Part shown: one piece after another, positions 1 through 64,000 of the stretch
Position numbering within the stretch: position 1 is the stretch's first letter
Layout of the letters: each line of letters opens with the position of its first letter
Made by a program: the position numbers and the translations under genes
Source: Tetragenococcus halophilus subsp. halophilus DSM 20339
Lineage (GTDB): Bacteria > Bacillota > Bacilli > Lactobacillales > Enterococcaceae
NCBI RefSeq assembly: GCF_003841405.1
Contig: NZ_PXYA01000001.1
Coordinates: forward strand, 744,001 to 808,000
DNA: 64,000 nt
Reading direction: 5' to 3'
Notes under the pieces: generated by a model
Seen by the model: the letters and a program-made list of their open reading frames with translations, nothing else
Database searches by the model: none
Told to the model about the DNA's origin: nothing

Positions 1-55
1 GCTAAAATATGATAAAAATCAACAGAACATTCCAAAAAATGAATAACAAAACAAT

Positions 56-91
56 AAAAAGGTTTTCCAAAATTAATGGGAAAACCTTTTT
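56..91. terminator. Rho-independent terminator, symmetric
   Basis: A 13-bp perfect stem (56-68 pairing with 79-91) has an A-run on its left arm and a T-run on its right arm, so it can act on both strands. It lies just downstream of the 41-codon minus-strand ORF and could also end a plus-strand gene entering from the left. Confidence 0.8.
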
Positions 92-114
92 ATTAGTTAA
101 ATATTATTTTAGCT

Positions 115-240
115 TCAAGCATTTTTATTAGCACGTTTATTTTTAATAGCCCATCTTACTAAGCCAAAAATAACAACCCAGCCCACTAAGTTACCTAAAA
201 CCTTTAAAGGATACATTGTACCTTTCTTTTTACCAGCCAC
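115..240 (-). CDS. Small single-span membrane peptide, 41 aa
   Basis: This minus-strand ORF starts with GTG at 240, preceded by an AAGGTG ribosome site about five bases upstream, and stops with TGA at 115. The 41-residue product has a basic N-terminus (AGKKKGT), one hydrophobic segment (about residues 12-30, VLGNLVGWVVIFGLVRW) and a basic tail (KNKRANKNA). That is the layout of a small positive-inside membrane peptide. It sits below another small membrane-protein gene (301-558) on the same strand, 60 bp away, and above a strong terminator, so the two may be co-transcribed. I recognise no family. The start is the main uncertainty, because an ATG further upstream runs into a stop. Confidence 0.5.
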   Translation of the reverse strand: MAGKKKGTMYPLKVLGNLVGWVVIFGLVRWAIKNKRANKNA

Positions 241-300
241 ATAGAACACCTTTTTTCATAAATTTTGAAACAAAATGTTACACTAATTCCAGAATATTTT

Positions 301-558
301 TTAATTTTCTCCTACAAAATTTTGACTTAAATTTTCGTTTTTAAGTCCATTCTTTATAACCTTTTCAACTGGTTGTTTAGTCATATTATTATCGCTAACA
401 AAGTAAAAATAACTACTTGGAACAAGCCATATAAGCACAGCAGCAACTAATGCTATGCCAAGTGAAATATTACGATACTGCTTATTAGGTCTTTTCTTTA
501 CAAAATACCATGTACCAATAATTCCTAACAAAAATAACGTCCCTAACAACGCATTCAT
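301..558 (-). CDS. Small membrane protein of unknown function, 85 aa
   Basis: I chose the ATG at 558 (MNALLGT) because AGGAG lies seven bases before it; a longer reading to 594 has no ribosome site. The 85-residue protein has two predicted membrane spans (about residues 3-20 and 32-54), separated by a short basic loop (KKRPNKQYR). A polar C-terminal tail rich in Asn, Lys and Glu follows. It is not a family I can name. It is followed on the same strand by the 41-residue peptide gene and lies downstream of the OsmC gene with an 88-bp gap. Function unknown; a membrane location is the only supported inference. Confidence 0.6.
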   Translation of the reverse strand: MNALLGTLFLLGIIGTWYFVKKRPNKQYRNISLGIALVAAVLIWLVPSSYFYFVSDNNMTKQPVEKVIKNGLKNENLSQNFVGEN

Positions 559-646
559 TTTATCACTCCTAAAAATCGAAAAAACCGTTAGCAAAAACTA
601 ACAACTTCTCACTTTGATAGTAACAAACACAAAAATTTGTTTCAAA

Positions 647-1087
647 TTATTTAGTCACAATTTCTGTTTCAAAATCTGGCGTATTTACGATGGTATCGTG
701 AACTGGACATGTTTGAATGACAAATTCAATAAAATCTTTGATCTCTTCTACTGTATTGTCTGCTTCAACATGAAAAGTTGTCTTGATTTTCGAAAATCCC
801 TTTTTAGCATTTGGATTTTTTCCCAAATAACCATCTGAATCTAACTCCCCTTCCAGATCAACCTTAAACGATTTTAGGTTGATTTTTTTAACTCTTGCAA
901 AAGACTTTGCCACAATGGTTAAACACGCGCCTAAAGAATTTAATAATGCTTCTACTGGATTCATTCCAGTGTTGGTACCACCATCAGCTTCAGGTTCATC
1001 TAGCGTAATTTCAAAACCTCTAGATTTACAAGATACTTTCAATCCACTTTCTAATGTTACTTCTGCTTTTGTTAGCTCAACTGCCAT
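647..1087 (-). CDS. OsmC/Ohr-family peroxiredoxin-like protein
   Basis: The 146-residue protein has the OsmC fold signature: a GTNTGMNPVEALLNSLGAC segment with Cys55 at the start of the central helix and a second Cys127 in the QTCPVHDT motif. In this family the two cysteines reduce organic hydroperoxides in the cytoplasm. The length matches the family's usual 135-150 residues. A GGAGGAAG ribosome site sits seven bases before the ATG. Whether it is an Ohr-type or a YhfA-type (OsmC-like) protein cannot be decided from sequence alone; the spacing and the absence of an OhrR neighbour favour the general OsmC-like group. It is a monocistronic gene at the edge of the IS-rich zone. Confidence 0.88.
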   Translation of the reverse strand: MAVELTKAEVTLESGLKVSCKSRGFEITLDEPEADGGTNTGMNPVEALLNSLGACLTIVAKSFARVKKINLKSFKVDLEGELDSDGYLGKNPNAKKGFSKIKTTFHVEADNTVEEIKDFIEFVIQTCPVHDTIVNTPDFETEIVTK

Positions 1088-1298
1088 CTTACTTCCTCCT
1101 TTTTAAATTAACAATAAAACCTTACTTATGAAAGTGACTTATTTCCATATACTCTCCTAATTTTAATGCATTAGAATTGGCGCCATGTCCAATCTCTTCT
1201 GTTTTTGCAATCGGTAAATCATCATCTTGCAAAATCTTTTGAAGTACTTCTTCAATAGGTTGCTCATAACTTTTTTGATAAGAAATAAAAGTACCTAA

Positions 1299-2865
1299 CT
1301 AAAACTTGAAAGTTCAAAAATACAGTTCATCCCTTGATAAATAAACGTTTTTTGATACAAAAATAGCATGAACGACTCAAAACTTGGTATAATAGAATTA
1401 CCAAAAAACCACTAACCAAGGAGTGTTCATGCCATGTCAATTATAACACAAAAAACGTCAAATTCAGAAAAAATTTCCAACTCTGTGAGTGATTTTTTTC
1501 ATCGATTCCATGTGGCTTCTGCGTTGAAAAAGGCAAACGCAGTCCATAAAAGGGGTTTTTCGGTTCCTGTTATTTTTTCGTTTTTATTGGCCTCGATCTT
1601 TACCAACGGTTCTACCTATCGGTTTTACCAAAAGCAGAAGGAACAGTTGCCTTTTTCGGATAAGACCTTTCGCAATGTCTTGAATGATCCGCACATTCAT
1701 TGGCAAAAATTACTGATCTTAGTGGCTAAATCCGTCATTACTTTCCTACGTCCATTGACGGATGATGCCCGAAAGACCACGTTTATCGTGGATGACTCCA
1801 TGTATACCCGCTCGAATGCGAAAAAAGTGGCGTGTGCCGCTTTACAATACGACCATGCCAAGAAAAAATATTTAAAAGGATTTCGTTATTTACAATTAGG
1901 CTGGAGTGATGGCAATAGCTTTGTCCCTGTTGCTTTTTCGTTGCTCTCCGGGAAAAGAAAGCTCCAATCTGATCTTGATATCGGGGATCAACGCACGAAT
2001 AGGGGGAAACGTAAAGCTCAAGCGCTTCGTAAAGGCACGGAAGTGACACTGGAACTGCTTCGATCGGCTTTGAACCAAGGGATCTCTGCAGATTATGTTT
2101 TATTTGACACCTGGTTTTCCAGTCCCAAAATGTTCCAACAGGTCCGTGACCTGAAATGCCACTGCGTAGCGATGGTTAAACGTAGTCAAAAGATCTACTA
2201 TCGTTATCAAGGCCAAAAGATGGATGTCAAAGAAATCTTCAAACGAAATAAAAAGCGCCGCGGTCGTTCTCGCTATCTTTTGAGTGTCCAAGTAGAAGCT
2301 GTCGTAGAAGGGGAAGTTTTTCCTATTAAGTTGGTATATATTCGCAATCGCAATAAACGAAACGACTATTTGGTCTTAGCTTCGACCGATATCGATCTAA
2401 CCGAAGACGAAATCATCCAGCTCTATGCTAGACGCTGGTCGGTGGAAGTCTACTTCAAGATGTGCAAACAATACTTAAAATTAGCCAAGTACCAAGGGAT
2501 TTCTTATGACGGGATCTTTGCGCATACGACACTGGTAGCTATCGGTTATATGATCCTAGCGGTGCAAGAACGTGAAAGTAAAGACGACCGAACGCTTGGC
2601 GAGTTATTTTATCTTCTCATTGATGAGCTTTCCGAGCTTTCTGTATCGGAAGCCATTTTGCAATTACTCGTTTTATTCCAAGAAGCTTTTGCGGATGAAT
2701 ATGTTTTGGATGAAGCCGTATTAAATAACATTATCGAACAGTTCCTTGAAAAACTACCTTTCTCCATGCAAAAACAGCTCAAGCAAGCAGGTTGAAGTTA
2801 ATTTTGTGCATAAGATGCTTGGTATACCAAGGGATACGTATCGAAAAATAGGTTTCAAGTTTTAG
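1299..2865 (+). mobile_element. IS4-family insertion sequence, copy A (1567 bp)
   Basis: The element has terminal inverted repeats CTAAAACTTGAAA at 1299 and its complement ending at 2865. It is flanked by the 7-bp direct repeat TACCTAA (1292-1298 and 2866-2872). It holds one transposase gene and inserts in an LD-carboxypeptidase gene. The second copy at 7200-8766 has the same 1567-bp length. The 7-bp duplication and the transposase signature suggest the ISPepr1-like subgroup of IS4, a family-level assignment from memory. Confidence 0.92.
1434..2795 (+). CDS. IS4-family DDE transposase (copy A)
   Basis: This 453-residue protein shows the IS4 DDE core: Asp in IVDDSMY, Asp in LFDTWFSS and Glu in YARRWSVEVYFKMCK. 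The last motif matches the Y-(2)-R-(3)-E-(6)-K signature exactly. It is full length and uninterrupted, so it is probably active for cut-and-paste transposition of its element. The ATG follows an AAGGAG site, inside the left part of the IS. Compared with copy B (7335-8696), the first 75 or so residues differ at about ten positions while the rest is almost identical, which hints at past recombination between copies. Confidence 0.95.
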   Translation: MSIITQKTSNSEKISNSVSDFFHRFHVASALKKANAVHKRGFSVPVIFSFLLASIFTNGSTYRFYQKQKEQLPFSDKTFRNVLNDPHIHWQKLLILVAKSVITFLRPLTDDARKTTFIVDDSMYTRSNAKKVACAALQYDHAKKKYLKGFRYLQLGWSDGNSFVPVAFSLLSGKRKLQSDLDIGDQRTNRGKRKAQALRKGTEVTLELLRSALNQGISADYVLFDTWFSSPKMFQQVRDLKCHCVAMVKRSQKIYYRYQGQKMDVKEIFKRNKKRRGRSRYLLSVQVEAVVEGEVFPIKLVYIRNRNKRNDYLVLASTDIDLTEDEIIQLYARRWSVEVYFKMCKQYLKLAKYQGISYDGIFAHTTLVAIGYMILAVQERESKDDRTLGELFYLLIDELSELSVSEAILQLLVLFQEAFADEYVLDEAVLNNIIEQFLEKLPFSMQKQLKQAG

Positions 2866-3569
2866 TACCTAATAAAATTCCAGCAATCTTATCAAAACCT
2901 TCTAATCCTTTTAACTGATAAAACATGGAATATAAGCTTTCTTTTCCTCCACCATGACTTTCTAAAAACAATACCTTGTTGGCTAGATCAGGCATATATT
3001 TTGTTCCGGCTAATTTTAAAAAGCAACGGATATTTCCACCAATAACTTCGCCTTCTATCTCATTACCTTGATAAAACTCCCAACTAGTTTGATACAAATC
3101 CTTTGCGCCATCAAAAAAAGAAGATTTAAATTTATCAATTTGTTTTCCACTAGCATCCCACAGTAAAGTTGCTACTTGAAATAATTCTACCTCTTGATTG
3201 CTCTGACTTATTAAACTATTTAACACTGTTGTAAGATCACTATAACCATAAAATTTCTTTTTCTGCTTCCGAATAAGTGAATAGTCTAGCTTATCTAAAA
3301 TACCATTAGCGATATCACCTCCAGAGATATCAAAAATAGCTTCTATCGAATCATCTGCATAATATTGATTCATAATTTCAGCCTTTTCACCAGTATTAAA
3401 AAGCGTATTTTCTTGCAAAGTTGGACTAAGTATAACGTCTAAACCCAATTTTTCTAATATCTCTTTTATATCGTAAACTTCTTGGAGGTTCGTTCTAGGA
3501 TCAGAGTTTCCCACTAATGCAACTTTTCTCTTATCTTTTGGTTTTATACGCACAACAGCGCCTCCTCAA

Positions 3570-3611
3570 AAAAGGCTAGGTTTTAATTCTATAGTTAAAT
3601 CCTAGCCTTTT
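3570..3611 (-). terminator. Rho-independent terminator
   Basis: AAAAGGCTAGG (3570-3580) pairs with CCTAGCCTTTT (3601-3611) and continues inward with AT pairs. On the minus strand the stem ends in a T-run. It lies between the small gene at 5180-5425 (before IS insertion about 90 bp upstream) and the LD-carboxypeptidase, so it probably ended that small gene's transcript. Confidence 0.7.
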
Positions 3612-3685
3612 ATATATATTCCGTCAATCGCTAAAGAACACGTCTTTTTATTGTAGACAAATTTTTCCAGAATAATTTAATGTAA

Positions 3686-5207
3686 CTCAAGTTTCGCACA
3701 TAAAAAAATAGGATAATCCATTGCCAGATCTGGGCCTGCATTGAATTCAATCGCCTTCTTGACTTTTTTAACAAAAGATACAAAAAGAACTCGCTTTGTT
3801 TTATAATTGATTTACCACAAATCAAAGACAAAGGAGTTCTTGCCCTTATGATACACTTAAAAGCCATCAAAAATCAATTACCAAATGAAGTAAAAGCGAC
3901 TTTTTCCGAATTAAAGGTGCCTTCCTTTTTGCGTCAAGCTCACATCCACAAGCAAAAAGGCTATTCCGTCGCAGTCATCTTTACTTTTCTTTTTTCTTTA
4001 GTCTTTAAAGGCAAATCGCTTCATCAAGTCCTTTCTGGACGTGAGGCGGACCAATGGATGAAAAAAGATACGGTCTATCGTTTGATGAACGATCCTCACA
4101 ATAACTGGCGGACCTTTCTTCTTCGTTTCAGTACTTCGGTGATCGAAAAGATCCATCGTCTGACGGATCCTCAAACTCATCTACGCACCTTGATTTTAGA
4201 CGATTCTACCTTTTATCGAAATCGGAGTCAAAAAGTCCCTGGTTTAGCCCGTCTATGGGATCATGCCTTGCAAAAAGGCTACAAAGGATATCGTATGCTC
4301 ACGTTGGGCTTTTCCGATGGGTATTCGTTTCTGCCTATTGATTTTAGTTTGCTTTCTGGCAATAAAAAAGTCCAGCCCACCATCTCTGTACAAGACCAGC
4401 GAACCGTGGGCGCTCGTCGATTCAAAGAAGCGCAGCGTCCCATGCCTGAAGTGGCGGTTGAAATGGTGGCACGTGCCCTTGATCAGGGCATTTATGCCAC
4501 GCATGTGCTCATGGACAAGTGGTTTACTTGTCCGAAAATGATCGATCGGTTACACGATTTAGGCATTCATACGATAGGGATGATGAAAAACGGAAAAACA
4601 AAATATCTCTACCAAGGGCGTTTTTATAAATTAAGCGAACTCTACCAAAAATCGACGGAAGAAGTAACTGCTGAAGCTATTCTTTCGTCCATTATCGTCC
4701 AGCCCTGTGCTGGTCAGCATCCTGTGAAGATCGTTTTTGTGAAAAACCACAGTAAACAAAGTGCCTGGTTAGCCATTATGACGGATGATCTGACGCTGTC
4801 TTCTCAAGAGATCGTCAAAACCTATTCTTTACGGTGGGATATCGAAACATTCTTTAAAGCATCAAAATCACTGCTTCATTTAGCGCAAGAAACACAGACA
4901 CGGAATTATCAAGCCCTGCTCTGTCACACGACCATTGTATTTACCCGTTATATTCTCTTGAGCTGGCAACAACGCTGTGCCAATGACGAGCGGACACTGG
5001 GCGGCTTATTTTATGAACTCGCAGATCAGATGAAAGAACTTGATTGGTCTGTGGCATTGCTTGAGTTGGTCAAGATCATTCAGGCTGTCAGCGAAAAAGC
5101 AGAAAGTACACTACAAGACTTTATTGAAAGTCAACTACAACACTGGATCGATACGCTACCCAACTATATCAAGGGTTATCTACCGAATTTGGTGTGCGAA
5201 ACTTGAG
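3686..5207 (+). mobile_element. IS4-family insertion sequence, second type (1522 bp)
   Basis: Terminal inverted repeats CTCAAGTTTCGCACA (3686-3700) and its complement (ending 5207) match over 15 bp. The element is flanked by an exact 8-bp duplication TAATGTAA (3678-3685 and 5208-5215). It differs in ends and sequence from the other IS type in this window. It inserted inside the stop codon of a small minus-strand gene. The transposase stop codon lies inside the right inverted repeat. Confidence 0.92.
3848..5206 (+). CDS. IS4-family DDE transposase (second type)
   Basis: The 452-residue transposase carries Asp in LILDDSTFY, Asp in LMDKWFTCP and Glu in YSLRWDIETFFKASK, again a perfect Y-(2)-R-(3)-E-(6)-K motif. 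It is only distantly similar to the 453-residue transposase at 1434 and 7335, so two IS4 lineages coexist here. The frame is complete and the element ends are intact, so it is potentially mobile. Its final TGA (5204-5206) is made by the right terminal repeat. The annotated ATG lies 15 bases after AAAGGAG; a start one or two codons on either side is possible. Confidence 0.94.
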   Translation: MIHLKAIKNQLPNEVKATFSELKVPSFLRQAHIHKQKGYSVAVIFTFLFSLVFKGKSLHQVLSGREADQWMKKDTVYRLMNDPHNNWRTFLLRFSTSVIEKIHRLTDPQTHLRTLILDDSTFYRNRSQKVPGLARLWDHALQKGYKGYRMLTLGFSDGYSFLPIDFSLLSGNKKVQPTISVQDQRTVGARRFKEAQRPMPEVAVEMVARALDQGIYATHVLMDKWFTCPKMIDRLHDLGIHTIGMMKNGKTKYLYQGRFYKLSELYQKSTEEVTAEAILSSIIVQPCAGQHPVKIVFVKNHSKQSAWLAIMTDDLTLSSQEIVKTYSLRWDIETFFKASKSLLHLAQETQTRNYQALLCHTTIVFTRYILLSWQQRCANDERTLGGLFYELADQMKELDWSVALLELVKIIQAVSEKAESTLQDFIESQLQHWIDTLPNYIKGYLPNLVCET

Positions 5208-5425
5208 TAATGTAATTCATTCAGAGTAGTAATATCTTTAATATGTTTTTTTGATAAAACTGAAAAAGCTGCTGTCAAACCATGTAAAGCTTCAATATCT
5301 TTCATTGTAATACTCGTACCTGGAAAACGTTCGAAAGTTAAAAAATCTAAATTTTGAACTAAACCGTCTAATTCAAAACCGCTCTTAAAAACTTCAGTAA
5401 ATAATTGATTCTCTTCTTCTGTCAT
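5180..5425 (-). CDS. Small protein of unknown family, C-terminus extended by an IS
   Basis: The ATG at 5425 follows GGAGG by eight bases. The first 72 residues (MTEEENQLFTEVFKSGFELD to ITTLNELH) are native. The IS insertion at 5208-5215 split the original TAA stop after codon 72, so the frame now reads nine residues into the IS end (YSSFAHQIR) before stopping. The native protein is acidic, mostly helical by appearance, and has no membrane segment. It is transcribed divergently from the XRE regulator at 5730, so the pair may belong together. I recognise no family; a phage-derived or toxin-antitoxin role would be speculation. Confidence 0.6.
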   Translation of the reverse strand: MTEEENQLFTEVFKSGFELDGLVQNLDFLTFERFPGTSITMKDIEALHGLTAAFSVLSKKHIKDITTLNELHYSSFAHQIR

Positions 5426-5729
5426 TGTTCTTTCCTCCATTTTATTAATTTATCGTTTATTGAAAAACGCATAAGTATTTTAGATGATAAACTCCTTTCT
5501 TTTTTTGTTTCTTTTTCAGCAACTCCCTATTTTCACAAAATTTGCTATATTCCCAATTCTATTTCCCGAAAAATATTACAAGTTTCTTTTAGCGCAACTA
5601 CTACCTTTAGATTACATTGCTTTTTTAGCAACGTCAACTATAATTTATCAAATATCGAAACTTGCTTATTTCACTTTTAGAAACCATGTTATTATATTTG
5701 CGTAATTAGCAACGAAAGGAGCGCTTAAT
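5426..5729. other. Divergent intergenic region with promoter of the XRE gene
   Basis: This 304-bp AT-rich stretch separates two divergent genes. An extended -10 box TGTTATTAT lies about 35 bases before the regulator's ATG. ORFs seen across it on the plus strand lack ribosome sites and homologous features, so I treat it as non-coding. No clear palindromic operator is visible. Confidence 0.45.
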
Positions 5730-6068
5730 ATGTCTGATACTTCTTTGATTAGAAGAATTATAAATCTAAGAGAATCAAATAACTGGACACAAGTAGAATT
5801 AGGAAGAAAACTTAATTTGGACAAATCAGCGATGAATAAAATTGAAAATGGCACAAGAAAAGTCTCTACTAACGAGCTAGAAAAAATCGCTGACGTCTTT
5901 ACTGTTTCTACTGATTATCTATTAGGAAGAGAAAATAAAGAATATGATTTACCTGAAAGTAAAAGCCAGACCGTAGCCAAGCATATGGGAGATAGTGTTT
6001 CAGAAGATGAAATGGAAGATATCTTGGATTATATTGAGTTTATTAAACAAAAACGGAAGAAACAGTAA
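5730..6068 (+). CDS. XRE-family helix-turn-helix regulator
   Basis: The 112-residue protein has a lambda-repressor-like HTH over residues 7-62 (RESNNWTQVELGRKLNLDKSAMNKIENGTRKVS, then a YLLGR ending). The C-terminal tail is short and acidic and ends in a basic stretch (FIKQKRKKQ). It has no peptidase or ligand domain, so it is a small DNA-binding repressor of the type found next to phage or stress genes. AAAGGAG lies nine bases before the ATG. The divergent small gene at 5180-5425 is the likely target. No other phage genes are nearby, so a prophage remnant is only one possibility. Confidence 0.85.
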   Translation: MSDTSLIRRIINLRESNNWTQVELGRKLNLDKSAMNKIENGTRKVSTNELEKIADVFTVSTDYLLGRENKEYDLPESKSQTVAKHMGDSVSEDEMEDILDYIEFIKQKRKKQ

Positions 6069-6204
6069 TGGTATTAGGTTAGTTTTATTGATACATTTCG
6101 TTTATATAAAAAAAGATTTTATTTTATTTTTTCGAACTTATCATAAAAAAATATTTTTGTTTTCTTGCCAGAGAATGGGGAGCTATTTATACTTTTAAGC
6201 AAAA

Positions 6205-6260
6205 TAAAAATTCCTCTCATAGTAATCAAAAATTTACGCTAAGATTACTATGGCAGGAAT
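6205..6260 (-). terminator. Rho-independent terminator of the oxidoreductase gene
   Basis: ATTCCT-NN-CATAGTAATC (6243-6260 on the minus strand) pairs with GATTACTATG-NN-AGGAAT (6210-6227), a long stem with one 2-base internal loop. A run TTTTATTTT follows on the minus strand. It lies about 80 bp below the stop of the split quinone oxidoreductase. Confidence 0.7.
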
Positions 6261-7199
6261 ACACTACTTTTGTTATGAAATGATCAGTTCTTCTATTCTT
6301 GTTCTCTTTGAAAATATCTCATACCAAAATGTATCTCTAAGGAGTTAATAAAACCTTGCCAATATTCTTTCCAGCTTCTAAAAATTCATGAGCATCTTTG
6401 CCGTTTCTTAATCTAAAAATAGTTGGTTCACTAATGGTAATTTGACCATCTACAAAATATTGAAATAATCGTTTGCTTCTTTCTTCTCTTTCTTCGTAGC
6501 TTGTCAAATAATCCCATAAGTCTCCAGTTAAGATACTTTTTGATTTTGTAAGTAGTTCAATTAAATTAACTTGAGGCGGTGTACCCCCTGCCATACCGAA
6601 AAGAACAACTTTACCTCTATTTTTAGTCAAATCAATACTCTGCTGAACAGTAATGCCTACACCATCATAAACAGTATCAAAGGAATTTTGAACATCGTTA
6701 AACCATTCCTCTTCTTTTAAAAATACTTCCCTTGCCCCTTGCTTCAATGCAGTTTCTTGTTTTTCTATTGAAGAAGTAAGCCCGTAGACATCAACACCGT
6801 CTGCTCCCAATATTTGAGATAGAATTTGACCAACTCCACCGCTAATCCCGTAGATAAAGGCTTTATCTCCTCTCACATTTTGCCCCAAATCATTGGCTAA
6901 AAATTCGGCAGTTAAACCTTGCAGACCTATACTAGCTGCCAGCTTTATATTCATATTTTTGGGTATTTTTATAATATTTTCCTTTGGTACTGATACCAGT
7001 TCCGCATTAGCGAAAGGAACATCCACAAACAAAATATCTTCCCCTATAGAGCAACTTTTAATATTTTTTCCTATTTTAACAACTTCTCCAACGCCTTCAT
7101 AACCATTGATATATGGAGGAGAATGATCCTCTATGTGATAATCGCCTCTTCTTCTATAAATATCCGCAAAATTTACTCCAATATATTTTGTTTTAATAA

Positions 7200-8766
7200 C
7201 TAAAACTTGAAAGTTCAAAAATACAGTTCATCCCTTGATAAATAAACGTTTTTTGATACAAAAATAGCATGAACCACTCAAATCCTGGTATAATAGAATC
7301 AACGAAAAACCACTAACCAAGGAGTGTTCATGCCATGTCAATTATAACACAAACAACGCCAAACTCAGAAAAAATTTCTACCTCTGTGTCTGATTTTTTT
7401 CATCAGTTCCATGTAGCTTCTGCTCTTAAAAAATCGAATGCCGTGCACAGGAAGGGTTTCTCCGTTTCTGTTATTTTTTCGTTCCTATTAGCTTCGATCT
7501 TTACCAACGGTTCTACCTATCGGTTTTACCAAAAGCAAAAGGAACAGCTATCATTTTCAGATAAAACATTTCGCAACGTTTTGAATGATCCGCACATTCA
7601 TTGGCAAAAATTACTGATCTTAGTGGCTAAATCCGTCATTACTTTCCTACGTCCATTGACGGATGATGCCCGAAAGACCACGTTTATCGTGGATGACTCC
7701 ATGTATTCTCGCTTGAATGCGAAAAAAGTGGCGTGTGCCGCTTTACAATACGACTATGCCAAGAAAAAATATTTCAAAGGATTTCGTTATTTACAATTAG
7801 GCTGGAGTGATGGCAACAGCTTTGTCCCCGTCGCTTTTTCCTTGCTCTCCGGGAAAAGAAAGCTCCAATCTGATCTTGATATCGGGGATCAACGCACGAA
7901 TAGGGGGAAACGTAAAGCTCAAGCGCTTCGTAAAGGTACGGAAGTGACACTGGAACTGCTTCGATTGGCTTTGAACCAAGGGATCCATGCGGATTATGTC
8001 TTATTCGATACTTGGTTTTCCAGTCCCAAAATGTTCCAACAGATCCGTGACCTGAAATGCCACTGCGTAGCGATGGTTAAACGTAGTCAAAAGATCTACT
8101 ACCGTTATCAAGGCCAAAAGATGGATGTCAAAGAAATCTTCAAACGAAACAAGAAACGCCGCGGTCGTTCTCGCTATCTTTTGAGTGTCCAAGTAGAAGC
8201 TGTCGTAGAAGGGAAAGTCCTTCCCATTAAGTTGGTATATATTCGCAATCGCAATAAACGAAACGACTATTTGGTCTTAGCTTCGACCGATATCGATCTG
8301 ACCGAAGACGAGATCATTCAGCTCTATGCTAGACGCTGGTCGGTGGAAGTCTACTTCAAGATGTGCAAACAATACTTAAAATTAGCCAAGTACCAAGGGA
8401 TTTCTTATGACGGGATCTTTGCGCATACGACACTGGTAGCTATCGGTTATATGATCCTAGCGGTGCAAGAACGTGAAAGTAAAGACGACCGAACGCTTGG
8501 CGAGTTATTTTATCTTCTCATTGATGAGCTTTCCGAGCTTTCTGTATCGGAAGCCATTCTGCAATTACTCGTTTTATTCCAAGAAGCTTTTGCGGATGAA
8601 TATGTTTTGGATGAAGCCGTATTAAATAACATTATCGAACAGTTCCTTGAAAAACTACCTTCCTCTATACAAAAACAGCTCAAGCAAGCAGGTTGAAGTT
8701 AATTTTGTGCATGAGATCCTTGGTATACCAAGGGATACGTATCGAAAAGTAGGTTTCAAGTTTTAG
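7200..8766 (+). mobile_element. IS4-family insertion sequence, copy B (1567 bp)
   Basis: Same ends and length as copy A (inverted repeats CTAAAACTTGAAA), flanked by the 7-bp duplication TTAATAA (7193-7199 and 8767-8773). The two copies are in direct orientation 4.3 kb apart, so homologous recombination between them could delete everything from the first IS to this one. It interrupts a quinone oxidoreductase gene. Confidence 0.93.
7335..8696 (+). CDS. IS4-family DDE transposase (copy B)
   Basis: The 453-residue product has the same DDE residues and Y-(2)-R-(3)-E-(6)-K signature as the protein at 1434. Its frame is complete and it is probably functional. Nucleotide differences from copy A are concentrated in the first 230 bp of the gene (for example ATPNS-type and SNAVHRK changes) and are sparse afterwards. 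That mosaic pattern fits gene conversion or a recombinant copy rather than simple divergence after one transposition. The ATG follows AAGGAG by nine bases. Confidence 0.95.
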   Translation: MSIITQTTPNSEKISTSVSDFFHQFHVASALKKSNAVHRKGFSVSVIFSFLLASIFTNGSTYRFYQKQKEQLSFSDKTFRNVLNDPHIHWQKLLILVAKSVITFLRPLTDDARKTTFIVDDSMYSRLNAKKVACAALQYDYAKKKYFKGFRYLQLGWSDGNSFVPVAFSLLSGKRKLQSDLDIGDQRTNRGKRKAQALRKGTEVTLELLRLALNQGIHADYVLFDTWFSSPKMFQQIRDLKCHCVAMVKRSQKIYYRYQGQKMDVKEIFKRNKKRRGRSRYLLSVQVEAVVEGKVLPIKLVYIRNRNKRNDYLVLASTDIDLTEDEIIQLYARRWSVEVYFKMCKQYLKLAKYQGISYDGIFAHTTLVAIGYMILAVQERESKDDRTLGELFYLLIDELSELSVSEAILQLLVLFQEAFADEYVLDEAVLNNIIEQFLEKLPSSIQKQLKQAG

Positions 8767-8864
8767 TTAATAAGTACTTCATTTTCATTAATTTGTGGTT
8801 CAGCAACTTCTCCATACTGTAATACTGAAGAATCACCAAATTCATTAAAATATAGTGCTTTCAT

Positions 8865-9343
8865 AATTTGTTTTTCTCCTTTTTCTTATAATTCACTCTT
8901 TATTTAAATACAAGTTTGTCTTGATTAATTAAACCCCTTTTTTAAACAACATAAATGAATAACCAAATGGGAAAAGATCTACTACAACAATTGGGTTATT
9001 AGAAACCATCTTTGTTGTAAGAATGCGTTTAAAATAAATATTAGTCCACTAATAATCAACTAGCCATGCGGTTTGTTTGATTCCAATTCTCTTTACTATT
9101 TAGCTTCCAAAGAATTCTGATTCCATTTCACTACTACTAGCAGGTTTTTCCCTCCAAATAATGCACGTTAATTTCTACTTTGATGTCTCATATTTATTGT
9201 ATTCATATTCGTAATATTAGAATTAAAAAAACAGGAAACGTTATAATTTCCCGCTTCTAAAGATTGTAACAACTTACCTGTTTAATGAAAGAATTTAACC
9301 TAGCATGCTTTTTTATATTAAGTTTATTTTAATAAGCAAATTG
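8865..9343. other. Gene-free stretch with degenerate coding remnants
   Basis: No intact gene is visible in this 479-bp stretch. On the minus strand around 8940-9030 a short frame reads NNPIVVVDLFPFGYSFMLFKKG before a stop, and further upstream fragments are broken by several stops. An inverted repeat ACAGG...CCTGT near 9232-9284 may be a terminator remnant. I see the region as decayed sequence and cannot name its source. Confidence 0.35.
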
Positions 9344-9568
9344 CTAATTTGCTGCCATTTTGTTTTCTGTTAACCTCATATGATCTCTTATAATTTCTCC
9401 ATCATCTGTAGGTTTGTAATCGACAATATAAACTGTCCCACTGATTACCTTATCAATAGTCACTGTTGCATCCTTCATTCCTTCCATGTGATCAGCTGGA
9501 ATAACAGTATTTTCTAATTTCTGCTGCACTCCCCATTTATGATATGCAACTTTTTTTATATCACAACC
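9344..9568 (-). pseudogene. YdhK-like (DUF1541) protein fragment
   Basis: The minus-strand frame reads YHKWGVQQKLENT, then ADHMEGMKDATVTIDKV and VYIVDYKPTDDGE. These match the C-terminal repeat of YdhK/DUF1541 proteins, which normally have two such modules, a signal peptide and a His/Met-rich linker. Here the first module, signal peptide and linker are gone, and a stop lies just upstream at about 9569. YdhK-like genes often accompany copper or cadmium export genes, and the adjoining ATPase remnant supports that. A GTG at 9529 would allow a 61-residue product, but without a signal peptide it is unlikely to work. Confidence 0.7.
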
Positions 9569-9610
9569 TTATCTAAAAAAGTTGATTTAAGATTTCTTAA
9601 AAGAACAATT

Positions 9611-10271
9611 TTAGGCAGCTGCTTTTTTCACTGTTTCTGGTTGAGAATTACTTGCTTTAGTTTTCGTCCTCACTGGTTTAAAGCCTTTCAAATTGTAGTA
9701 CATTGAATAGTACGGAAACTGAGCTTAAACTCATGGCCGCTCCGGAAAACATTGGATTTAGTAGCAGGCCGCCAAATAAGTGTAGAATACCCAACGCAAT
9801 TGGTACATCCATCAAATCACTACGCATTAATACAATATCCGCTGATTCGATTGCTACGTCCGTGCCTGATCCAATCGCAACACCTACGTCTTATTGTGTT
9901 AGAACAGGCGCGTCATTGATACCATCACCGACCATAGCTATATGAAGTCCTTCATTTTGTAATTTTTGCACTTCGTTAGCTTTGTCTTCGGGTAGAATTT
10001 CACTGAATACGCGATCAATCCCCACTTGCTTAGCAATGACTTCAGCCGTTTTTGTATTATCTTCTGTGATCATCGCAACTTGCAAGCCCATATTATGCAA
10101 TTTATCAGTCGCTGCGATACTATTTCCTTTTACTGTATCGGCAACTGCAATAATGCCAATCAAACAATTATCCTCTGTAATAAATATTGGGGTTTTTCCC
10201 TCATTAGCTAACTGGTCAGTAACTTCTTTATCAATCTTAACCTGAACAGTTTTTTTATCTTTTATACTCAT
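9611..10271 (-). pseudogene. Copper-type P1B ATPase remnant (CopA/CopB C-terminal part)
   Basis: Minus-strand frames carry the hinge of a heavy-metal P-type ATPase: IAVADTVK, MITEDNTKTAEVIAKQVGIDRVFSEILPEDKANEVQKLQ and MVGDGINDAP, followed by [30 protein letters not shown]. Lesions are many. The metal-binding region, transmembrane pore and phosphorylation DKTG motif are missing. A TAA interrupts after APVLTQ. About 29 codons are lost between DVP and [11 protein letters not shown], removing a membrane helix. A one-base T insertion shifts the frame before [11 protein letters not shown]. It cannot transport metal. Together with the YdhK fragment it marks a lost copper-resistance cluster. Confidence 0.9.
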
Positions 10272-10304
10272 GATAAAACGCCCTTATCAATAACATTATC
10301 ATTA

Positions 10305-10340
10305 AAAAAGGAGTCAGACAGCAAAAATTCCCATCTGACC
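10305..10340 (-). terminator. Probable Rho-independent terminator
   Basis: GTCAGA (10313-10318) and TCTGAC (10334-10339) form a short stem, followed on the minus strand by TCCTTTTTT. It sits immediately below the DUF1275 gene stop. The stem is short, so confidence is moderate. Confidence 0.5.
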
Positions 10341-10349
10341 GTTTCTTTT

Positions 10350-11093
10350 TCATAGCTTTGTCGTATCATAGGAAAGATTTTCGTGAACTGCGTTTTTTTC
10401 AACATTAAGGTAGAAGGCGTGTCTCTTACTATCCAAAACAACTAATACAAAATTTATTAAAAGTGGTAGTGTAATAAACCAAATACTATGAACACCGTAA
10501 AAGCGCCATAACAAATAACTAATTAGTACACCTAAATAAAAATTCACACACGTACCTCCATATAATTTTGCCTTTTCAATTTTTTCTCTTCTTTCGGGAT
10601 TACCTTGGGACAGCAAAAAATAATCAATGATGGATATTGTGGCCTGTTTTAAGTTATTCGTACAAAAAACGGTAGCACTAGGATACCCTTTTGCGCCTTT
10701 GAATATACACCATTGAAATGCTGTTGCAAAAAACACTGGGTAAAGAGCTATAACTGGGTTCATACTAAGAGGGAAAAAACCAATCAAAATGGCAGCAATT
10801 AAATCAAAAGAAATAGAAAAATAGCGTAAATCTATCTTAGTTTTTCTTTCCATTATCGTAGCTGATATGATCCCGCCCATAAAAAGTAGCGCAGCTACGA
10901 TGCGCAACGCGCCTTCTGACATATTTCTGCCTAATATATTTCTTACGACTTCAATTAAATTTGCTGTCTGCGCTTGCCCGAAATTTCCCATACGACTTGT
11001 AATTGCATACATGCCAAAAAAGCCGCCGCAAAGAGCAATGATGTAATGAATATATATATCAAGATGCTTCATATTACTAAAAATACTTTTCAC
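10350..11093 (-). CDS. DUF1275 (YoaK-like) membrane protein
   Basis: The 247-residue protein has about six hydrophobic spans and the DUF1275 N-terminal motif region (GGFFGMYAITSRMGNFGQAQTANLIEVVRNI), where the family usually has GAQTGN. The middle carries GFFPLSMNPVIALYPVFFATAFQWCIF. Function of the family is unknown; members are integral membrane proteins. The start is GTG at 11093 with AAGGAG nine bases upstream; an internal ATG seven codons later is an alternative. Its promoter region holds a 13-bp motif that also occurs before the tetR gene at 11310-11834, so the two may share a repressor. It is separated from tetR by about 215 bp. Confidence 0.82.
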   Translation of the reverse strand: MKSIFSNMKHLDIYIHYIIALCGGFFGMYAITSRMGNFGQAQTANLIEVVRNILGRNMSEGALRIVAALLFMGGIISATIMERKTKIDLRYFSISFDLIAAILIGFFPLSMNPVIALYPVFFATAFQWCIFKGAKGYPSATVFCTNNLKQATISIIDYFLLSQGNPERREKIEKAKLYGGTCVNFYLGVLISYLLWRFYGVHSIWFITLPLLINFVLVVLDSKRHAFYLNVEKNAVHENLSYDTTKL

Positions 11094-11144
11094 CTACAAA
11101 ATCTCCTTATATCTATCATCTGGTTTTTATATATAATCAAACGC

Positions 11145-11157
11145 AATTGTATTGTAT
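11145..11157. promoter_or_regulatory. Candidate TetR-type site upstream of the DUF1275 gene
   Basis: The 13-bp string AATTGTATTGTAT is repeated exactly at 11857-11869, in the promoter region of the TetR gene. Here it lies about 52-64 bp before the GTG of the DUF1275 gene, just before a TATATA-like -10 box. Sharing of a 13-mer by two neighbouring promoters suggests a common operator; this is inference. Confidence 0.45.
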
Positions 11158-11309
11158 TAGGTGCTCAATAAAACATTACAATTTTATCACAAATAGCAAA
11201 GAAATATAATCTGTTAAGGCCATTAACAGCTACTAGCAATTAAAATAGCTGTTTAGCGGAAAGATTTAGCTATCTTTTAATGATCACTTTTTAAACGTTT
11301 CTATATTTT

Positions 11310-11834
11310 TTATAGAAACTTTTTTTCAAATTCAATCAATTGAATTTTAACTTGATCTAAAGAATCAATGGTAGGATTTTCAAATATTCGAGACCAAGCA
11401 GTAATAACATTTCCAAAAAATGCGCCTTTTAGTACATCATAAGGGTCATCCTCACTAGATGGAAAATCAGGAAGTATTTTCAAGGCTTTAAAAAAAATTT
11501 GAGATTGAAAATCAGGTTCAGATTTAAGTTTTTTCATTAAATTCATATAATTTACTTTATCTGTATATGAAGCACTATCTAACACTTCAATTACTTTTTG
11601 AATCATTTCTTTTAATGTGTAATCTTTTCCTAAAAATTCATCAAGTGTGTCTTTCAATAAGTCATTATTACTTAAAAATAAAATTTCACTTTTCGTTTTA
11701 AACATTCTAAATAATGTACTTCGTGAAATATCCGATTCTTGTGCGATTTTTTCCATACTTGTTTTGTTATAACCATTTTCTTCAAATAAACGATCGGCAA
11801 TTTCAAGAACATGCTTTCTTATATCTTTATCCAT
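11310..11834 (-). CDS. TetR/AcrR-family transcriptional regulator
   Basis: The 174-residue protein has a typical TetR HTH at residues 5-50 (RKHVLEIADRLFEENGYNKTSMEKIAQESDISRSTLFRMFKTKSEIL). The C-terminal ligand domain is helical and not assignable to a subfamily. GGAGGGG lies six bases before the ATG. It is transcribed away from the FAD monooxygenase at 11960, the classic arrangement for a repressor and its target, and it points toward the DUF1275 gene. Two site types occur in its divergent promoter region: a 13-bp direct copy also found upstream of DUF1275, and a long palindrome nearer the monooxygenase. The inducer is unknown. Confidence 0.92.
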   Translation of the reverse strand: MDKDIRKHVLEIADRLFEENGYNKTSMEKIAQESDISRSTLFRMFKTKSEILFLSNNDLLKDTLDEFLGKDYTLKEMIQKVIEVLDSASYTDKVNYMNLMKKLKSEPDFQSQIFFKALKILPDFPSSEDDPYDVLKGAFFGNVITAWSRIFENPTIDSLDQVKIQLIEFEKKFL

Positions 11835-11856
11835 TTATTCCCCTCCAAAATATTAT

Positions 11857-11869
11857 AATTGTATTGTAT
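11857..11869. promoter_or_regulatory. Candidate autoregulatory site of the TetR gene
   Basis: AATTGTATTGTAT lies 22-35 bp before the tetR ATG and overlaps a TATAAT box on the minus strand. It also forms the centre of a weak dyad AATATTAT...ATAATATT (11849-11878). The same 13-mer occurs at 11145-11157. Overlap with the -10 suits autorepression, by inference. Confidence 0.45.
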
Positions 11870-11884
11870 CATAATATTTTTACA

Positions 11885-11936
11885 TTGACACTGAGTTTCA
11901 CTAAAGGTAAGATATAGTAAAGAAACTCAGTGTCAA
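11885..11936 (+). promoter_or_regulatory. Promoter of the FAD monooxygenase flanked by a 15-bp perfect palindrome
   Basis: TTGACACTGAGTTTC (11885-11899) is repeated in exact inverse complement at 11922-11936, with 22 bp between. The left arm contains the -35 hexamer TTGACA, and TAAGAT 17 bp downstream (11908-11913) is a good -10. The arms therefore frame the promoter, as expected of operators bound by a dimeric repressor on both sides, or of a stable 5' hairpin if the start lies upstream. The divergent TetR protein is the obvious candidate ligand. Confidence 0.65.
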
Positions 11937-11959
11937 ATAAATGAAAAAGGATGAGGGAT

Positions 11960-13156
11960 ATGGAAAACAAAAAAGTTTTAGTATCTGGAGCTAGTATGGC
12001 CGGCCTTACATCAGCGTATTGGTTAAACGAAAATGGTTTTGACGTAACAATTGTTGAAAGGGCAAGCAAAATACGAGGCGGCGGTTATCCTATAGATGTA
12101 AGAGGAAGCGCTATAAATATAGTCCAAATGATGGGAATCCATGAAGAATTGAACGCCCAAAATTTAAATAATATGAAGTTTAATATTCTAGATAGTCAAA
12201 ATAATATCATTTCGAAATTTACAGATGAGTCAATGAAAGACAATAAGGATATTGAAATTCCAAGAGGTGATCTAACTCATGCCCTGTATAAAGCAGTACA
12301 GGAGAAAAATATAAAAATTATTTTTAATGACTCTATTAAAACAATAGTCTCTTTGAATAATGGGGTCGAAACTGAATTGGAAAGTGGCACAAAAAAGCAA
12401 TATGATTTAGTGGTTGGAGCAGATGGTATTCATTCCAATACAAGAAAACTAACGTTTGGTAAAGAAGAAAAATTCACCAAATATTTAGGTCATTGTTTTA
12501 CAGGTTTCACTATGGAAAATTATTTAAATATGCATAAAGAGGCTGTTATCTATTCAGAAGCAGGACGAACAGCTATTATGTATGCTACTGAAAACAAAGA
12601 ATCAGTGCATGCGTTTCTAGTTTTTAGTGATGAAAAGGAACCTTTTGTTAATCATAGAAATATAGAGAAACATAAAGAATTGGTCAAAAATAAATTTAAA
12701 AATATAAGCGGCATTGTTCCAAAATTATTAGAAGCATTAGATAAATCAGAAGAAATATTTTTTGATACTACAACCCAGGTTATCATGGATGATTGGTCAA
12801 AAGATAACATTGTTTTAACAGGAGACGCTGCCCACGCCCCTTCTTTTCTAACGGGACAAGGATCAAGTCTGGCAATAATAGGTTCTTATATTTTAGCGAA
12901 TGAATTAAAAAATAAGAATAATATTGATGATGCACTTTCAAATTACGAAAAAGTTATGAAACCACTCGCAGAAATAAATCAAAAAGCAATTGAAAATGAA
13001 GGTTCTTTCATTTTATATCCAAAAAATGAAGAAGAAATGGAAAAAAGAAGTATTATTCTAAAACAACTGGAAAATATGAGCACAGAAGATATGGAAGCTC
13101 ATGATATGATTGATATAACGAGGGTTATAGAGTACCCAAACTTATCCAATCAATAA
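11960..13156 (+). CDS. FAD-dependent monooxygenase (PHBH fold)
   Basis: The 398-residue protein has an FAD-binding Rossmann motif at the N-terminus (VLVSGASMAGLTSAYWLNENG), a conserved acidic residue in TIVERA, the GADGIHSNTR segment (DG motif) and the GD motif LTGDAAHAPSFLTGQGSSLA near residue 290. This is the group A flavin hydroxylase family, which includes TetX-like drug-modifying enzymes and phenolic hydroxylases. The substrate is not evident. I chose the ATG at 11960 because AAGGA lies eight bases upstream; the ATG at 11951 has no spacing for one. Control by the divergent TetR protein through the palindrome at 11885-11936 is likely, suggesting inducible detoxification. Confidence 0.88.
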   Translation: MENKKVLVSGASMAGLTSAYWLNENGFDVTIVERASKIRGGGYPIDVRGSAINIVQMMGIHEELNAQNLNNMKFNILDSQNNIISKFTDESMKDNKDIEIPRGDLTHALYKAVQEKNIKIIFNDSIKTIVSLNNGVETELESGTKKQYDLVVGADGIHSNTRKLTFGKEEKFTKYLGHCFTGFTMENYLNMHKEAVIYSEAGRTAIMYATENKESVHAFLVFSDEKEPFVNHRNIEKHKELVKNKFKNISGIVPKLLEALDKSEEIFFDTTTQVIMDDWSKDNIVLTGDAAHAPSFLTGQGSSLAIIGSYILANELKNKNNIDDALSNYEKVMKPLAEINQKAIENEGSFILYPKNEEEMEKRSIILKQLENMSTEDMEAHDMIDITRVIEYPNLSNQ

Positions 13157-13201
13157 CTAAGTAGAACTTAGCTTTTTAGACCACATTTTTATTTATAAAA
13201 T

Positions 13202-13240
13202 AAAAAAATGCTGAAGTCTTTGTTAAATAAAGACTTCAGC
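13202..13240 (-). terminator. Terminator of the tRNA-Arg gene
   Basis: GCTGAAGTCTTT (13210-13221) pairs perfectly with AAAGACTTCAGC (13229-13240). On the minus strand it is followed by a seven-T run (13208-13202). It lies 14 bp below the 3' end of the tRNA. Confidence 0.88.
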
Positions 13241-13253
13241 ATTCATAAATTAC

Positions 13254-13327
<74 letters not shown>

Positions 13328-13332
13328 ATATA

Positions 13333-13402
13333 AAAAAGCCACATCCTATTTTATCGCTTTGCTTGCAAAAGAGCAAGATAATTTCAGCGATAAAATAGGA
13401 TG
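13333..13402 (-). terminator. Long terminator hairpin of the Eis-like gene
   Basis: CATCCTATTTTATCGCT (13342-13358) and its exact complement (13386-13402) make a 17-bp stem. The minus strand then reads GGCTTTTTTAT. The 27-nt loop contains a smaller hairpin. It starts five bases after the acetyltransferase stop codon. Confidence 0.85.
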
Positions 13403-13406
13403 TTTT

Positions 13407-14582
13407 TTAGAAATAATCTTCTAGAATGGGTGCTTGTTGCGGGGTTAATTGACGAATAGTTTCGATAATTTCTTCGTCTATTTCTACTAAATCATAAAAT
13501 ATTAATGTATCAATGGAACAATAACCAAATAATAACTGCGTTAATCGCTGGATACTAATCTTTAATTGCGGTAACTGGGTTTGGTTAACTTCCTTTTTAA
13601 CAATATTTACTTGCTTCTTATTTACAATTTCAAAAGTTCCTTCATTCCAAGGTGCATAATGATCCTTTTCAATCGTAATAGCAAAAGACTTTTTAACGTC
13701 TTTTAAAAGTCTTTTGTTTAAAAAGCTTTCGACATCAACGATTCTAGCCATCATTTCAGGACGAATCTCTGCTTTTCCGATAGGATTATCATTTAAGAAA
13801 AAGTCTTCATTTTTCGCATAGCCTTTTTCATAAATAATACGTTGCGTCGAATCTTTGTGTGAGCTGATATACCGATTTATTCCTCGATAAGCAGATTCTG
13901 TTAAATTTACCCAACGTACACAATGAAATTTTCCGTCTTTAATCTTATATACTAGATAACCTTCTGGACGATCTTCTTCATTATAGTAAATCGCAAAATA
14001 ATAGCTATGCGAAATATTAAATTTATATTCATACCACCAGCCTTCTCTTAAAATACCTCCGTGTTTATGTTTAGAAGAAGCTTGATCAATTTGCTTGATT
14101 GCTTCTTTTGCTTGTGCCCAAGTCTTTCTTCGTACATATCCTTTAGGTTTTGGACTATCTGGCCAAGCTGAACTTTCTACATCATAACAAATACGTTCAA
14201 ATGTTAGCTCATATCCATATTTGCGATAAAACGGATAAGAAAAAGGATCCAGGTAGGAAAGCAAAATGCCATTTTCATAGCAATCTACCAGCATTTTTTG
14301 CATTAATTGATCAATGTTTCCCTGTCCCCGAAATGAAGGATCAGAAGAGACAAAACCTATCCCTGCCATATCAAATAATTGATTATATAGTTGTACCTTT
14401 AAAGGTGTAGCAATCATTTGGCTGGCAAGTTCTTGTTCGTTAAACGCAGCATAAACGTTTGAATGGTTAAACAATGTAGTAAAACCTTCTTGATGTTGCT
14501 GATCATCTGCAAAACGAAAGGCGTAATGCGCTAATTGATAACTCTCAGTAAAGTTTTCTTCTTGTAATTTTTTAATTGTCAC
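13407..14582 (-). CDS. Eis-like GNAT acetyltransferase
   Basis: The 391-residue protein matches the Eis (enhanced intracellular survival) family: an N-terminal GNAT domain with the acetyl-CoA motif SSDPSFRGQGNIDQLMQKML (about residues 79-98) and the YLDPFSYPFYRKYGYE segment, a second atypical GNAT domain, and a sterol-carrier-like C-terminal domain ending in the free carboxylate of EDYF. Family members acetylate amino groups of aminoglycosides, polyamines or proteins; the substrate here is unknown. The length is usual for the Firmicute branch (about 390-410). The gene is monocistronic, with its own strong terminator. Confidence 0.88.
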   Translation of the reverse strand: MTIKKLQEENFTESYQLAHYAFRFADDQQHQEGFTTLFNHSNVYAAFNEQELASQMIATPLKVQLYNQLFDMAGIGFVSSDPSFRGQGNIDQLMQKMLVDCYENGILLSYLDPFSYPFYRKYGYELTFERICYDVESSAWPDSPKPKGYVRRKTWAQAKEAIKQIDQASSKHKHGGILREGWWYEYKFNISHSYYFAIYYNEEDRPEGYLVYKIKDGKFHCVRWVNLTESAYRGINRYISSHKDSTQRIIYEKGYAKNEDFFLNDNPIGKAEIRPEMMARIVDVESFLNKRLLKDVKKSFAITIEKDHYAPWNEGTFEIVNKKQVNIVKKEVNQTQLPQLKISIQRLTQLLFGYCSIDTLIFYDLVEIDEEIIETIRQLTPQQAPILEDYF

Positions 14583-14629
14583 TTACTCACCTCATTTTTA
14601 TATACTGCTCTAAACATACACGAAATTTA

Positions 14630-14675
14630 AAAGAAAGCCAAGGTAGTCCATTCTTACACAGCTACCTTAGCCTTT
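14630..14675 (-). terminator. Terminator of the PTS operon
   Basis: On the minus strand GGCTAAGGTAG pairs with CTACCTTGGCT (one G-U), followed by TTCTTTT. It begins right after the IIC stop codon and closes the levR-IIB-IIA-IIC series. Confidence 0.75.
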
Positions 14676-14676
14676 T

Positions 14677-15930
14677 TTATTCTTCTTCTGCGATTTTTTT
14701 CAATGCTTGGTCTACGCCCATTTTTACAAAAGGAATATACATAACTACTGACAAAATTAAGTTAACGGCAGCCAGCACTGCGCCAGAAAAACTTTGCGTT
14801 GCTAAAAATCCTCCAATAACTGGTGGCGTCACCCAAGGTGGCATCACTGTTGAAACAGGGACTAAACCAATGCTTGTCGCAAAGTAAGCAACAGATACTA
14901 AGACCATTGGAACGATAATAAACGGAATAAACATAATAGGATTTAATACAATAGGTAAACCAAATAACATGGGTTCATTAATATTGAATAGTCCTGGTGC
15001 AACACTCAAGTTGTTTACAACTTTATAAGCTTTATTTCTTCTACCTACAAGATAAATCGCGATAATTAAGCCAAGTGTAGCTCCTGTTCCTCCAAGGTTT
15101 ACAAAACTATCAATAAAAGGTTTGTTTACAATGTAAGGCGCAACATCACCATTTGAAATAGCGTTGATATTTGCTTCAATTGCAGGTGCATTGATGGTTT
15201 GCATAAATGGATCAATCATATTAGCTCCGTGTAAACCAAAGAACCATAAAAATGGTGTAATAAATGCTAGCAATAAAGCTGACCAATACGTATTAGCCAT
15301 TCCCATAAACGGTTGTTGTACAGCTTCATAGAATGAATTAATAATATCGTCAAAACCAAAAGCTGCAAAAATTGCTGTAATTAAGCCAAATATACTAATA
15401 ACAATCATCGCTGGAAGCAAAGCTGCAAATGACTTTGCGACTGCTGGTGGTACACCGTCTGGCATCTTAATAACTAATTTTTCATTTCCGATCAAGCGAA
15501 CAAATAATTCTGTTGAAATAATAGCTACGATAATAGCAACAAACAAACCTGTGCTTGACATGCCTGTCGCACCGCCTAGTGCAAAGAAAGAAGCTACCGA
15601 AACAACTCCTGTAGCCACTGGATCTTTCCCGTAGCCCTTGGATAAGTTATGAGCAACTAAATAAGCGATCATAACTGATAGTACCGCAAAAGTACCTTCC
15701 CAAACAGAATCACCAAAGCCTTTCCACGATTCGTTAGCAAAAATTGAATTCATAAATTCTTGAAAACCTGGAATAGGCAAGTTATTGATCATAGTCGCTA
15801 AACCACCCAGAATCATTAGTGGCATGGTTACCATAAATGAATCACGAATAGCAACTAACTAACGTTGGGCGCCAATCTTTGAAGCTACGGGTACAAATTT
15901 TTCTTCCATAAAACGTACAAATGTATCCAT
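14677..15930 (-). pseudogene. PTS cellobiose/lactose IIC permease with an in-frame amber stop
   Basis: From the ATG at 15930 (GGAGGAG upstream) the frame reads MDTFVRFMEEKFVPVASKIGAQR, then TAG at 15859-15861, then LVAIRDSFMVTMPLMILGG and on to a normal C-terminus. Family members have a residue such as Tyr or His at the stop, so a single base change (TAT to TAG) is the simplest cause. The rest is an intact celB/lacE-type EIIC with about ten membrane spans, including the substrate region HGANMIDPFMQ and NEPMLFGLPIV. Reinitiation at MVTMP has no ribosome site. Without IIC the IIA and IIB proteins made by the same operon cannot transport sugar, unless the amber codon is suppressed. Confidence 0.88.
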
Positions 15931-15953
15931 TTTTCTCCTCCTGAAGCTAGCTT

Positions 15954-16274
15954 TTATTTTTCGTCTAAGCGACGATATAAATCAATGATTTCCGTCGCTA
16001 AATCTTTAAAAGCAATAGCTGTCATCAAATGATCTTGTGAGTGTACCGCGAGCAAAGTGACATCCATATGCTCGCCTTGTGCTTCTTTGGTTAACATGCC
16101 GGTTTGTGATTCATGGGCTTGGCTCAAGGAAGTATCAGCATCTTTTAGTTTTTGATCCGCTAATTCAAAATCCCCTTTTTTAGCTGCTGCAATAGCTTCC
16201 ATCGCGTCACTCTTAGCGTTGCCGCCATACATAATTAAACCCATGACCGCTTCCATATTTTCTTGTTCATCCAT
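15954..16274 (-). CDS. PTS lactose/cellobiose-family IIA component
   Basis: The 106-residue protein is an all-helical EIIA of the Lac/Chb class. The phosphorylated His lies in the LLAVHSQDHLM motif (His78 by count), and the MGLIMYGGNAKSDAMEAI segment is typical of the first helix. It accepts phosphate from HPr and passes it to IIB in the cytoplasm as a trimer. AGGAGG precedes the ATG. It lies 23 bp upstream of the IIC gene. A 288-bp repeat array, not a gene, separates it from the IIB gene upstream, which is unusual inside a PTS operon. Confidence 0.94.
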   Translation of the reverse strand: MDEQENMEAVMGLIMYGGNAKSDAMEAIAAAKKGDFELADQKLKDADTSLSQAHESQTGMLTKEAQGEHMDVTLLAVHSQDHLMTAIAFKDLATEIIDLYRRLDEK

Positions 16275-16296
16275 ATAAAATTCCTCCTAATATTTT

Positions 16297-16584
16297 TCAG
16301 GGAGCAAAAGTAGTTTTTTCTCCCTGTCTTGTTAATCATAGGGAATGAGTCTTCAATTTAACCCCCATCTTTTCATCCTCAGGGAGTAAATTTAAAATTC
16401 TATCCCTATCTTTAACATTTTTCTTTCTATTTTTTAAAAAAAACCTCGTTTTCCAGCAATTTCAGGGAGTCTTTTAGCAATTCATTCCCTGTCTTTGCAT
16501 TCTCAGGGAACAAATGTAATTTTTACTCCCTATCTTTCTAATCATAGGGAGTAGATTTCTATTTTTCTCTCTGATCTTTTGTAA
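16297..16584. repeat. Tandem 41-bp hairpin array, family 1 (six units plus one degenerate)
   Basis: Units start at 16297, 16338, 16379, 16462, 16503 and 16544, each 41 bp; the 42-bp gap at 16420-16461 looks like a decayed seventh unit. The common form begins TCAGGGAG, has CTCCCT starting at about unit position 24, and ends near TCTTTNTAATC. In each unit AGGGA(G/A) and (C/T)TCCCT-like arms are inverted and about 14-15 bp apart, so each could fold as a hairpin. The array lies between the IIB stop and IIA start and would be part of the PTS transcript. It has no ORF and no CRISPR-like unique spacers. Confidence 0.85.
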
Positions 16585-16593
16585 CGATAGCTA

Positions 16594-16911
16594 TCATTCC
16601 ATCAAATTAAGTGCTTGTTGTAATACATTTTCACCATTCATCATTCCATAGTCAGACATATTAATGACATCCAATGGAATTCCTTTTGGTGTTAAGCGTT
16701 TTTCAAAATCACCCTTCATAAATCGTACTTGTGGGCCTAATAATAGAACATCAACTGAATTAGATTCCAATTTTTGATCCGCTTCTGAAGATGAGCAAGC
16801 AAAAATCTCAGCGTCCAATCCTTTATCATCAGCTGCTTTTTGCATTTTTGTTACTAATAAACTAGTGCTCATACCAGCTGAGCAAACTAACATAATTGTT
16901 TTTTCTGCCAT
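16594..16911 (-). CDS. PTS lactose/cellobiose-family IIB component
   Basis: The 105-residue protein has the IIB active-site loop near its N-terminus, IMLVCSAGMSTSLLVTKM, in which Cys (VCSAGMSTS) takes phosphate from IIA as a thiophosphate. The later LLGPQVRFM motif is also typical of cellobiose IIB proteins. I place the start at the ATG at 16911, eight bases after AGGAG; the GTG at 16920 that opens the longer frame overlaps that site. It is the first PTS gene behind the sigma-54 promoter at 16951-16967. Confidence 0.94.
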   Translation of the reverse strand: MAEKTIMLVCSAGMSTSLLVTKMQKAADDKGLDAEIFACSSSEADQKLESNSVDVLLLGPQVRFMKGDFEKRLTPKGIPLDVINMSDYGMMNGENVLQQALNLME

Positions 16912-16950
16912 TTTTTCCACTCCTTAATTTTTATCTTTCAACTTTATATA

Positions 16951-16967
16951 AGCAATAAACATGCCAA
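16951..16967 (-). promoter_or_regulatory. Sigma-54 (-24/-12) promoter of the PTS genes
   Basis: The minus strand reads TTGGCATGTTTATTGCT, with the invariant GG and GC exactly ten bases apart, matching TGGCAC-N5-TTGC. It lies 40 bp upstream of the IIB ATG. The adjacent regulator has the GAYTGA sigma-54 contact loop, so promoter and activator fit each other. The match is read directly; RpoN dependence is inference from known families. Confidence 0.88.
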
Positions 16968-17021
16968 TACTAACGAACGCTATTTCCTCACAAGTCAACT
17001 TTTTGACTATATAGGTAAGCG

Positions 17022-17069
17022 TTACACACTAAAGCAAAACTTTACACACTAAATTTGTGTGTAAAGTTT
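17022..17069 (-). promoter_or_regulatory. Candidate upstream activating sequence for the LevR-like regulator
   Basis: TTACACACTAAA occurs twice in direct repeat (17022-17033 and 17042-17053), 20 bp apart, about two helical turns. A 12-bp inverted repeat (17037-17048 with 17058-17069) adds an opposite copy. The group lies 55-118 bp upstream of the -12/-24 promoter, the usual place for enhancer sites, and overlaps the last codons of the regulator gene. No T-run follows the dyad, so it is not a terminator. Confidence 0.65.
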
Positions 17070-19757
17070 AAAAGGCGTATCGATTTGGTTTTTAATAAAA
17101 GCTTCAGTTAAATACGCAATCTCATCATCTGGAATTTGAATATCATAATTTTTCTCTATTGAAATAAAAGAAGTTTTTAAAATATCAGTTTCTAGACGAT
17201 ATTTCTTTTGAAAAACAGCTAAATCAGGAAATTGTCTTTGTATCCCAGCAGTCCGTAATGCTTCTATTAAAAATGCTAAATGAATGACTAAACCTGCTTC
17301 TACACTAGGTTCTAAAATAATGTGCAATTGTGTTTGTACTTGCTGAACAAGTGACTTTAGCGTTTCTACCAAAACTGCTAAAGACCCTACGTGTGTAATT
17401 GTCCCGTCAAGTGAGTTAACAATCGTATCCGCTGCAATTTCATCTTTAACGATACTTTTTAATACTTTTAGTTTTTGATCGTCAAAAACATCATAAGCGG
17501 AAAAGAAAGGAATATTTTGGTATTCAACTTCAACAGTCCCCGCAATGGCTTTTATTTCATACTCCTCTAGCAGTCCATCAATATGTTTTTTAAAAGTTTC
17601 TTTTTCAATAAACTGCATTTGTATAATTTCCACTTTTGCTTGATCAACAATTGCCGCGATACGTTCATATAATTTGGCAGCTACACCTTCACCTGTAAAA
17701 CAAGTGACCACAATCGCTTTTTTATTATCTTTATCCCCGTGTTCATCTTGGAATTGCTCACGTACAATCGTTTCAAAAGAGCTTTGAATATTTTGATAGA
17801 TGTCTTCTAAGCTTCTTCCTGCTTCTGACATCCGTAATGCTTCAATGACAATCATTGTACTGGTCATAGAAACAGCTTTTGTGCGAATGCCAGTTTCTTC
17901 ATATAGTAAAGTGGCAAACGAATTCAACGAGCCCATATCAGTCAACAATAGCAAGCCATTAGAAAACTGCGATTTGTTATCTATCACATCATTTAATAAT
18001 TTTTGATACATTTGGTTGACCACTGTGTCTAAGGGCATATCCATCGCTACCCCACTTGTTGTACCTAATAACTCTTGGGCAGCAGATAAAATACTTGAAG
18101 CCGTAGAATTTCCATGCATCAGCACAATAACCCCCACGTTGTTTTGGGGTAACTGTTCATGTTCTCCTAATTGGATAGAAAGAAACATACTGATAAAACC
18201 GATTTCATCAAAAGGAATTTCAACTTGTAATTCTTCTTCGATAGTTGTAGATAGGTCTAACGCTAGTTGAAACTCAGACTTCAAATTTTTTCTTACGCGA
18301 TTTAAATCTGGATGAACGATTACCTCTTTTTTGTGAATACGATCCAAAGTAAGTTGTAGATGCAGCGCAAAAGCAAAGCGTGCTTTTTCATTGTAGCTAC
18401 GCTCTAGTTTCTTTTCTGCGATATCATATAACTGATTAGTCAAATTCCAAATATTAGAAGCTATCATCCCTCTTTGTGTCGAAGTTTGGGTTAATTCTTT
18501 TACATAATTGGCAAAATAAGCCTCTACATCTTTTGAAACCACCTTTTCCAAATCTGTATTATCTACACCTAGCTGATTTAAAGAAGCAAGTTTTTCTTCA
18601 ATTTCTTGATACACTTCCATATTGCTATCACTATCTTGTGCGCTGCTGACTTCTTTATCTTGAGCTTCAAAGATCAAATAATCGCCTTTTCCCTCAAGAA
18701 AATGATCAAGACGTTCTGCTCTTTCTTTTATTTTAAGCATCCCTTTTTGAACTTGTAGGGGACAGTCTTTTTTACGAATAATCAGTTCATCTTGCTCATG
18801 TGTACGATAATGCAAAAATGATTTGGCACACACTATTTTTACGTCTCGCTTAATCTGTCCGATATTGGCAGGTGCATCGTATAACATAAAAGCTACAATC
18901 GCATCTTTTTCCACTTTAATCGCTCGATTTAAACGGCTGGCCTCTTGCTTAATAAAAAGAGTGATAATTTCATAACGTTCATCTAAAGAACGTTGGGCTA
19001 AATCAGGTAAGGTAATCGACATTGGAATTCTACGATTGAAAGTACCTAAAAAAGCGTCTGAAGACTCAGTTGTTGCGCCTATAATCTGCACGGAAGCTTC
19101 ATATGCTCGGCTGCTTTCACCTAAAGGACGGTATTGCCCCTTATCGATGAAACTAAATAACATTTCTTGGCCTTCTGGCGGCAAACGATGAATTTCATCT
19201 AAAAATAAAATACCACCGTCAGCCTCGGCTAGAAGCCCTTTTGTATTCGCATCAGCACCAGTATAGGCCCCTTTTTTCACACCAAAAATGTGACCAAACA
19301 ATAGCTGTGGATTTTGCGCGTAATCCGCGCAATTAAAAGATATAAAGGGGGCATCTTGTGCTAAAGCTTTAGCTTGTACCGCAAATTGATACATACATTC
19401 AGCAAACATGGTTTTTCCGGTGCCTGTCTGACCAAAAATAATCATATGAAGTCCACTAGGTGGATACAACATCGCTGCCTTGGCTTGTTGGATACTAACT
19501 TTTAAAGAAGCGTCGGCACCAACTAATCGTTCAAAATCCATTTTTATAGATTCAACTTCTGTTAAGTTGGTTGTAAGAGGATAATAAACCACAGGTCGTC
19601 CGGTTGATTTTTGAATACTTTTATTTTTTGCCAGCTCGTTTAAATAACGACTTACATTGCTACGATCGATTTGCAAGCTATCAGCGATCTGCTTAGCTGT
19701 CAGTCCGTCAGCATGTTTTTCTACAAATTGTAAAATTTCTTGTTTTCTAGGGTTCAT
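17049..19757 (-). CDS. levR: LevR/CelR-type sigma-54-dependent PTS activator
   Basis: The 902-residue protein has, in order: an N-terminal winged HTH (residues 5-45), an AAA+ domain with Walker A GQTGTGKT (109-116), the sigma-54 loop GAYTGA (163-168) and Walker B ILFLDE (183-188), a first PRD domain (about 430-540, with His in FALHLQL), an EIIA-Man-like domain (about 560-690), a segment with the VVTCFTGEGVA motif, and a second PRD (about 790-900, LVIHLAFLIEAL). This is the LevR/ManR/CelR class, which activates a PTS operon with RpoN and is tuned by HPr- and EII-dependent phosphorylation. The neighbouring PTS genes, -24/-12 promoter and repeat sites fit. The symbol marks the class, not a proven fructose role; a cellobiose-type sugar is more likely. 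Confidence 0.93.
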   Translation of the reverse strand: MNPRKQEILQFVEKHADGLTAKQIADSLQIDRSNVSRYLNELAKNKSIQKSTGRPVVYYPLTTNLTEVESIKMDFERLVGADASLKVSIQQAKAAMLYPPSGLHMIIFGQTGTGKTMFAECMYQFAVQAKALAQDAPFISFNCADYAQNPQLLFGHIFGVKKGAYTGADANTKGLLAEADGGILFLDEIHRLPPEGQEMLFSFIDKGQYRPLGESSRAYEASVQIIGATTESSDAFLGTFNRRIPMSITLPDLAQRSLDERYEIITLFIKQEASRLNRAIKVEKDAIVAFMLYDAPANIGQIKRDVKIVCAKSFLHYRTHEQDELIIRKKDCPLQVQKGMLKIKERAERLDHFLEGKGDYLIFEAQDKEVSSAQDSDSNMEVYQEIEEKLASLNQLGVDNTDLEKVVSKDVEAYFANYVKELTQTSTQRGMIASNIWNLTNQLYDIAEKKLERSYNEKARFAFALHLQLTLDRIHKKEVIVHPDLNRVRKNLKSEFQLALDLSTTIEEELQVEIPFDEIGFISMFLSIQLGEHEQLPQNNVGVIVLMHGNSTASSILSAAQELLGTTSGVAMDMPLDTVVNQMYQKLLNDVIDNKSQFSNGLLLLTDMGSLNSFATLLYEETGIRTKAVSMTSTMIVIEALRMSEAGRSLEDIYQNIQSSFETIVREQFQDEHGDKDNKKAIVVTCFTGEGVAAKLYERIAAIVDQAKVEIIQMQFIEKETFKKHIDGLLEEYEIKAIAGTVEVEYQNIPFFSAYDVFDDQKLKVLKSIVKDEIAADTIVNSLDGTITHVGSLAVLVETLKSLVQQVQTQLHIILEPSVEAGLVIHLAFLIEALRTAGIQRQFPDLAVFQKKYRLETDILKTSFISIEKNYDIQIPDDEIAYLTEAFIKNQIDTPFKLYTQI

Positions 19758-19775
19758 ACAACTCCTCCTGTATTT

Positions 19776-21008
19776 CTAACCTTTATTAGAAGAAGTCTTT
19801 TGACTTTTTTTAGTGGTTTTTTTCTTACTTTTCTTGGACTTATTCGCTTGACTCTTAGCTGTTTTCTTTTTCTTTATAGGTTGAGCTTTAGGTTTTTCTG
19901 TTGTTAACTGCCCTTCATATAAGTAGATCTCTTGTAAGGACAGTTCTAAACTTTTAGTGATTTTTTTCAACTGTGGCAAACTATCTTCTTGTACGATAGT
20001 AATGACAGCCCCTGTTTTACCCATTCGTCCAATACGTCCTGCACGGTGCAAATAACTTTCTTTAGAACTCGGAACTTCAGCATTCACGACATAATATAAA
20101 TCGGCGATATCCAGACCTCTAGAAGCAACATCTGTACTCAATAATTCCGTTAATTGCTGTTTTCGGAATTTTTCTAGTGCATCTTTACGCGACAGCTTGG
20201 ATTTATCAGAAGCTAGACTTGCTACCGGCAATTTATGATATCGTAATTTTTCTTCGGCGCTTCCTAAATCCTGCACTTCGTTAAAAAAGATCAACCCTTG
20301 AAAATCAGTTAGATGTCCCAAACTTCTCAAAGCGTCCACTTTTCTTCTTGTAGGAAAAACTAAATAATAGTGAGCAACTTGTTGATGGCTTTTATCTTCT
20401 TTACTTACATCAATAACTGGAAATTCTTGCTGAAATAACTGCTTAATCGCAGGTAAAGCTTTAGTAGCAGTCGCAGAAAAAAAGGCATATTGGCTAGTAT
20501 TGGATATGCTTTTAATCACTGTTTGCATAAAGCCCACTGCTTCTTTTTGCAATAATTGATCTGCTTCATCCAAAATAACCGTTTGAATGTTTGCTGCTTT
20601 TAATTTTTTTTCTTTTATTAATTCAACTAAACGACCGGGTGTTCCAATTAATACTTCCGGCTTTTTTTTCAATTTTTCTATTTGTCTTTTTTTATTGGCA
20701 CCGCCAATAAGGCTTTGTACTTGTAAGTTCAAATCCAAAGCCCAAGGTCTTGCAACATCTGCGACCTGAACGCCTAATTCTTGTGAGGGAGTCACAATAA
20801 GCAGTTGATTGCCATGTTTAGGCTGCAATTTTAATAGTGTCGGCCAGAGATAAGCCAAGGTCTTGCCGGTACCGGTAGGAGCGACACCCACAAGACTTTT
20901 TCCTTGATACAAAGCAGAAAAGACTTTTTCTTGTATCAAACTTGTTTGTTCAAAGCCTTCTTTTTTTATTCTTTCTTGCCAAATTTCTGGTAGAAACTGC
21001 TCTTCCAT
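19776..21008 (-). CDS. cshB: DEAD-box RNA helicase, CshB-like
   Basis: The 410-residue protein has all DEAD-box motifs: Q-motif region near FEQTSLIQ, APTGTGKT (motif I), TPGR (Ib), DEAD (II), SAT (III) and HRAGRIGRMG (VI). A lysine-rich tail of about 40 residues (KKKKTAKSQANKSKKSKKKTTKK) follows and probably binds RNA. Helicases of this size with this tail are CshB/YqfR-like in Firmicutes and act in cold-adapted translation, ribosome assembly and mRNA turnover. It is 18 bp upstream of levR on the same strand and ten bases downstream of the oxidoreductase gene, so it may be transcribed with its upstream neighbours. The cshB name is tentative. Confidence 0.9.
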   Translation of the reverse strand: MEEQFLPEIWQERIKKEGFEQTSLIQEKVFSALYQGKSLVGVAPTGTGKTLAYLWPTLLKLQPKHGNQLLIVTPSQELGVQVADVARPWALDLNLQVQSLIGGANKKRQIEKLKKKPEVLIGTPGRLVELIKEKKLKAANIQTVILDEADQLLQKEAVGFMQTVIKSISNTSQYAFFSATATKALPAIKQLFQQEFPVIDVSKEDKSHQQVAHYYLVFPTRRKVDALRSLGHLTDFQGLIFFNEVQDLGSAEEKLRYHKLPVASLASDKSKLSRKDALEKFRKQQLTELLSTDVASRGLDIADLYYVVNAEVPSSKESYLHRAGRIGRMGKTGAVITIVQEDSLPQLKKITKSLELSLQEIYLYEGQLTTEKPKAQPIKKKKTAKSQANKSKKSKKKTTKKSQKTSSNKG

Positions 21009-21017
21009 ATTTTTCCT

Positions 21018-22025
21018 CTATTCTTGATCGGCATCGAAAACGACACCTGCTTGTTTTCTTAATTCGTATAATATTTGATTTACATTGCGCGCCAATTCTA
21101 CCCACTCTTCGTATCTTTCTCCATAAGCCTCATTATCAGGATTTTGTATAATTTCAGCAAAATCTCTTGCCTCTTCTATCATCGGATTTTCTTTAGCAGA
21201 AACTTCGATCTCAAGTGGCGCACCATCATCTGTATGCTTATATAGACGTGCTTGATTGATCGAATTTACTGCATCTAACCAAAGCGTACCATCGTCAAAA
21301 TAAATCTCGGAAGCTAAATGGGCTTCTCCGATTTTACCATGTTGCAAGCACACATCAAAGTTCTCATAACGTAAAATGATCATACCCAGACCATCGACTC
21401 CTGTTTGAATTTTTCGGGCAAAATGATGAACTTCCTTAGGCATGCCAAACCAGCCTAATGCCGCATAAACTAGATAAACGCCTAAATCCGCTAACGAACC
21501 AGCCGAAAAATGTGGTGAGAAAATATTAGGTTCTTTTCCTTCTAATACTAAGTCGTAACGAGAAGAATATTTCATATAGCTAAAATTAGCCCCGATAATG
21601 TGATTAGGCGTAGGCAAGAATTCTTTCATCTTTTTGAAACTTTCTTCGTGTATATTCCGAGCTGCTTCAAAAAAGAACACCTGATTTTCATTGGCTTGTT
21701 TAATAATTGTCGCCATTTCTTTAGGGTTTGAAAAAGCGGGTTTTTCTACAATAATATTTTTACCTGCTGCAATTGCTTGTTGCGCTTGTACAAAGTGCAA
21801 ACTATTAGGAGAAGCGATATAGATGGTGTCCATTTCTTCTAAGGCAAAAAAGTCTGTCAAGTCATCTTTGTATTCTCTAGTACCCGCATACTCTTTTCCG
21901 AATTCCTGAGCTTTTTCTAAAGTTCTAGAATAAACAGCAGTCAACTCATATTCTCCAGTTGCAAGAGCCGCTTGTACAAATTGGTGAGTAATCCAGTTGG
22001 TGCCTATAATTCCTAAATGAATCAT
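21018..22025 (-). CDS. Gfo/Idh/MocA-family NAD(P)-dependent oxidoreductase
   Basis: I start at the ATG at 22025 (MIHLGIIGTNWIT), which has AAGGA six bases upstream; the longer frame to 22064 overlaps the sfsA gene and lacks a ribosome site. The 335-residue protein has a Rossmann motif at the N-terminus (GIIGTNWITHQF) and the EKP motif (NIIVEKPAFSNPKEM) of the family near residue 95. Members oxidise or reduce sugar, inositol or trihydroxy substrates with NAD(P). The substrate cannot be read from the sequence. It lies 22 bp after sfsA and just before the helicase, suggesting one transcript. Confidence 0.9.
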   Translation of the reverse strand: MIHLGIIGTNWITHQFVQAALATGEYELTAVYSRTLEKAQEFGKEYAGTREYKDDLTDFFALEEMDTIYIASPNSLHFVQAQQAIAAGKNIIVEKPAFSNPKEMATIIKQANENQVFFFEAARNIHEESFKKMKEFLPTPNHIIGANFSYMKYSSRYDLVLEGKEPNIFSPHFSAGSLADLGVYLVYAALGWFGMPKEVHHFARKIQTGVDGLGMIILRYENFDVCLQHGKIGEAHLASEIYFDDGTLWLDAVNSINQARLYKHTDDGAPLEIEVSAKENPMIEEARDFAEIIQNPDNEAYGERYEEWVELARNVNQILYELRKQAGVVFDADQE

Positions 22026-22047
22026 CGTCATTCCTTCTTTCTTTATT

Positions 22048-22779
22048 TTATTCAAGTGGGTCACAAAAACTAGCTTCTAAATCAAATGGCACTTCTTTAG
22101 TGATTTCAAGCTGTGTAGCATTTACATGACAAGCGTAGCAAAGAAATTGTACGCCTTTTTTTACAGCTGTATCTGCAGTATCTTTTAACTCTGGTTGCAT
22201 CTTTTCATGTATGGTTGCCACATCAATATTAGCAAACTGTGCAATAAAAACAACATAACAATGCTCACCTTTTTCCTGTGCATGTATTAATTCGCGAACA
22301 TGCTTTAAGCCACGTGCAGTTGGTGCATCAGGAAATGCGCCGACACGTTTATTTTCTAGTGTCATCCCTTTTACTTCAATCAGTCCTTTTTCTTTTTTAT
22401 CTGTTTCAAAATAAAAATCAATACGGGACTGTCCATATTTTACTTCTCTTTTAACTAAGTTAATATTTCCATTTAAACCTGGTAAAACAATGGTCTGATT
22501 GAGCAAAGCACTAAATACTACTTCGTTGGGTGCACTACTATCTATATTATACCAGTGATCTTGCTTTTTTACTGCTATTAAATCATAAGCCGTCTTTCTT
22601 TTTGTACTTGGCAAAAAATTTAAAGCAACCACTGCTTCAGGCAACAATACTTCCTTGCCACGTCCTGTATTTTTTACATGCACATCAACAATTTCATTTG
22701 ATTCTTTTAAACGACAGCTCGCAACAAAACGATTTTTCCGTTCCAAAAAATAAGCGAGTTGAATATATTCATATTTCAT
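22048..22779 (-). CDS. sfsA: SfsA-family protein
   Basis: The 243-residue protein aligns by eye with the SfsA (sugar fermentation stimulation) family: FLERKNRFVASCRL near the N-terminus, GRGKEVLLPEA, then a nuclease-like core DFYFETDKKEKGLIEVKGMTLE and FPDAPTARGLKHVRELI. SfsA was named for effects on maltose metabolism in E. coli, and its fold resembles PD-(D/E)XK nucleases; DNA binding is reported for the family but its real role is unclear. The length is typical (about 230-245). It is the first gene of a probable sfsA-oxidoreductase-helicase series. Confidence 0.92.
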   Translation of the reverse strand: MKYEYIQLAYFLERKNRFVASCRLKESNEIVDVHVKNTGRGKEVLLPEAVVALNFLPSTKRKTAYDLIAVKKQDHWYNIDSSAPNEVVFSALLNQTIVLPGLNGNINLVKREVKYGQSRIDFYFETDKKEKGLIEVKGMTLENKRVGAFPDAPTARGLKHVRELIHAQEKGEHCYVVFIAQFANIDVATIHEKMQPELKDTADTAVKKGVQFLCYACHVNATQLEITKEVPFDLEASFCDPLE

Positions 22780-22868
22780 TTCATCACCTGCTAGTAAAAG
22801 TTTACCATATCTTCAAACTTTCTACGTAAAAATTTCTAAGCAAAATCATCTAATATTTAATAAAAATT

Positions 22869-22877
22869 TGTTATAAT
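22869..22877 (+). promoter_or_regulatory. Extended -10 promoter of the small membrane protein gene
   Basis: TGTTATAAT is a full extended -10 box (TG-N-TATAAT), 35 bp before the ATG at 22912. No good -35 hexamer is visible, as is common when the extended box is present. Confidence 0.6.
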
Positions 22878-22911
22878 GAATTTAGAAAGAAAAAGAAAGA
22901 AGGGGATCGAT

Positions 22912-23052
22912 ATGTTAGCAACTATTTTATCTTTACTATCTGTTGCCGGACTCAGTGGAATTTTAACTGCTTTTGCCTTTCTTAGCTATCAATTACTACA
23001 AGAAGAAGCTTTAGAAAAAGCACCCGTTAGACACAATGAACATGATTTGTGA
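22912..23052 (+). CDS. Small single-span membrane protein, 46 aa
   Basis: This short gene has an extended -10 promoter, an AAGGGG ribosome site before its ATG and its own terminator at 23051-23083, so it is very likely real. The 46-residue product starts MLATILSLLSVAGLSGIL and has one membrane span (about residues 2-27), followed by a polar tail (LQEEALEKAPVRHNEHDL). I do not recognise a family. It sits alone between sfsA (divergent) and dacA (same strand). Small membrane proteins of this type often modulate a transporter, kinase or cell-wall enzyme, but no partner can be named. Confidence 0.75.
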   Translation: MLATILSLLSVAGLSGILTAFAFLSYQLLQEEALEKAPVRHNEHDL

Positions 23053-23083
23053 GCTTAAAGTAAATACTTTAAGCTCTTTTTTT
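23051..23083 (+). terminator. Terminator of the 46-aa gene
   Basis: GAGCTTAAAG (23051-23060) pairs perfectly with CTTTAAGCTC (23067-23076) and ends in TTTTTTT. The stop codon TGA overlaps the left arm. Confidence 0.9.
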
Positions 23084-23145
23084 AATTGAATCTTCCCTTA
23101 ACTTTTGGTAGAATTCATTTTGATTAAACTAAAGGAGATTCATTC

Positions 23146-24438
23146 ATGAATAAGAAACTTTTTATTCCCTTTGTTATGGGAATTATTTTTTTACTTTTTT
23201 CATCAATTTTTACTGCCAATGTTGCGGCCGAAGATTTAGATATTCGAGCCAAAGCAGCAATTTCAGTCGATGCTGACACGGGTAAGATTTTTTATGAACA
23301 AAATAGTGACAAAGCTATGGGAATCGCTTCTACCACAAAATTGATTAGCTTATATCTGGTAGAAGATGCAATTCAAAATGGCGAGCTTTCTTGGGACGAT
23401 GAAGTAGCAATTTCAGACGATGTAGCTGAATTAAGTGAAAACCTCGAACTTTCTAATGTTCCTTTGAGCCAGGATGAGCATTATACAGTACAGGACTTAT
23501 TTGAAGCTGCTGTTATTGAGTCAGCCAATGCCGCTACGATTGCTTTAGCAGAAAAAGTAGCTGGCTCAGAAGAAAAATTTGTTGAACAAATGCGTCAACA
23601 AGTCGAAGATTGGGGTATTATTGATGCTAAAATCGTTAATAGTACAGGGCTTTCCAATGAGTTTTTAGGTGACAATATTTACCCGGGAACTAGCAAGAAA
23701 GATGAAAATGAGTTATCAGCACGAGATTTAGCCACTGTTGCTCGAAATTTATTACAAGATTTTCCGGATATTTTAGAGGTTAGTAAAATCCCTGAAAAAG
23801 AATTTGGTCAGGGAACTTCTACTCCTTTTGATATGGAAAATTTCAATAAAATGCTGCCAGGCTTACTGGCGGAAAAAGACGGCGTAGATGGATTAAAGAC
23901 GGGGACAACCGATCTAGCTGGTGCTTGTTTTGTAGGAACAATCGAAAAGGATGGACAACGAATCATTACTGTGGTTTTAAATGCAATAGATCATGATGAT
24001 ATCGAAAATGAATCTGCTCGTTTTGATGAAACCAGCAAGCTAATGGACTATACATTTGACCATTGGAAACAAGAAACATTATTGACTGATAATGATCGAA
24101 TTCCTGATTTAGCTTCAGTTGATGTTCCTCAAGGAAAGAAACAAACACTGCCAGTAGCCGTACAAGATGAGATCAAACTATGGTTGCCTAGCGATAAAAC
24201 AACTGAGGATGTTTCCTATCAAAGTTCTCTAAACAACAACGAAGTACAGGCGCCGGTAAAAGCAGGAACTGATATTGGTAATGTGCAAGCTCAGGTTGAA
24301 GATGACGATTTAGGTTATTTGAATAATGAAGAAGCTAAAAAAAGCTCCAACAGTGCTATTATCACAACTGAAGGAACAGAAAAAGCCAATATTTTTACCA
24401 CAACTTGGCGAAATATCAAAAACTTTTTTAATAATTAA
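23146..24438 (+). CDS. dacA: D-alanyl-D-alanine carboxypeptidase (DacA, low-mass PBP)
   Basis: The 430-residue precursor has a signal peptide (residues 1-28, ending NVAAE). The penicillin-binding active site shows SxxK at Ser62-TTK65, SxN at S126-A-N128 and KTG at K251TG. It removes the terminal D-Ala from peptidoglycan pentapeptides and so limits cross-linking. A PBP5-type C-terminal beta domain follows, and an amphipathic tail (TTTWRNIKNFFNN) anchors it to the outer face of the membrane. AAGGAG lies seven bases before the ATG. It is monocistronic. The protein is unusually acidic, in keeping with a salt-adapted cell surface, though that reading is inference. Confidence 0.95.
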   Translation: MNKKLFIPFVMGIIFLLFSSIFTANVAAEDLDIRAKAAISVDADTGKIFYEQNSDKAMGIASTTKLISLYLVEDAIQNGELSWDDEVAISDDVAELSENLELSNVPLSQDEHYTVQDLFEAAVIESANAATIALAEKVAGSEEKFVEQMRQQVEDWGIIDAKIVNSTGLSNEFLGDNIYPGTSKKDENELSARDLATVARNLLQDFPDILEVSKIPEKEFGQGTSTPFDMENFNKMLPGLLAEKDGVDGLKTGTTDLAGACFVGTIEKDGQRIITVVLNAIDHDDIENESARFDETSKLMDYTFDHWKQETLLTDNDRIPDLASVDVPQGKKQTLPVAVQDEIKLWLPSDKTTEDVSYQSSLNNNEVQAPVKAGTDIGNVQAQVEDDDLGYLNNEEAKKSSNSAIITTEGTEKANIFTTTWRNIKNFFNN

Positions 24439-24447
24439 TCATTGAAT

Positions 24448-24482
24448 TGAGCGGCCTATTACTAGAGGTCGTTCATTTTTTT
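24448..24482 (+). terminator. Terminator of dacA
   Basis: TGAGCGGCCT (24448-24457) and AGGTCGTTCA (24466-24475) pair with two G-U steps, followed by TTTTTTT. It starts ten bases after the dacA stop. Confidence 0.75.
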
Positions 24483-24488
24483 ATGAAT

Positions 24489-24526
24489 AAAAAAGGACAG
24501 AAGCTTTTATCAAGCGCTGCCCTTTT
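24489..24526 (-). terminator. Terminator of the GyrI-like gene
   Basis: On the minus strand AAAAGGGCAG-GCTT pairs with AAGC-TCTGTCCTTTT, then TTATT follows. It lies just below the stop codon at 24532 and faces the dacA terminator. Confidence 0.75.
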
Positions 24527-24531
24527 CATGT

Positions 24532-25014
24532 TTATAAAAATTTAACGGGAAAATACAGTTCAACTTCTCCTGCTGCAAATTCTGGTAGATAATGTTCTTG
24601 AATAGCACCTACTAGTTGGTAATCTTCGCCAGGTAAAATTTCTTCAAACATTTTTTGTGTCATAAGTTCAAGATTAGGCGCGTCAGTTTTGACAACTAGA
24701 TATTCCATTGCTGGCATTTCCCAGTATTGCCAACCTTCAGGTACTTGAATATCTGCAGGCAATTCAATACCAGCTAGATATTTACCTTGTTCTTGCCAAG
24801 GTTCGAGCCAATTTTTGCTATCTGACATTAAGCCCCATAAATCGGCTTCTTCAGCTTCCTTATCGATAAATGTATCTAATTCATCTAAATCTTGGTATAC
24901 TGCTTTCCAAAGTTCAGATACCCAATTTGTTCCGTCTTCTGCTGGTCCTTGTCCTTCCTTGCCGACCACAACAAAAGCTGGTTTTGCTGTTTGGATAACT
25001 TCTCCAAGTTCCAA
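24532..25014 (-). CDS. GyrI-like (AraC effector-binding-type) small-molecule-binding protein
   Basis: The 160-residue protein looks like a free-standing GyrI-like domain: paired beta-alpha halves, with WVSELWKAVYQDLDEL and PEGWQYWEMPAMEYLVVKTDAP at the places where the family binds hydrophobic ligands between its two halves. Stand-alone members bind or hydrolyse cationic or macrocyclic compounds. There is no DNA-binding domain. The start is TTG at 25014, because AAGGAG lies eight bases before it and the nearby ATG is out of frame. It is monocistronic. The family call rests on overall pattern, so a related uncharacterised fold is possible. Confidence 0.75.
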   Translation of the reverse strand: MELGEVIQTAKPAFVVVGKEGQGPAEDGTNWVSELWKAVYQDLDELDTFIDKEAEEADLWGLMSDSKNWLEPWQEQGKYLAGIELPADIQVPEGWQYWEMPAMEYLVVKTDAPNLELMTQKMFEEILPGEDYQLVGAIQEHYLPEFAAGEVELYFPVKFL

Positions 25015-25131
25015 ATAATCATCTCCTTCTTTTTTCTTCTCTTTATTGTAACGAATTTTTGAGAATTGAGCGAATATTAAAGGTATATCGTTAAAAAATT
25101 TGCTATACTATGGCTATAAGGAGTGAAATTT

Positions 25132-26334
25132 ATGAATTTTTGGTATGTCCCCTGGTTTATATTGCCTTATTTACTGCTCGCATTTATCCTTGTAAAACAA
25201 CATAAAAAAAGCAATAGTTCCAATCTTTTTTTTAAATTTATCTACTGGTCCTTTTTTTATTTATTTATTTACTTAGGAATTACAGAAATACAGGATAAAA
25301 GTTATTTTTTTACCATTCCTGCCTTATTTTTTGTTCTTTTTTCTTGGATGTACCATCGCGAAAAAGCACGAGTACTCAACGGTTTCCTGTTGAATTTATT
25401 TATAGCTAGCTTTGGCATTTATTTACTTTATAATTTTTTAATTACACAAGATGTGATCGTTTTTGCCCTTATATTTTTAGTAGGAGTATTCGTTGTGCTT
25501 GTTGGTTTATTTGGTTTTGTCGGACTGATGATTTTATTTTACTGGAATGCTTTGGTAGTCATCAAACGTGAATCACACTCATTGGCAAATCTATTAACCT
25601 TGATTTTAGCGGTCGTAATGACAATATGGCTGATCTATGATTCATTCATCGCTAAAATGTTACCAGACTGGGCATCTATCTTATTGTCTATTTTACCTAT
25701 GATGTTCTTTTACTTTGTTTTTGCCTTTTTGAATTTTCTTAGTGCTTCACTTTTATATCAGTTTAATCAACCAAGTTATGATCAGGATTTTATTATCGTT
25801 TTAGGGGCAGGGCTAATTCAAGGAACAAAGGTTTCTCCTTTACTGGCAAATCGTATTCATAAAGCCATTGATTTTTATTACCAACAGCGCAAATACACAC
25901 GCCACTTGGTTAAATTCATTATGTCTGGCGGACAAGGTCCCGATGAAAAAACCGCTGAAGCTATAGCAATGAAAGATTATGCCTTACAACAAGGTATTCC
26001 AGAAGATGATATTTTAATTGAAACAAATTCGACAACAACACTGGAAAATATGCAATATTCTAAAGAAATTATCGATCGCGCAGACATACAAGCGCCTAAA
26101 GTCATCTTTTCCTCCAATAATTACCATATTTTTCGTGCGGGGATCTTTGCAAGGATGGCTCATCTAAAAGCAGAAGGTCTCGGCGCAAAAACAGCATTCT
26201 ATTATCTTCCGAATGCTTTTTTACGTGAATTTATTGCGATCATTGCCATGAAACGAAAATTACATTTTACTATAGTTAGCTTACTTGCTTCAGCTTTATT
26301 ATTGCTATCTATTATAACGCAACTTTTTTCGTAA
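25132..26334 (+). CDS. YdcF/SanA-like DUF218 membrane protein
   Basis: The 400-residue protein has a membrane-embedded N-terminal half with about seven hydrophobic spans, then the DUF218 domain: FIIVLGAGLIQGTKVSPLLANRI (about residue 220), FIMSGGQGPDEKTAEAIAMKDYALQQG, and IETNSTTTLENM. This order matches the YdcF/ElyC group, which has been tied to envelope precursor metabolism and vancomycin sensitivity; the reaction is unknown. A final hydrophobic span lies at the C-terminus. I chose the ATG at 25132, nine bases after AAGGAG; a GTG nine bases upstream overlaps the spacing. A long repeat array follows the gene instead of a simple terminator. Confidence 0.88.
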   Translation: MNFWYVPWFILPYLLLAFILVKQHKKSNSSNLFFKFIYWSFFYLFIYLGITEIQDKSYFFTIPALFFVLFSWMYHREKARVLNGFLLNLFIASFGIYLLYNFLITQDVIVFALIFLVGVFVVLVGLFGFVGLMILFYWNALVVIKRESHSLANLLTLILAVVMTIWLIYDSFIAKMLPDWASILLSILPMMFFYFVFAFLNFLSASLLYQFNQPSYDQDFIIVLGAGLIQGTKVSPLLANRIHKAIDFYYQQRKYTRHLVKFIMSGGQGPDEKTAEAIAMKDYALQQGIPEDDILIETNSTTTLENMQYSKEIIDRADIQAPKVIFSSNNYHIFRAGIFARMAHLKAEGLGAKTAFYYLPNAFLREFIAIIAMKRKLHFTIVSLLASALLLLSIITQLFS

Positions 26335-26347
26335 TTTATACTTTACT

Positions 26348-26671
26348 ATTGGAGCTTACTTTGGTGAAGTTGCCTCCAATCTGCAAATTATTGGTGGCAA
26401 CTTCCTCGATATCCCTCCAATCTGCGAGTTATTGGGGGCAACTTCCTCGATGTCCCTCCAATCCACGAGTTATTGGTGGCAACTTTTTCGATGTCCCTCC
26501 AATCTGCGAGTTATTGGTGGTAACTTTCTCAATGTCCCTCCAATCCGCGAATTATTGGTGGTAACTTTCTCGATGTCCCTCCAATCCGCGAATTATTGGG
26601 AGCAAGTTTGCAGAATTGCCTCCAATCTTTTCTATATTGGTGACAAGTTGGTTAGAGTTGCCCCCAATAAA
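26348..26671. repeat. Tandem 41-bp hairpin array, family 2 (eight units)
   Basis: Units start at 26348 (42 bp), 26390, 26431, 26472, 26513, 26554, 26595 and 26636. Most are 41 bp with the form ATTGGTGGCAACTT...TCCCTCCAATCNGCGANTT. The arms ATTGGNGG (unit positions 1-8) and CCTCCAAT (25-32) are inverted, so each unit can fold as a hairpin with a 16-base loop. Central units are 90 percent or more alike; outer ones are more degenerate. It lies between convergent genes (25132-26334 plus and 26713-27216 minus). Plus-strand ORFs across it arise only because 41 is not a multiple of three, and I reject them. Confidence 0.92.
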
Positions 26672-26674
26672 ACG

Positions 26675-26712
26675 AAAAAAACTTGGGTTTATTTTAAAAC
26701 CCAAGTTTTTTC
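26675..26712. terminator. Bidirectional terminator
   Basis: AACTTGGGTTT (26680-26690) pairs perfectly with AAACCCAAGTT (26697-26707), with A- and T-runs outside the arms. It can end both the YdcF-like gene (after the repeat array) and the HD-domain gene coming from the right. Confidence 0.85.
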
Positions 26713-27216
26713 CTATACTGATTGTTTTTTCTTAAATGTAGTGTTCCAACGGTGTTTGATCCGTTCACTCATTGGAAGACTTGCTTCTTGTACAGCGCAA
26801 TATTTATCAACCATTGTCACGATATAGCTTTCTTTATAACGTGGAGGGGCGATAGTTGCGCCAAACATATGCTTAACAATGATATCTTTTTCCATATCAT
26901 TTAATTCAGTTAATTTTTCAGCGTTTTTACAAGCGATGCGTGGATGTACATAAGCATGCGTTCCTTCATCAAACTTGGTTGTACGCCAGTCATAATAAAA
27001 CAAGTCATGTAGCAATCCAGCACGAGCACAAGCTTTAGCGTCACCATTAAATCTTTTTGCTAATTTATAACTATTGTAAGAAACGCTAATGGAATGTTCT
27101 AAACGAGTTGAATGTCTGTGTTGCACAAACTCTCCTAATTTTTGAACTTCTTGTGTTTCAAGCAAATCTTCTACATATGATACATATTCCGGATCTTCTT
27201 GCCAAGCTATTTTCAT
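26713..27216 (-). CDS. HD-domain phosphohydrolase
   Basis: The 167-residue protein has a compact HD domain: HSTRLEHSISVS (metal His), then ACARAGLLHDLFYYDW (the HD pair), and further His residues in YVHPRIACKN and IIVKHMFG. Such proteins hydrolyse nucleotides or phosphoesters using a bound metal. It resembles the small YpgQ/YedJ-like enzymes but the substrate is unknown. The start is the ATG at 27216 (MKIAWQEDPEYV), with AGGTGG upstream; the extra 20 codons opening the frame lack a ribosome site. It is monocistronic and convergent with the YdcF-like gene. Confidence 0.85.
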   Translation of the reverse strand: MKIAWQEDPEYVSYVEDLLETQEVQKLGEFVQHRHSTRLEHSISVSYNSYKLAKRFNGDAKACARAGLLHDLFYYDWRTTKFDEGTHAYVHPRIACKNAEKLTELNDMEKDIIVKHMFGATIAPPRYKESYIVTMVDKYCAVQEASLPMSERIKHRWNTTFKKKQSV

Positions 27217-27339
27217 ATAAATTGATTGCCACCTTTTCTGGACTTTTATATATCTACACTTACTAATGTAACACATCTTTATTCACAAACTAAGTAACTT
27301 GCCAAAAAAAACGCTTAATTTTAAAAATTCCTTAACCTA

Positions 27340-28098
27340 TTAAACAAATGAATACATCAAAATTCCCGCTGCAACACCTACATTAAGGGATTCAGCCTTA
27401 CCATATATAGGAATATATAAATTCTGGTCAGTCATTTGTAGAATTTCTTCAGCAACACCCTGGCCTTCATTGCCCAAAATAAGTGCAAAAGATGATTCTT
27501 GTTTTACTTGTGTATAGGATAAAACCAAGGGATCCAGAGCTGTCCCATAAACTTTACTAGCATGCTTTTTGAATACAGGAATGACCTCTTCTAAAGCCCC
27601 ACTAAAAATAGGTAAATGAAATTGACTACCTTGCATACTACGTAAAACTTTTCCGCTATACCTATCAGCTGTCCCTTTTCCTAGAAAAATACCATCAAAA
27701 CCGGCAGCATCTGCCGTACGCACAATTGTACCAACATTTCCTGGATCTTGGACATTGTCTAAAAGGAGCCACTTTCCAGAAAAATCAGCCGGAGTATTTT
27801 CTTCTTTTTTAACTAAGGCAATCATTCCTTGCGGTGTAGGAAGTTCAGATAAAGCATTCATCGCTTCATTGGAAAGTAGATAATAATCAAGCTCGTGTTG
27901 CTTAACCCAATCTTGCCATAATTTTAAGCCGCGCTCATCAAGGTAGACTTCTTTAATTTCAACACCAGCCTTTACCGCTTCTTCAACTAGATGATAACCT
28001 TCTAATAAATAAGTTTCCGATTGATTTCGATATTTTCTTTGCTGAAGTTTTTTTAATTCTTTTATTTTGTTATTTTTTGCCGCTTGAATCTCTTTCAC
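27340..28098 (-). CDS. SpoU/TrmH-family 2'-O-ribose RNA methyltransferase
   Basis: The 252-residue enzyme has the three SPOUT motifs: NVGTIVRTADAAGFDGIF (motif 1), LILGNEGQGVAEEI (motif 2) and IPIYGKAESLNVGVAAGILMY (motif 3). An N-terminal substrate-binding domain begins with KIKELKKLQQRKYR. The trefoil-knot fold binds SAM and methylates ribose 2'-OH groups in rRNA or tRNA. The size and start resemble YsgA-type enzymes of Firmicutes. The start is GTG at 28098, with GAGGTG upstream. It is divergent from the acylphosphatase gene, with about 95 bp between. Confidence 0.93.
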   Translation of the reverse strand: MKEIQAAKNNKIKELKKLQQRKYRNQSETYLLEGYHLVEEAVKAGVEIKEVYLDERGLKLWQDWVKQHELDYYLLSNEAMNALSELPTPQGMIALVKKEENTPADFSGKWLLLDNVQDPGNVGTIVRTADAAGFDGIFLGKGTADRYSGKVLRSMQGSQFHLPIFSGALEEVIPVFKKHASKVYGTALDPLVLSYTQVKQESSFALILGNEGQGVAEEILQMTDQNLYIPIYGKAESLNVGVAAGILMYSFV

Positions 28099-28194
28099 GA
28101 TTTCACCTCAAAAATATTATAACACAAAAATTTGCTTTACTTGTCCATTCCTAAAAAAAACGCTATGATAGAATCAAAAGAGGAGGAATGTATC

Positions 28195-28467
28195 ATGAGA
28201 AAAGTTCGAATTCAAGTTGAAGGCCGTGTACAAGGTGTGGGTTTTCGATTTTCTACTAAAATGGTCGCTGATGAACTAGGCGTTACGGGCGTTGTAAGAA
28301 ACGAAATGGATGGCTCAGTATCCATGGAAGCTTGTGGCGAAGATAGCGCAATCGAACAGTTTATCCAAAGAGTAAAAGAATCCCCTTCTCCAGCAGGCAG
28401 TGTATCGAATGTCCAAGTAGAAGATGATCCTTCAATCAAAGAACGTAAAAAGTTTATAGCAAATTAA
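28195..28467 (+). CDS. acyP: Acylphosphatase
   Basis: The 90-residue protein starts at the ATG at 28195 (MRKVRIQVEGRVQGVGFRFST), nine bases after GAGGAGG. GRVQGVGFR is the acylphosphatase phosphate-binding signature, with the catalytic Arg, and the family's Asn lies in VVRNEMDGSV. It hydrolyses carboxyl-phosphate bonds such as acetyl phosphate or 1,3-bisphosphoglycerate in the cytoplasm. The gene commonly lies between the rRNA methyltransferase and yidC in this group, as here. Confidence 0.95.
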   Translation: MRKVRIQVEGRVQGVGFRFSTKMVADELGVTGVVRNEMDGSVSMEACGEDSAIEQFIQRVKESPSPAGSVSNVQVEDDPSIKERKKFIAN

Positions 28468-28574
28468 ATTTTCCTTTTCTTTCCTCTTTAATTTGTTATT
28501 GCACATTGAAAAAAAGAATATTTTTTAGTATAGTTAAGTTTGTGCAAAATTAAGGAAAGTAAAGGAAAAATCAC

Positions 28575-29513
28575 ATGAGTAAATTTAAAAAATGGCTGCT
28601 TGCCCCTGGCCTTATCGGGATAATGATCACACTAAGCGGTTGTGTCAAACGCTTGGATGATGGTTCGCCTGACCCGAATGGTCTTATTTACCGTTTTTTA
28701 GTTAATCCCTTAGGTAGCTTTTTGACCTATATGGCTGACAATTGGGGCTTAGGTTTCGGTTGGGCGATCATTGTTTTAACCGTTATTATACGTTGTATCC
28801 TAATGCCTTTGATGATCCACCAGTCACGTAAGTCAATGTTTCAGTCAGAAAAAATGCAGTATTTAAAACCGCAAATCGATGTGGCACAGGCAAATATGAA
28901 AAAGGCTACGACACAAGAAGAACAGATGCAAGCCCAAAAGGAAATGCAAGAGGTCTATAAAGAAAATAATGTTAGTATGTTTGGCGGTATTGGTTGTCTT
29001 CCTTTATTGATTCAAATGCCAATCTTCTCAGCTTTATTTTTTACTACTCGTTATACTCCGGGCATTGAATCCTCTAGCTTTTTTGGCTTGAACCTAGGAG
29101 AACGTAGTTTACTGTTAGTTGCGATCGCTGGGTTAGCTTATGTAGCCCAATCATTTATTTCAATGATCGGTATCCCTGCTGAACAGAAAAAACAAATGCG
29201 CAGTATGATGATCGTTTCACCTATGATGATTGTATTTGTATCACTTTCTTCCCCTGCTGGTGTTACGCTATATTGGGTCATCGGTGGTTTTATTGGTTGT
29301 ATTCAAACCTTTATTACAAATGTATTGATGAAACCACGTATTAAAAAGCAAATCGCTAAAGATATGGAAGAAAATCCACCAAAAACAGTTGTCACAGAGA
29401 AAAAAGATGTAACACCTACAAGCCAAGAAAAACAAAAAACGACGAATAAGTCAACCAACGCGAATAAAAATAGAAATAGGAATGCTGGCAAACAGCAGCA
29501 ACATCATAAATGA
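28575..29513 (+). CDS. yidC: Membrane protein insertase YidC/Oxa1 (lipoprotein type)
   Basis: The 312-residue protein begins with a lipoprotein signal peptide ending in LSGC (Cys23), typical of Gram-positive YidC/SpoIIIJ. The Oxa1 core follows: LGFGWAIIVLTVIIRCILMPLMI with the hydrophilic-groove Arg, then MFGGIGCLPLLIQMPIFSALFF, and the last spans with SSPAGVTLYWVIGGFIGCIQTFI. A basic, Asn/Lys-rich tail binds ribosomes. It inserts membrane proteins alone or with SecYEG. No rnpA or rpmH is adjacent, so this is probably the second paralogue (SpoIIIJ/YqjG type 2), placed after acyP as in other lactic acid bacteria. Confidence 0.95.
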   Translation: MSKFKKWLLAPGLIGIMITLSGCVKRLDDGSPDPNGLIYRFLVNPLGSFLTYMADNWGLGFGWAIIVLTVIIRCILMPLMIHQSRKSMFQSEKMQYLKPQIDVAQANMKKATTQEEQMQAQKEMQEVYKENNVSMFGGIGCLPLLIQMPIFSALFFTTRYTPGIESSSFFGLNLGERSLLLVAIAGLAYVAQSFISMIGIPAEQKKQMRSMMIVSPMMIVFVSLSSPAGVTLYWVIGGFIGCIQTFITNVLMKPRIKKQIAKDMEENPPKTVVTEKKDVTPTSQEKQKTTNKSTNANKNRNRNAGKQQQHHK

Positions 29514-29523
29514 TAGATGTAAT

Positions 29524-29565
29524 TAAAGCGAAATGGGAAGACGTTCTTCCTCTTTCGCTTTTTTT
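29524..29565 (+). terminator. Terminator of yidC
   Basis: AAAGCGAAA...GGAAG pairs with CTTCC...TTTCGCTTT and ends in a seven-T run. It lies ten bases after the yidC stop. The AEC transporter gene's ribosome site begins immediately after the T-run. Confidence 0.85.
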
Positions 29566-29578
29566 AGGAGGTTAATCA

Positions 29579-30526
29579 TTGTTAGAAGCTTATTTGAATA
29601 TATTAGTTATTTTTTTATTGATGTTTATTGGCTATGTTTTATCTTATAAACAATGGTTTGCAAACGACACAGCCGATATATTTTCCAAGTTAGTATTAAA
29701 CTTAGCGCTACCTTTTAATATGTTTTTGACGATAACGTCTAGTTTTTCTAAGGAAGAGTTTTTATCACTTTTTAAAGGGATGATCATCCCCGTTCTTTCC
29801 ATGCTTCTTACACTAGTAGTTAGTTTGATTTATCGCCGACTCGCTCATGTTAGTAAAAGTCGTGAAGGTACTTTTGCTACCATTTTTACATGTTCAAATA
29901 CCATTTTTATTGGTTTACCGATAAACTTAGCAATTTTCGGCGAAAAAGCTGTTCCTTATGTTTTATTATATTATATTGTAAATACGACGATTTTTTGGAC
30001 ATTAGGCGTTTATCTTATTGCTCACGACGCGCCAAATATCAAAGAAGCAACTGTGACTTTCCATCCACTGGTTGCACTAAAGAAAGTTTTTTCTCCTGCT
30101 TTATTAGGTTTTTTGATCGGATTAGTTTGGATGTTGTTAAATTTCAAGGTTCCAGAATTTGTTGCCGATTTTGGTACTTATTTAGCCAATTTAACCACGC
30201 CGCTTTCCATGTTTGCTATAGGGATTATCGTTTACTTTCATGGCATCAAAAACCTCAAGCTAAATAAAGATATCATCGGCGTACTTTTAGGACGTTATAT
30301 CTTTTCGCCTTTGATCGTCTGGTTATTAGGACAATGGATCACCGTTCCTACTTTGATGTTGCAAGTATTTATGATCCAAGCTGCTATGCCTGTACAAAAT
30401 TCGATACCGATATTAGCCCGCAGTTACCATGCGGATGAAGAGTTTGCAGCTTCAAGCCTTGGTTATTCAGTCTTATTATACTTACTTTATATTCCATTTT
30501 TATTGAAATTAATTTATATGGTTTAA
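29579..30526 (+). CDS. AEC-family permease (auxin efflux carrier / malate-type)
   Basis: The 315-residue protein has about ten membrane spans split into two five-helix halves, the AEC layout. Typical motifs are KLVLNLALPFNMFLTI, IFTCSNTIFIGLPI and FMIQAAMPVQNSIPILARSY. In lactic acid bacteria such proteins carry organic acids (malate) or other anions. The start is TTG at 29579, with AGGAGG seven bases upstream; there is no in-frame ATG near. The gene follows the yidC terminator directly, so it may be expressed only by leakage or a promoter within yidC. A second, broken AEC gene lies at 55219-56133. Confidence 0.88.
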   Translation: MLEAYLNILVIFLLMFIGYVLSYKQWFANDTADIFSKLVLNLALPFNMFLTITSSFSKEEFLSLFKGMIIPVLSMLLTLVVSLIYRRLAHVSKSREGTFATIFTCSNTIFIGLPINLAIFGEKAVPYVLLYYIVNTTIFWTLGVYLIAHDAPNIKEATVTFHPLVALKKVFSPALLGFLIGLVWMLLNFKVPEFVADFGTYLANLTTPLSMFAIGIIVYFHGIKNLKLNKDIIGVLLGRYIFSPLIVWLLGQWITVPTLMLQVFMIQAAMPVQNSIPILARSYHADEEFAASSLGYSVLLYLLYIPFLLKLIYMV

Positions 30527-30527
30527 C

Positions 30528-30580
30528 AAAAAGAGGATCGCGCCAAACAGTTTTACCTAGTCGGCGCGATCCTCTTTTTT
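30528..30580. terminator. Strong bidirectional terminator
   Basis: AAAAAGAGGATCGCGCC (30528-30544) pairs perfectly with GGCGCGATCCTCTTTTT (from 30563), giving a GC-rich 17-bp stem with A- and T-runs. It separates the AEC transporter from glyS, which converge here. Confidence 0.93.
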
Positions 30581-30583
30581 AAT

Positions 30584-32653
30584 TTATTTTGTTACTAAAT
30601 CATTCAAACTAGCTACAGCAATCGCCATTTGCGTGATTTTCCTTAATTGTGCTAAACGGTTATTACGTACTTTTTCATTGTCTGTCATTACCATCGTTTG
30701 ATCAAAATAATCTTCAATCAATGGACGTAATTGTGTTAAAGCATGATAATTTTCTTCAACAGTTTGATACACAAACTGTTCTTCAACAGTTTTAACTGCT
30801 TGGTATAAGTTCTGCTCAGCTTCATTTTCAAACAAAGTAGGATCGATTTCGTTTTCACTTTGATCTTTTTGTCCTAAATTCATCACACGAGTCAAAGCTT
30901 CAATAGAAGACTTGAAATCTTCGTCATTTAAGTGTTTTTTCAAAGTATTCGCTGCTTCAATCAATTGATGGATATCTTCTTGTTTTGCATCAATTACGGC
31001 ATCAATGACATCATAACGAAAATTTTGTGCAGATAGGAATTGACGCAATCTTCCTCGTAAGAAATTTCCCACTTCAGATGCTGAGTCTTCTAAATGTATG
31101 CCATAAAGTTCTTCATTTTGATTAACCATTTCTTCAATCTTTTGCTGTAAAACTGTAAAAGGAAAGGACCAATGTTTTGCAGCTAAAATTCGTACAATAC
31201 CATAAGTTTGTCGTCTTAAAGCATAAGGATCGCTGGAGCTCTTTGGTTTTAACCCAGCAGCAAAGAAAGAAAATAGACTATCCAATTTATCAGCAATCGC
31301 TAATACCGCTCCAATATTAGAAGATGGCAATTCTCCTTCGCTTGCAATTGGCATGTAATGCTCGCGAATCGCTTGTGCTACAGCAGGTTTTTCCCCTTTT
31401 AATAAAGCATATTTTTCTCCCATAATTCCTTGTAATTCAGGAAATTCGTCCACCATATTGGTAACCAGGTCAAATTTATAAATTTGGGCTGCTCGCTGTA
31501 AGTCAGCCAATTCTGTATCTGATAAGTTGATATGTTTACCGATAACTTTAGCAGCTAATTGAACCCGCTGCATTTTTTCATACATTGAACCGATTTTTTC
31601 ATGGAAAGTGACATTTTTCAGCTTTTCTACGCATTCTTTAATAGATAATTTTTGATCTTCATTATAAAAGAATTCCGCATCTTCCAAACGCGCAACTAAA
31701 ACTTTTTCATTGCCTTTTACCACATTGTCAATTTTATTTTGGTTCCCATTTCTAACTGAAATGAAGTGAGGCAATAATTTTCCATCCTGCGATTTTACAT
31801 CAAAATAACGTTGATGTTCTTTCATAGAAGTAATCAGTACTTCATCGGGCAGTCGTAAATATTTTTCCGCGAAGTCTCCTACAAATGCTGTTGGATATTC
31901 AACCAAGTTATTTACTTCTTCTAGTAGGTCCTCATCAACGTCAATTTGCCATTGATGTTTACTTGCGATCTCTTGAATTTGCTGACTAATCATTGCTTGT
32001 CGTTTAAAACGATTGGCGATAACAAATTGTTCTTGTAATTTTTCTTCATACATATCAGCATTTTCTAATGAACTAGCGCCACCCAAAAAACGATGTCCGT
32101 AAGTAATGCGCCCTGTTGAAACATCTAAGATATCAAAAGGGACGACCCGTTCACCTAGTAGTGCGACCAACCAACGAATCGGACGAATATATTCAAATTC
32201 GAATTTGTTCCAATGCATGGTCACCGGAAAAGTTAAACTAGTAATAACCCCTTTTAATGCAGGCAATATCTCTAGTGCGTTTTTTCCTACCGTATGCTTG
32301 GTGACATAGACATATTCTGTATCTTTGACTTCTTTAAAATAAATATCGTCCGTTGACATTCCTTGTCCTCGAACAAAGCCTTGGGCAGCTTTACTCCAGT
32401 CCCCATTTTCATCCAGTGCAATTTTTCTGGCTGGACCTTTGACTTCTTCTTTCGTATCAGCTTGTTTTTCTGCCAAATCAATCACTTGTATAGCTAAACG
32501 TCTAGGGGTTGAAAAAGAGTTTACTGCAGCAAAGTCCAAGTGATTTTCTTGTAAGAATTGTTTCGTTTTTTCTTCAAATTGTAAGATGCTAGGATCCACT
32601 ACATGTGCTGGCATCTCTTCTAAACCAATCTCAACTAGTAAATTTTCCGTCAT
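30584..32653 (-). CDS. glyS: Glycyl-tRNA synthetase beta subunit
   Basis: The 689-residue protein matches bacterial GlyS in length and motifs: [19 protein letters not shown] at the start, [27 protein letters not shown], and the HD-like [22 protein letters not shown] region, with a C-terminal anticodon-binding part ([22 protein letters not shown]). It pairs with GlyQ as an alpha2beta2 enzyme to charge tRNA-Gly. The ATG lies immediately after the glyQ stop, so the two are translationally coupled. The operon is under T-box control (33595-33802). Confidence 0.97.
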
Positions 32654-33568
32654 TTAGTCTTCCTCCTTCAGTAACTTCTCAGCTTCTTTACGATCCAATA
32701 ATGGATAACCAAGTTTTTTACGTTCTTCAACAAATAATTTAGCTACTTGTCTTGCCATATTACGAATACGAGCTAAATAACCTGCTCGTTCAGTGACAGA
32801 AACTGCGCCTCTAGCGTCAAGTAAATTAAAATTATGGCTACATTTTAAGATATAATCATAAGCCGGATGCACTAAGCTATCTGCAATACAACGTTTTGCC
32901 TCTTTTTCAAATTTATCGAAATTGTCTAATAACATCTCTTGATCGCTCAAGTCAAAAGAGTAACGTGAATGTTCATATTCAGGTTGTTTAAAGATTTCTC
33001 CATATTTAATACCATTTGTCCATTCTAGATCAAAAACATTATCAACTTCTTGAATATAAGAAGCCAAACGCTCCAAACCGTAAGTTAACTCAGAGGTCAC
33101 TGGATAACAAGCTAGGCCACCTACTTGTTGGAAATAGGTAAATTGTGTAATTTCCATGCCATCTAGCCACACTTCCCAACCAAGGCCAGCACAACCCATC
33201 GACGGGTTTTCCCAGTTATCCTCAACAAAACGAATATCATGTTCTAAAGGATCGATCCCTAATAATTCCAGACTTTGCAAATAGAGTTCTTGAATATTTT
33301 CTGGAGAAGGTTTCATAACAACTTGCAATTGATGATGTTGATACAAACGATTAGGATTTTCACCATAACGTCCATCTGCCGGACGTCTAGAAGGTTCCAC
33401 ATAACAAGCGTTCCATGGTTCTGGGCCAATGGCGCGTAAAAAAGTATATGGACTCATCGTTCCTGCCCCTTTTTCTGTATCATAAGCTTGCATGATCATA
33501 CAATCATTATCTGACCAAAACTTTTGCAAGCGTAAAATCATTTCTTGTAATGTTATTTTTTTTATCAT
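32654..33568 (-). CDS. glyQ: Glycyl-tRNA synthetase alpha subunit
   Basis: The start is the ATG at 33568 ([18 protein letters not shown]), seven bases after AAAGGAG; a longer frame runs back into the T-box leader and is not real. The 304-residue protein contains the GlyQ core: [52 protein letters not shown] (class II motifs 1 and 2 region), then [24 protein letters not shown]. It makes glycyl-adenylate with ATP and pairs with GlyS. It is the first gene of the glyQS operon. Confidence 0.97.
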
Positions 33569-33594
33569 TTTGTGACTCCTTTCAATTTTGCCAA

Positions 33595-33802
33595 TAAAAA
33601 AATCCCTATATCTATACAGCATTTGCATAGATATAGGGACGATTATTTCGCGGTTCCACCCTACTTCCGATTCAATCATCGGCAGCTTTTTTACTGTGCT
33701 CCCACTTGCCTACGGTAAAAGAATTTCTGCCTGGCTCCCACTTTCCCAAGCTCGCTAAAAGAAATGGTTCTTTTCCTTTAAATGTTCATCGCACTATTTT
33801 AT
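33595..33802 (-). ncRNA. T-box riboswitch of glyQS
   Basis: The minus-strand leader has the T-box sequence GGGTGGAACCGCG (33650-33662), whose TGGA pairs with the ACC-end and U discriminator of uncharged tRNA-Gly. A terminator follows: TCCCTATATCTATGC... pairs with GTATAGATATAGGGA (33602-33640), then a T-run. Upstream the Stem I region holds repeated GTGGGAGC and a CAGGCAG segment, where the glycine codon GGC is a candidate specifier. Uncharged tRNA-Gly would open the terminator and allow synthetase expression. Confidence 0.92.
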
Positions 33803-33809
33803 TAATACT

Positions 33810-33839
33810 ATAATAGTCGCAAAAGGCGTCATTTGTCAA
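33810..33839 (-). promoter_or_regulatory. Sigma-A promoter of the glyQS leader
   Basis: The minus strand reads TTGACA (33834-33839), an 18-bp spacer, then TATTAT (33810-33815). The transcript would start near 33802, right before the T-box leader. Confidence 0.75.
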
Positions 33840-33878
33840 ATAAAAAATGTAGCTAAACTATATATATGTGTTTCCACC

Positions 33879-34646
33879 CTATTTGGGTTTTAAAACATCG
33901 CCCCAATTTTGCATTTGATCTATAAACTTTTTGCTTTTTAAATTCAAACCCACATACTCTTCATACAATTGATCAATCGTTTGTCGAATGAGCGTCTTTG
34001 TTTCTTTTTTCAATTCAATTGAATGAATTTTATCATAAGAAATTTGCGAAAAAAGACGAATAAAATGAATCGCTCTGGGATCAGCATGATAACGTCTTAA
34101 ATCACGATCCCAATGCTTTTGGCATAAAATACCATTATACTTAGAAGAAAAATCGAATTTTCCTTGAGTTTGTCCACAGATCGCGCACGCTTGCCAATTG
34201 ATCGCTACCCCAAATCGTTGTAAAATTTGAATTTCAAAGATATTGGTTAAAATTTCACCATCAATCCCTTGATCTAGCATCGCTAAAGCTTGCGATAAAA
34301 AGCTATAAAGATGAGGGTCATAGACCTTATCTTCAATTGCCGCATCCGCTAAATTCATCATATAAGTCGCGTAACCAGCAGCAAAAATATCTTCTTGTAT
34401 ATGTGTAAATGGATGAATAAACTTTGCGCTATTTAAAAAAGATAACCCCTCACTATTGAATTTTCCAATATAGGTAGCTTGGGTGTAAGGTAAGATAGCT
34501 GGTGTTAACGGATTATTTTTACGATGAGCACCTTTAACGTAAAACATCAACTTGCCGCTTGATTCAGTAAAAATTTTAACCAACATATCCTTTTCTTTAT
34601 GATCTTTGCGAAACAAAATAATTCCTTTGGTTTCTGCTTGATTCAT
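33879..34646 (-). CDS. recO: DNA repair protein RecO
   Basis: The 255-residue protein has an N-terminal OB fold (ETKGIILFRKDHKEKDMLVKIFTESSGKLMFYVKGAHRKNN) and a zinc site CAICGQTQGKFDFSSKYNGILCQKHW (Cys-x2-Cys then Cys and His). It loads RecA on SSB-coated single-stranded DNA with RecR. Length is usual for Firmicutes. It lies 28 bp after era, the conserved order. Confidence 0.96.
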   Translation of the reverse strand: MNQAETKGIILFRKDHKEKDMLVKIFTESSGKLMFYVKGAHRKNNPLTPAILPYTQATYIGKFNSEGLSFLNSAKFIHPFTHIQEDIFAAGYATYMMNLADAAIEDKVYDPHLYSFLSQALAMLDQGIDGEILTNIFEIQILQRFGVAINWQACAICGQTQGKFDFSSKYNGILCQKHWDRDLRRYHADPRAIHFIRLFSQISYDKIHSIELKKETKTLIRQTIDQLYEEYVGLNLKSKKFIDQMQNWGDVLKPK

Positions 34647-34674
34647 TTATCATTCATCTCCTTTAAGCAAAAGG

Positions 34675-35574
34675 CTAGAATGTCTCTTTTTTATAGCCAA
34701 AATCATCCAAGGTCCTTTGTTTATCACGCCAATCTTTTTGCACTTTTACCCAGAGCTCCAGATAAACTTTGTCTCCTAGCATTTTTTCCATGTCTTGACG
34801 CGCCCTAATGCCGATTTGTTTAAGCATTTTTCCACCTTTTCCGATAATAATTCCTTTTTGGCTATCACGCTCAACGTTAATTGTTGCCTGAATACGAATC
34901 TTATCATTTTCGTCTCGTTTCATCGAATCAACCACGACCGCTACGGAGTGAGGAATCTCCTCTTGTGTGAAAAGGAGAACTTTTTCTCTTACTAATTCAG
35001 AGACGATAAAATATTCTGGATGATCAGTAATTTGATCTTTAGGAAAATACTGCGGCCCTTCAGGGATTTGTTCCTCCAGTAACTGCATCAAGGTTTCAAA
35101 GTTATTTCCTTGTGTTGCCGAAAGCGGAACAACTTCAGCAAAATCCATCTGCGTAGCATAATCTTGAATCACTGCTAATAAATCGTCCGGATGGATTTTA
35201 TCAATTTTATTAACGACCAAAAATACTGGAACATCAAGTTTTTGTAGTCGTTCAATGATTAAATTATCACCTTTTCCGCGCTTTTCGTCCGCATTGACCA
35301 TAAATAGTACGGCTTCAACTTCTTGTAAAGCGCCATAAGCCTCATTTACCATATAATCGCCAAGCCGATGTTTGGGTTTATGGATTCCTGGGGTATCAAT
35401 AAAAACAATCTGCATGTTTTCAGTCGTATAAACCCCTTGAATTTTATTACGTGTTGTTTGAGCTTTATCGCTCATAATCGCGATTTTTTGGCCTACAATT
35501 CGATTTAATAAAGTCGATTTTCCTACATTGGGACGGCCGATAATCGCCACAAAACCAGATTTATGTTCTGTCAT
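34675..35574 (-). CDS. era: GTPase Era
   Basis: The 299-residue protein has the Ras-like G domain: GRPNVGKST (G1), [10 protein letters not shown] (G3) and NKID (G4), followed by a C-terminal KH domain with [19 protein letters not shown] (GxxG loop). It binds the 3' end of 16S rRNA and helps 30S assembly. It lies between recO and dgkA. In Bacillus a cdd gene sits between dgkA and era; here that gene is absent, as in many lactic acid bacteria. Confidence 0.98.
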
Positions 35575-35592
35575 TTCTTGTCTTCCTCTTTT

Positions 35593-36000
35593 CTAATGTA
35601 TCATTATTTGATAAATCTTAGGTAAAAAAATGAGCGCGCCCACAAATACAGAAAAGATCGCTGTAATCAAAACAGCCGCTGCCGCAACATCTTTTACTTT
35701 TTTTCCCAAAGGATGAAAGTGGTCATTTGTCACCATATTCACGACATTTTCAAAAACTGTATTTATGATTTCCATTATCAACATCAGAAAAATACACAAC
35801 CCGATCCAAAGCCATTCAAAGCGGTCAAGATCTAACAACAAGCCTAAAATAATGACTAAAACAGCGCAAAACATATGAATGCGCATGTTACGCTCATCTT
35901 TGTAGACAGTTTTTACCCCGCTGATAGCAAACTCGATTGAGTTTAACAGATTTTTACTTTTTCCAACACTAGGTTTTTTATCGTTTGAGTCCATAGGCAT
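35593..36000 (-). CDS. dgkA: Undecaprenol/diacylglycerol kinase (DgkA family)
   Basis: The 135-residue protein has three membrane spans and the DgkA signature MEIINTVFENVVNMVTNDHFHPLGKKVKDVAAAAV with the metal-binding Glu residues. In Gram-positive bacteria it phosphorylates undecaprenol for cell-wall lipid carrier recycling. The start at 36000 has AAGGA eight bases upstream and overlaps the end of ybeY by 23 bp; an ATG two codons on is an alternative. It is part of the pgpH-ybeY-dgkA-era run. Confidence 0.95.
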   Translation of the reverse strand: MPMDSNDKKPSVGKSKNLLNSIEFAISGVKTVYKDERNMRIHMFCAVLVIILGLLLDLDRFEWLWIGLCIFLMLIMEIINTVFENVVNMVTNDHFHPLGKKVKDVAAAAVLITAIFSVFVGALIFLPKIYQIMIH

Positions 36001-36457
36001 TCAAGATTTCCTTTTGTAGTCCAAACATCTTTTTTTCATCTTCGGGTGTCATGTGATCATATCCATTAATATGCAAAAAACCATGAAGGGCTAAAAAGCC
36101 CACTTCGCGTTCATAACTATGTCCATATTCTGCAGCTTGCTCTTGCGCTCTTTGAGTAGAAATCATAATATCGCCTAGTTCATTGGGTAAATCAGTCATC
36201 TCTTCATCGTCAAAAAATATCGGCATTTCATCCTCGCCTGCTTCTTCGATGGCAAAACTAATGACATCTGTCGGCGCGTCTTTTCCACGATAATCACGAT
36301 TGATCATTTGAATACCTTCATTATCCATAAAAGTGATCGACATTTCGCTATTTTCCGGAAGTTTTAGATAGTCTGCTGCATACTGCAACAAACGATCAAT
36401 CTCTTCTCGTTCATTTTTACTTACTTTTTGGGTTTCATCAATAAAAGTGATTTCCAA
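35978..36457 (-). CDS. ybeY: Endoribonuclease YbeY
   Basis: The 159-residue protein has the zinc-binding motif HGFLHINGYDH near the C-terminus and the IMISTQRAQEQAAEYGHSYEREVGFL stretch of the family. It processes the 3' end of 16S rRNA and takes part in ribosome quality control. It follows pgpH with two bases between and overlaps dgkA, indicating one transcript. Confidence 0.97.
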   Translation of the reverse strand: MEITFIDETQKVSKNEREEIDRLLQYAADYLKLPENSEMSITFMDNEGIQMINRDYRGKDAPTDVISFAIEEAGEDEMPIFFDDEEMTDLPNELGDIMISTQRAQEQAAEYGHSYEREVGFLALHGFLHINGYDHMTPEDEKKMFGLQKEILNAYGLKR

Positions 36458-36459
36458 TA

Positions 36460-38658
36460 TTAGTCACTTCTTTCTTGTTCTTCTTTCATTTTTTCAGCTT
36501 CAGACTTCATTTTAGGATACTTGATCCGAGAATGGAAAGTACTACACAAACCGTTAATGAGCGATTTTTGAATAATTTTAAGTTCTTTTAATGTTAGCTG
36601 TGCATCGTCCAATTGTCCATCTAACATTCGATCTGTAATTAGATTTGAAACAAAATCTTTAATTTTTTCATTGGTCGGTTCATCCATAGCGCGAACAGCT
36701 GCTTCACAACTATCTGCGATGCTGACTACACCAGCTTCTTTGGTCTGTGGGATAGGTCCTGGATAACGGAAATCATTTTCAGTAACTTCAGGATTACGCT
36801 CTTGGGCTTTAACGTAAAAGTATTTCATCAAGGTTGTCCCATGATGTTGCTGACAGATATCGATGACCATCTGTGGCATTTTTTCTTTTTCCAATACAGC
36901 TACTCCATCAGTCACATGACCAAAAATGATTTGTTTACTGTCTTCTGGCAGTAAGAAATTGTGCGGATTTTCAGCCCCTTGCGGCAGGTTTTCAACAAAG
37001 AAGTTGGCATGCTTTAATTTCCCAATGTCATGATAGTAACAAGCCACACGGGTTAATAACGACCGTCCGCCAATTTCAGCAACCGCGTTGGCACTTAAAT
37101 TAGCGACCATCATGCTATGATGATAAGTTCCGGGTGCTTCTTCTAAAAGCTTTTTCAATAGTGGATGGTTAGGATTACTCAACTCATTTAAAACAGTATC
37201 ACTGTCATCAGTAACCATTAATTCAATCAATTGATATAAACCCACACCCATCAATAAAGATAAAATACTACCGGCCAAGCTACAAGCTAAGGCGATCCAG
37301 GTTTGACTATCAGCAAAATCTACTCCTTGTAAAACCAGTAAAGTAAGACTGATCAAAAATGGAAATACGACAATCCACAATACTGACTGTCGCCCCTGAT
37401 GGGAAATACGTCTTCTTGGCAATATCGTTCCCATAAGTCCAGAGAACATATAGACAATTAAAATAACCGGTAAAACATTGGTACCTACGGATTCATAAAA
37501 AATAAAGGCTGCAAAAACAACTTGAAACGCAGCTGCTAAGATTCCAGACCGTCGATTCACAAAGAAACTCAAAACTAAAGGAATAAACGCGGCTGGGAAA
37601 AACAGAGGTATGTAAGGGACTGCTTCTGTTTGAAAGAGTTGGAAAAACTTCATAAACACTAGACTCAGTGTCATTGCAACCACATAAAAGACCCACTGAT
37701 TTTCGCGCTTATCCTTATCTTTTACTGGAAAACTAAGATAAAGCAACACGATAATTTGTAATAATGCAGCTAAGACAATGGCTACAAATGGGAAAAAAGA
37801 TTGATTTTTCTCGGTCATGCCTAATACATTAAGTTTTTGAATAGCTGTTGAATCAATTTGCGAACCTTCACGCACAATAATTTCGCCTTGATAAATCATT
37901 ACGGGCTGTACCGAATCTTTGGCTTCTTGTTTTAACTCTTCAGTTTTTTGCTCATTTAAAAAGGTATTAACCGTAATTCCTTCATCTACTAAATAAGAAG
38001 TAGCTTCTTTTTGTTCATCAGATAAATCAAGTACTTTTACTTGTTCTTCAGCATTTTGTCGCGCCGTATTTAGATCATTTTGTCGAATTTGTTCAGACAT
38101 TCTCTGGTCGACGATTTCCAGACTTTCTTCTTTTACCTGATCTAGTTCTTCTTGATTCAGACTAAAAGCCGTCCGATAAAAACTGGCAGGAAGTTGCTGA
38201 TAAAAATTTAAATTATCGCTATCGATTTTCTCTAATTCTTTTTTCATTGCAGCCAATTTCTCATCCTCTGTCACCTTATCCACAGAATCGTTATTTTCGG
38301 CCTCTTCTTCACGTTTTTCATTTTCTTCTTCACTGTCTTGTCTTACATCATCAATCATATCAAATAGATGTTCAATCAATTCATGTTGTTCATTGGTAAT
38401 ATCTTCTTGGTAAGTATATTCAGGAACGACAGCTTCAGCTGCTAATTTTTCTTTTTGTTCAGTTGCAGGCGTATTTTCGACAGTTTTATTTGCCCGAATA
38501 CTTTCTTCTGCCACTTGCCCTTCTTTATAATTGGTATCTTGTTGACGCACACTTGAATATAAAATTCCGCTAGTAATTAAAAAAAAGAGTAAAAATAAAA
38601 CAGGTAAGAAGGTTTTCCCCATTCTATTTTTTAAGCGTCTTAAAGGTGCGATGATCAT
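36460..38658 (-). CDS. pgpH: Cyclic-di-AMP phosphodiesterase PgpH (7TM-HD)
   Basis: The 732-residue protein has an N-terminal membrane span, a large acidic extracellular 7TMR-HDED domain (about residues 45-280), seven membrane spans (about 285-480) and a cytoplasmic HD domain with HHSMMVANLSANAVAEIGGR, CYYHDIGKLKH and IIFGHVTDGV. It degrades c-di-AMP, which controls potassium and osmolyte uptake. The extracellular domain is notably Glu/Asp-rich (EENEKREEEAENN), in line with salt exposure. The ATG has AGGGAGG eleven bases before it. It lies directly upstream of ybeY and behind phoH. Confidence 0.96.
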   Translation of the reverse strand: MIIAPLRRLKNRMGKTFLPVLFLLFFLITSGILYSSVRQQDTNYKEGQVAEESIRANKTVENTPATEQKEKLAAEAVVPEYTYQEDITNEQHELIEHLFDMIDDVRQDSEEENEKREEEAENNDSVDKVTEDEKLAAMKKELEKIDSDNLNFYQQLPASFYRTAFSLNQEELDQVKEESLEIVDQRMSEQIRQNDLNTARQNAEEQVKVLDLSDEQKEATSYLVDEGITVNTFLNEQKTEELKQEAKDSVQPVMIYQGEIIVREGSQIDSTAIQKLNVLGMTEKNQSFFPFVAIVLAALLQIIVLLYLSFPVKDKDKRENQWVFYVVAMTLSLVFMKFFQLFQTEAVPYIPLFFPAAFIPLVLSFFVNRRSGILAAAFQVVFAAFIFYESVGTNVLPVILIVYMFSGLMGTILPRRRISHQGRQSVLWIVVFPFLISLTLLVLQGVDFADSQTWIALACSLAGSILSLLMGVGLYQLIELMVTDDSDTVLNELSNPNHPLLKKLLEEAPGTYHHSMMVANLSANAVAEIGGRSLLTRVACYYHDIGKLKHANFFVENLPQGAENPHNFLLPEDSKQIIFGHVTDGVAVLEKEKMPQMVIDICQQHHGTTLMKYFYVKAQERNPEVTENDFRYPGPIPQTKEAGVVSIADSCEAAVRAMDEPTNEKIKDFVSNLITDRMLDGQLDDAQLTLKELKIIQKSLINGLCSTFHSRIKYPKMKSEAEKMKEEQERSD

Positions 38659-38726
38659 GCTTTACTTTTCCTCCCTCCTCTGTTGTCTATCTTTTGATAA
38701 AACCAACCGAGGTCTTAAGCTAACTT

Positions 38727-39701
38727 TTAATCAAGCTCGTTCTTATTTTTTTGCTCATAGGCTTCGATAATCTGCGCTACAACTGGATGTCTTACCACAT
38801 CGTTAGCGTCAAAATTAACAAAAGCAATATTTTTAATATTGTGTAAAGTCCTTTGCGCATCGACTAAACCACTAACCGCTCCTTTAGGTAAGTCAATCTG
38901 ACTGATATCGCCGTTGACAATCATCTTTGATTGAAAACCTAAACGTGTCAAAAACATCTTCATTTGCGCTATCGTCGTGTTTTGTGCTTCGTCTAAAATA
39001 ACAAAAGCGTCATCTAAAGTACGTCCCCGCATGTAAGCTAAAGGAGCAATTTCTACTACACCTCGTTCCATCAAACGATTGGTATGTTCTACGCCAAAAA
39101 TTTGGTAAAGCGCGTCATATACCGGACGTAGATAAGGATCTACTTTTTCCTTTAAATCTCCTGGCAAAAACCCTAAACTTTCGCCGGCTTCTACGGCTGG
39201 TCTAGTTAAAATAATACGTTTAACCGTTCCTTTTTTTAAAGCAGCGATTGCTAAAACCACAGCTAAAAACGTTTTTCCTGTTCCAGCTGGCCCAATACCA
39301 AAAGTGACATCGTGCTTATTTACAGCTTCAATATATCCTTTTTGTCCTAAATTTTTCGCTCGGATAGGATTCCCTTTATCATCTTTAATAATTTCTTTTT
39401 CATACATTTCGATAAAGGAAGACAATGCGCCTTGATTTGCTAGATTCAAGGCCGAAACCACATCAGGCGTGTTGATTTCGATGCCACGTTTAATTAATTC
39501 TTGTAAAGACTGAAATACCGCTACTACCAAATCCACACTCGTTTTCTCACCTTGAATTTGAATCACTTCGCCGCGCGCGCGTATCGTCGTTTTTGTCGCA
39601 TCTTCTATTAATTTGACGTGTTTGTCATGGGTTCCTAAAAGTAAATCCATATCCTGCGGTTGTGTTACTTTTAATTCAAAAGACGTAAAATCTTCCGTCA
39701 A
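38727..39701 (-). CDS. phoH: PhoH-family ATPase
   Basis: The 324-residue protein has an N-terminal KH-like part and a PhoH ATPase core: FGIGPAGTGKTFLA (Walker A), LTRPAVEAGESLGFLPGDLKEKVDPYLRPVYDAL, and AFVILDEAQNTT (Walker B). It is thought to act with YbeY in RNA metabolism, and the two are usually neighbours. I place the start at TTG 39701 (TTG-ACG-GAA), because AAAGGAG lies seven bases before it; a GTG seven codons upstream would put that ribosome site inside the gene. It starts the phoH-pgpH-ybeY-dgkA-era-recO series. Confidence 0.95.
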   Translation of the reverse strand: MTEDFTSFELKVTQPQDMDLLLGTHDKHVKLIEDATKTTIRARGEVIQIQGEKTSVDLVVAVFQSLQELIKRGIEINTPDVVSALNLANQGALSSFIEMYEKEIIKDDKGNPIRAKNLGQKGYIEAVNKHDVTFGIGPAGTGKTFLAVVLAIAALKKGTVKRIILTRPAVEAGESLGFLPGDLKEKVDPYLRPVYDALYQIFGVEHTNRLMERGVVEIAPLAYMRGRTLDDAFVILDEAQNTTIAQMKMFLTRLGFQSKMIVNGDISQIDLPKGAVSGLVDAQRTLHNIKNIAFVNFDANDVVRHPVVAQIIEAYEQKNKNELD

Positions 39702-39879
39702 AAAACTCGCTCCTTTTACCACAGCTATTCCAAGATCTAGCCTTCTAAGATTCTTTTTTCACTGTTTTTCGTCCATTCATTATTTATTTTCACAGGCGAC
39801 AAGTGTTTAGCCGCAATGTTTCTACCATATCATACCATAGATATTCTAAAAGAAAAATTGCTTTTATCTAACGTAAATA

Positions 39880-39922
39880 AATAAAGCTGTTGCCAAGACT
39901 AAGAAGACTTGCAACAGCTTTT
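39880..39922 (-). terminator. Terminator of the yqeY gene
   Basis: AAAGCTGTTGCCAAG (39883-39897) pairs with CTTGCAACAGCTTTT (39908-39922), with one bulge, and TTTATTTATTT follows on the minus strand. It starts four bases below the yqeY stop. Confidence 0.82.
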
Positions 39923-39926
39923 ATCT

Positions 39927-40376
39927 TTATTTTTGATTTAATAACTCTTTGACGATCGCGTTTACTTGATTGCCATCGGCCTTACCTTTTACCTTAGGCA
40001 TAACAACACCCATTACTTTCCCAAATTCTTTGGGAGAGCTAGCGCCTGTCTGCTCAATTGCTTGGCTGACAATTTGAAAAATCTCGTCTTCTGTCAGTTG
40101 AGCAGGTAGATACCTTTCAACAATCGCAATTTCGCTTTTCGTTTTTTCAGCTAAATCATCTCGACCAACTTTTTCGAATTCAGCTAAAGAATCACGACGT
40201 TGTTTCATTTCGCGTGAGATAATCGCTAATTCTTCTTCATCGGTCAAGTCACGACCAAGGTTGATCTTTTCATTTTGCAACGATGCTTTGAGCATGCGAA
40301 TGACTTGTAAAGACTTTTTATCCTTGCCCTTCATAGCAGCTTTCATATCATCGTTTAATTTCGTAAGCAGTGTCAC
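39927..40376 (-). CDS. yqeY: YqeY (GatB/YqeY domain) protein
   Basis: The 149-residue protein is a full-length YqeY: SLLTKLNDDMKAAMKGKDKKSLQVIRML at the start and the tRNA-binding helical tail with GKVMGVVMPKVKGKADGNQVNAIVKELL, the last part resembling the GatB tail domain. Its function is unclear; a role in tRNA handling is proposed from the domain. It follows rpsU closely, the standard order in Firmicutes. Confidence 0.95.
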   Translation of the reverse strand: MTLLTKLNDDMKAAMKGKDKKSLQVIRMLKASLQNEKINLGRDLTDEEELAIISREMKQRRDSLAEFEKVGRDDLAEKTKSEIAIVERYLPAQLTEDEIFQIVSQAIEQTGASSPKEFGKVMGVVMPKVKGKADGNQVNAIVKELLNQK

Positions 40377-40406
40377 ACTACCAGCTCCACTTCTATACAG
40401 ATGAAA

Positions 40407-40586
40407 TTAAAATTTCTTTTTACGTTTTCTAGCTGCTTCAGATTTTTTCTTACGTTTCACGCTTGGTTTTTCGTAAAATTCACGTTTCCGTGACTCTTGC
40501 AAAGTACCTGCTTTTGAAACGGAACGTTTGAAGCGACGAAGAGCATCATCAAGAGATTCGTTTTTATGAACGACTGTTTTTGACAT
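40407..40586 (-). CDS. rpsU: 30S ribosomal protein S21
   Basis: The start is the ATG at 40586 ([23 protein letters not shown]), with GAGGGAGGG upstream; the longer frame contains that ribosome site. The 59-residue protein matches S21: [35 protein letters not shown]. It binds near the anti-Shine-Dalgarno region of 16S rRNA. It is co-transcribed with yqeY. Confidence 0.98.
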
Positions 40587-40850
40587 ATAATTCCCTCCCT
40601 CCGAGCTCAAATAGTAACCGTTTTTGTTATGAAATAAATGATTATTCCAATAACATCACTGTCCAATAAAAATTATAGCTAACTCTCGAAAATGTGTCAA
40701 GCTGTTTTCGCAAAAGCAGAATTGTTTTTTATAACAATTGCAATTTACAGAGGACCGTTAAAACAAACTATATGTATCAGTTGTAATTTTTCTTACTTTC
40801 AAGCATACTTAAAAAAAACCTTATAACATTATTCTGATAAAGGAGCCAAT

Positions 40851-41774
40851 ATGATGAAAAAAATAAAAAGTATTTTCTTCTTGTTATCTTGTTTCATATT
40901 TTTATCCGGGTGCTCTTCTTTACCAGGATTACCTTCTAATAAGGACGATCATGTCATTTCTATTTCAGGAGGAATCACCACAGAGACGCAAATTTTAGCG
41001 GGGCTTGTTGATGGCATGATTGAACACTACACTGATTATGAGACGAGTGTGATCAACAATTTAGGTACTGCCCAAATTGACCAACAAGCGCTAAATAAGG
41101 GAGATGTTGATATTTCCGCTGGTAGATACACTGGAACAGATATCACTACCATCTTAAAAATGGACGCGATCAAAGATCCGAAAAAAGCCTTTGATGTATC
41201 AAAAGAAGAACTCAAATCACGCTATAATCAAGTCCGTTTCCCCTCTTATGGCTTTGATAATACTTTTGCTTTTATGGTACGAGAAGATACAGCTGAGAAA
41301 TACGATTTAGAGAAAGTTAGCGATCTAGAAGAAATCTCCGATCAATTAACGGTAGGAACAGATCGTCCTTGGCTCACACGTGTAGGTGACGGCTATCAAG
41401 GTTTTATACAGGAATATGGTTTTGATTTTGCTACCATGTTACCTATGCAGATCGGACTTGTTTATGACGCAGTAGCTTCAGGCAGTGTTGATCTGGTATT
41501 AGGTTATTCAACAGACGGCCGAGTAGCTAGTAATAACTTAGTCATGTTAGAAGATGACCATCAATTTTTCCCACCTTATGATGCGACCATGATTGTAAGA
41601 CAGGAACTTTTAGACCAATATCCTGAGTGTAAAGAAATATTAGATAAACTCGTGGATACCATAGACACAAAAACTATGCAAGAATTAAACTATCAAGCAG
41701 ACAATGATCTAGTTGAGCCTTCAATTGTTGCCAGACAATTTTTACAGGAAAATAACTATTTTGAAGATAATTAA
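40851..41774 (+). CDS. Osmoprotectant (glycine betaine/choline) ABC substrate-binding lipoprotein, orphan
   Basis: The 307-residue protein has a lipoprotein signal peptide with lipobox FLSGC. The mature domain is an OpuCC/OpuFB-type binding protein: ISGGITTETQILAGLVDGMIEHYTDY at the start, the QVRFPSYGFDNTFAFMVREDTAEKY region, and DLVLGYSTDGRVASNNLVMLEDDHQFFPPYDATMIVRQ near the ligand pocket. Such proteins capture glycine betaine, choline or carnitine for uptake under salt stress. Strikingly no ATPase or permease gene is adjacent, so it must use a transporter elsewhere or be a lone sensor. AAAGGAG lies five bases before the first ATG (40851) and eight before the second (40854). Confidence 0.9.
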   Translation: MMKKIKSIFFLLSCFIFLSGCSSLPGLPSNKDDHVISISGGITTETQILAGLVDGMIEHYTDYETSVINNLGTAQIDQQALNKGDVDISAGRYTGTDITTILKMDAIKDPKKAFDVSKEELKSRYNQVRFPSYGFDNTFAFMVREDTAEKYDLEKVSDLEEISDQLTVGTDRPWLTRVGDGYQGFIQEYGFDFATMLPMQIGLVYDAVASGSVDLVLGYSTDGRVASNNLVMLEDDHQFFPPYDATMIVRQELLDQYPECKEILDKLVDTIDTKTMQELNYQADNDLVEPSIVARQFLQENNYFEDN

Positions 41775-41822
41775 AAAAACTTTCAAGCAATGGTCATTCA
41801 ACCCCTTGCTTGAAAGTTTTTG
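41774..41822 (+). terminator. Terminator of the binding-protein gene
   Basis: AAACTTTCAAGCAA (41777-41790) pairs with TTGCTTGAAAGTTTT (41806-41820), and TTTG follows. The A-run on the left arm may allow use from the minus strand too. Confidence 0.85.
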
Positions 41823-41858
41823 TTTAGTTTTAACTGATTATTAACTTTTATCTACAGC

Positions 41859-43139
41859 TTACTGTTCGTCTTCTTTAGCAGGAAGCTTTTCGACTAAAAC
41901 TTTATTGACCCGTCGTTTTTGGACATCAAGTACTTTGACATATAGCTGACCAAAAGTAAAAGAGTCGTTAATCTCGGGTACTTTTTCTAATTGCTCAATA
42001 ACAAAACCACTTACTGTATTGGATAACCACTCTTCGTTATTTTGAATATTCAATAGATCAAACAATTTATCTAATGAATAAGTACCTCTGATCTTGTAAG
42101 TTTCTCCTTCTTCAATGGTTTCTATTTCTTGTTGTACAACGTCGGTTTCATCCCAAATTTCTCCAACCAGTTCTTCTAAGGCGTCTTCCATTGTTGCCAA
42201 ACCTAGTGTTCCTCCGTACTCGTCTACAACAATTGCCAAATGATTTTTATCACGCTGCATCATTTTCAATAATTCAGCCAGTTTTATAGTTGGTGGCACA
42301 TACAATACTTCAGAAAGCAAGCCCGCAATCGTGGGAACTTTTGCTTCCTTCCTTTCTTTTGCCCGCAAGTATCTATGAAAATCTTTTTCATGAAGAACGC
42401 CAATTGCATTATCTATAGTTTCTTCATACACAACTAAGCGAGAATAAACATTATGCTCAAAAGTTTGTTCAATCTTTTCATCGGAATCTTCAATATCCAC
42501 GCCCACCACGTCTACTCTAGGCGTTAAAATTGAAGAAATATCAACGTCATCAAATTCAATCGCCGCTTTAACCAAGCTATGTTCCTCATTTTCAATGCTT
42601 CCTTCGACTCTAGCTTCGTCTACTAAGGAAAGTAATTCCGCCTCACTAATAGATTGATCACCATCTACAGAAATCAACCTTTTGACACCCGTTTGCCACT
42701 TAGTCAATAACCATACAAAGGGACTAAAAATAAACATCATAAAACGTAATATAGGCGCTGAAAATTTCGCTACTTGTTCTGGTGCTAATTTAGCTAACAG
42801 TTTAGGCGTAATTTCACTAAATAATAACATTAAAATTGTTGTAGTAACTGTAGCAATAGTTGCGCCATAAACAGGAAAAATATTGACAAAAAAGACTGTT
42901 GCAATAGCGGAACTAGCAATATTCACTAAATTGTTCCCAATTAGAACTGTTGATAATAAAGGCTCAAACCTTTTTTGTAATTTGATTGCTCGGCTAGCTT
43001 TCTTATTTCCTTTTTCAGCTTCATTTTTTAAACGAACAGCGCTTAAAGAAGTAAAGGCTGTTTCTGAAGATGAAAAATATGCTGAAACAAGTAAACAAGT
43101 AAAAAATAAAATAACACTTGTTAACTGACTCGAATCCAT
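41859..43139 (-). CDS. CorC/HlyC-family (DUF21-CBS) membrane protein
   Basis: I start at the ATG at 43139 (MDSSQLTSVILFF); 65 extra codons in the longer frame overlap the Fur-family gene and have no ribosome site. AAGGGGG lies 14 bases upstream, which is long, so the start is the weak point. The 426-residue protein has the DUF21 membrane domain with four spans (SSSETAFTSLSAVRLKNEAEKGN, LSTVLIGNNLVNIASSAIATVFF), two CBS domains (ILTPRVDVVGVD and VVDEYGGTLGLATMEDALEELVGEI), and a C-terminal CorC_HlyC domain. Family members affect magnesium or cobalt efflux, and some were mislabelled hemolysins. Confidence 0.92.
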   Translation of the reverse strand: MDSSQLTSVILFFTCLLVSAYFSSSETAFTSLSAVRLKNEAEKGNKKASRAIKLQKRFEPLLSTVLIGNNLVNIASSAIATVFFVNIFPVYGATIATVTTTILMLLFSEITPKLLAKLAPEQVAKFSAPILRFMMFIFSPFVWLLTKWQTGVKRLISVDGDQSISEAELLSLVDEARVEGSIENEEHSLVKAAIEFDDVDISSILTPRVDVVGVDIEDSDEKIEQTFEHNVYSRLVVYEETIDNAIGVLHEKDFHRYLRAKERKEAKVPTIAGLLSEVLYVPPTIKLAELLKMMQRDKNHLAIVVDEYGGTLGLATMEDALEELVGEIWDETDVVQQEIETIEEGETYKIRGTYSLDKLFDLLNIQNNEEWLSNTVSGFVIEQLEKVPEINDSFTFGQLYVKVLDVQKRRVNKVLVEKLPAKEDEQ

Positions 43140-43290
43140 AAAATGGATAATTCCCCCTTTTGTTAAGTAAAACATCCTTTCAAACAAACAGAAACTTGCT
43201 TCTGTTGCTTGCAAGGAAGTTAATGAAATATCTACAATGATTATTTTTAATGATAAAAATGAACCTACTGGCCTAAAACTCAATAATCTT

Positions 43291-43731
43291 TCAGGCGATA
43301 TTCTGACATTCTTCACAACGTCCATAGATTTCAAAACGATGACTTTCGATTGTGCATCCGGCTAACTGTTCTTGGAAAAAATCCATCGGACAAATCGCCA
43401 CTTCTTTGGTTTTTCCACAAATTAAACAGATAAAATGATGGTGATGATGTTCTGCTCCTTGAAGCGAACAATTAAATCGAAATTTCATTTCTCCTTCTAA
43501 TTCAGTATCTTCTAAAATACCGATCGAAGCAAAATCACGTAAATTACGATAAATGGTATCGTAACTAATTCCTGAATATTTTTGCGTTAAAAATTCATGT
43601 AATTCTTTTGCCGCAACATAACGATTGGCTTTTGCTAAATAAGAAATAATTGTTTCTCTTTTTTTTGTATATTTGAAGCCATAATCTTTCATTTGTTGCA
43701 CGGCTACTTTGACCGCTGATTGATTTTCCAT
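43291..43731 (-). CDS. Fur-family metalloregulator (Zur/Fur type)
   Basis: The start is the ATG at 43731 (MENQSAVKVAVQQMKDYGFKYTKKRETI), with GGAGGGA eight bases upstream; the longer frame overlaps the divergent gene. The 146-residue protein has a winged HTH and, at the dimer domain, a HHHHHFICLICGKTKEV cluster and two CxxC pairs (CLIC and CEEC), the structural zinc site. The five-His run before CLIC suits a Zur- or Fur-like metal sensor; Mn-type PerR residues are not obvious. A Fur-box-like 15-mer lies in the divergent promoter region (43782-43796). The exact metal is not decided by sequence. Confidence 0.92.
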   Translation of the reverse strand: MENQSAVKVAVQQMKDYGFKYTKKRETIISYLAKANRYVAAKELHEFLTQKYSGISYDTIYRNLRDFASIGILEDTELEGEMKFRFNCSLQGAEHHHHHFICLICGKTKEVAICPMDFFQEQLAGCTIESHRFEIYGRCEECQNIA

Positions 43732-43779
43732 TTTGATTCCCTCCAAAGCAAAATCATTTCGATTCAACCTTCTAATATA

Positions 43780-43796
43780 TGTTATAATATTCATAA
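43780..43796 (+). promoter_or_regulatory. ppsR promoter with an overlapping Fur/PerR-box-like dyad
   Basis: TGTTATAAT (43780-43788) is an extended -10 before the PPDK-regulator gene. The 15-mer TTATAATATTCATAA (43782-43796) matches the TTANAATNATTNTAA pattern of Fur/PerR boxes with two mismatches in the right half. It could be the target of the Fur-family protein encoded next door, but this is unproven and such AT-rich dyads arise by chance. Confidence 0.4.
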
Positions 43797-43822
43797 TTAA
43801 ATTGCAAGCGAGGGAAAAGTAT

Positions 43823-44686
43823 ATGCCAGAAGATAATAACAAACAAAATATGACGATATTTGTCATTTCTGATTCTGCTGGAGAAACTGCTTCAAAGTTA
43901 GCTCAGGCTACCATGGCACAATATCCAACAGTTGAATTCGTCTTATTTAGACGTACATTTATCACAACAGATGAATCACTACTTAAGGCACTAAAAGATG
44001 CAGAAAAACACAATGCTATTATTTTGCATACTTTAATCAATAAACATTTGGTAGAAATTACGCATCAGTTTTGCGATAAACATCAACTATATCAATTTGA
44101 TGTTTTAACGCCGCCTGTCTTAGAAGTCGAAAAAAGAACAGGCGTAGCACCCTCAAACGAGCCAGGAGCGATGCATTACCTAGACAAAAACTACTTTAGA
44201 CGTATTAAATCGATGGAATTTGCTGTTAAATACGATGATGGAAAAGATCCGCGCGGCTTTTTAGAAGCAGATGTTGTTTTGTTAGGCGTATCTCGTACTT
44301 CCAAAACGCCTTTAAGTCTATTTTTAGCAAATAAAAATCTCAAAGTGGCAAATTTACCTATTGTTCCACAAGCACATATTCCAAAACAAATTTGGGAAGT
44401 AGATCCTAATAAAATCGTAGGACTGACCAATGATCCAGAAGTGTTGAATACCATCCGAAAAGAACGTATGATCGCTTACGGACTCAATCCTGATTCTGCC
44501 TACTCAGATATCGATAAGATCAAAGAAGAGTTAAACTTTGCCAAAGATCTTTACGAAAAATTAGGTTGTATTACCATCAATGTCGCTTCCTTATCTATCG
44601 AAGAAACCGCCTCTGTTATTTTAAATGAGTTAAACTTAGAAGATCATAGCTATTATGGTTCAGAAGAAGAAATCGATGAAGTTTAA
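43823..44686 (+). CDS. Pyruvate phosphate dikinase regulatory protein (kinase/phosphotransferase)
   Basis: The start is the ATG at 43823 (MPEDNNKQNMTIFVISDSAGETA), with GAGGGA upstream. The 287-residue protein is a DUF299/PpsR-YqfL family member: the ISDSAGETA N-terminus and a P-loop-like GVSRTSKTPLSLFLANK motif. It uses ADP to phosphorylate, and Pi to dephosphorylate, the active-site region of pyruvate phosphate dikinase (or PEP synthase), switching the enzyme. It is divergent from the Fur-family gene, so no direct link between the two is implied beyond promoter sharing. Confidence 0.94.
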   Translation: MPEDNNKQNMTIFVISDSAGETASKLAQATMAQYPTVEFVLFRRTFITTDESLLKALKDAEKHNAIILHTLINKHLVEITHQFCDKHQLYQFDVLTPPVLEVEKRTGVAPSNEPGAMHYLDKNYFRRIKSMEFAVKYDDGKDPRGFLEADVVLLGVSRTSKTPLSLFLANKNLKVANLPIVPQAHIPKQIWEVDPNKIVGLTNDPEVLNTIRKERMIAYGLNPDSAYSDIDKIKEELNFAKDLYEKLGCITINVASLSIEETASVILNELNLEDHSYYGSEEEIDEV

Positions 44687-44716
44687 AAAAGCTTTTTAAC
44701 ATTATTTTTGCAGATA

Positions 44717-44776
44717 AAATATCCAAACTATAAGGGAAGATAACTGTTCTTATCCAATATAGTTCGGATATTTTTA
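44717..44776 (+). terminator. Terminator of the PPDK regulator gene
   Basis: AAATATCCAAACTATA (44717-44732) pairs with TATAGTTCGGATATTT (44758-44773) with one G-U, and TTTTATTTAT follows. The 25-base loop holds a smaller hairpin. Confidence 0.78.
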
Positions 44777-44791
44777 TTTATGTCACAATTT

Positions 44792-45667
44792 CTAAAACAC
44801 TTGTACGCCCTCTCGTTCCAAAGATAGCTGTTCGATCTGCGCTGATCCTGCCATTTGCTCCAATTCAAATGTTATCAGATCTGCTTTTTCTTCACTTGCC
44901 AAAATTAAAACTGTAGGTCCTGCCCCACTAAGAAATGCCGCATAACCTTCATTTTGCTTTACAATTTGGCGAATGGTTGTTAAATGCGGAACAAATTTTT
45001 CGCGGTAGGCTTCATGCCATTGATCTTGTTCCATCATTTTCCCTGTAAGTATTAGATCACCATTTAAAATAGCTGCAATCATAACGTTTGCGATCGAACT
45101 AGCTTTTACTGCCTCAGCAAACGGAATATTTTCAGGTAATACACTACGACTTTCTTTAGTCAATACTTGCGAATTTGGGATATAGGCGATAATACGGCAT
45201 TCAGGAAAATAATGTTTTACATAGTGAATGATGGGCTGATCCTCTCTAAAAAAGTGGCTAGCCACAACAAAGTCACCACAAATCGCTGGCGCACAGTTAT
45301 CAGGGTGGCCTTCAATAGAAGTAGCGATTTCTATTTTTTGTCGTTCAGTCAAATTTAAATTTTCTAAACGATTGGCTAGTTCAATCCCTGCTACGATCAC
45401 CGAAGAACTACTCCCTAAACCTCGAGCAATTGGAATGGTACTTGTCATTTTTAAATGATGCGGTTTTATTGTTGGTGCAACTTTTTCAGCTATTTGTATC
45501 AAGAGGTTTTGTTCATCTTTTGGAATTTCCGGACCCAGCTCATGGTCCACCCTCCACTTACTGTCTTCTTCAATAACCTCAATAGTTAAATAGCTTGATA
45601 AAGCAATACCGCAAGAATCAAAACCTGGACCTAGATTAGCACTTGTAGCTGGTACACGGATTTTCAT
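44792..45667 (-). CDS. thrB: Homoserine kinase
   Basis: The 291-residue GHMP kinase has VPATSANLGPGFDSCGIAL at the start, the ATP-binding loop TIPIARGLGSSSSVIVAGI and the third motif AAFLSGAGPTVLIL near the end. It phosphorylates homoserine on the way to threonine. It follows hom by three bases, so the pair is one operon. thrC is not in the window, although it is usually adjacent, so the final threonine synthase step must be encoded elsewhere. Confidence 0.97.
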   Translation of the reverse strand: MKIRVPATSANLGPGFDSCGIALSSYLTIEVIEEDSKWRVDHELGPEIPKDEQNLLIQIAEKVAPTIKPHHLKMTSTIPIARGLGSSSSVIVAGIELANRLENLNLTERQKIEIATSIEGHPDNCAPAICGDFVVASHFFREDQPIIHYVKHYFPECRIIAYIPNSQVLTKESRSVLPENIPFAEAVKASSIANVMIAAILNGDLILTGKMMEQDQWHEAYREKFVPHLTTIRQIVKQNEGYAAFLSGAGPTVLILASEEKADLITFELEQMAGSAQIEQLSLEREGVQVF

Positions 45668-45670
45668 TTC

Positions 45671-46924
45671 TTAATCCTCCCAAACACTTAATATTTGTTT
45701 TACATGGCTGATTTCTTGCAGTTTATTTATCAAGTCATGTTTTTGTTGCACTGTTAATTTATTGCTGATAAAAGCTGCCTCGCTATTTTCTTGTTGCTTT
45801 AAAGAAATGGGTCTTATGTGCTGTTTTTCTAAAAAGGTTGTTAAATCTATAGCGCAATCAGTAATTAAAAAGTAATAGTTCATTAATCCTTCTTTATGAA
45901 GCTTACACCTTGGCAAATTCGAGGGACTCATTTGAAGTGCCTGCTGTTTGTTGTTCAGATTTTTCGCAATAGTCAAAATATCTGTAAGGACACTTTCGGC
46001 AGTTGGTGATGCGCCAGCGCCTGGACCATAAAGCAAGGAATGACCCATCATTTTACTTTCAATAAATACGCCGTTCATTTCGTTTTTTACAAAAGCAAAC
46101 GGGTGTGTTTGCGGAACAAGAACAGGCTCTACCGCAGCATAAGTCCCCTCGTCTACTTCTCGAGCATAAGCAAGCAATTTGATTTGATAACCAAAATCGT
46201 GAGCGTAAAAATGATCAACTTGAGTAATTTCACCGATCCCTTTAACACTTAGATCATCTAATACTAAATCTTGATTAAGCGCTAAGCGTACTAAAATGAT
46301 TAGTTTATACGCAGCATCCCAACCATCTACATCGTTTGTTGGGTCTGATTCAGCAAAACCAGAAACTTGAGCAGATTCTAAAGCTTCTTCATATGTAAGA
46401 CCTGCTTCATTCATTTGCGTCAGTATAAAATTACTCGTCCCATTTAAAATCCCTTGTATAGCAGTAATTTCATCTGCCATAAAACTTGTATTTAAATTAT
46501 GCAAAATAGGGATACCACCGGCAACACTTGCTTCATAAAGCAAGGAAACATTATTGGCTTTAGCAGTTGCCGTAAGTTCATTACCAAAACGCGCAATTAA
46601 ATCTTTGTTAGCTGTCACTACATGTTTTTTTCTTTGTAATGCCAGAGTAATCCATTCTTTAGCCGGGTGGATTCCGCCAATCAACTCCACCACAATGTCA
46701 ATTGTCGGATCAACAAGGATATCTTCAACTTCAGTGGTTAACGTTAACTGATATTTTTGTGCTAGACCTTGCTTTTTTTCTTTTGAACGTACCAATACTT
46801 TAGCAATCGAAAAGCTTAAATCCGTCTGCTGCTTTATTTTTTCTTCTGCTGCAATTAAATTTTTAACAAGACCATTGGCCACAACACCTAGGCCTAAGAC
46901 AGCGATATTTACTTGTTTTTTCAT
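45671..46924 (-). CDS. hom: Homoserine dehydrogenase
   Basis: The 417-residue protein has an NAD(P)-binding N-terminus (NIAVLGLGVVANGLVKNLI), the catalytic region with GIPILHNLNTSFMADEITAIQGILNGTSNFILTQMNE and QVSGFAESDPTNDVDGWDAAYKLIIL, and a C-terminal ACT-like domain (ITDCAIDLTTFLEK). It reduces aspartate semialdehyde to homoserine, and the ACT domain likely senses threonine. It is upstream of thrB. No riboswitch or T-box is seen in the 165 bp upstream. Confidence 0.96.
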   Translation of the reverse strand: MKKQVNIAVLGLGVVANGLVKNLIAAEEKIKQQTDLSFSIAKVLVRSKEKKQGLAQKYQLTLTTEVEDILVDPTIDIVVELIGGIHPAKEWITLALQRKKHVVTANKDLIARFGNELTATAKANNVSLLYEASVAGGIPILHNLNTSFMADEITAIQGILNGTSNFILTQMNEAGLTYEEALESAQVSGFAESDPTNDVDGWDAAYKLIILVRLALNQDLVLDDLSVKGIGEITQVDHFYAHDFGYQIKLLAYAREVDEGTYAAVEPVLVPQTHPFAFVKNEMNGVFIESKMMGHSLLYGPGAGASPTAESVLTDILTIAKNLNNKQQALQMSPSNLPRCKLHKEGLMNYYFLITDCAIDLTTFLEKQHIRPISLKQQENSEAAFISNKLTVQQKHDLINKLQEISHVKQILSVWED

Positions 46925-47057
46925 AGCTGCTCCTTTTAAAATATCGTTTATCTTTAATCATTCATAGAATAAAAAGTTTAAAAAAGAATAACTTTGAGAT
47001 TAAAAGTACTTTCATAAATTTCTAATTTACTTGTCTAAGCATAACAAAATTTCCGCA

Positions 47058-47086
47058 TAAAAAAAGAACTTTCTGTCTGAAAGTCC
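47058..47086 (-). terminator. Terminator of the ArsR-family gene
   Basis: GAACTTTC (47066-47073) pairs with GAAAGTCC (47079-47086) around a short loop, and a seven-T run follows on the minus strand. It lies four bases below the arsR stop. Confidence 0.8.
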
Positions 47087-47089
47087 TTT

Positions 47090-47383
47090 CTAACGGTGAT
47101 GAACGTGTTTGAAAGTTTGTTCCAAAATATCTAAAACATGGGCATCATCGACACTATATAAAACAGCTTTCCCTTGTCTTCTGGTTTTTACGACACGATT
47201 ATCGCGCAACAATCTTAATTGATGAGAAACAGCTGACTGTTCCATACTTACTTCATTGGCAATCGTCGTAACATTTTTTTCGCCTTCTTTTACTGCCAGT
47301 ACGATTTTCAAACGAGTCATATCACTTAATACTTTAAAGATTTGGCTAACACGTTCGATATCTTCGATGCTTGTCTTTTCCAT
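47090..47383 (-). CDS. ArsR/SmtB-family metal-responsive repressor (CzrA-like)
   Basis: The 97-residue protein has the ArsR winged HTH (IANEVSMEQSAVSHQLRLLRDNRVVKTRRQGKAVLYSV). At its C-terminus the alpha-5 zinc site is complete: VDDAHVLDILEQTFKHVHH, with Asp and His two apart, then His after eleven and fourteen residues, the exact CzrA/SmtB ligand spacing. It should release its DNA when zinc or cobalt rises. No efflux pump (CzcD-type) adjoins it here, so its target gene is elsewhere or has been lost. GAGGAGG precedes the ATG. Confidence 0.93.
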   Translation of the reverse strand: MEKTSIEDIERVSQIFKVLSDMTRLKIVLAVKEGEKNVTTIANEVSMEQSAVSHQLRLLRDNRVVKTRRQGKAVLYSVDDAHVLDILEQTFKHVHHR

Positions 47384-47412
47384 AGCGTCCTCCTCTTATC
47401 GTTTTCATATGG

Positions 47413-47450
47413 AAAAACTAGGGCAAAAACCACTATAAATTTTGCCCTAG
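47413..47450 (-). terminator. Terminator of the phosphoglucomutase gene
   Basis: CTAGGGCAAAA (47418-47428) pairs with TTTTGCCCTAG (47440-47450), and TTTTTCC follows on the minus strand. It lies 48 bp below the pgm stop and just upstream of the arsR gene. Confidence 0.87.
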
Positions 47451-47497
47451 ATGTTTTTCATTTGTTAACTTTAGCAAGAAACGCTTTTATTATACAA

Positions 47498-49225
47498 CTA
47501 ATTTCCAGTAATTTCATTGATAGCAGCTTGTAACAGTTCAATTTTTTGTTGTGCGCGTTCATCAGAATCAGCTTTTACACCTATATAGAATTTAATTTTA
47601 GGTTCAGTACCTGAAGGGCGAATCGCAAGCCAGCTATCATCTTCTAAGGTATATTTCAACACATCAGAAGGCGGTGTGCTTAACTTTTCTGTAGCCCCTG
47701 ACGCATTTTTACGGATTAATTGTTTGAAGTCTTCTGTCTGCACTACTTTAGTTCCCGCAAATTCAGTGGGCGTTTGTTCTCTAAAGGATTTCATTAAGGA
47801 AGTAATCTTAGCTGAACCTTCTTGACCAGACATCGTCAACGAGATCGTTTTTTCTGCATAATAACCATATTCGGCAAAAATTTCTTGTAAGGCATCATAC
47901 AATGTTTTGCCTTGTTTTTTATAAGCGGCAGCCACTTCCGCTAATAAAACAAGCGCTTGAATCGCATCTTTATCGCGTACAAATGGTTGAACTAAAAAGC
48001 CATAACTTTCTTCAAAGCCAAAGATAAAACTGTGACTATGTTCTGCTTCAAATTCTTTAATTTTTTCCGCGATAAATTTAAATCCTGTTAAAACATTAAC
48101 CATTGGTACGTCATAGCTTTGGGCAATAGTAGTAGCTAATTCGCTAGAAACAATTGATTTTAAGATGACGGCATTTTCCGGTAAAGCATTAGTCTTTTTC
48201 CGAGCTTCTAAAATATAACGAATAAGTAAAGCACCGATTTGATTTCCGCTTAATACTTTATAGTCACCATTAGGCATACGCACAGCAGCTCCTAAACGGT
48301 CTGCGTCAGGATCTGTCGCAATTAATAAATCAGCATTTTCTTTTTGGCCTAAACGCATAGAATACTCAAAAGCTGAACTTTCTTCTGGATTCGGTGATTT
48401 CACTGTGGAAAAGTCCGGATCTGCCACTGCTTGTTCTGGTTCTACAATAAACTCTTTAAAGCCTGCTTGACGTAAAGCTTTCTCACCTAACATTTTGCCT
48501 GTGCCATGTAGCGGTGTAAAAATTAATTTTAGCTGATCATCCATTTGGTCGATCACATCTTGATCAATCGTCACAGCTTGTAATTCAGACAAATAGGCTT
48601 GGTCAATATCTTCACCTATCATGGTAATAAGGCCTTGTTCTTTGGCTGCTTTTTCTGCCATCACAGGAACCGTTAGTGGATTATCAACTTCACGAATCAA
48701 AGTTGTTACCATATCTGCATCTACTGGTGGCATTTGTCCACCATCTTCGCCATACACCTTATAACCATTATATTCTGGCGGGTTATGAGAAGCTGTGATC
48801 ATGATACCCGTGAATGTTTTTAAGTAACGCACTGCAAAGGATAGTTCCGGTGTAGGTCTTAAGCTTTCAAATACATAGGATGGAATATTATTATAAGCCA
48901 ATGTTTTGGCAGCTTCCATGGCAAATTCTTGCGAAAGATGCCTTGAGTCATAAGCAATAGCAACGCCTCTTCTAGCAACATCAAACCCTTGTTTTATCAT
49001 AAAACGCGCCAAACCTTCTGTTGCCTGACGTACAGTATAAATATTCATACGATTAATGCCTGGTCCTAAAATTCCACGCATACCCGCAGTACCAAATTCA
49101 AGGGGAGCGTAAAAGGCATCTTCTAACGCCTCTTGCTTTCCCTTTAACTCATCTAATTGTGTTTTTAAATGGTCATCCAAAGCGTCATCATTTGTCCACT
49201 GTTCATAAATTTCCTTCCAGGACAT
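47498..49225 (-). CDS. pgcA: Alpha-phosphoglucomutase (PgcA-type)
   Basis: The 575-residue protein is a phosphohexomutase. The phosphoserine loop is GIMITASHNPPEYNGYKVYG (about residues 139-158), the metal loop is DPDADRLGA (about 313), the sugar-binding loop is FGFEESYGFL and the C-terminal phosphate loop is IRPSGTEPKIKFY. It converts glucose 1-phosphate and glucose 6-phosphate for UDP-glucose, glycolipid and cell-wall polymer synthesis. It appears monocistronic, with a terminator downstream and two palindromic blocks upstream. Confidence 0.95.
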   Translation of the reverse strand: MSWKEIYEQWTNDDALDDHLKTQLDELKGKQEALEDAFYAPLEFGTAGMRGILGPGINRMNIYTVRQATEGLARFMIKQGFDVARRGVAIAYDSRHLSQEFAMEAAKTLAYNNIPSYVFESLRPTPELSFAVRYLKTFTGIMITASHNPPEYNGYKVYGEDGGQMPPVDADMVTTLIREVDNPLTVPVMAEKAAKEQGLITMIGEDIDQAYLSELQAVTIDQDVIDQMDDQLKLIFTPLHGTGKMLGEKALRQAGFKEFIVEPEQAVADPDFSTVKSPNPEESSAFEYSMRLGQKENADLLIATDPDADRLGAAVRMPNGDYKVLSGNQIGALLIRYILEARKKTNALPENAVILKSIVSSELATTIAQSYDVPMVNVLTGFKFIAEKIKEFEAEHSHSFIFGFEESYGFLVQPFVRDKDAIQALVLLAEVAAAYKKQGKTLYDALQEIFAEYGYYAEKTISLTMSGQEGSAKITSLMKSFREQTPTEFAGTKVVQTEDFKQLIRKNASGATEKLSTPPSDVLKYTLEDDSWLAIRPSGTEPKIKFYIGVKADSDERAQQKIELLQAAINEITGN

Positions 49226-49275
49226 AACAAACCACCTCTTTATCTATTTTGTTAATTTTATTATATCACAGTCTG

Positions 49276-49340
49276 TTATTCATTCGACTGCTGAATGAAC
49301 AATTTTCTTTTAGTTTATTATTCGTTCAACGACTAAATAA
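49276..49340. promoter_or_regulatory. Two palindromic blocks upstream of pgcA, 42 bp apart
   Basis: The first block (49276-49302) holds TTCATTC...GAATGAA with seven bases between. A related block begins with TTATTCGTTC at 49318, exactly 42 bp downstream of TTATTCATTC. They lie between pgcA and the bgl gene terminator. They may be operators, or a worn pair of the 41-bp hairpin repeats seen elsewhere in the window. Confidence 0.4.
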
Positions 49341-49380
49341 AAAAATTACTTCTACAAGATAACTTATAGAAGTAATTTTT
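49338..49380 (-). terminator. Terminator of the 6-phospho-beta-glucosidase gene
   Basis: AAAATTACTTCTA (49342-49354) pairs perfectly with TAGAAGTAATTTT (49367-49379). The A-run side gives a T-run on the minus strand. It lies 16 bp below the stop codon. Confidence 0.85.
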
Positions 49381-49395
49381 ATTATTATGAAATTC

Positions 49396-51748
<2,353 letters not shown>

Positions 51749-51857
51749 TTTCCACCTTCTTTCTCAATTTATTTACAAGACTATTATCTATATTAGCATC
51801 TCCTTTAGCAAGAAAATATTGAATCTTCAATTATTGTTTACAGATAAAATAAAAGTA

Positions 51858-51887
51858 TCGACAAAATTTGTAAATATCGTTTACAAT
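51858..51887 (+). promoter_or_regulatory. rpiR promoter with operator-like palindrome
   Basis: TCGACA (51858-51863) and TACAAT (51882-51887) are 18 bp apart, as a -35/-10 pair. Between and over them lies TTGTAAATATCGTTTACAA (51868-51886), a 7-5-7 perfect palindrome. A dimeric RpiR protein bound there would block its own promoter; a similar TTGTTTACA lies 35 bp upstream on the side of the bgl gene. Confidence 0.6.
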
Positions 51888-51919
51888 ATATATCAAAACT
51901 ATGTAAATGGGGTGGTTCT

Positions 51920-52837
51920 GTGTTATTAACAGAAAAGATCGAAGAAGTTTCTTTTTCTCCAGCAGAAAGAGAAGTTGTTCGTTATATTCTTACAGACTAT
52001 ACAAGAATTGAAAATGCTACAGTAAAAGAGCTTGCCGAAAAAAATTACGTGCATCCCTCAACTTTGATTCGGATTGCTAAAAAAATGGGCTTTCACGGTT
52101 GGAACGATTTCAAAGACGCTTTTTTAAAAGAACAAGACTATTTACACAATCATTTTGTACAAACAGACGCTAACCTACCCTTTGCGGAAAATGATAGTAT
52201 TTTAACAATCGCGCAAAAGATTGCTTCTTTAGAACAAGAAACGATTTCTGACACACTTTCTTTACTTGAACATCAGCAGCTGCAAAAAGCTACCGAACTA
52301 TTATATCAGTCAAAACAAATTAAAATTTTTACTTCGAACGCGAATCTTCTGATTTCACAAGATTTTGCCTTAAAAATGCGTCGAATTAAAAAGCAAACAA
52401 GCGCGGCCGAAACAATTGGCGAGCATGTCTATGAAGCTTATAGTACAGACGAAAATACGTGCGTCCTAATGATTTCGTATACTGGCGAAAACGAGATGCT
52501 TAAACGAATTTTGCCTATTTTAAAACAACAAGGAGCAACAATTATTGTTTTAACAGGGATTGGTGATAATACTTTGGCAAAACTTTCTGATTGCCATTTG
52601 CGTTTAGCTACACGTGAAAAACTTTATTCAAAGATTGGTAGTTATACCACCAGCACTTCAATTTCTTATTTATTAGATATTTTATACAGTACGGTTTTTG
52701 CTAAAAATTATCAGAAAAATATGGCGCATTTAATCGCTATTGGAGAAGAGTACGATAATCGCACTAGCACTTCACCAGTCATGCATGAAAGTAACCCTCC
52801 GAAAATTCAAGTGACTGATGCAATTATTCCAAATTAA
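51920..52837 (+). CDS. RpiR/MurR-family regulator with SIS domain
   Basis: The 305-residue protein has an RpiR-type HTH at the N-terminus (TVKELAEKNYVHPSTLIRIAKKMGFHGWNDFKDAFLKE) and a SIS sugar-phosphate isomerase-like domain (about residues 105-240, IKIFTSNANLLISQDFALKMRR and VLMISYTGENEMLKRILPIL). It senses a sugar phosphate and controls sugar-use genes. It starts with GTG at 51920, with GGGGTGG five bases before. It is divergent from the phosphatase pseudogene and the 6-phospho-beta-glucosidase, so these are the probable targets. Confidence 0.93.
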   Translation: MLLTEKIEEVSFSPAEREVVRYILTDYTRIENATVKELAEKNYVHPSTLIRIAKKMGFHGWNDFKDAFLKEQDYLHNHFVQTDANLPFAENDSILTIAQKIASLEQETISDTLSLLEHQQLQKATELLYQSKQIKIFTSNANLLISQDFALKMRRIKKQTSAAETIGEHVYEAYSTDENTCVLMISYTGENEMLKRILPILKQQGATIIVLTGIGDNTLAKLSDCHLRLATREKLYSKIGSYTTSTSISYLLDILYSTVFAKNYQKNMAHLIAIGEEYDNRTSTSPVMHESNPPKIQVTDAIIPN

Positions 52838-52840
52838 CTT

Positions 52841-52889
52841 TTTAAAAAATCTAGAACTTCTAAGAAAGACTTGCTCTAGATTTTTTAAA
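52841..52889 (+). terminator. Terminator of the RpiR gene
   Basis: TTTAAAAAATCTAGA (52841-52855) pairs perfectly with TCTAGATTTTTTAAA (52875-52889). The right arm is also the start of the first repeat unit of the array at 52871-53050, so terminator and repeat are merged. Confidence 0.8.
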
Positions 52890-53050
52890 TTTTAGACCTA
52901 TGTCATGTTTTCAACTCTAGTTTTTTTGTTTTCTTAACCTACTTATTGATTTCAGCTTTAGTTTTCCTGATTTCTTAACCTACTTTGCTTATCCAACTCT
53001 AGTTTTTTTAATTTCTTGACCTACTCTTGACTTGTAGCTCTAATTTTCCA
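52871..53050. repeat. Tandem 41-bp repeat array, family 3 (four units and a partial fifth)
   Basis: Units start at 52871, 52912, 52953, 52994 and 53035, each 41 bp. The common form is CAACTCTAGTTTTTTTGATTTCTTAACCTACT... followed by a variable ending. Arms TAGTTT and AACCTA (one central mismatch) are inverted within each unit, about 13 bp apart. The sequence is unrelated to the arrays at 16297 and 26348, but the period is the same. It lies between the convergent rpiR and yneF genes and contains no coding frame. Confidence 0.88.
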
Positions 53051-53052
53051 TG

Positions 53053-53085
53053 AAAAAAGGCGAATCCTTTACGATCCGCCTTTTC
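53053..53085 (-). terminator. Terminator of the yneF gene
   Basis: GGCGAATC and GATCCGCC pair with one mismatch around TTTAC-like loop bases; A-runs and T-runs flank both arms. It lies at the yneF stop and bounds the repeat array on its right. Confidence 0.75.
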
Positions 53086-53086
53086 T

Positions 53087-53302
53087 TTATTTTTGATTTT
53101 TCATCTGTTGCATCATTTGACGAACTTTCTTTTCAGAAGGCTTTTGCCCCATTGACATCATCATTGTGCGCAACATATCTTCGTTGATTGGTGGATTTTT
53201 TTTCATATAATCTTCCATATATTTACGTGCTAAAAAGAAACCGCCGATAGCTCCAACAACTAAAGCGATCACTGCAATTAAAATGACATAACCAGTTGAC
53301 AT
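53087..53302 (-). CDS. YneF/UPF0154-family small membrane protein
   Basis: The 71-residue protein has one N-terminal span (residues 3-24, [20 protein letters not shown]) followed by the family motif [43 protein letters not shown]0154 (YneF) proteins are conserved in low-GC Gram-positives and have no known function. AGGAGAG precedes the ATG. It stands alone between the repeat array and the aldo/keto reductase. Confidence 0.95.
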
Positions 53303-53396
53303 TTCACACTCTCCTTTCCTCTAGACTGTCCATGAAGTATTTTACTAGAAACATCAGGAAAAGAAAAGCTCGAAACAACTCTTTTTGTCAATTGAT

Positions 53397-54206
53397 TTAT
53401 AACTTATCCAGTTGATCCATGTCTTCTTTTTCCAAAACAAAATCTAGCTGTGCATTTTCTAAAATATATTCTTCGTGTACTGACTTAGGCAATGGTAATA
53501 TATCTTTTTCTAATAAATATCGAAGAGCAACTTGTGGAATAGACTTTTCATATTTTTCCGCTATTTTTTGGATTTGCTCGTCATCTAATATGCCACCCGT
53601 TGCTAAAGGCGAATATCCTTCTACTAGTATCGAATGCTTTTGACAAAAATCAATTGTGCCCGTACTCAAATTACCGATATAACATTTGATTTGGTTGACC
53701 ATTGGCGCTACCTTAGCATTTTCGATAATATTTTTTAAATCCTCAATATTAAAATTTGAGACACCGATCGCTCTTGCTTTTCCATCTCGAAAAGCGTCTT
53801 CTAGTGCCTTCCACACTTGAACATTTTTCTTATCATCGTTTTCATGAGGCTCGCCGATTCGACGCCAAGGTCTAGGCGCATGAATAAGCAATAAATCCAC
53901 ATGATCTAAAGATAAACGCCGTAAAGATTCATTAATATTTTCCATCGCTTTTTCATAAGTATCGGTTTCTGCTGGAACTTTCGTTGTGACAAAAATTTCA
54001 TCTCGTGACACAGGGACATCTTTGATTGCCTGCCCTACATCTGATTCATTGCCATAAACGTATGCCGTATCTACATGCTTATAACCATTATCTAGTGCAT
54101 ACTTAGTGGCGCGATAAGCATCTTCTGGAGAGCTTTGCCAAGTACCAAAACCAACCTTAGGTATTTCTACCCCATTTACTAGTTGAAACGTTTCATCTAA
54201 AATCAT
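53397..54206 (-). CDS. Aldo/keto reductase
   Basis: The start is the ATG at 54206 (MILDETFQLVNGVEIPKVGFGTW), six bases after AGGG. The 269-residue protein has the AKR barrel with the catalytic tetrad: Asp in HVDTAYVYGNE, Tyr in that motif, Lys in TTKVPAE and His in LLLIHAPRP, and the NADPH site VALRYLLEKDILPLPKSV. It reduces carbonyls with NADPH. It is a little shorter than most members, ending at DMDQLDKL without the usual C-terminal loop, which shapes substrate choice; whether this is natural is unclear. Confidence 0.92.
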   Translation of the reverse strand: MILDETFQLVNGVEIPKVGFGTWQSSPEDAYRATKYALDNGYKHVDTAYVYGNESDVGQAIKDVPVSRDEIFVTTKVPAETDTYEKAMENINESLRRLSLDHVDLLLIHAPRPWRRIGEPHENDDKKNVQVWKALEDAFRDGKARAIGVSNFNIEDLKNIIENAKVAPMVNQIKCYIGNLSTGTIDFCQKHSILVEGYSPLATGGILDDEQIQKIAEKYEKSIPQVALRYLLEKDILPLPKSVHEEYILENAQLDFVLEKEDMDQLDKL

Positions 54207-54257
54207 TTTCATCCCTGCCTTTCTAATTTTATTATACAAAAAAACAATAGCATATAC

Positions 54258-54293
54258 AAAAAAAGCAGAATCATCAATAGACTCTGCTTTTTA
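54258..54293 (-). terminator. Terminator of nfo
   Basis: AAAAGCAGA (54261-54269) pairs with TCTGCTTTT (54283-54291), and a T-run follows on the minus strand. It lies six bases below the nfo stop. Confidence 0.82.
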
Positions 54294-54298
54294 TAAAA

Positions 54299-55189
54299 TT
54301 ATTGTTGCTTTATTTTTTCCAGTAAATCTGGATCAAATTCACCATTATAAAGCATGGCAATTTCAAAACCATAAGGCGATTTTTTATTCTTCTTGTCTTC
54401 GCCTACCCAAGGAGTTTCCAAAATCTTAGGTAAATTTTTCAATTTATCATGATGTGCCACTTGTTTTAAAGCATCAAAGCCAATTTTTCCAAAGCCAATG
54501 TTTTCATGCCGATCTTTATGTGAACCTGGTTCATTTTTTGAATCATTAATATGAACCACTTGCAAACGGTCTAAACCAATCACTTTGTCAAACTCTTCTA
54601 ATACGCCATCAAAATCATCCCGAATATTATATCCAGCATCACTGGCGTGACAAGTATCAAGAGTGACAGAAAGCTTATCATTTAAGGTCACACCATCAAT
54701 AATACTTGCAAGTTCTTCAAAAGAACGACCAATTTCTGTCCCTTTGCCAGCCATGGTTTCTAATGCTATTTGTGCTTTTTGATTTTTGTCCAAGGCTTCA
54801 TTTAAACCTTTGACAATTTGATCAATCCCCGCCTTTGCACCTGCGCCTACATGAGAGCCGGGGTGCAAAGTGATTTGGTTAGCCCCTAATGCTTCTGCCC
54901 GTTGAATTTCATCTTGCATAAATTCAATAGCAAACTCAAACATCTCTGGTTTATTCGTATTGCCCAAATTAACAATGTAAGGCGCATGAACGACAATATT
55001 AGACAGTCCATGCGCTTTCATATAATCTTTGCCTTCATCAATGCGCATGTCTTCAATCGCTTTTCTGCGCGTATTTTGAGGTGCGCCTGTATAAATCATA
55101 AAAGTGGTTGCATCATAGCTTGCTGCTTCTTCAGCCGAACCTAATAACATTTTTTTGCCTTTCATAGAAACATGAGAACCTATTAACAT
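54299..55189 (-). CDS. nfo: Endonuclease IV (Nfo)
   Basis: The 296-residue protein is a class II AP endonuclease with the TIM-barrel motifs [52 protein letters not shown] and [22 protein letters not shown], which provide the three-zinc site. It cuts DNA 5' to abasic sites. Family length is normal. It lies between the reductase and the broken AEC gene, on the minus strand. Confidence 0.97.
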
Positions 55190-55218
55190 ACTTTTCCTCC
55201 TTATTTTGTTTCTCTTTT

Positions 55219-56133
55219 TTAAACAGTTGGGCCTAATAACAATAATAACAGTGTCATTAAAGGCAAACTTATTAAGAAACTAATCGACGAAGCAACGCCT
55301 ACGCTTTCTTCTTTGACACCAGCTATTACAGAGTTTACCACGCCAAACAAAGGCACAGGTGTTACACAAAGTAAACACAATATCATTTTAGCAAGAGGCT
55401 CAATGGGCAACAAGTAAAACAAACCAACAAATACCAATCCCATAACATAACGTAATGTTAATAACTGAAACACTATATGACGGTCTTGACGTGGCAAGCG
55501 TAGTTCTAAGTAAAGTCCAATCATAAACATGGACAAGAAAACATTAGCATCTGCCACAGGTTCTAGAACCGTTAAAAAAGCTGTTGGTAAATCAAAAGAA
55601 ATTAACCGTAAAACTAACATCACTACATAACAAGTAAATGGTATGAAAGAAAATAATTAACGTAAGACACTTTTAAACGTTACCCCTGTATTTTGACCTG
55701 TTAAGCGATCACTAAGTACCTTTGTTCCTCCAGAAAGCATAATACTATTTCCTGTATCAAACATAGAAATTAAAGGCACCCCTGAAGGTAAAAAGCCCTG
55801 TACAAAAGGTAAGGTGAAATTTCCAATATTAAAACCAGTCGCACAGTAAATAAAAAACTGCTGATCAGTGTTAGATTTTCTTTTGGTTACAAAATAACTA
55901 ATAAAAATTTGCAGAATCGACCAGAAGAAACCAATCAAGACGAACAACAATAAATTACTTTCAATTGCTAAATTGGCCAAGTTAATAATAACGACCGCAG
56001 GTAAAGTCACATTCATGATGATAATAGACAAACTGGAACCGTCTGCTTTATGTAAAAAACCAATTCGCTTTAAAAAATAAGCTAATACAATAATGAGAAA
56101 TAAGCCCACAGCTCGTATAATAATTGTTCCCAT
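55219..56133 (-). pseudogene. AEC-family permease with an in-frame ochre stop
   Basis: One continuous frame encodes an AEC transporter from MGTIIIRAVGLFLIIVLAYFL to [19 protein letters not shown], but TAA at 55657-55659 interrupts it after KSVLR. The next residues (LFSFIPFTCYVVMLVLRLI) continue the membrane helix, so a single AAA-to-TAA change is the likely cause. The first 158 residues and the last 134 could each be made, but half an AEC protein has no known function. The full copy at 29579-30526 may cover its role. Confidence 0.9.
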
Positions 56134-56197
56134 AAAAAACTTCCTTTTGAAATAATGAGATCACAAGAAAACGAGTCTCTTATGATTTTCTCTTCTT

Positions 56198-57460
56198 TTA
56201 AAAACGTAATAGAAAATATCTTTTTTTACCGCGACGGATAACAGTGGTCTTTCCACCTAATTTGTCTGAAGCTTGAATTTCATAGCTTGTATCTTGAATG
56301 CGATCACCATTCAAATAAATCGCGCCATTATTGATATCTTCTCTTGCTTGTCGCTTGGAAGAATCAATACCCGCCGCAATTAATATCTCGACTAAATTCA
56401 AAGAATCGTCAGAATCTACTTCATAAGCGGGCACTCCGCCAAAAGCCTGATCTAGTTCTTCAGTATTTAATTCTTTCACGGACCCACTAAACAAGGCCTC
56501 TGAAATTCTTTTGGCTTGTTCATACCCCTTTTGACCATGAACTAAAGTCGTCACATCTTTAGCTAACGCTTTTTGCGCAACTCTTGTTTCCGGTGCTTGA
56601 TTAAATTCTTCTTCAATTTGTGCAATTTCATCTAAACTAAAGAAAGTAAAATATTTCAAAAATCGTACCGCATCACGATCATCTGTATTTAACCAGAATT
56701 GATAAAATTCATAAGGACTGGTTTTATTCGCATCTAACCAAATCGCATTTCCTTCTGTTTTACCAAATTTTTTGCCATCGGCTTTAGTAATCAAAGGCAT
56801 CGTAAGACCAAAACCTTGGACGCCTTCTTCGCGGTGCAATAATTCAATACCAGAAGTAATATTGCCCCATTGATCACTGCCCCCCAATTGCAAAAGACAG
56901 CTGTATTTTTGGTACAACTTTAAAAAGTCATAAGCTTGTAATAATTGATAAGCAAATTCAGTGTAAGAAATGCCCGAATCAATGCGACGCTTTACACTTT
57001 CTTTACTCATCATATAATTAATTGTAAAGTTTTTTCCAATATCTCTTAAAAAATCAATTAAGGTCATTTCACCTAACCAATCATAGTTATTGGCTACAAT
57101 CGCTGGATTTTTTTCATTATTAAAATCAATAAATTGAGATAATTGTTGCTTAACGTTGTTCGACCAGTCTTGTACCGTTTCTAGGGGATTTAATTGTCTT
57201 TCTTGGTCTTTAAATGAAGGATCCCCGATCATCCCTGTTCCTCCACCCACAAGTGCGATAGGTGTATGGCCGTTTTGTTGAAAACGTCGAAGCATTAAGA
57301 TAGGTAATAAATGTCCGATATGTAGACTATCTGCCGTTGGGTCAAAACCTACGTACAGTTTTACAGACTCTTTATTTAATTGTTCTTCTAGTGCTCTTTC
57401 ATCTGTTGTTTGATGAACCAAGCCACGTTGTTTTAGTTCCTGAAAAAAGTTTGAATGCAT
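56198..57460 (-). CDS. tyrS: Tyrosyl-tRNA synthetase
   Basis: The 420-residue class I enzyme has [18 protein letters not shown] with the HIGH signature, the tyrosine pocket [30 protein letters not shown], and [13 protein letters not shown] in place of KMSKS. A C-terminal S4 RNA-binding domain ends the protein ([22 protein letters not shown]). It charges tRNA-Tyr. No T-box is seen upstream, unlike many Firmicute tyrS genes. Confidence 0.97.
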
Positions 57461-57577
57461 GGCTTTTCCTCCTTGTAAAATAGTTTCATTTGTAATGATA
57501 ACTGAAAAATCTTTTAAAAGAAAGCTTTAGTTTTGTTTTTAATTAAAATAGTCTAACTATTCAAGTGAACGATTTTT

Positions 57578-57586
57578 TGCTATAAT
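57578..57586 (+). promoter_or_regulatory. Extended -10 promoter of the class A PBP gene
   Basis: TGCTATAAT is an extended -10 box, 35 bp before the TTG start of the PBP gene. No clear -35 hexamer is seen. Confidence 0.55.
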
Positions 57587-57620
57587 CAGACAGAAGTAAA
57601 AATATAACGAGGTGACGGAT

Positions 57621-59969
57621 TTGTCGCAGCAGGAAAAAAATAGCAAAAAAGCAAAACAAACAAAGCAACAGAAAAATTCTGGATGGTTTTATTTTCATAT
57701 TGTTATACGAGTGATCCAATCTCTACTATTAGTAGTGGTTAGTCTTTTTATCTTATTTGGCGCGCTTGGCGCAGGTATGGGGGCAGGTTATTTTGCTTAT
57801 CTAGTTGAAGATACCAAAGCACCTACTAAAGAAGAATTAGAAGGCGATTTAGAAAATGTTGACGAAACTTCACATTTAGCTTATGCGGATGGGAGTAATA
57901 TTTCAGCAATTGATACTGACATCAAGCGTAATAGTGTAAGTTCTGATGAAATGTCGGATTTACTAAAAGATGCTGTTGTAGCTACAGAGGATGAAGACTT
58001 CTATCAGCATCAAGGGTTTGTTCCAAAAGCTGTTCTTCGAGCACTTGTCTCTGAAGTAACTGGTATTGGATCAAGTGGTGGTTCAACTTTAACTCAACAA
58101 ATTGTCAAACAACAAATTTTATCTGATGAAGTTACCTTTGAACGTAAGGCCAATGAAATCTTATTAGCCACTCAAGTCGAAAGAAATTTTTCTAAAGATG
58201 AAATTGTGGAAATGTATTTAAACGTCTCACCTTTTGGGCGGAATAATAAAGGAGAAAATATCGCAGGCGTGCAAGAAGCCGCTGAAGGAATTTTTGGAGA
58301 AAATGCCGATGAACTAAGTTTACCGCAGGCAGCATTTATTGCCGGTTTACCACAAAGTCCAATTGTGTACAGTCCGTATACAAATACGGGTGAGTTACAA
58401 GAAGACTTAGAACCTGGACTAGATCGAAAAGACTATGTCTTGTTTAGTATGTACCGCAATCACGATATTTCAAAACAAGAGTATGAAGAAGCCAGGGATT
58501 ATGATTTAACAGCGGATTTTCAAGGGCAAGAAAGTTCGGATAACAATAACGAGCGCAACTTTCTATATAATACTGTGATGAATGAAGCATTGGAAATTGT
58601 CGCTCAACAGCTAGCTGATGAAGATAACATCAGTAGTGAAGACTTTGCTGAAGAAGAAACTTATCAAAACTATATTCAAGAAGCCCAACAAAAATTGGCA
58701 AACGGCGGTTATACTGTTAACACCACCATCGATCAGGACATTTATAACGCCATGCAAGATACAGCTGAAAATTATGGCTACTTATTAGATAATAATAATC
58801 AAGTTGAAGTAGGAAATGTCTATATGGATAATGAAACGGGTAAAATTCTTGGCTTTGTAGGTGGAAGAAATTACGAAGATAATCAATTTAACCACGCCTT
58901 TAATTCTACTCGACAAGCAGGTTCTGCTATTAAACCAGCATTGGTTTACGGACCAGCAATTGATCAAGGTTTGATTGGAACAGAATCTCGTGTTTCTGAT
59001 TATCCAACCAAATGGAGACAAGGAGAAAATAAAGGCGATCCAATCGTTAATGCAACAAATAAAGGAACGAAAACATTCCAAACAGTTCGCGAATCTCTTG
59101 AACATTCAAGTAATATCGCTAGTTATCACATTTATCGAGACATTTTAGATGAAGAGGACGATACTTCTTTTGTTTATGATAATTATTTGAAAAAAATGAA
59201 CTATCCTGATACAGATTCTTGGACCTATGAGTCTGCTTCATCAGGTGTAACTGAAGTAACTACCTTACAACAAACCAATGGATTTCAAGCTTTAGCAAAC
59301 GATGGTGTTTACCAGGAAGGTTATCTGATTGACTCCATTACCGATTCCAGCGGAGATGCTTTATACAAACATAAAGAAAACCCTGAACGTGTTTATTCAA
59401 AACAAGCAGCTTCGATCATGAATGATTTAATGCGTGGTGTCATAGATTCTGGACATACGACCGAATTTAAATCAGACGTTAGTAACTTAAATTACAGTCT
59501 AGCCAACGCTGACTGGGTGGGTAAAACAGGAACGACCGATGACTATAAAGACTCATGGTTAGTTGTTTCCACACCAAAAGCTACTTTAAGCAGTTGGTCA
59601 GGACGTGAAGACAACCAGGGCACAGATCGTGACGCTAGCAAACGCACTGCCCAATATATGTCTTATCTAGCTAATTCGATCTATCAAGCAAACCCAGATA
59701 GCCTAGGAGCTGATGAAGACTTTGAATTAGACGATGATGTCAAAGAAGAAGAAGTTTCTGAATTTACTGGTACAAAGGTAGACGATAATGATACCGTCGA
59801 AGTAGACGGTTCAAGAATGAGCGTCCCTAGCGATACAACAGATTCCTACTGGGCAAAAGGAACACCACCAGGACCAAGCTTTAAATTTGGTATAGGTGGC
59901 AGTGACAACAACTATGAAGACTATTGGAAAAACGGACCTGAAGATAACAACAGTGATAATGATGATTAA
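57621..59969 (+). CDS. Class A penicillin-binding protein (PBP1A type)
   Basis: The start is TTG at 57621 (SQQEKNSKKAKQ), with GAGGTGA at good spacing; the GTG nine bases upstream would have no ribosome site. The 782-residue protein has a basic cytoplasmic tail, one span (about 30-60), a glycosyltransferase domain with TEDEDFYQHQGF, SSGGSTLTQQIVKQ and VERNFSKDEIVEMYLN, and a transpeptidase with SxxK in RQAGSAIKPALV, SSN and KTGTTDDYKD. It polymerises and cross-links peptidoglycan. The acidic C-terminus (SDNDD) and many Asp/Glu residues outside the membrane fit a salt-adapted envelope. Confidence 0.94.
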   Translation: MSQQEKNSKKAKQTKQQKNSGWFYFHIVIRVIQSLLLVVVSLFILFGALGAGMGAGYFAYLVEDTKAPTKEELEGDLENVDETSHLAYADGSNISAIDTDIKRNSVSSDEMSDLLKDAVVATEDEDFYQHQGFVPKAVLRALVSEVTGIGSSGGSTLTQQIVKQQILSDEVTFERKANEILLATQVERNFSKDEIVEMYLNVSPFGRNNKGENIAGVQEAAEGIFGENADELSLPQAAFIAGLPQSPIVYSPYTNTGELQEDLEPGLDRKDYVLFSMYRNHDISKQEYEEARDYDLTADFQGQESSDNNNERNFLYNTVMNEALEIVAQQLADEDNISSEDFAEEETYQNYIQEAQQKLANGGYTVNTTIDQDIYNAMQDTAENYGYLLDNNNQVEVGNVYMDNETGKILGFVGGRNYEDNQFNHAFNSTRQAGSAIKPALVYGPAIDQGLIGTESRVSDYPTKWRQGENKGDPIVNATNKGTKTFQTVRESLEHSSNIASYHIYRDILDEEDDTSFVYDNYLKKMNYPDTDSWTYESASSGVTEVTTLQQTNGFQALANDGVYQEGYLIDSITDSSGDALYKHKENPERVYSKQAASIMNDLMRGVIDSGHTTEFKSDVSNLNYSLANADWVGKTGTTDDYKDSWLVVSTPKATLSSWSGREDNQGTDRDASKRTAQYMSYLANSIYQANPDSLGADEDFELDDDVKEEEVSEFTGTKVDDNDTVEVDGSRMSVPSDTTDSYWAKGTPPGPSFKFGIGGSDNNYEDYWKNGPEDNNSDNDD

Positions 59970-59970
59970 C

Positions 59971-60009
59971 AAAAAGCCAAGGAAGCGACTGCTCTCCTTG
60001 GCTTTTTTA
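59971..60009. terminator. Bidirectional terminator
   Basis: AAAAAGCCAAGGA (59971 onward) pairs with TCCTTGGCTTTTTT, giving a GC-rich stem with a T-run. It ends the PBP gene and, from the other side, the DUF1697 gene. Confidence 0.9.
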
Positions 60010-60013
60010 TATC

Positions 60014-60577
60014 CTACAAAGTATTTAACAACTCATTCATTTTCATTGTAGTTCTCCAATTACGCATAGTAATCGATTGATAAATCGGTTTTTTTATTAT
60101 GCGAGATAAAGCACTTTTAGTATAATCAGGATGCTTAGGCCCCGGCCTACGATAGTATACTGCATAACTACCTTGCCAAACTCTATCAATCTCTTCACGA
60201 ATTGCCACTTCTTTCATTACTTCATCTGAAGTAACGCCTATCAAAAACATAACTTCATAGCGATAATCAATTTCAGCAGTGTTATCACCAAACGTTTTAG
60301 GCGCCTCTTCTATAATTTTTTGATACAAGGAATGCTCTAAAGCTAACACTCTAACCAATTTACTATCTAACTCAAAGTTTTGAACAAGTAAACTTTCTAA
60401 CTGACTAGTAATTTCGGTGCAAGATAATGACGATTGCAGAACTATATTTCCACTTTGTATATAAGTCTTCACCTGATTAAAACCTGTAGCATCCAAAACC
60501 AAACGCAAATCAGCCATCTTGATTTTATTCTTTCCTCCGACATTGATGCCTCGAAGATAAATCACGTAATTGTTCAT
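60014..60577 (-). CDS. DUF1697-family protein
   Basis: The 187-residue protein has the DUF1697 start VIYLRGINVGGKNKIKMADLRLVLDATGFNQVKTYIQSGNIVLQS and the later motif SALSRIIKKPIYQSITMRNWRTTMKMNELL. The family is widespread in bacteria and its role is unknown; a nucleic-acid link has been guessed but not shown. It is monocistronic, convergent with the PBP gene and upstream of ccpA's terminator. Confidence 0.93.
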   Translation of the reverse strand: MNNYVIYLRGINVGGKNKIKMADLRLVLDATGFNQVKTYIQSGNIVLQSSLSCTEITSQLESLLVQNFELDSKLVRVLALEHSLYQKIIEEAPKTFGDNTAEIDYRYEVMFLIGVTSDEVMKEVAIREEIDRVWQGSYAVYYRRPGPKHPDYTKSALSRIIKKPIYQSITMRNWRTTMKMNELLNTL

Positions 60578-60764
60578 TGCTTTATACTATCCCCCTTCTT
60601 CTGGGATAAAAAAACAAGCAACATCAACATAATCTTATACTTACTTTACAGCTTTAGTTATTAAAAAGTTGACAGACAAAAAGCTTTCTTTTCCCAAATT
60701 ATAACCTTTCCTTTGTTGAATAAGCAATTTATTAGACCCTAATCTTTAATGAAATAATTTTGTT

Positions 60765-60795
60765 AAAAAAACGCCTCAAAGCTGAGACGTTTTTC
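60765..60795 (-). terminator. Terminator of ccpA
   Basis: AAAAACG-CTCA and TGAG-CGTTTTT pair around AAGC with one bulge, and the A-run gives a T-run on the minus strand. It lies 22 bp below the ccpA stop. Confidence 0.82.
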
Positions 60796-60816
60796 AATAT
60801 GTTTTTATTTTACAAT

Positions 60817-61818
60817 TTATTTGGTTGAACCTTTTTCCATAATGCTTGATGGTAGAACAATAGTTCTTTGTTCGATTTCTTCTTTGTTCATCAATTTTGT
60901 TAGCAATCTGGTTGCTACCGCACCGATGTCATATAGTGGTTGCGTAACACTTGAAAGACGAGGACGAGTGACATCAGTCAAAAGCGTATTATTGCTAGTA
61001 ATAATTTCAAAGTCTTCTGGAACTTTTACGCCTGCGTCATATAAGCCATCCAAAACGCCAATAGCTAATTCATCGTCAGTAATATAAGCTGCTGTTGCGC
61101 CACTATTCAAAATACGATCTACTAAAGCTAAACCTTCTTTAAATTCATAAGGAGCTTCAAAAATCATACCTTCGTTATATTCTAAATTGTTTTCTTTTAA
61201 TCCTTCTTTATAGCCAGTCAAACGGTTTTGTCCATTAATAGCATCAATAAGCGCACCACTTACAAAAGCAATTTTTTCATGTCCATTTTTAGCTAATAAA
61301 GAAACAGCTTCTTCTGTAGCTTTAGTATAATCAATATTAACGCTACCTACTTGTTCATCTGGATCAATTGAACCAGCTAAAACTACGGGTGTTTTTGAAC
61401 GGGAAAATTCTCCGCGAACTTCTTCTGTAATTCGGTGACCCATAAAGATAATACCGTCAACTTGCTTAGCTAACAGATTGTTTAAAACTTGTACTTCTTT
61501 ATTACTATCCCCATCAGAATTTGCTAAAATAATATTATATTTATACATCGTAGCTATATCATCAATCCCGCGTGCTAACGAAGAAAAGAACATATTGCTG
61601 ACATCAGGAATAATAACACCGATCGTAGTTGTTTTTTTGCTAGCTAAACCACGAGCGACAGCATTTGGACGATAATCAAGACGGTCGATCACATCTAAAA
61701 CTTTCTTACGTGTCGCAGGTTTCACATTCGGGTTGCCATTAACAACACGCGATACCGTTGCCATTGAAACATTGGCTTCACGCGCAACGTCATAAATCGT
61801 AATTGTCTGTTTTTCCAT
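60817..61818 (-). CDS. ccpA: Catabolite control protein A
   Basis: The start is the ATG at 61818 (MEKQTITIYDVAREANVSMATVSRVVNGN), eight bases after AAGGAG. The 333-residue LacI/GalR protein has the HTH VAREANVSMATVSRVV and the CcpA-specific hinge PATRKKVLDVIDRLDYRPNAVARGLASKKT, with a PBP-fold ligand and HPr-Ser-P binding domain. It is the main carbon catabolite regulator of Firmicutes. It is divergent from pepQ, as in lactobacilli and enterococci. A weak cre-like site in the intergenic region has two mismatches at one edge and is not annotated. Confidence 0.97.
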   Translation of the reverse strand: MEKQTITIYDVAREANVSMATVSRVVNGNPNVKPATRKKVLDVIDRLDYRPNAVARGLASKKTTTIGVIIPDVSNMFFSSLARGIDDIATMYKYNIILANSDGDSNKEVQVLNNLLAKQVDGIIFMGHRITEEVRGEFSRSKTPVVLAGSIDPDEQVGSVNIDYTKATEEAVSLLAKNGHEKIAFVSGALIDAINGQNRLTGYKEGLKENNLEYNEGMIFEAPYEFKEGLALVDRILNSGATAAYITDDELAIGVLDGLYDAGVKVPEDFEIITSNNTLLTDVTRPRLSSVTQPLYDIGAVATRLLTKLMNKEEIEQRTIVLPSSIMEKGSTK

Positions 61819-62013
61819 TTTCAAAACTCCTTGTTCATTTTATTTTCTGAAAACAGTATTTTCATTTCTTTTCTAGAATAGCAAATTTTAAAAAAGGTGC
61901 AACCGTTTTACATTTTTTTCATGAAAATGCTTTTTTCTTAAGTAAATTTTAGAAATTATATCCAAAGAATGCTAAAATGAATGTTAGTTAAGTTAGTAGA
62001 AAGAAGGATACTT

Positions 62014-63117
62014 ATGAATGATAAAAAAATAAACGAATTAACTGACTGGATGAAAAAGAATGGAACAGATCTTGTTTATATTACAAATCCTAATACTGTT
62101 TCCTACTTTACCGGTTTTACAAGTGACCCACACGAAAGGATTTTAGCGTTATTTTTCTCTGCCGATAAAGATCCTTTTTTATTTACCCCGGCTTTAGACG
62201 CACAAGCTGCAAAAGAAAGCTCCTGGCAATATGATGTTATTGGCTATCAAGATGCTCAAGATCCTTGGAAAATGATTGCTTCTGAGATTCATAATCGTTA
62301 TGGTACGCCAGGAGACATTACCATTGAAAAGTCTTCTTTAAGTTTAGATCATTTTGAAGCTTTTGCTGCTTATTTTCCCAAAACAAACTTTTCTAAAAAC
62401 TTAACGCCGGTCATTGAACAAATGCAATTACGCAAAACGCCTGCAGAAATTGATAAGTTAGTCGAAGCTGGTTCTTGGGCGGATGTTGCTTTTGAGATTG
62501 GTTTTTCCGCAATTAAAGAAGGAGCCACAGAAGCCGAAATTATCGCTGAAATTGAATATCAATTAAAACGCAAAGGTGTAGCGAAAATGTCATTTGACAC
62601 AGAAGTTTTAGCCGGAGCTAAAGCGGCTAATCCTCATGGCACGCCTGGTGACGATCCAGTCCAAAAGAATCATTTTGTTTTATTTGATTTAGGTGTTCTT
62701 TGGAAAGATTATTGTAGTGATGCGACAAGAACTGTGGCATTTAAAGAACCTACTGCTTTTCAACGTAAAATTTATGATATCGTACTAGAAGCGCAACTTG
62801 CTGCACAAGAAGCAGTTAAACCTGGTATTAAAGCTAGTGAGTTAGATAGAATTGCGCGTGAGGTCATTGAAAATTATGGCTATGGTGAAGCATTTAATCA
62901 TCGCTTAGGCCACGGTATTGGTACAACAATTCATGAATACCCTTCGCTAGTTGCCGGTAATGACCTTGTCTTAGAAGAAGGCATGTGTTTTTCTATTGAA
63001 CCAGGCATCTATTTGCCAAACGAAGTTGGCGTACGTATAGAAGATTGTGTTTACGTCACTAAAGAAGGCTGTCAGCCATTTACTAAAACCAACAAAGAGT
63101 TACAAATTATTGAATAA
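62014..63117 (+). CDS. pepQ: Xaa-Pro dipeptidase (prolidase)
   Basis: The start is the ATG at 62014 (MNDKKINELTDWMKKNGTDL), with AGAAGGA upstream. The 367-residue M24 metallopeptidase has an N-terminal creatinase-like domain and the metal-binding core: FDLGVLWKDYCSDATRT (two Asp), LGHGIGTTIHEYPS (His), FSIEPGIYLP (Glu) and VRIEDCVYV (Glu). It splits Xaa-Pro dipeptides during proline and peptide use. It is divergent from ccpA, a conserved pairing. Confidence 0.96.
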   Translation: MNDKKINELTDWMKKNGTDLVYITNPNTVSYFTGFTSDPHERILALFFSADKDPFLFTPALDAQAAKESSWQYDVIGYQDAQDPWKMIASEIHNRYGTPGDITIEKSSLSLDHFEAFAAYFPKTNFSKNLTPVIEQMQLRKTPAEIDKLVEAGSWADVAFEIGFSAIKEGATEAEIIAEIEYQLKRKGVAKMSFDTEVLAGAKAANPHGTPGDDPVQKNHFVLFDLGVLWKDYCSDATRTVAFKEPTAFQRKIYDIVLEAQLAAQEAVKPGIKASELDRIAREVIENYGYGEAFNHRLGHGIGTTIHEYPSLVAGNDLVLEEGMCFSIEPGIYLPNEVGVRIEDCVYVTKEGCQPFTKTNKELQIIE

Positions 63118-63124
63118 ATGATGG

Positions 63125-63163
63125 AAAATCACCTGCTTTGCTTAACATGGCAGGTGATTTTTG
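63125..63163 (+). terminator. Terminator of pepQ
   Basis: AAAATCACCTG (63125-63135) pairs with CAGGTGATTTTT (63151-63162). The T-run is on the plus strand. It starts seven bases after the pepQ stop. Confidence 0.87.
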
Positions 63164-63208
63164 TTTGTATAACGTTTGACTTCTTTTTTATCACCATTAT
63201 TTATAGAT

Positions 63209-63290
63209 ATTGGAGCCAACTAGAGCAAGTTACCTCCAAGAATTTATCCATTGATGGAACATTTAAAAAGATGCCACTAATCACTCACAG
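63209..63290. repeat. Degenerate copy of the family-2 41-bp repeat
   Basis: ATTGGAGCCAACTAGAGC...GTTACCTCCAAG at 63209-63249 matches the family-2 unit at 26348 in its ATTGGAG start, CCTCCAA arm and 41-bp length. A second, worn unit begins with ATTGATGG at 63250. It lies between the convergent pepQ and LEA-like genes. More hairpin-rich sequence follows at 63372-63425 (TAGACTTAGGTCTA and GGGTCC...GGACTC) without a clear 41-bp phase. Confidence 0.65.
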
Positions 63291-63426
63291 TTTTAAAAAA
63301 CAATGTCCTACCCTTCTTCAAGGTAAAGTTGTGTTTGAAAAACTTATTTGCTGACTCTTCTTTCTAGACTTAGGTCTAAACATTTCGCTTTGGGTCCTTA
63401 CTTTCGGACTCAGACTTTTGTCCAAA

Positions 63427-63470
63427 GAAAAAACCGAACAAAGTAATATAACACTACTTTGCTCGGTTTA
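63427..63470 (-). terminator. Terminator of the LEA-like gene
   Basis: AAACCGAACAAAGTA (63431-63445) pairs with TACTTTGCTCGGTTT (ending 63469) with one mismatch, and TTTTTTC follows on the minus strand. It lies 13 bp below the stop codon. Confidence 0.85.
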
Positions 63471-63481
63471 ATTGGTTCTCA

Positions 63482-64000
63482 CTATTCTTCGCCTGGATTA
63501 TTTTTTTCAACATGATCTTTTAAATCTTCTACTGAATCGTCAAAGTATTCTTTGATATCTTCGTGTTCATCAGCCATGTTTGCTTTTGTCTCTGCAGTAA
63601 CATCATCTGCTTGATCTTTGGCATCTTGTGCGATCGAGCTTCCTTGGTCGGCAGCTTCAGAAACTGTATCTTGTACCGCGTCTGAAGTGTCTTTTACATC
63701 AATGATAATATCTTCAGCCGTATCTTGTACTTCATCAGAAACATCTGACGCTGTCGCTTTAGCATCTTCTGCGATGTCACTAGCTAAATCACTATAGTCT
63801 TCTGCAGCATCTGACATTGTATCTTTAACATCTTCAGCTGTATCTTTAGTTTTGCTTTTCATTGAGTCAGCAAGATCACTTGCTTGTTTGCTAAGATCAT
63901 CAGCCTTCTCTTTAGCTAAATCTGTTAAATCACTGCCCTTGTCTTTTGCAATATCAGTATAATCTGAAGCAGCATCTAGTGCATGGTCCACTTGTTTCGC
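63482..64000 (-). CDS. LEA-like / YtxH-type acidic repeat protein (5' partial)
   Basis: This minus-strand frame is open to the window edge (AKQVDHALDAAS), so the true start is outside. The visible 172 residues are highly charged and Cys-free, dominated by Asp, Lys, Ala, Ser and Thr. Short degenerate repeats recur with roughly 7-11-residue spacing (DTAEDVKDTMSDAAEDYSDL, DIAEDAKATASDVSDEVQ, DTAEDIIIDVKDTSDAVQ). This pattern is seen in LEA-like and YtxH/general-stress proteins, which are disordered or amphipathic and protect cells against drying or salt. Exact family needs the N-terminus. The stop at 63482 is followed by a strong terminator. Confidence 0.75.
   Translation of the reverse strand, partial: AKQVDHALDAASDYTDIAKDKGSDLTDLAKEKADDLSKQASDLADSMKSKTKDTAEDVKDTMSDAAEDYSDLASDIAEDAKATASDVSDEVQDTAEDIIIDVKDTSDAVQDTVSEAADQGSSIAQDAKDQADDVTAETKANMADEHEDIKEYFDDSVEDLKDHVEKNNPGEE

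What the first reader, a model, noticed from the sequence alone, without database searches (positions are those of the whole stretch)
16297..53050. Three unrelated intergenic repeat families share a 41-bp period and the same hairpin layout
Seen directly: arrays at 16297-16584, 26348-26671 and 52871-53050 each repeat every 41 bp (one 42-bp unit in family 2, a 42-bp gap in family 1). The sequences are unrelated, but each unit carries inverted arms at similar places: AGGGAG/CTCCCT, ATTGGNGG/CCTCCAAT and TAGTTT/AACCTA, about 13-16 bp apart. Conserved period and dyad geometry with unlike sequence suggest selection on structure. 41 bp is close to four helical turns, so all arms would face one side of the DNA, or the transcript would be a chain of hairpins. 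I do not recognise this as BOX, RUP, REP, CRISPR or MITE.
Basis: partly seen in the sequence, partly recalled or inferred. Interest (0 to 1): 0.8.

Follow-up and report, generated by a model that had tools for sequence, protein, structure and literature searches.

The report
Fixed-length 41-bp intergenic repeats in Tetragenococcus
A genus of salt-loving lactic acid bacteria carries about a dozen unlike families of tandem DNA repeats between its genes, and they nearly all share a repeat length of 41 bases give or take one, which points to an unknown molecular ruler acting on the DNA.

Summary
All three arrays are real; a fourth (49260-49354, period 42) lies in the window. The genome is a Tetragenococcus. 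In 453 kb of it, 12 of 22 strong tandem peaks fall at lag 41 or 42 and 2 at the double period; in 1.06 Mb of other Tetragenococcus (partly chosen for holding matches) 29 of 51 fall at 40-42; in 1.44 Mb of other Lactobacillales 0 of 14 do. The arrays form about a dozen families with almost no sequence similarity between them.

The structural reading is only partly right. Dyads are common but not universal, and the family-3 dyad is not above chance. In the best-sampled family the one variable arm position does not covary (39 of 136 complementary, 49.6 expected), and mismatches show no RNA signature. An RNA hairpin chain is therefore unlikely.

Arrays change unit number fast (about 8 versus 3 units with 99% identical flanking genes), are replaced by other families in the same spacer, and one looks imported from another species. 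Best reading: DNA-level, genus-specific dispersed minisatellites with an unexplained 41-bp ruler. Seven literature searches listed no description.

The parts
16294..16579 (.). Family-1 array, 7 units of about 41 bp, AGGGAG..CTCCCT type, filling the spacer between two co-directional minus-strand ORFs
   Evidence: absent by eye at this spacer in G001, G002, G003, G006, G008, about two units in G004 and G005, nearly identical 7-unit array in G007
26347..26668 (+). Family-2 array, 7.9 units of 41 bp (one of 42), ATTGGNGG/CCNCCAAT type, between convergent genes, ending at a predicted bidirectional terminator
   Evidence: strand is that of the family reference used for orientation counts
49260..49354 (+).
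52864..53047 (+). Family-3 array, about 4-5 units of 41 bp (CTCTAGTTTT..TTAACCTA type), between convergent genes; the alignment begins at 52826, but its first unit is poor
63209..63285 (+). Two degenerate family-2-like units 41 bp apart (read by eye, no test run)

Best explanation
The arrays are genus-specific dispersed minisatellites that evolve, and if they act then act, as DNA and not as chains of RNA hairpins. About a dozen unlike repeat families are scattered through spacers, more often than expected between convergent genes. Arrays expand and shrink, are homogenised inside, are replaced by other families at the same spacer, and can pass between species. Shown here: a unit of 40-42 bp whatever the sequence; restriction to the genus in the samples; fast unit-number change; family replacement at one site; weak or absent arm covariation. 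Inferred: the unit length is set by a DNA ruler, most likely a replication-linked duplication step with a fixed reach, or a DNA-wrapping or dyad-binding protein whose repeat is about four helical turns. The partial dyads would make units prone to hairpin-assisted slippage or to recognition by that protein. Which of the two rulers it is cannot be told from sequence.
For: Period: (12 of 22 own peaks at 41-42; 29 of 51 in other Tetragenococcus at 40-42; 0 of 14 in controls). Unlike families: between-group similarity 16.7 against 15.9 for shuffles. DNA not RNA: G-T 82, A-C 100 mismatches; family-2 position 6 complementary in 39 of 136, 49.6 expected; a predicted terminator stands between stop codon and array at 31 of 54 facing 3' ends. 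Turnover: 7.9 units in G000 and about 3 in G002 with flanking genes 99.3% and 99.1% identical; different families in one spacer in different species. Placement: convergent 14 of 38 arrays against 116 of 609 spacers, p 0.012. Lateral exchange: family-1 array 95% identical to G007 between genes 81% and 83% identical, inside DNA otherwise 91-100% identical to G001 and G002, which lack it.
Against: No ruler has been identified. Families 2 and 3 have a strongly non-random orientation, which a neutral minisatellite does not require and which could mean a transcript-linked or polar function; family-2 arrays always have a gene 3' end on the same side (21 of 21 loci). 23 of 54 facing 3' ends show no predicted terminator before the array, so part of the arrays may be transcribed. 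Compensatory changes exceed chance threefold within arrays, and one spacer shows arms changed on both sides between species, which suggests some constraint on the dyads.
Confidence: 0.5

Rival explanations
1. Functional RNA: each array is transcribed as a chain of hairpins in a 3' or intercistronic untranslated region and stabilises, attenuates or terminates the transcript.
For: Dyads are commoner than in shuffled units as a class; family-2 orientation follows transcription in 14 of 14 co-directional loci; some arrays start 9-14 bp after a stop codon with no predicted terminator between; compensatory cells 32 against 9.5 expected.
Against: G-T mismatches are not favoured over A-C (82 vs 100); family-2 arms do not covary at the variable position; a terminator precedes the array at 31 of 54 facing 3' ends; a constant 41-nt repeat is not needed for hairpins whose stems and loops differ; no Rfam family at gathering score in the window except one tRNA.
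Confidence: 0.12
2. Polar chromosome markers or protein-binding arrays: each family is a set of oriented sites for a DNA-binding protein (compare KOPS, Chi or nucleoid-protein sites, recalled), and the 41-bp spacing is that protein's lattice.
For: Family-2 reference strand on the C-rich strand in 29 of 33 places with assigned skew, family 3 in 18 of 20, including 9 of 10 convergent or divergent spacers; family-2 half-site conserved as ATTGGNGG with a free sixth base (partly imposed by the filter of at most one mismatch per arm).
Against: Other families are mixed in orientation; the purine-rich strand is on the leading side in 36 of 42 arrays but also in 246 of 332 array-free spacers, difference not significant (p 0.13); unlike sequences would need several proteins or one that reads only shape.
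Confidence: 0.13
3. Common descent: all families come from one ancestral 41-bp array whose sequence has diverged past recognition while the unit length was inherited.
For: Restriction to one genus; short arm motifs shared at one spacer in different species, TGTCCT/AGGACA.
Against: Between-group similarity is nearly that of shuffles; a unit that had changed most of its bases should have drifted further in length than 40-42 bp (inference).
Confidence: 0.1
4. REP-like mobile palindromes spread by a tyrosine (Y1) transposase, clustering head to tail.
For: Short, often palindromic, extragenic, dispersed, clustered; single dyad copies seem to exist, as in G004 at the family-2 spacer (read by eye).
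Against: Y1 transposases occur in 70 of 103 family genomes and are missing from G007, which has arrays; REP tags GTAG or CGTC are no commoner in units than in shuffles (5 and 1 of 42; 8.6 and 4.5 expected).
Confidence: 0.07

Closest known systems
Bacterial intergenic minisatellites / VNTRs, such as mycobacterial MIRU (features recalled; search listed no MIRU paper)
   Same: Short tandem units in spacers at many loci, variable unit number, consistent orientation at least for families 2 and 3
   Different: Here about a dozen unlike sequence families share one unit length of 41 bp give or take one, in one genus
REP / BIME elements, GTAG and CGTC super-families (PMC3733652: abstract and passages seen)
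   Same: Small, often palindromic, extragenic, clustered in tandem
   Different: No GTAG or CGTC tag above chance, no co-distribution with Y1 transposases, fixed period with unlike sequences
EFAR palindromic repeats of Enterococcus faecalis (only the citation was seen; the paper is not held)
   Same: Palindromic intergenic repeats in the same bacterial family
   Different: Could not be compared; recalled as much longer modular elements. No lag 40-42 peak at 65% identity in the Enterococcaceae controls
CRISPR repeats
   Same: Families of unlike sequence and similar length, partial dyads
   Different: No spacers: units are directly head to tail
Eukaryotic nucleosome-length satellites (recalled)
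   Same: Unit length kept while sequence turns over, often with dyads; a works-like analogy only
   Different: Bacterial, short, dispersed through spacers; no ruler protein known

Membership tests
Bacterial intergenic minisatellite / VNTR | Head-to-tail units in non-coding spacers at many loci | tested here: met
   43 candidate arrays in 932 kb of Tetragenococcus, one of them coding
Bacterial intergenic minisatellite / VNTR | Unit number differs between close relatives | tested here: met
   7.9 vs about 3 units with 99% identical flanking genes; 2.3, 5.0 and 5.8 units at another spacer
REP / BIME | GTAG or CGTC tag at one end of the palindrome | tested here: not met
   5 and 1 of 42 unit consensuses hold the tag anywhere; shuffles give 8.6 and 4.5
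REP / BIME | Associated Y1 (RAYT) transposase | tested here: not met
   PF01797 in 70 of 103 family genomes, none in G007, which has arrays; RAYT subfamily itself not separated from IS200-type
REP / BIME | Palindromic unit | tested here: inconclusive
   Raised as a class, 9 of 43 arrays individually
CRISPR | Repeats separated by unique spacers | tested here: not met
   Units abut with no spacer between
Known RNA family | Match to an Rfam model | tested here: not met
   Only a tRNA at gathering score in the window
MIRU | Sequence homology to mycobacterial units | not tested
   No MIRU sequence was in hand
EFAR | Sequence homology to E. faecalis EFAR modules | not tested
   Paper not held; no EFAR sequence in hand. 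Family 2 matched none of 96 non-Tetragenococcus Enterococcaceae genomes

The most novel reading that the evidence does not exclude
Tetragenococcus has a satellite-DNA system in which a dedicated cellular ruler (a DNA-wrapping protein lattice, or a duplicating enzyme with a 41-bp reach) fixes the unit length while the sequence is free to turn over: a bacterial counterpart of nucleosome-length satellites.
Probability: 0.25. Interest if true: 0.85.

Novelty: new variant of a known kind. Interest (0 to 1): 0.6.

Why it matters
Tandem repeats that arise by plain slippage should differ in unit length from family to family. A genus in which unlike families keep the same 41-bp unit implies a ruler, and the repeat lengths are a direct readout of it. 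These are cultivable food bacteria, so the ruler can be sought by comparing strains and deleting candidate genes. The arrays would also serve as variable-number typing markers.

Tried and rejected
RNA hairpin chain: set aside as the main reading on mismatch, covariation and terminator evidence.

REP/RAYT: Y1 transposase not specific to the genus; tags not enriched.

Plasmid or phage origin: no match of family 2 in plasmids or phages, nor of family 1 in plasmids. Families other than 1 and 2 were not searched there.

Helical phasing: the pooled A/T spectrum gave z 4.7 at harmonic 4, but one value per family gave p 0.018, with harmonic 7 at p 0.011; not used as evidence.

Purine polarity: 36 of 42 arrays have the purine-rich strand on the leading side, but so do 246 of 332 array-free spacers (Fisher p 0.13); dropped as array-specific.

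Orientation beyond families 2 and 3 is mixed (family 1 from the strands).

The first family-2 arm table counted both strands and wrong registers; replaced. Candidate L094:18224 is coding: it is among the 43, and an intended exclusion failed, so it is in their counts; it was dropped. One search dropped both L094 arrays. L044:6189 is weak and was kept. At the looser cut of 60% identity the 699-kb control set shows 4 places at lag 42 and none at 40 or 41.

Literature: searches listed no paper describing these repeats. PMC3733652 and PMC4666352 were seen as abstract starts and passages; all others as search listings only.

Full report
WHERE. A window protein is 92% identical to one of Tetragenococcus halophilus. 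The species of the window genome (G000, 2.6 Mb, 5 contigs) is not named.

OBSERVATION. The three arrays exist at the stated places; alignment gives 7.0, 7.9 and 5.4 units, mostly 41 bp apart. A fourth array, 49260-49354, has 42-bp units. I scanned for local self-similarity at each lag from 15 to 120. In 452,882 bp of the own genome (20 evenly spaced stretches plus the window) there are 22 peaks at 65% identity over 60 bp: 9 at lag 41, 3 at 42, 2 at the double period, 8 elsewhere (16, 22, 24, 75, 87, 92, 93, 93). Counted per lag, there are 10 at 41, 4 at 42, and at most one at any other lag from 25 to 59. At 60% identity, 19 candidate arrays lie in this sample, about one per 24 kb.

GENERALITY. 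In 1,062,432 bp of G001-G008 and L019-L022, 29 of 51 peaks lie at 40-42 and 8 more at 80-84. This set is not unbiased: some contigs and orthologous regions were chosen because they held matches, and a few stretches overlap. Stretches of G003 and G005 taken at regular steps agree: 41-bp or double-period peaks are 3 of 7 and 3 of 4. In 73 control stretches (1,440,538 bp) of other Enterococcaceae and other Lactobacillales, 0 of 14 peaks lie at 39-43. At 60% identity, 699 kb of these controls show 4 places at lag 42 and none at 40 or 41. G006, the most divergent Tetragenococcus by two proteins (71% and 80%), gave one weak lag-41 peak in 88,803 bp at 63% and no family-2 match. Family-2 DNA matched 8 of 105 family genomes, all Tetragenococcus. 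Family-1 DNA matched 12 of 198 genomes of the order: three Tetragenococcus, and nine others with matches of 26-47 bp at E of 1e-4 or weaker.

FAMILIES. 43 candidate arrays were aligned (one coding). Single-linkage clustering gave 7 groups of two or more and 9 singletons, with mean similarity between groups 16.7 against 15.9 for shuffles. The singletons include the coding array, a weak one, and two arrays from one orthologous spacer, and single linkage may merge unlike units, so 'about a dozen' is a rough count. Unit length goes with family: 42 for the GAATGAACAAT and TTGCTGACC arrays, 40 for two CTAG arrays, 41 for most.

DYADS. Units resemble their own reverse complement more than shuffles do on average (z 1.45; 9 of 43 below p 0.05; combined p 6e-9 ignoring relatedness). 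Family 3 of the finding shows no dyad. Within arrays, 32 paired changes keep complementarity (about 9.5 expected), 21 do not (about 19 expected), and 325 single changes break or alter a pair. In 136 oriented family-2 dyads from 34 loci, seven arm positions hardly vary (partly because at most one mismatch per arm was allowed) and the free position is complementary in 39, 49.6 expected if independent. Several loop positions are conserved above 0.8 as well, so conservation does not single out the stem. One between-species case looks compensatory: at the spacer matching window 46925-47089 (no array here), G004 and G005 have TGTCCTGA..TCAG.ACA-type units and G008 has TGTCCTAT..ATAGGACA (read by eye).

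RNA OR DNA. Mismatched arm cells are 82 G-T and 100 A-C. Of 54 gene 3' ends facing an array, 31 have a predicted terminator before the array and 22 have one within or after it; the groups overlap (home-made predictor and ORF caller). Of 38 arrays with a clear spacer class, 19 are co-directional, 14 convergent and 5 divergent, against 373, 116 and 120 spacers; the convergent excess has p 0.012, the divergent deficit p 0.40.

ORIENTATION. The family-2 reference strand lies on the C-rich (taken as lagging) strand in 29 of 33 places with assigned skew, 10 more unassigned; without the reference array 28 of 32. Some places are orthologues. In 21 family-2 loci the gene on one fixed side always points into the array, and the 14 co-directional loci all agree. 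Family 3 gives 18 of 20, or 17 of 19 without the reference, including 9 of 10 convergent or divergent spacers where genes give no direction (five loci are short and most skews local). Other families are mixed. Since the purine-rich strand follows the leading strand in ordinary spacers too, this may reflect a general strand bias. That the G-rich strand is leading is recalled.

DYNAMICS. At the family-2 spacer G000 has 7.9 units, G002 about 3 (flanking genes 99.3% and 99.1% identical), G004 one dyad, G003 about ten units, G008 an unlike 40-41 bp family, G006 none (small numbers read by eye). At the family-3 spacer G004 has the same family (88%), T. solitarius an unlike 41-bp array (its other flank lies off the contig), and L019, L020 and L022 no array. 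The family-1 array is 95.1% identical to that of G007 over 284 bp without gaps, while the genes on its two sides are 81.0% and 83.0% identical; G001 and G002, otherwise nearest, lack it. Import of this allele by recombination from a G007-like lineage is the simplest reading. The family-3 array of G004 is not unusual in this way: its flanking genes are 91.4% and 80.1%. Units at array ends tend to be more diverged than those in the middle (by eye).

MECHANISM. Shown: unit length, unlike sequences, one genus, fast turnover, exchange. Not shown: what fixes the length. Slippage without a ruler should give many unit lengths. A requirement for helical phase alone should also allow about 31 or 52 bp, where the Tetragenococcus samples show none. 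I favour a DNA ruler tied to replication or to a binding protein, at 0.5.

KNOWN KINDS. It works most like dispersed variable-number minisatellites, with some features of REP/BIME repeats, but fails the tag and transposase tests for REP. No description was found; most subscription papers, the EFAR paper among them, are not in that library.

Noticed in passing
L049:13057, L053:1773, L054:254, L058:1019, L153:13869; L166:17536 in another genus: A second repeat class with period 87-93 bp (CGCTCGCCCTAGTACTGTTC..GAATCGTAGTGATTCG), G+C-richer, in G000 and G008; a similar 90-bp repeat occurs in G065, a different Enterococcaceae genus.
   Followed up: no
L079:14092, L082:10444, L150:2256, L150:8292, L022:8510: A 114-bp repeat class in G003, G004 and the L022 MAG, in part containing units like the TTATGTGCTTA and TATTGAATAA families.
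   Followed up: no
L060 (G000 contig C5, 8,882 bp) near 5629: 22-bp tandem repeats on a small contig, possibly plasmid iterons (the plasmid reading is a guess).
   Followed up: no
window 15700-16620: Local dips in identity to G001 and G002 with higher identity to G005 or G007, suggesting mosaic import around the family-1 array.
   Followed up: partly
window 1599-1631 and 7500-7532: The same short tandem repeat lies inside two ORFs of equal length (453 aa, 1434-2795 and 7335-8696), suggesting a duplicated gene or two copies of an insertion sequence.
   Followed up: no
L183 (G005), about 1.5 kb from the family-2 spacer: A family-2 array with period 42 lies beside unrelated DNA not matching the window at this spacer, perhaps an insertion sequence.
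   Followed up: no
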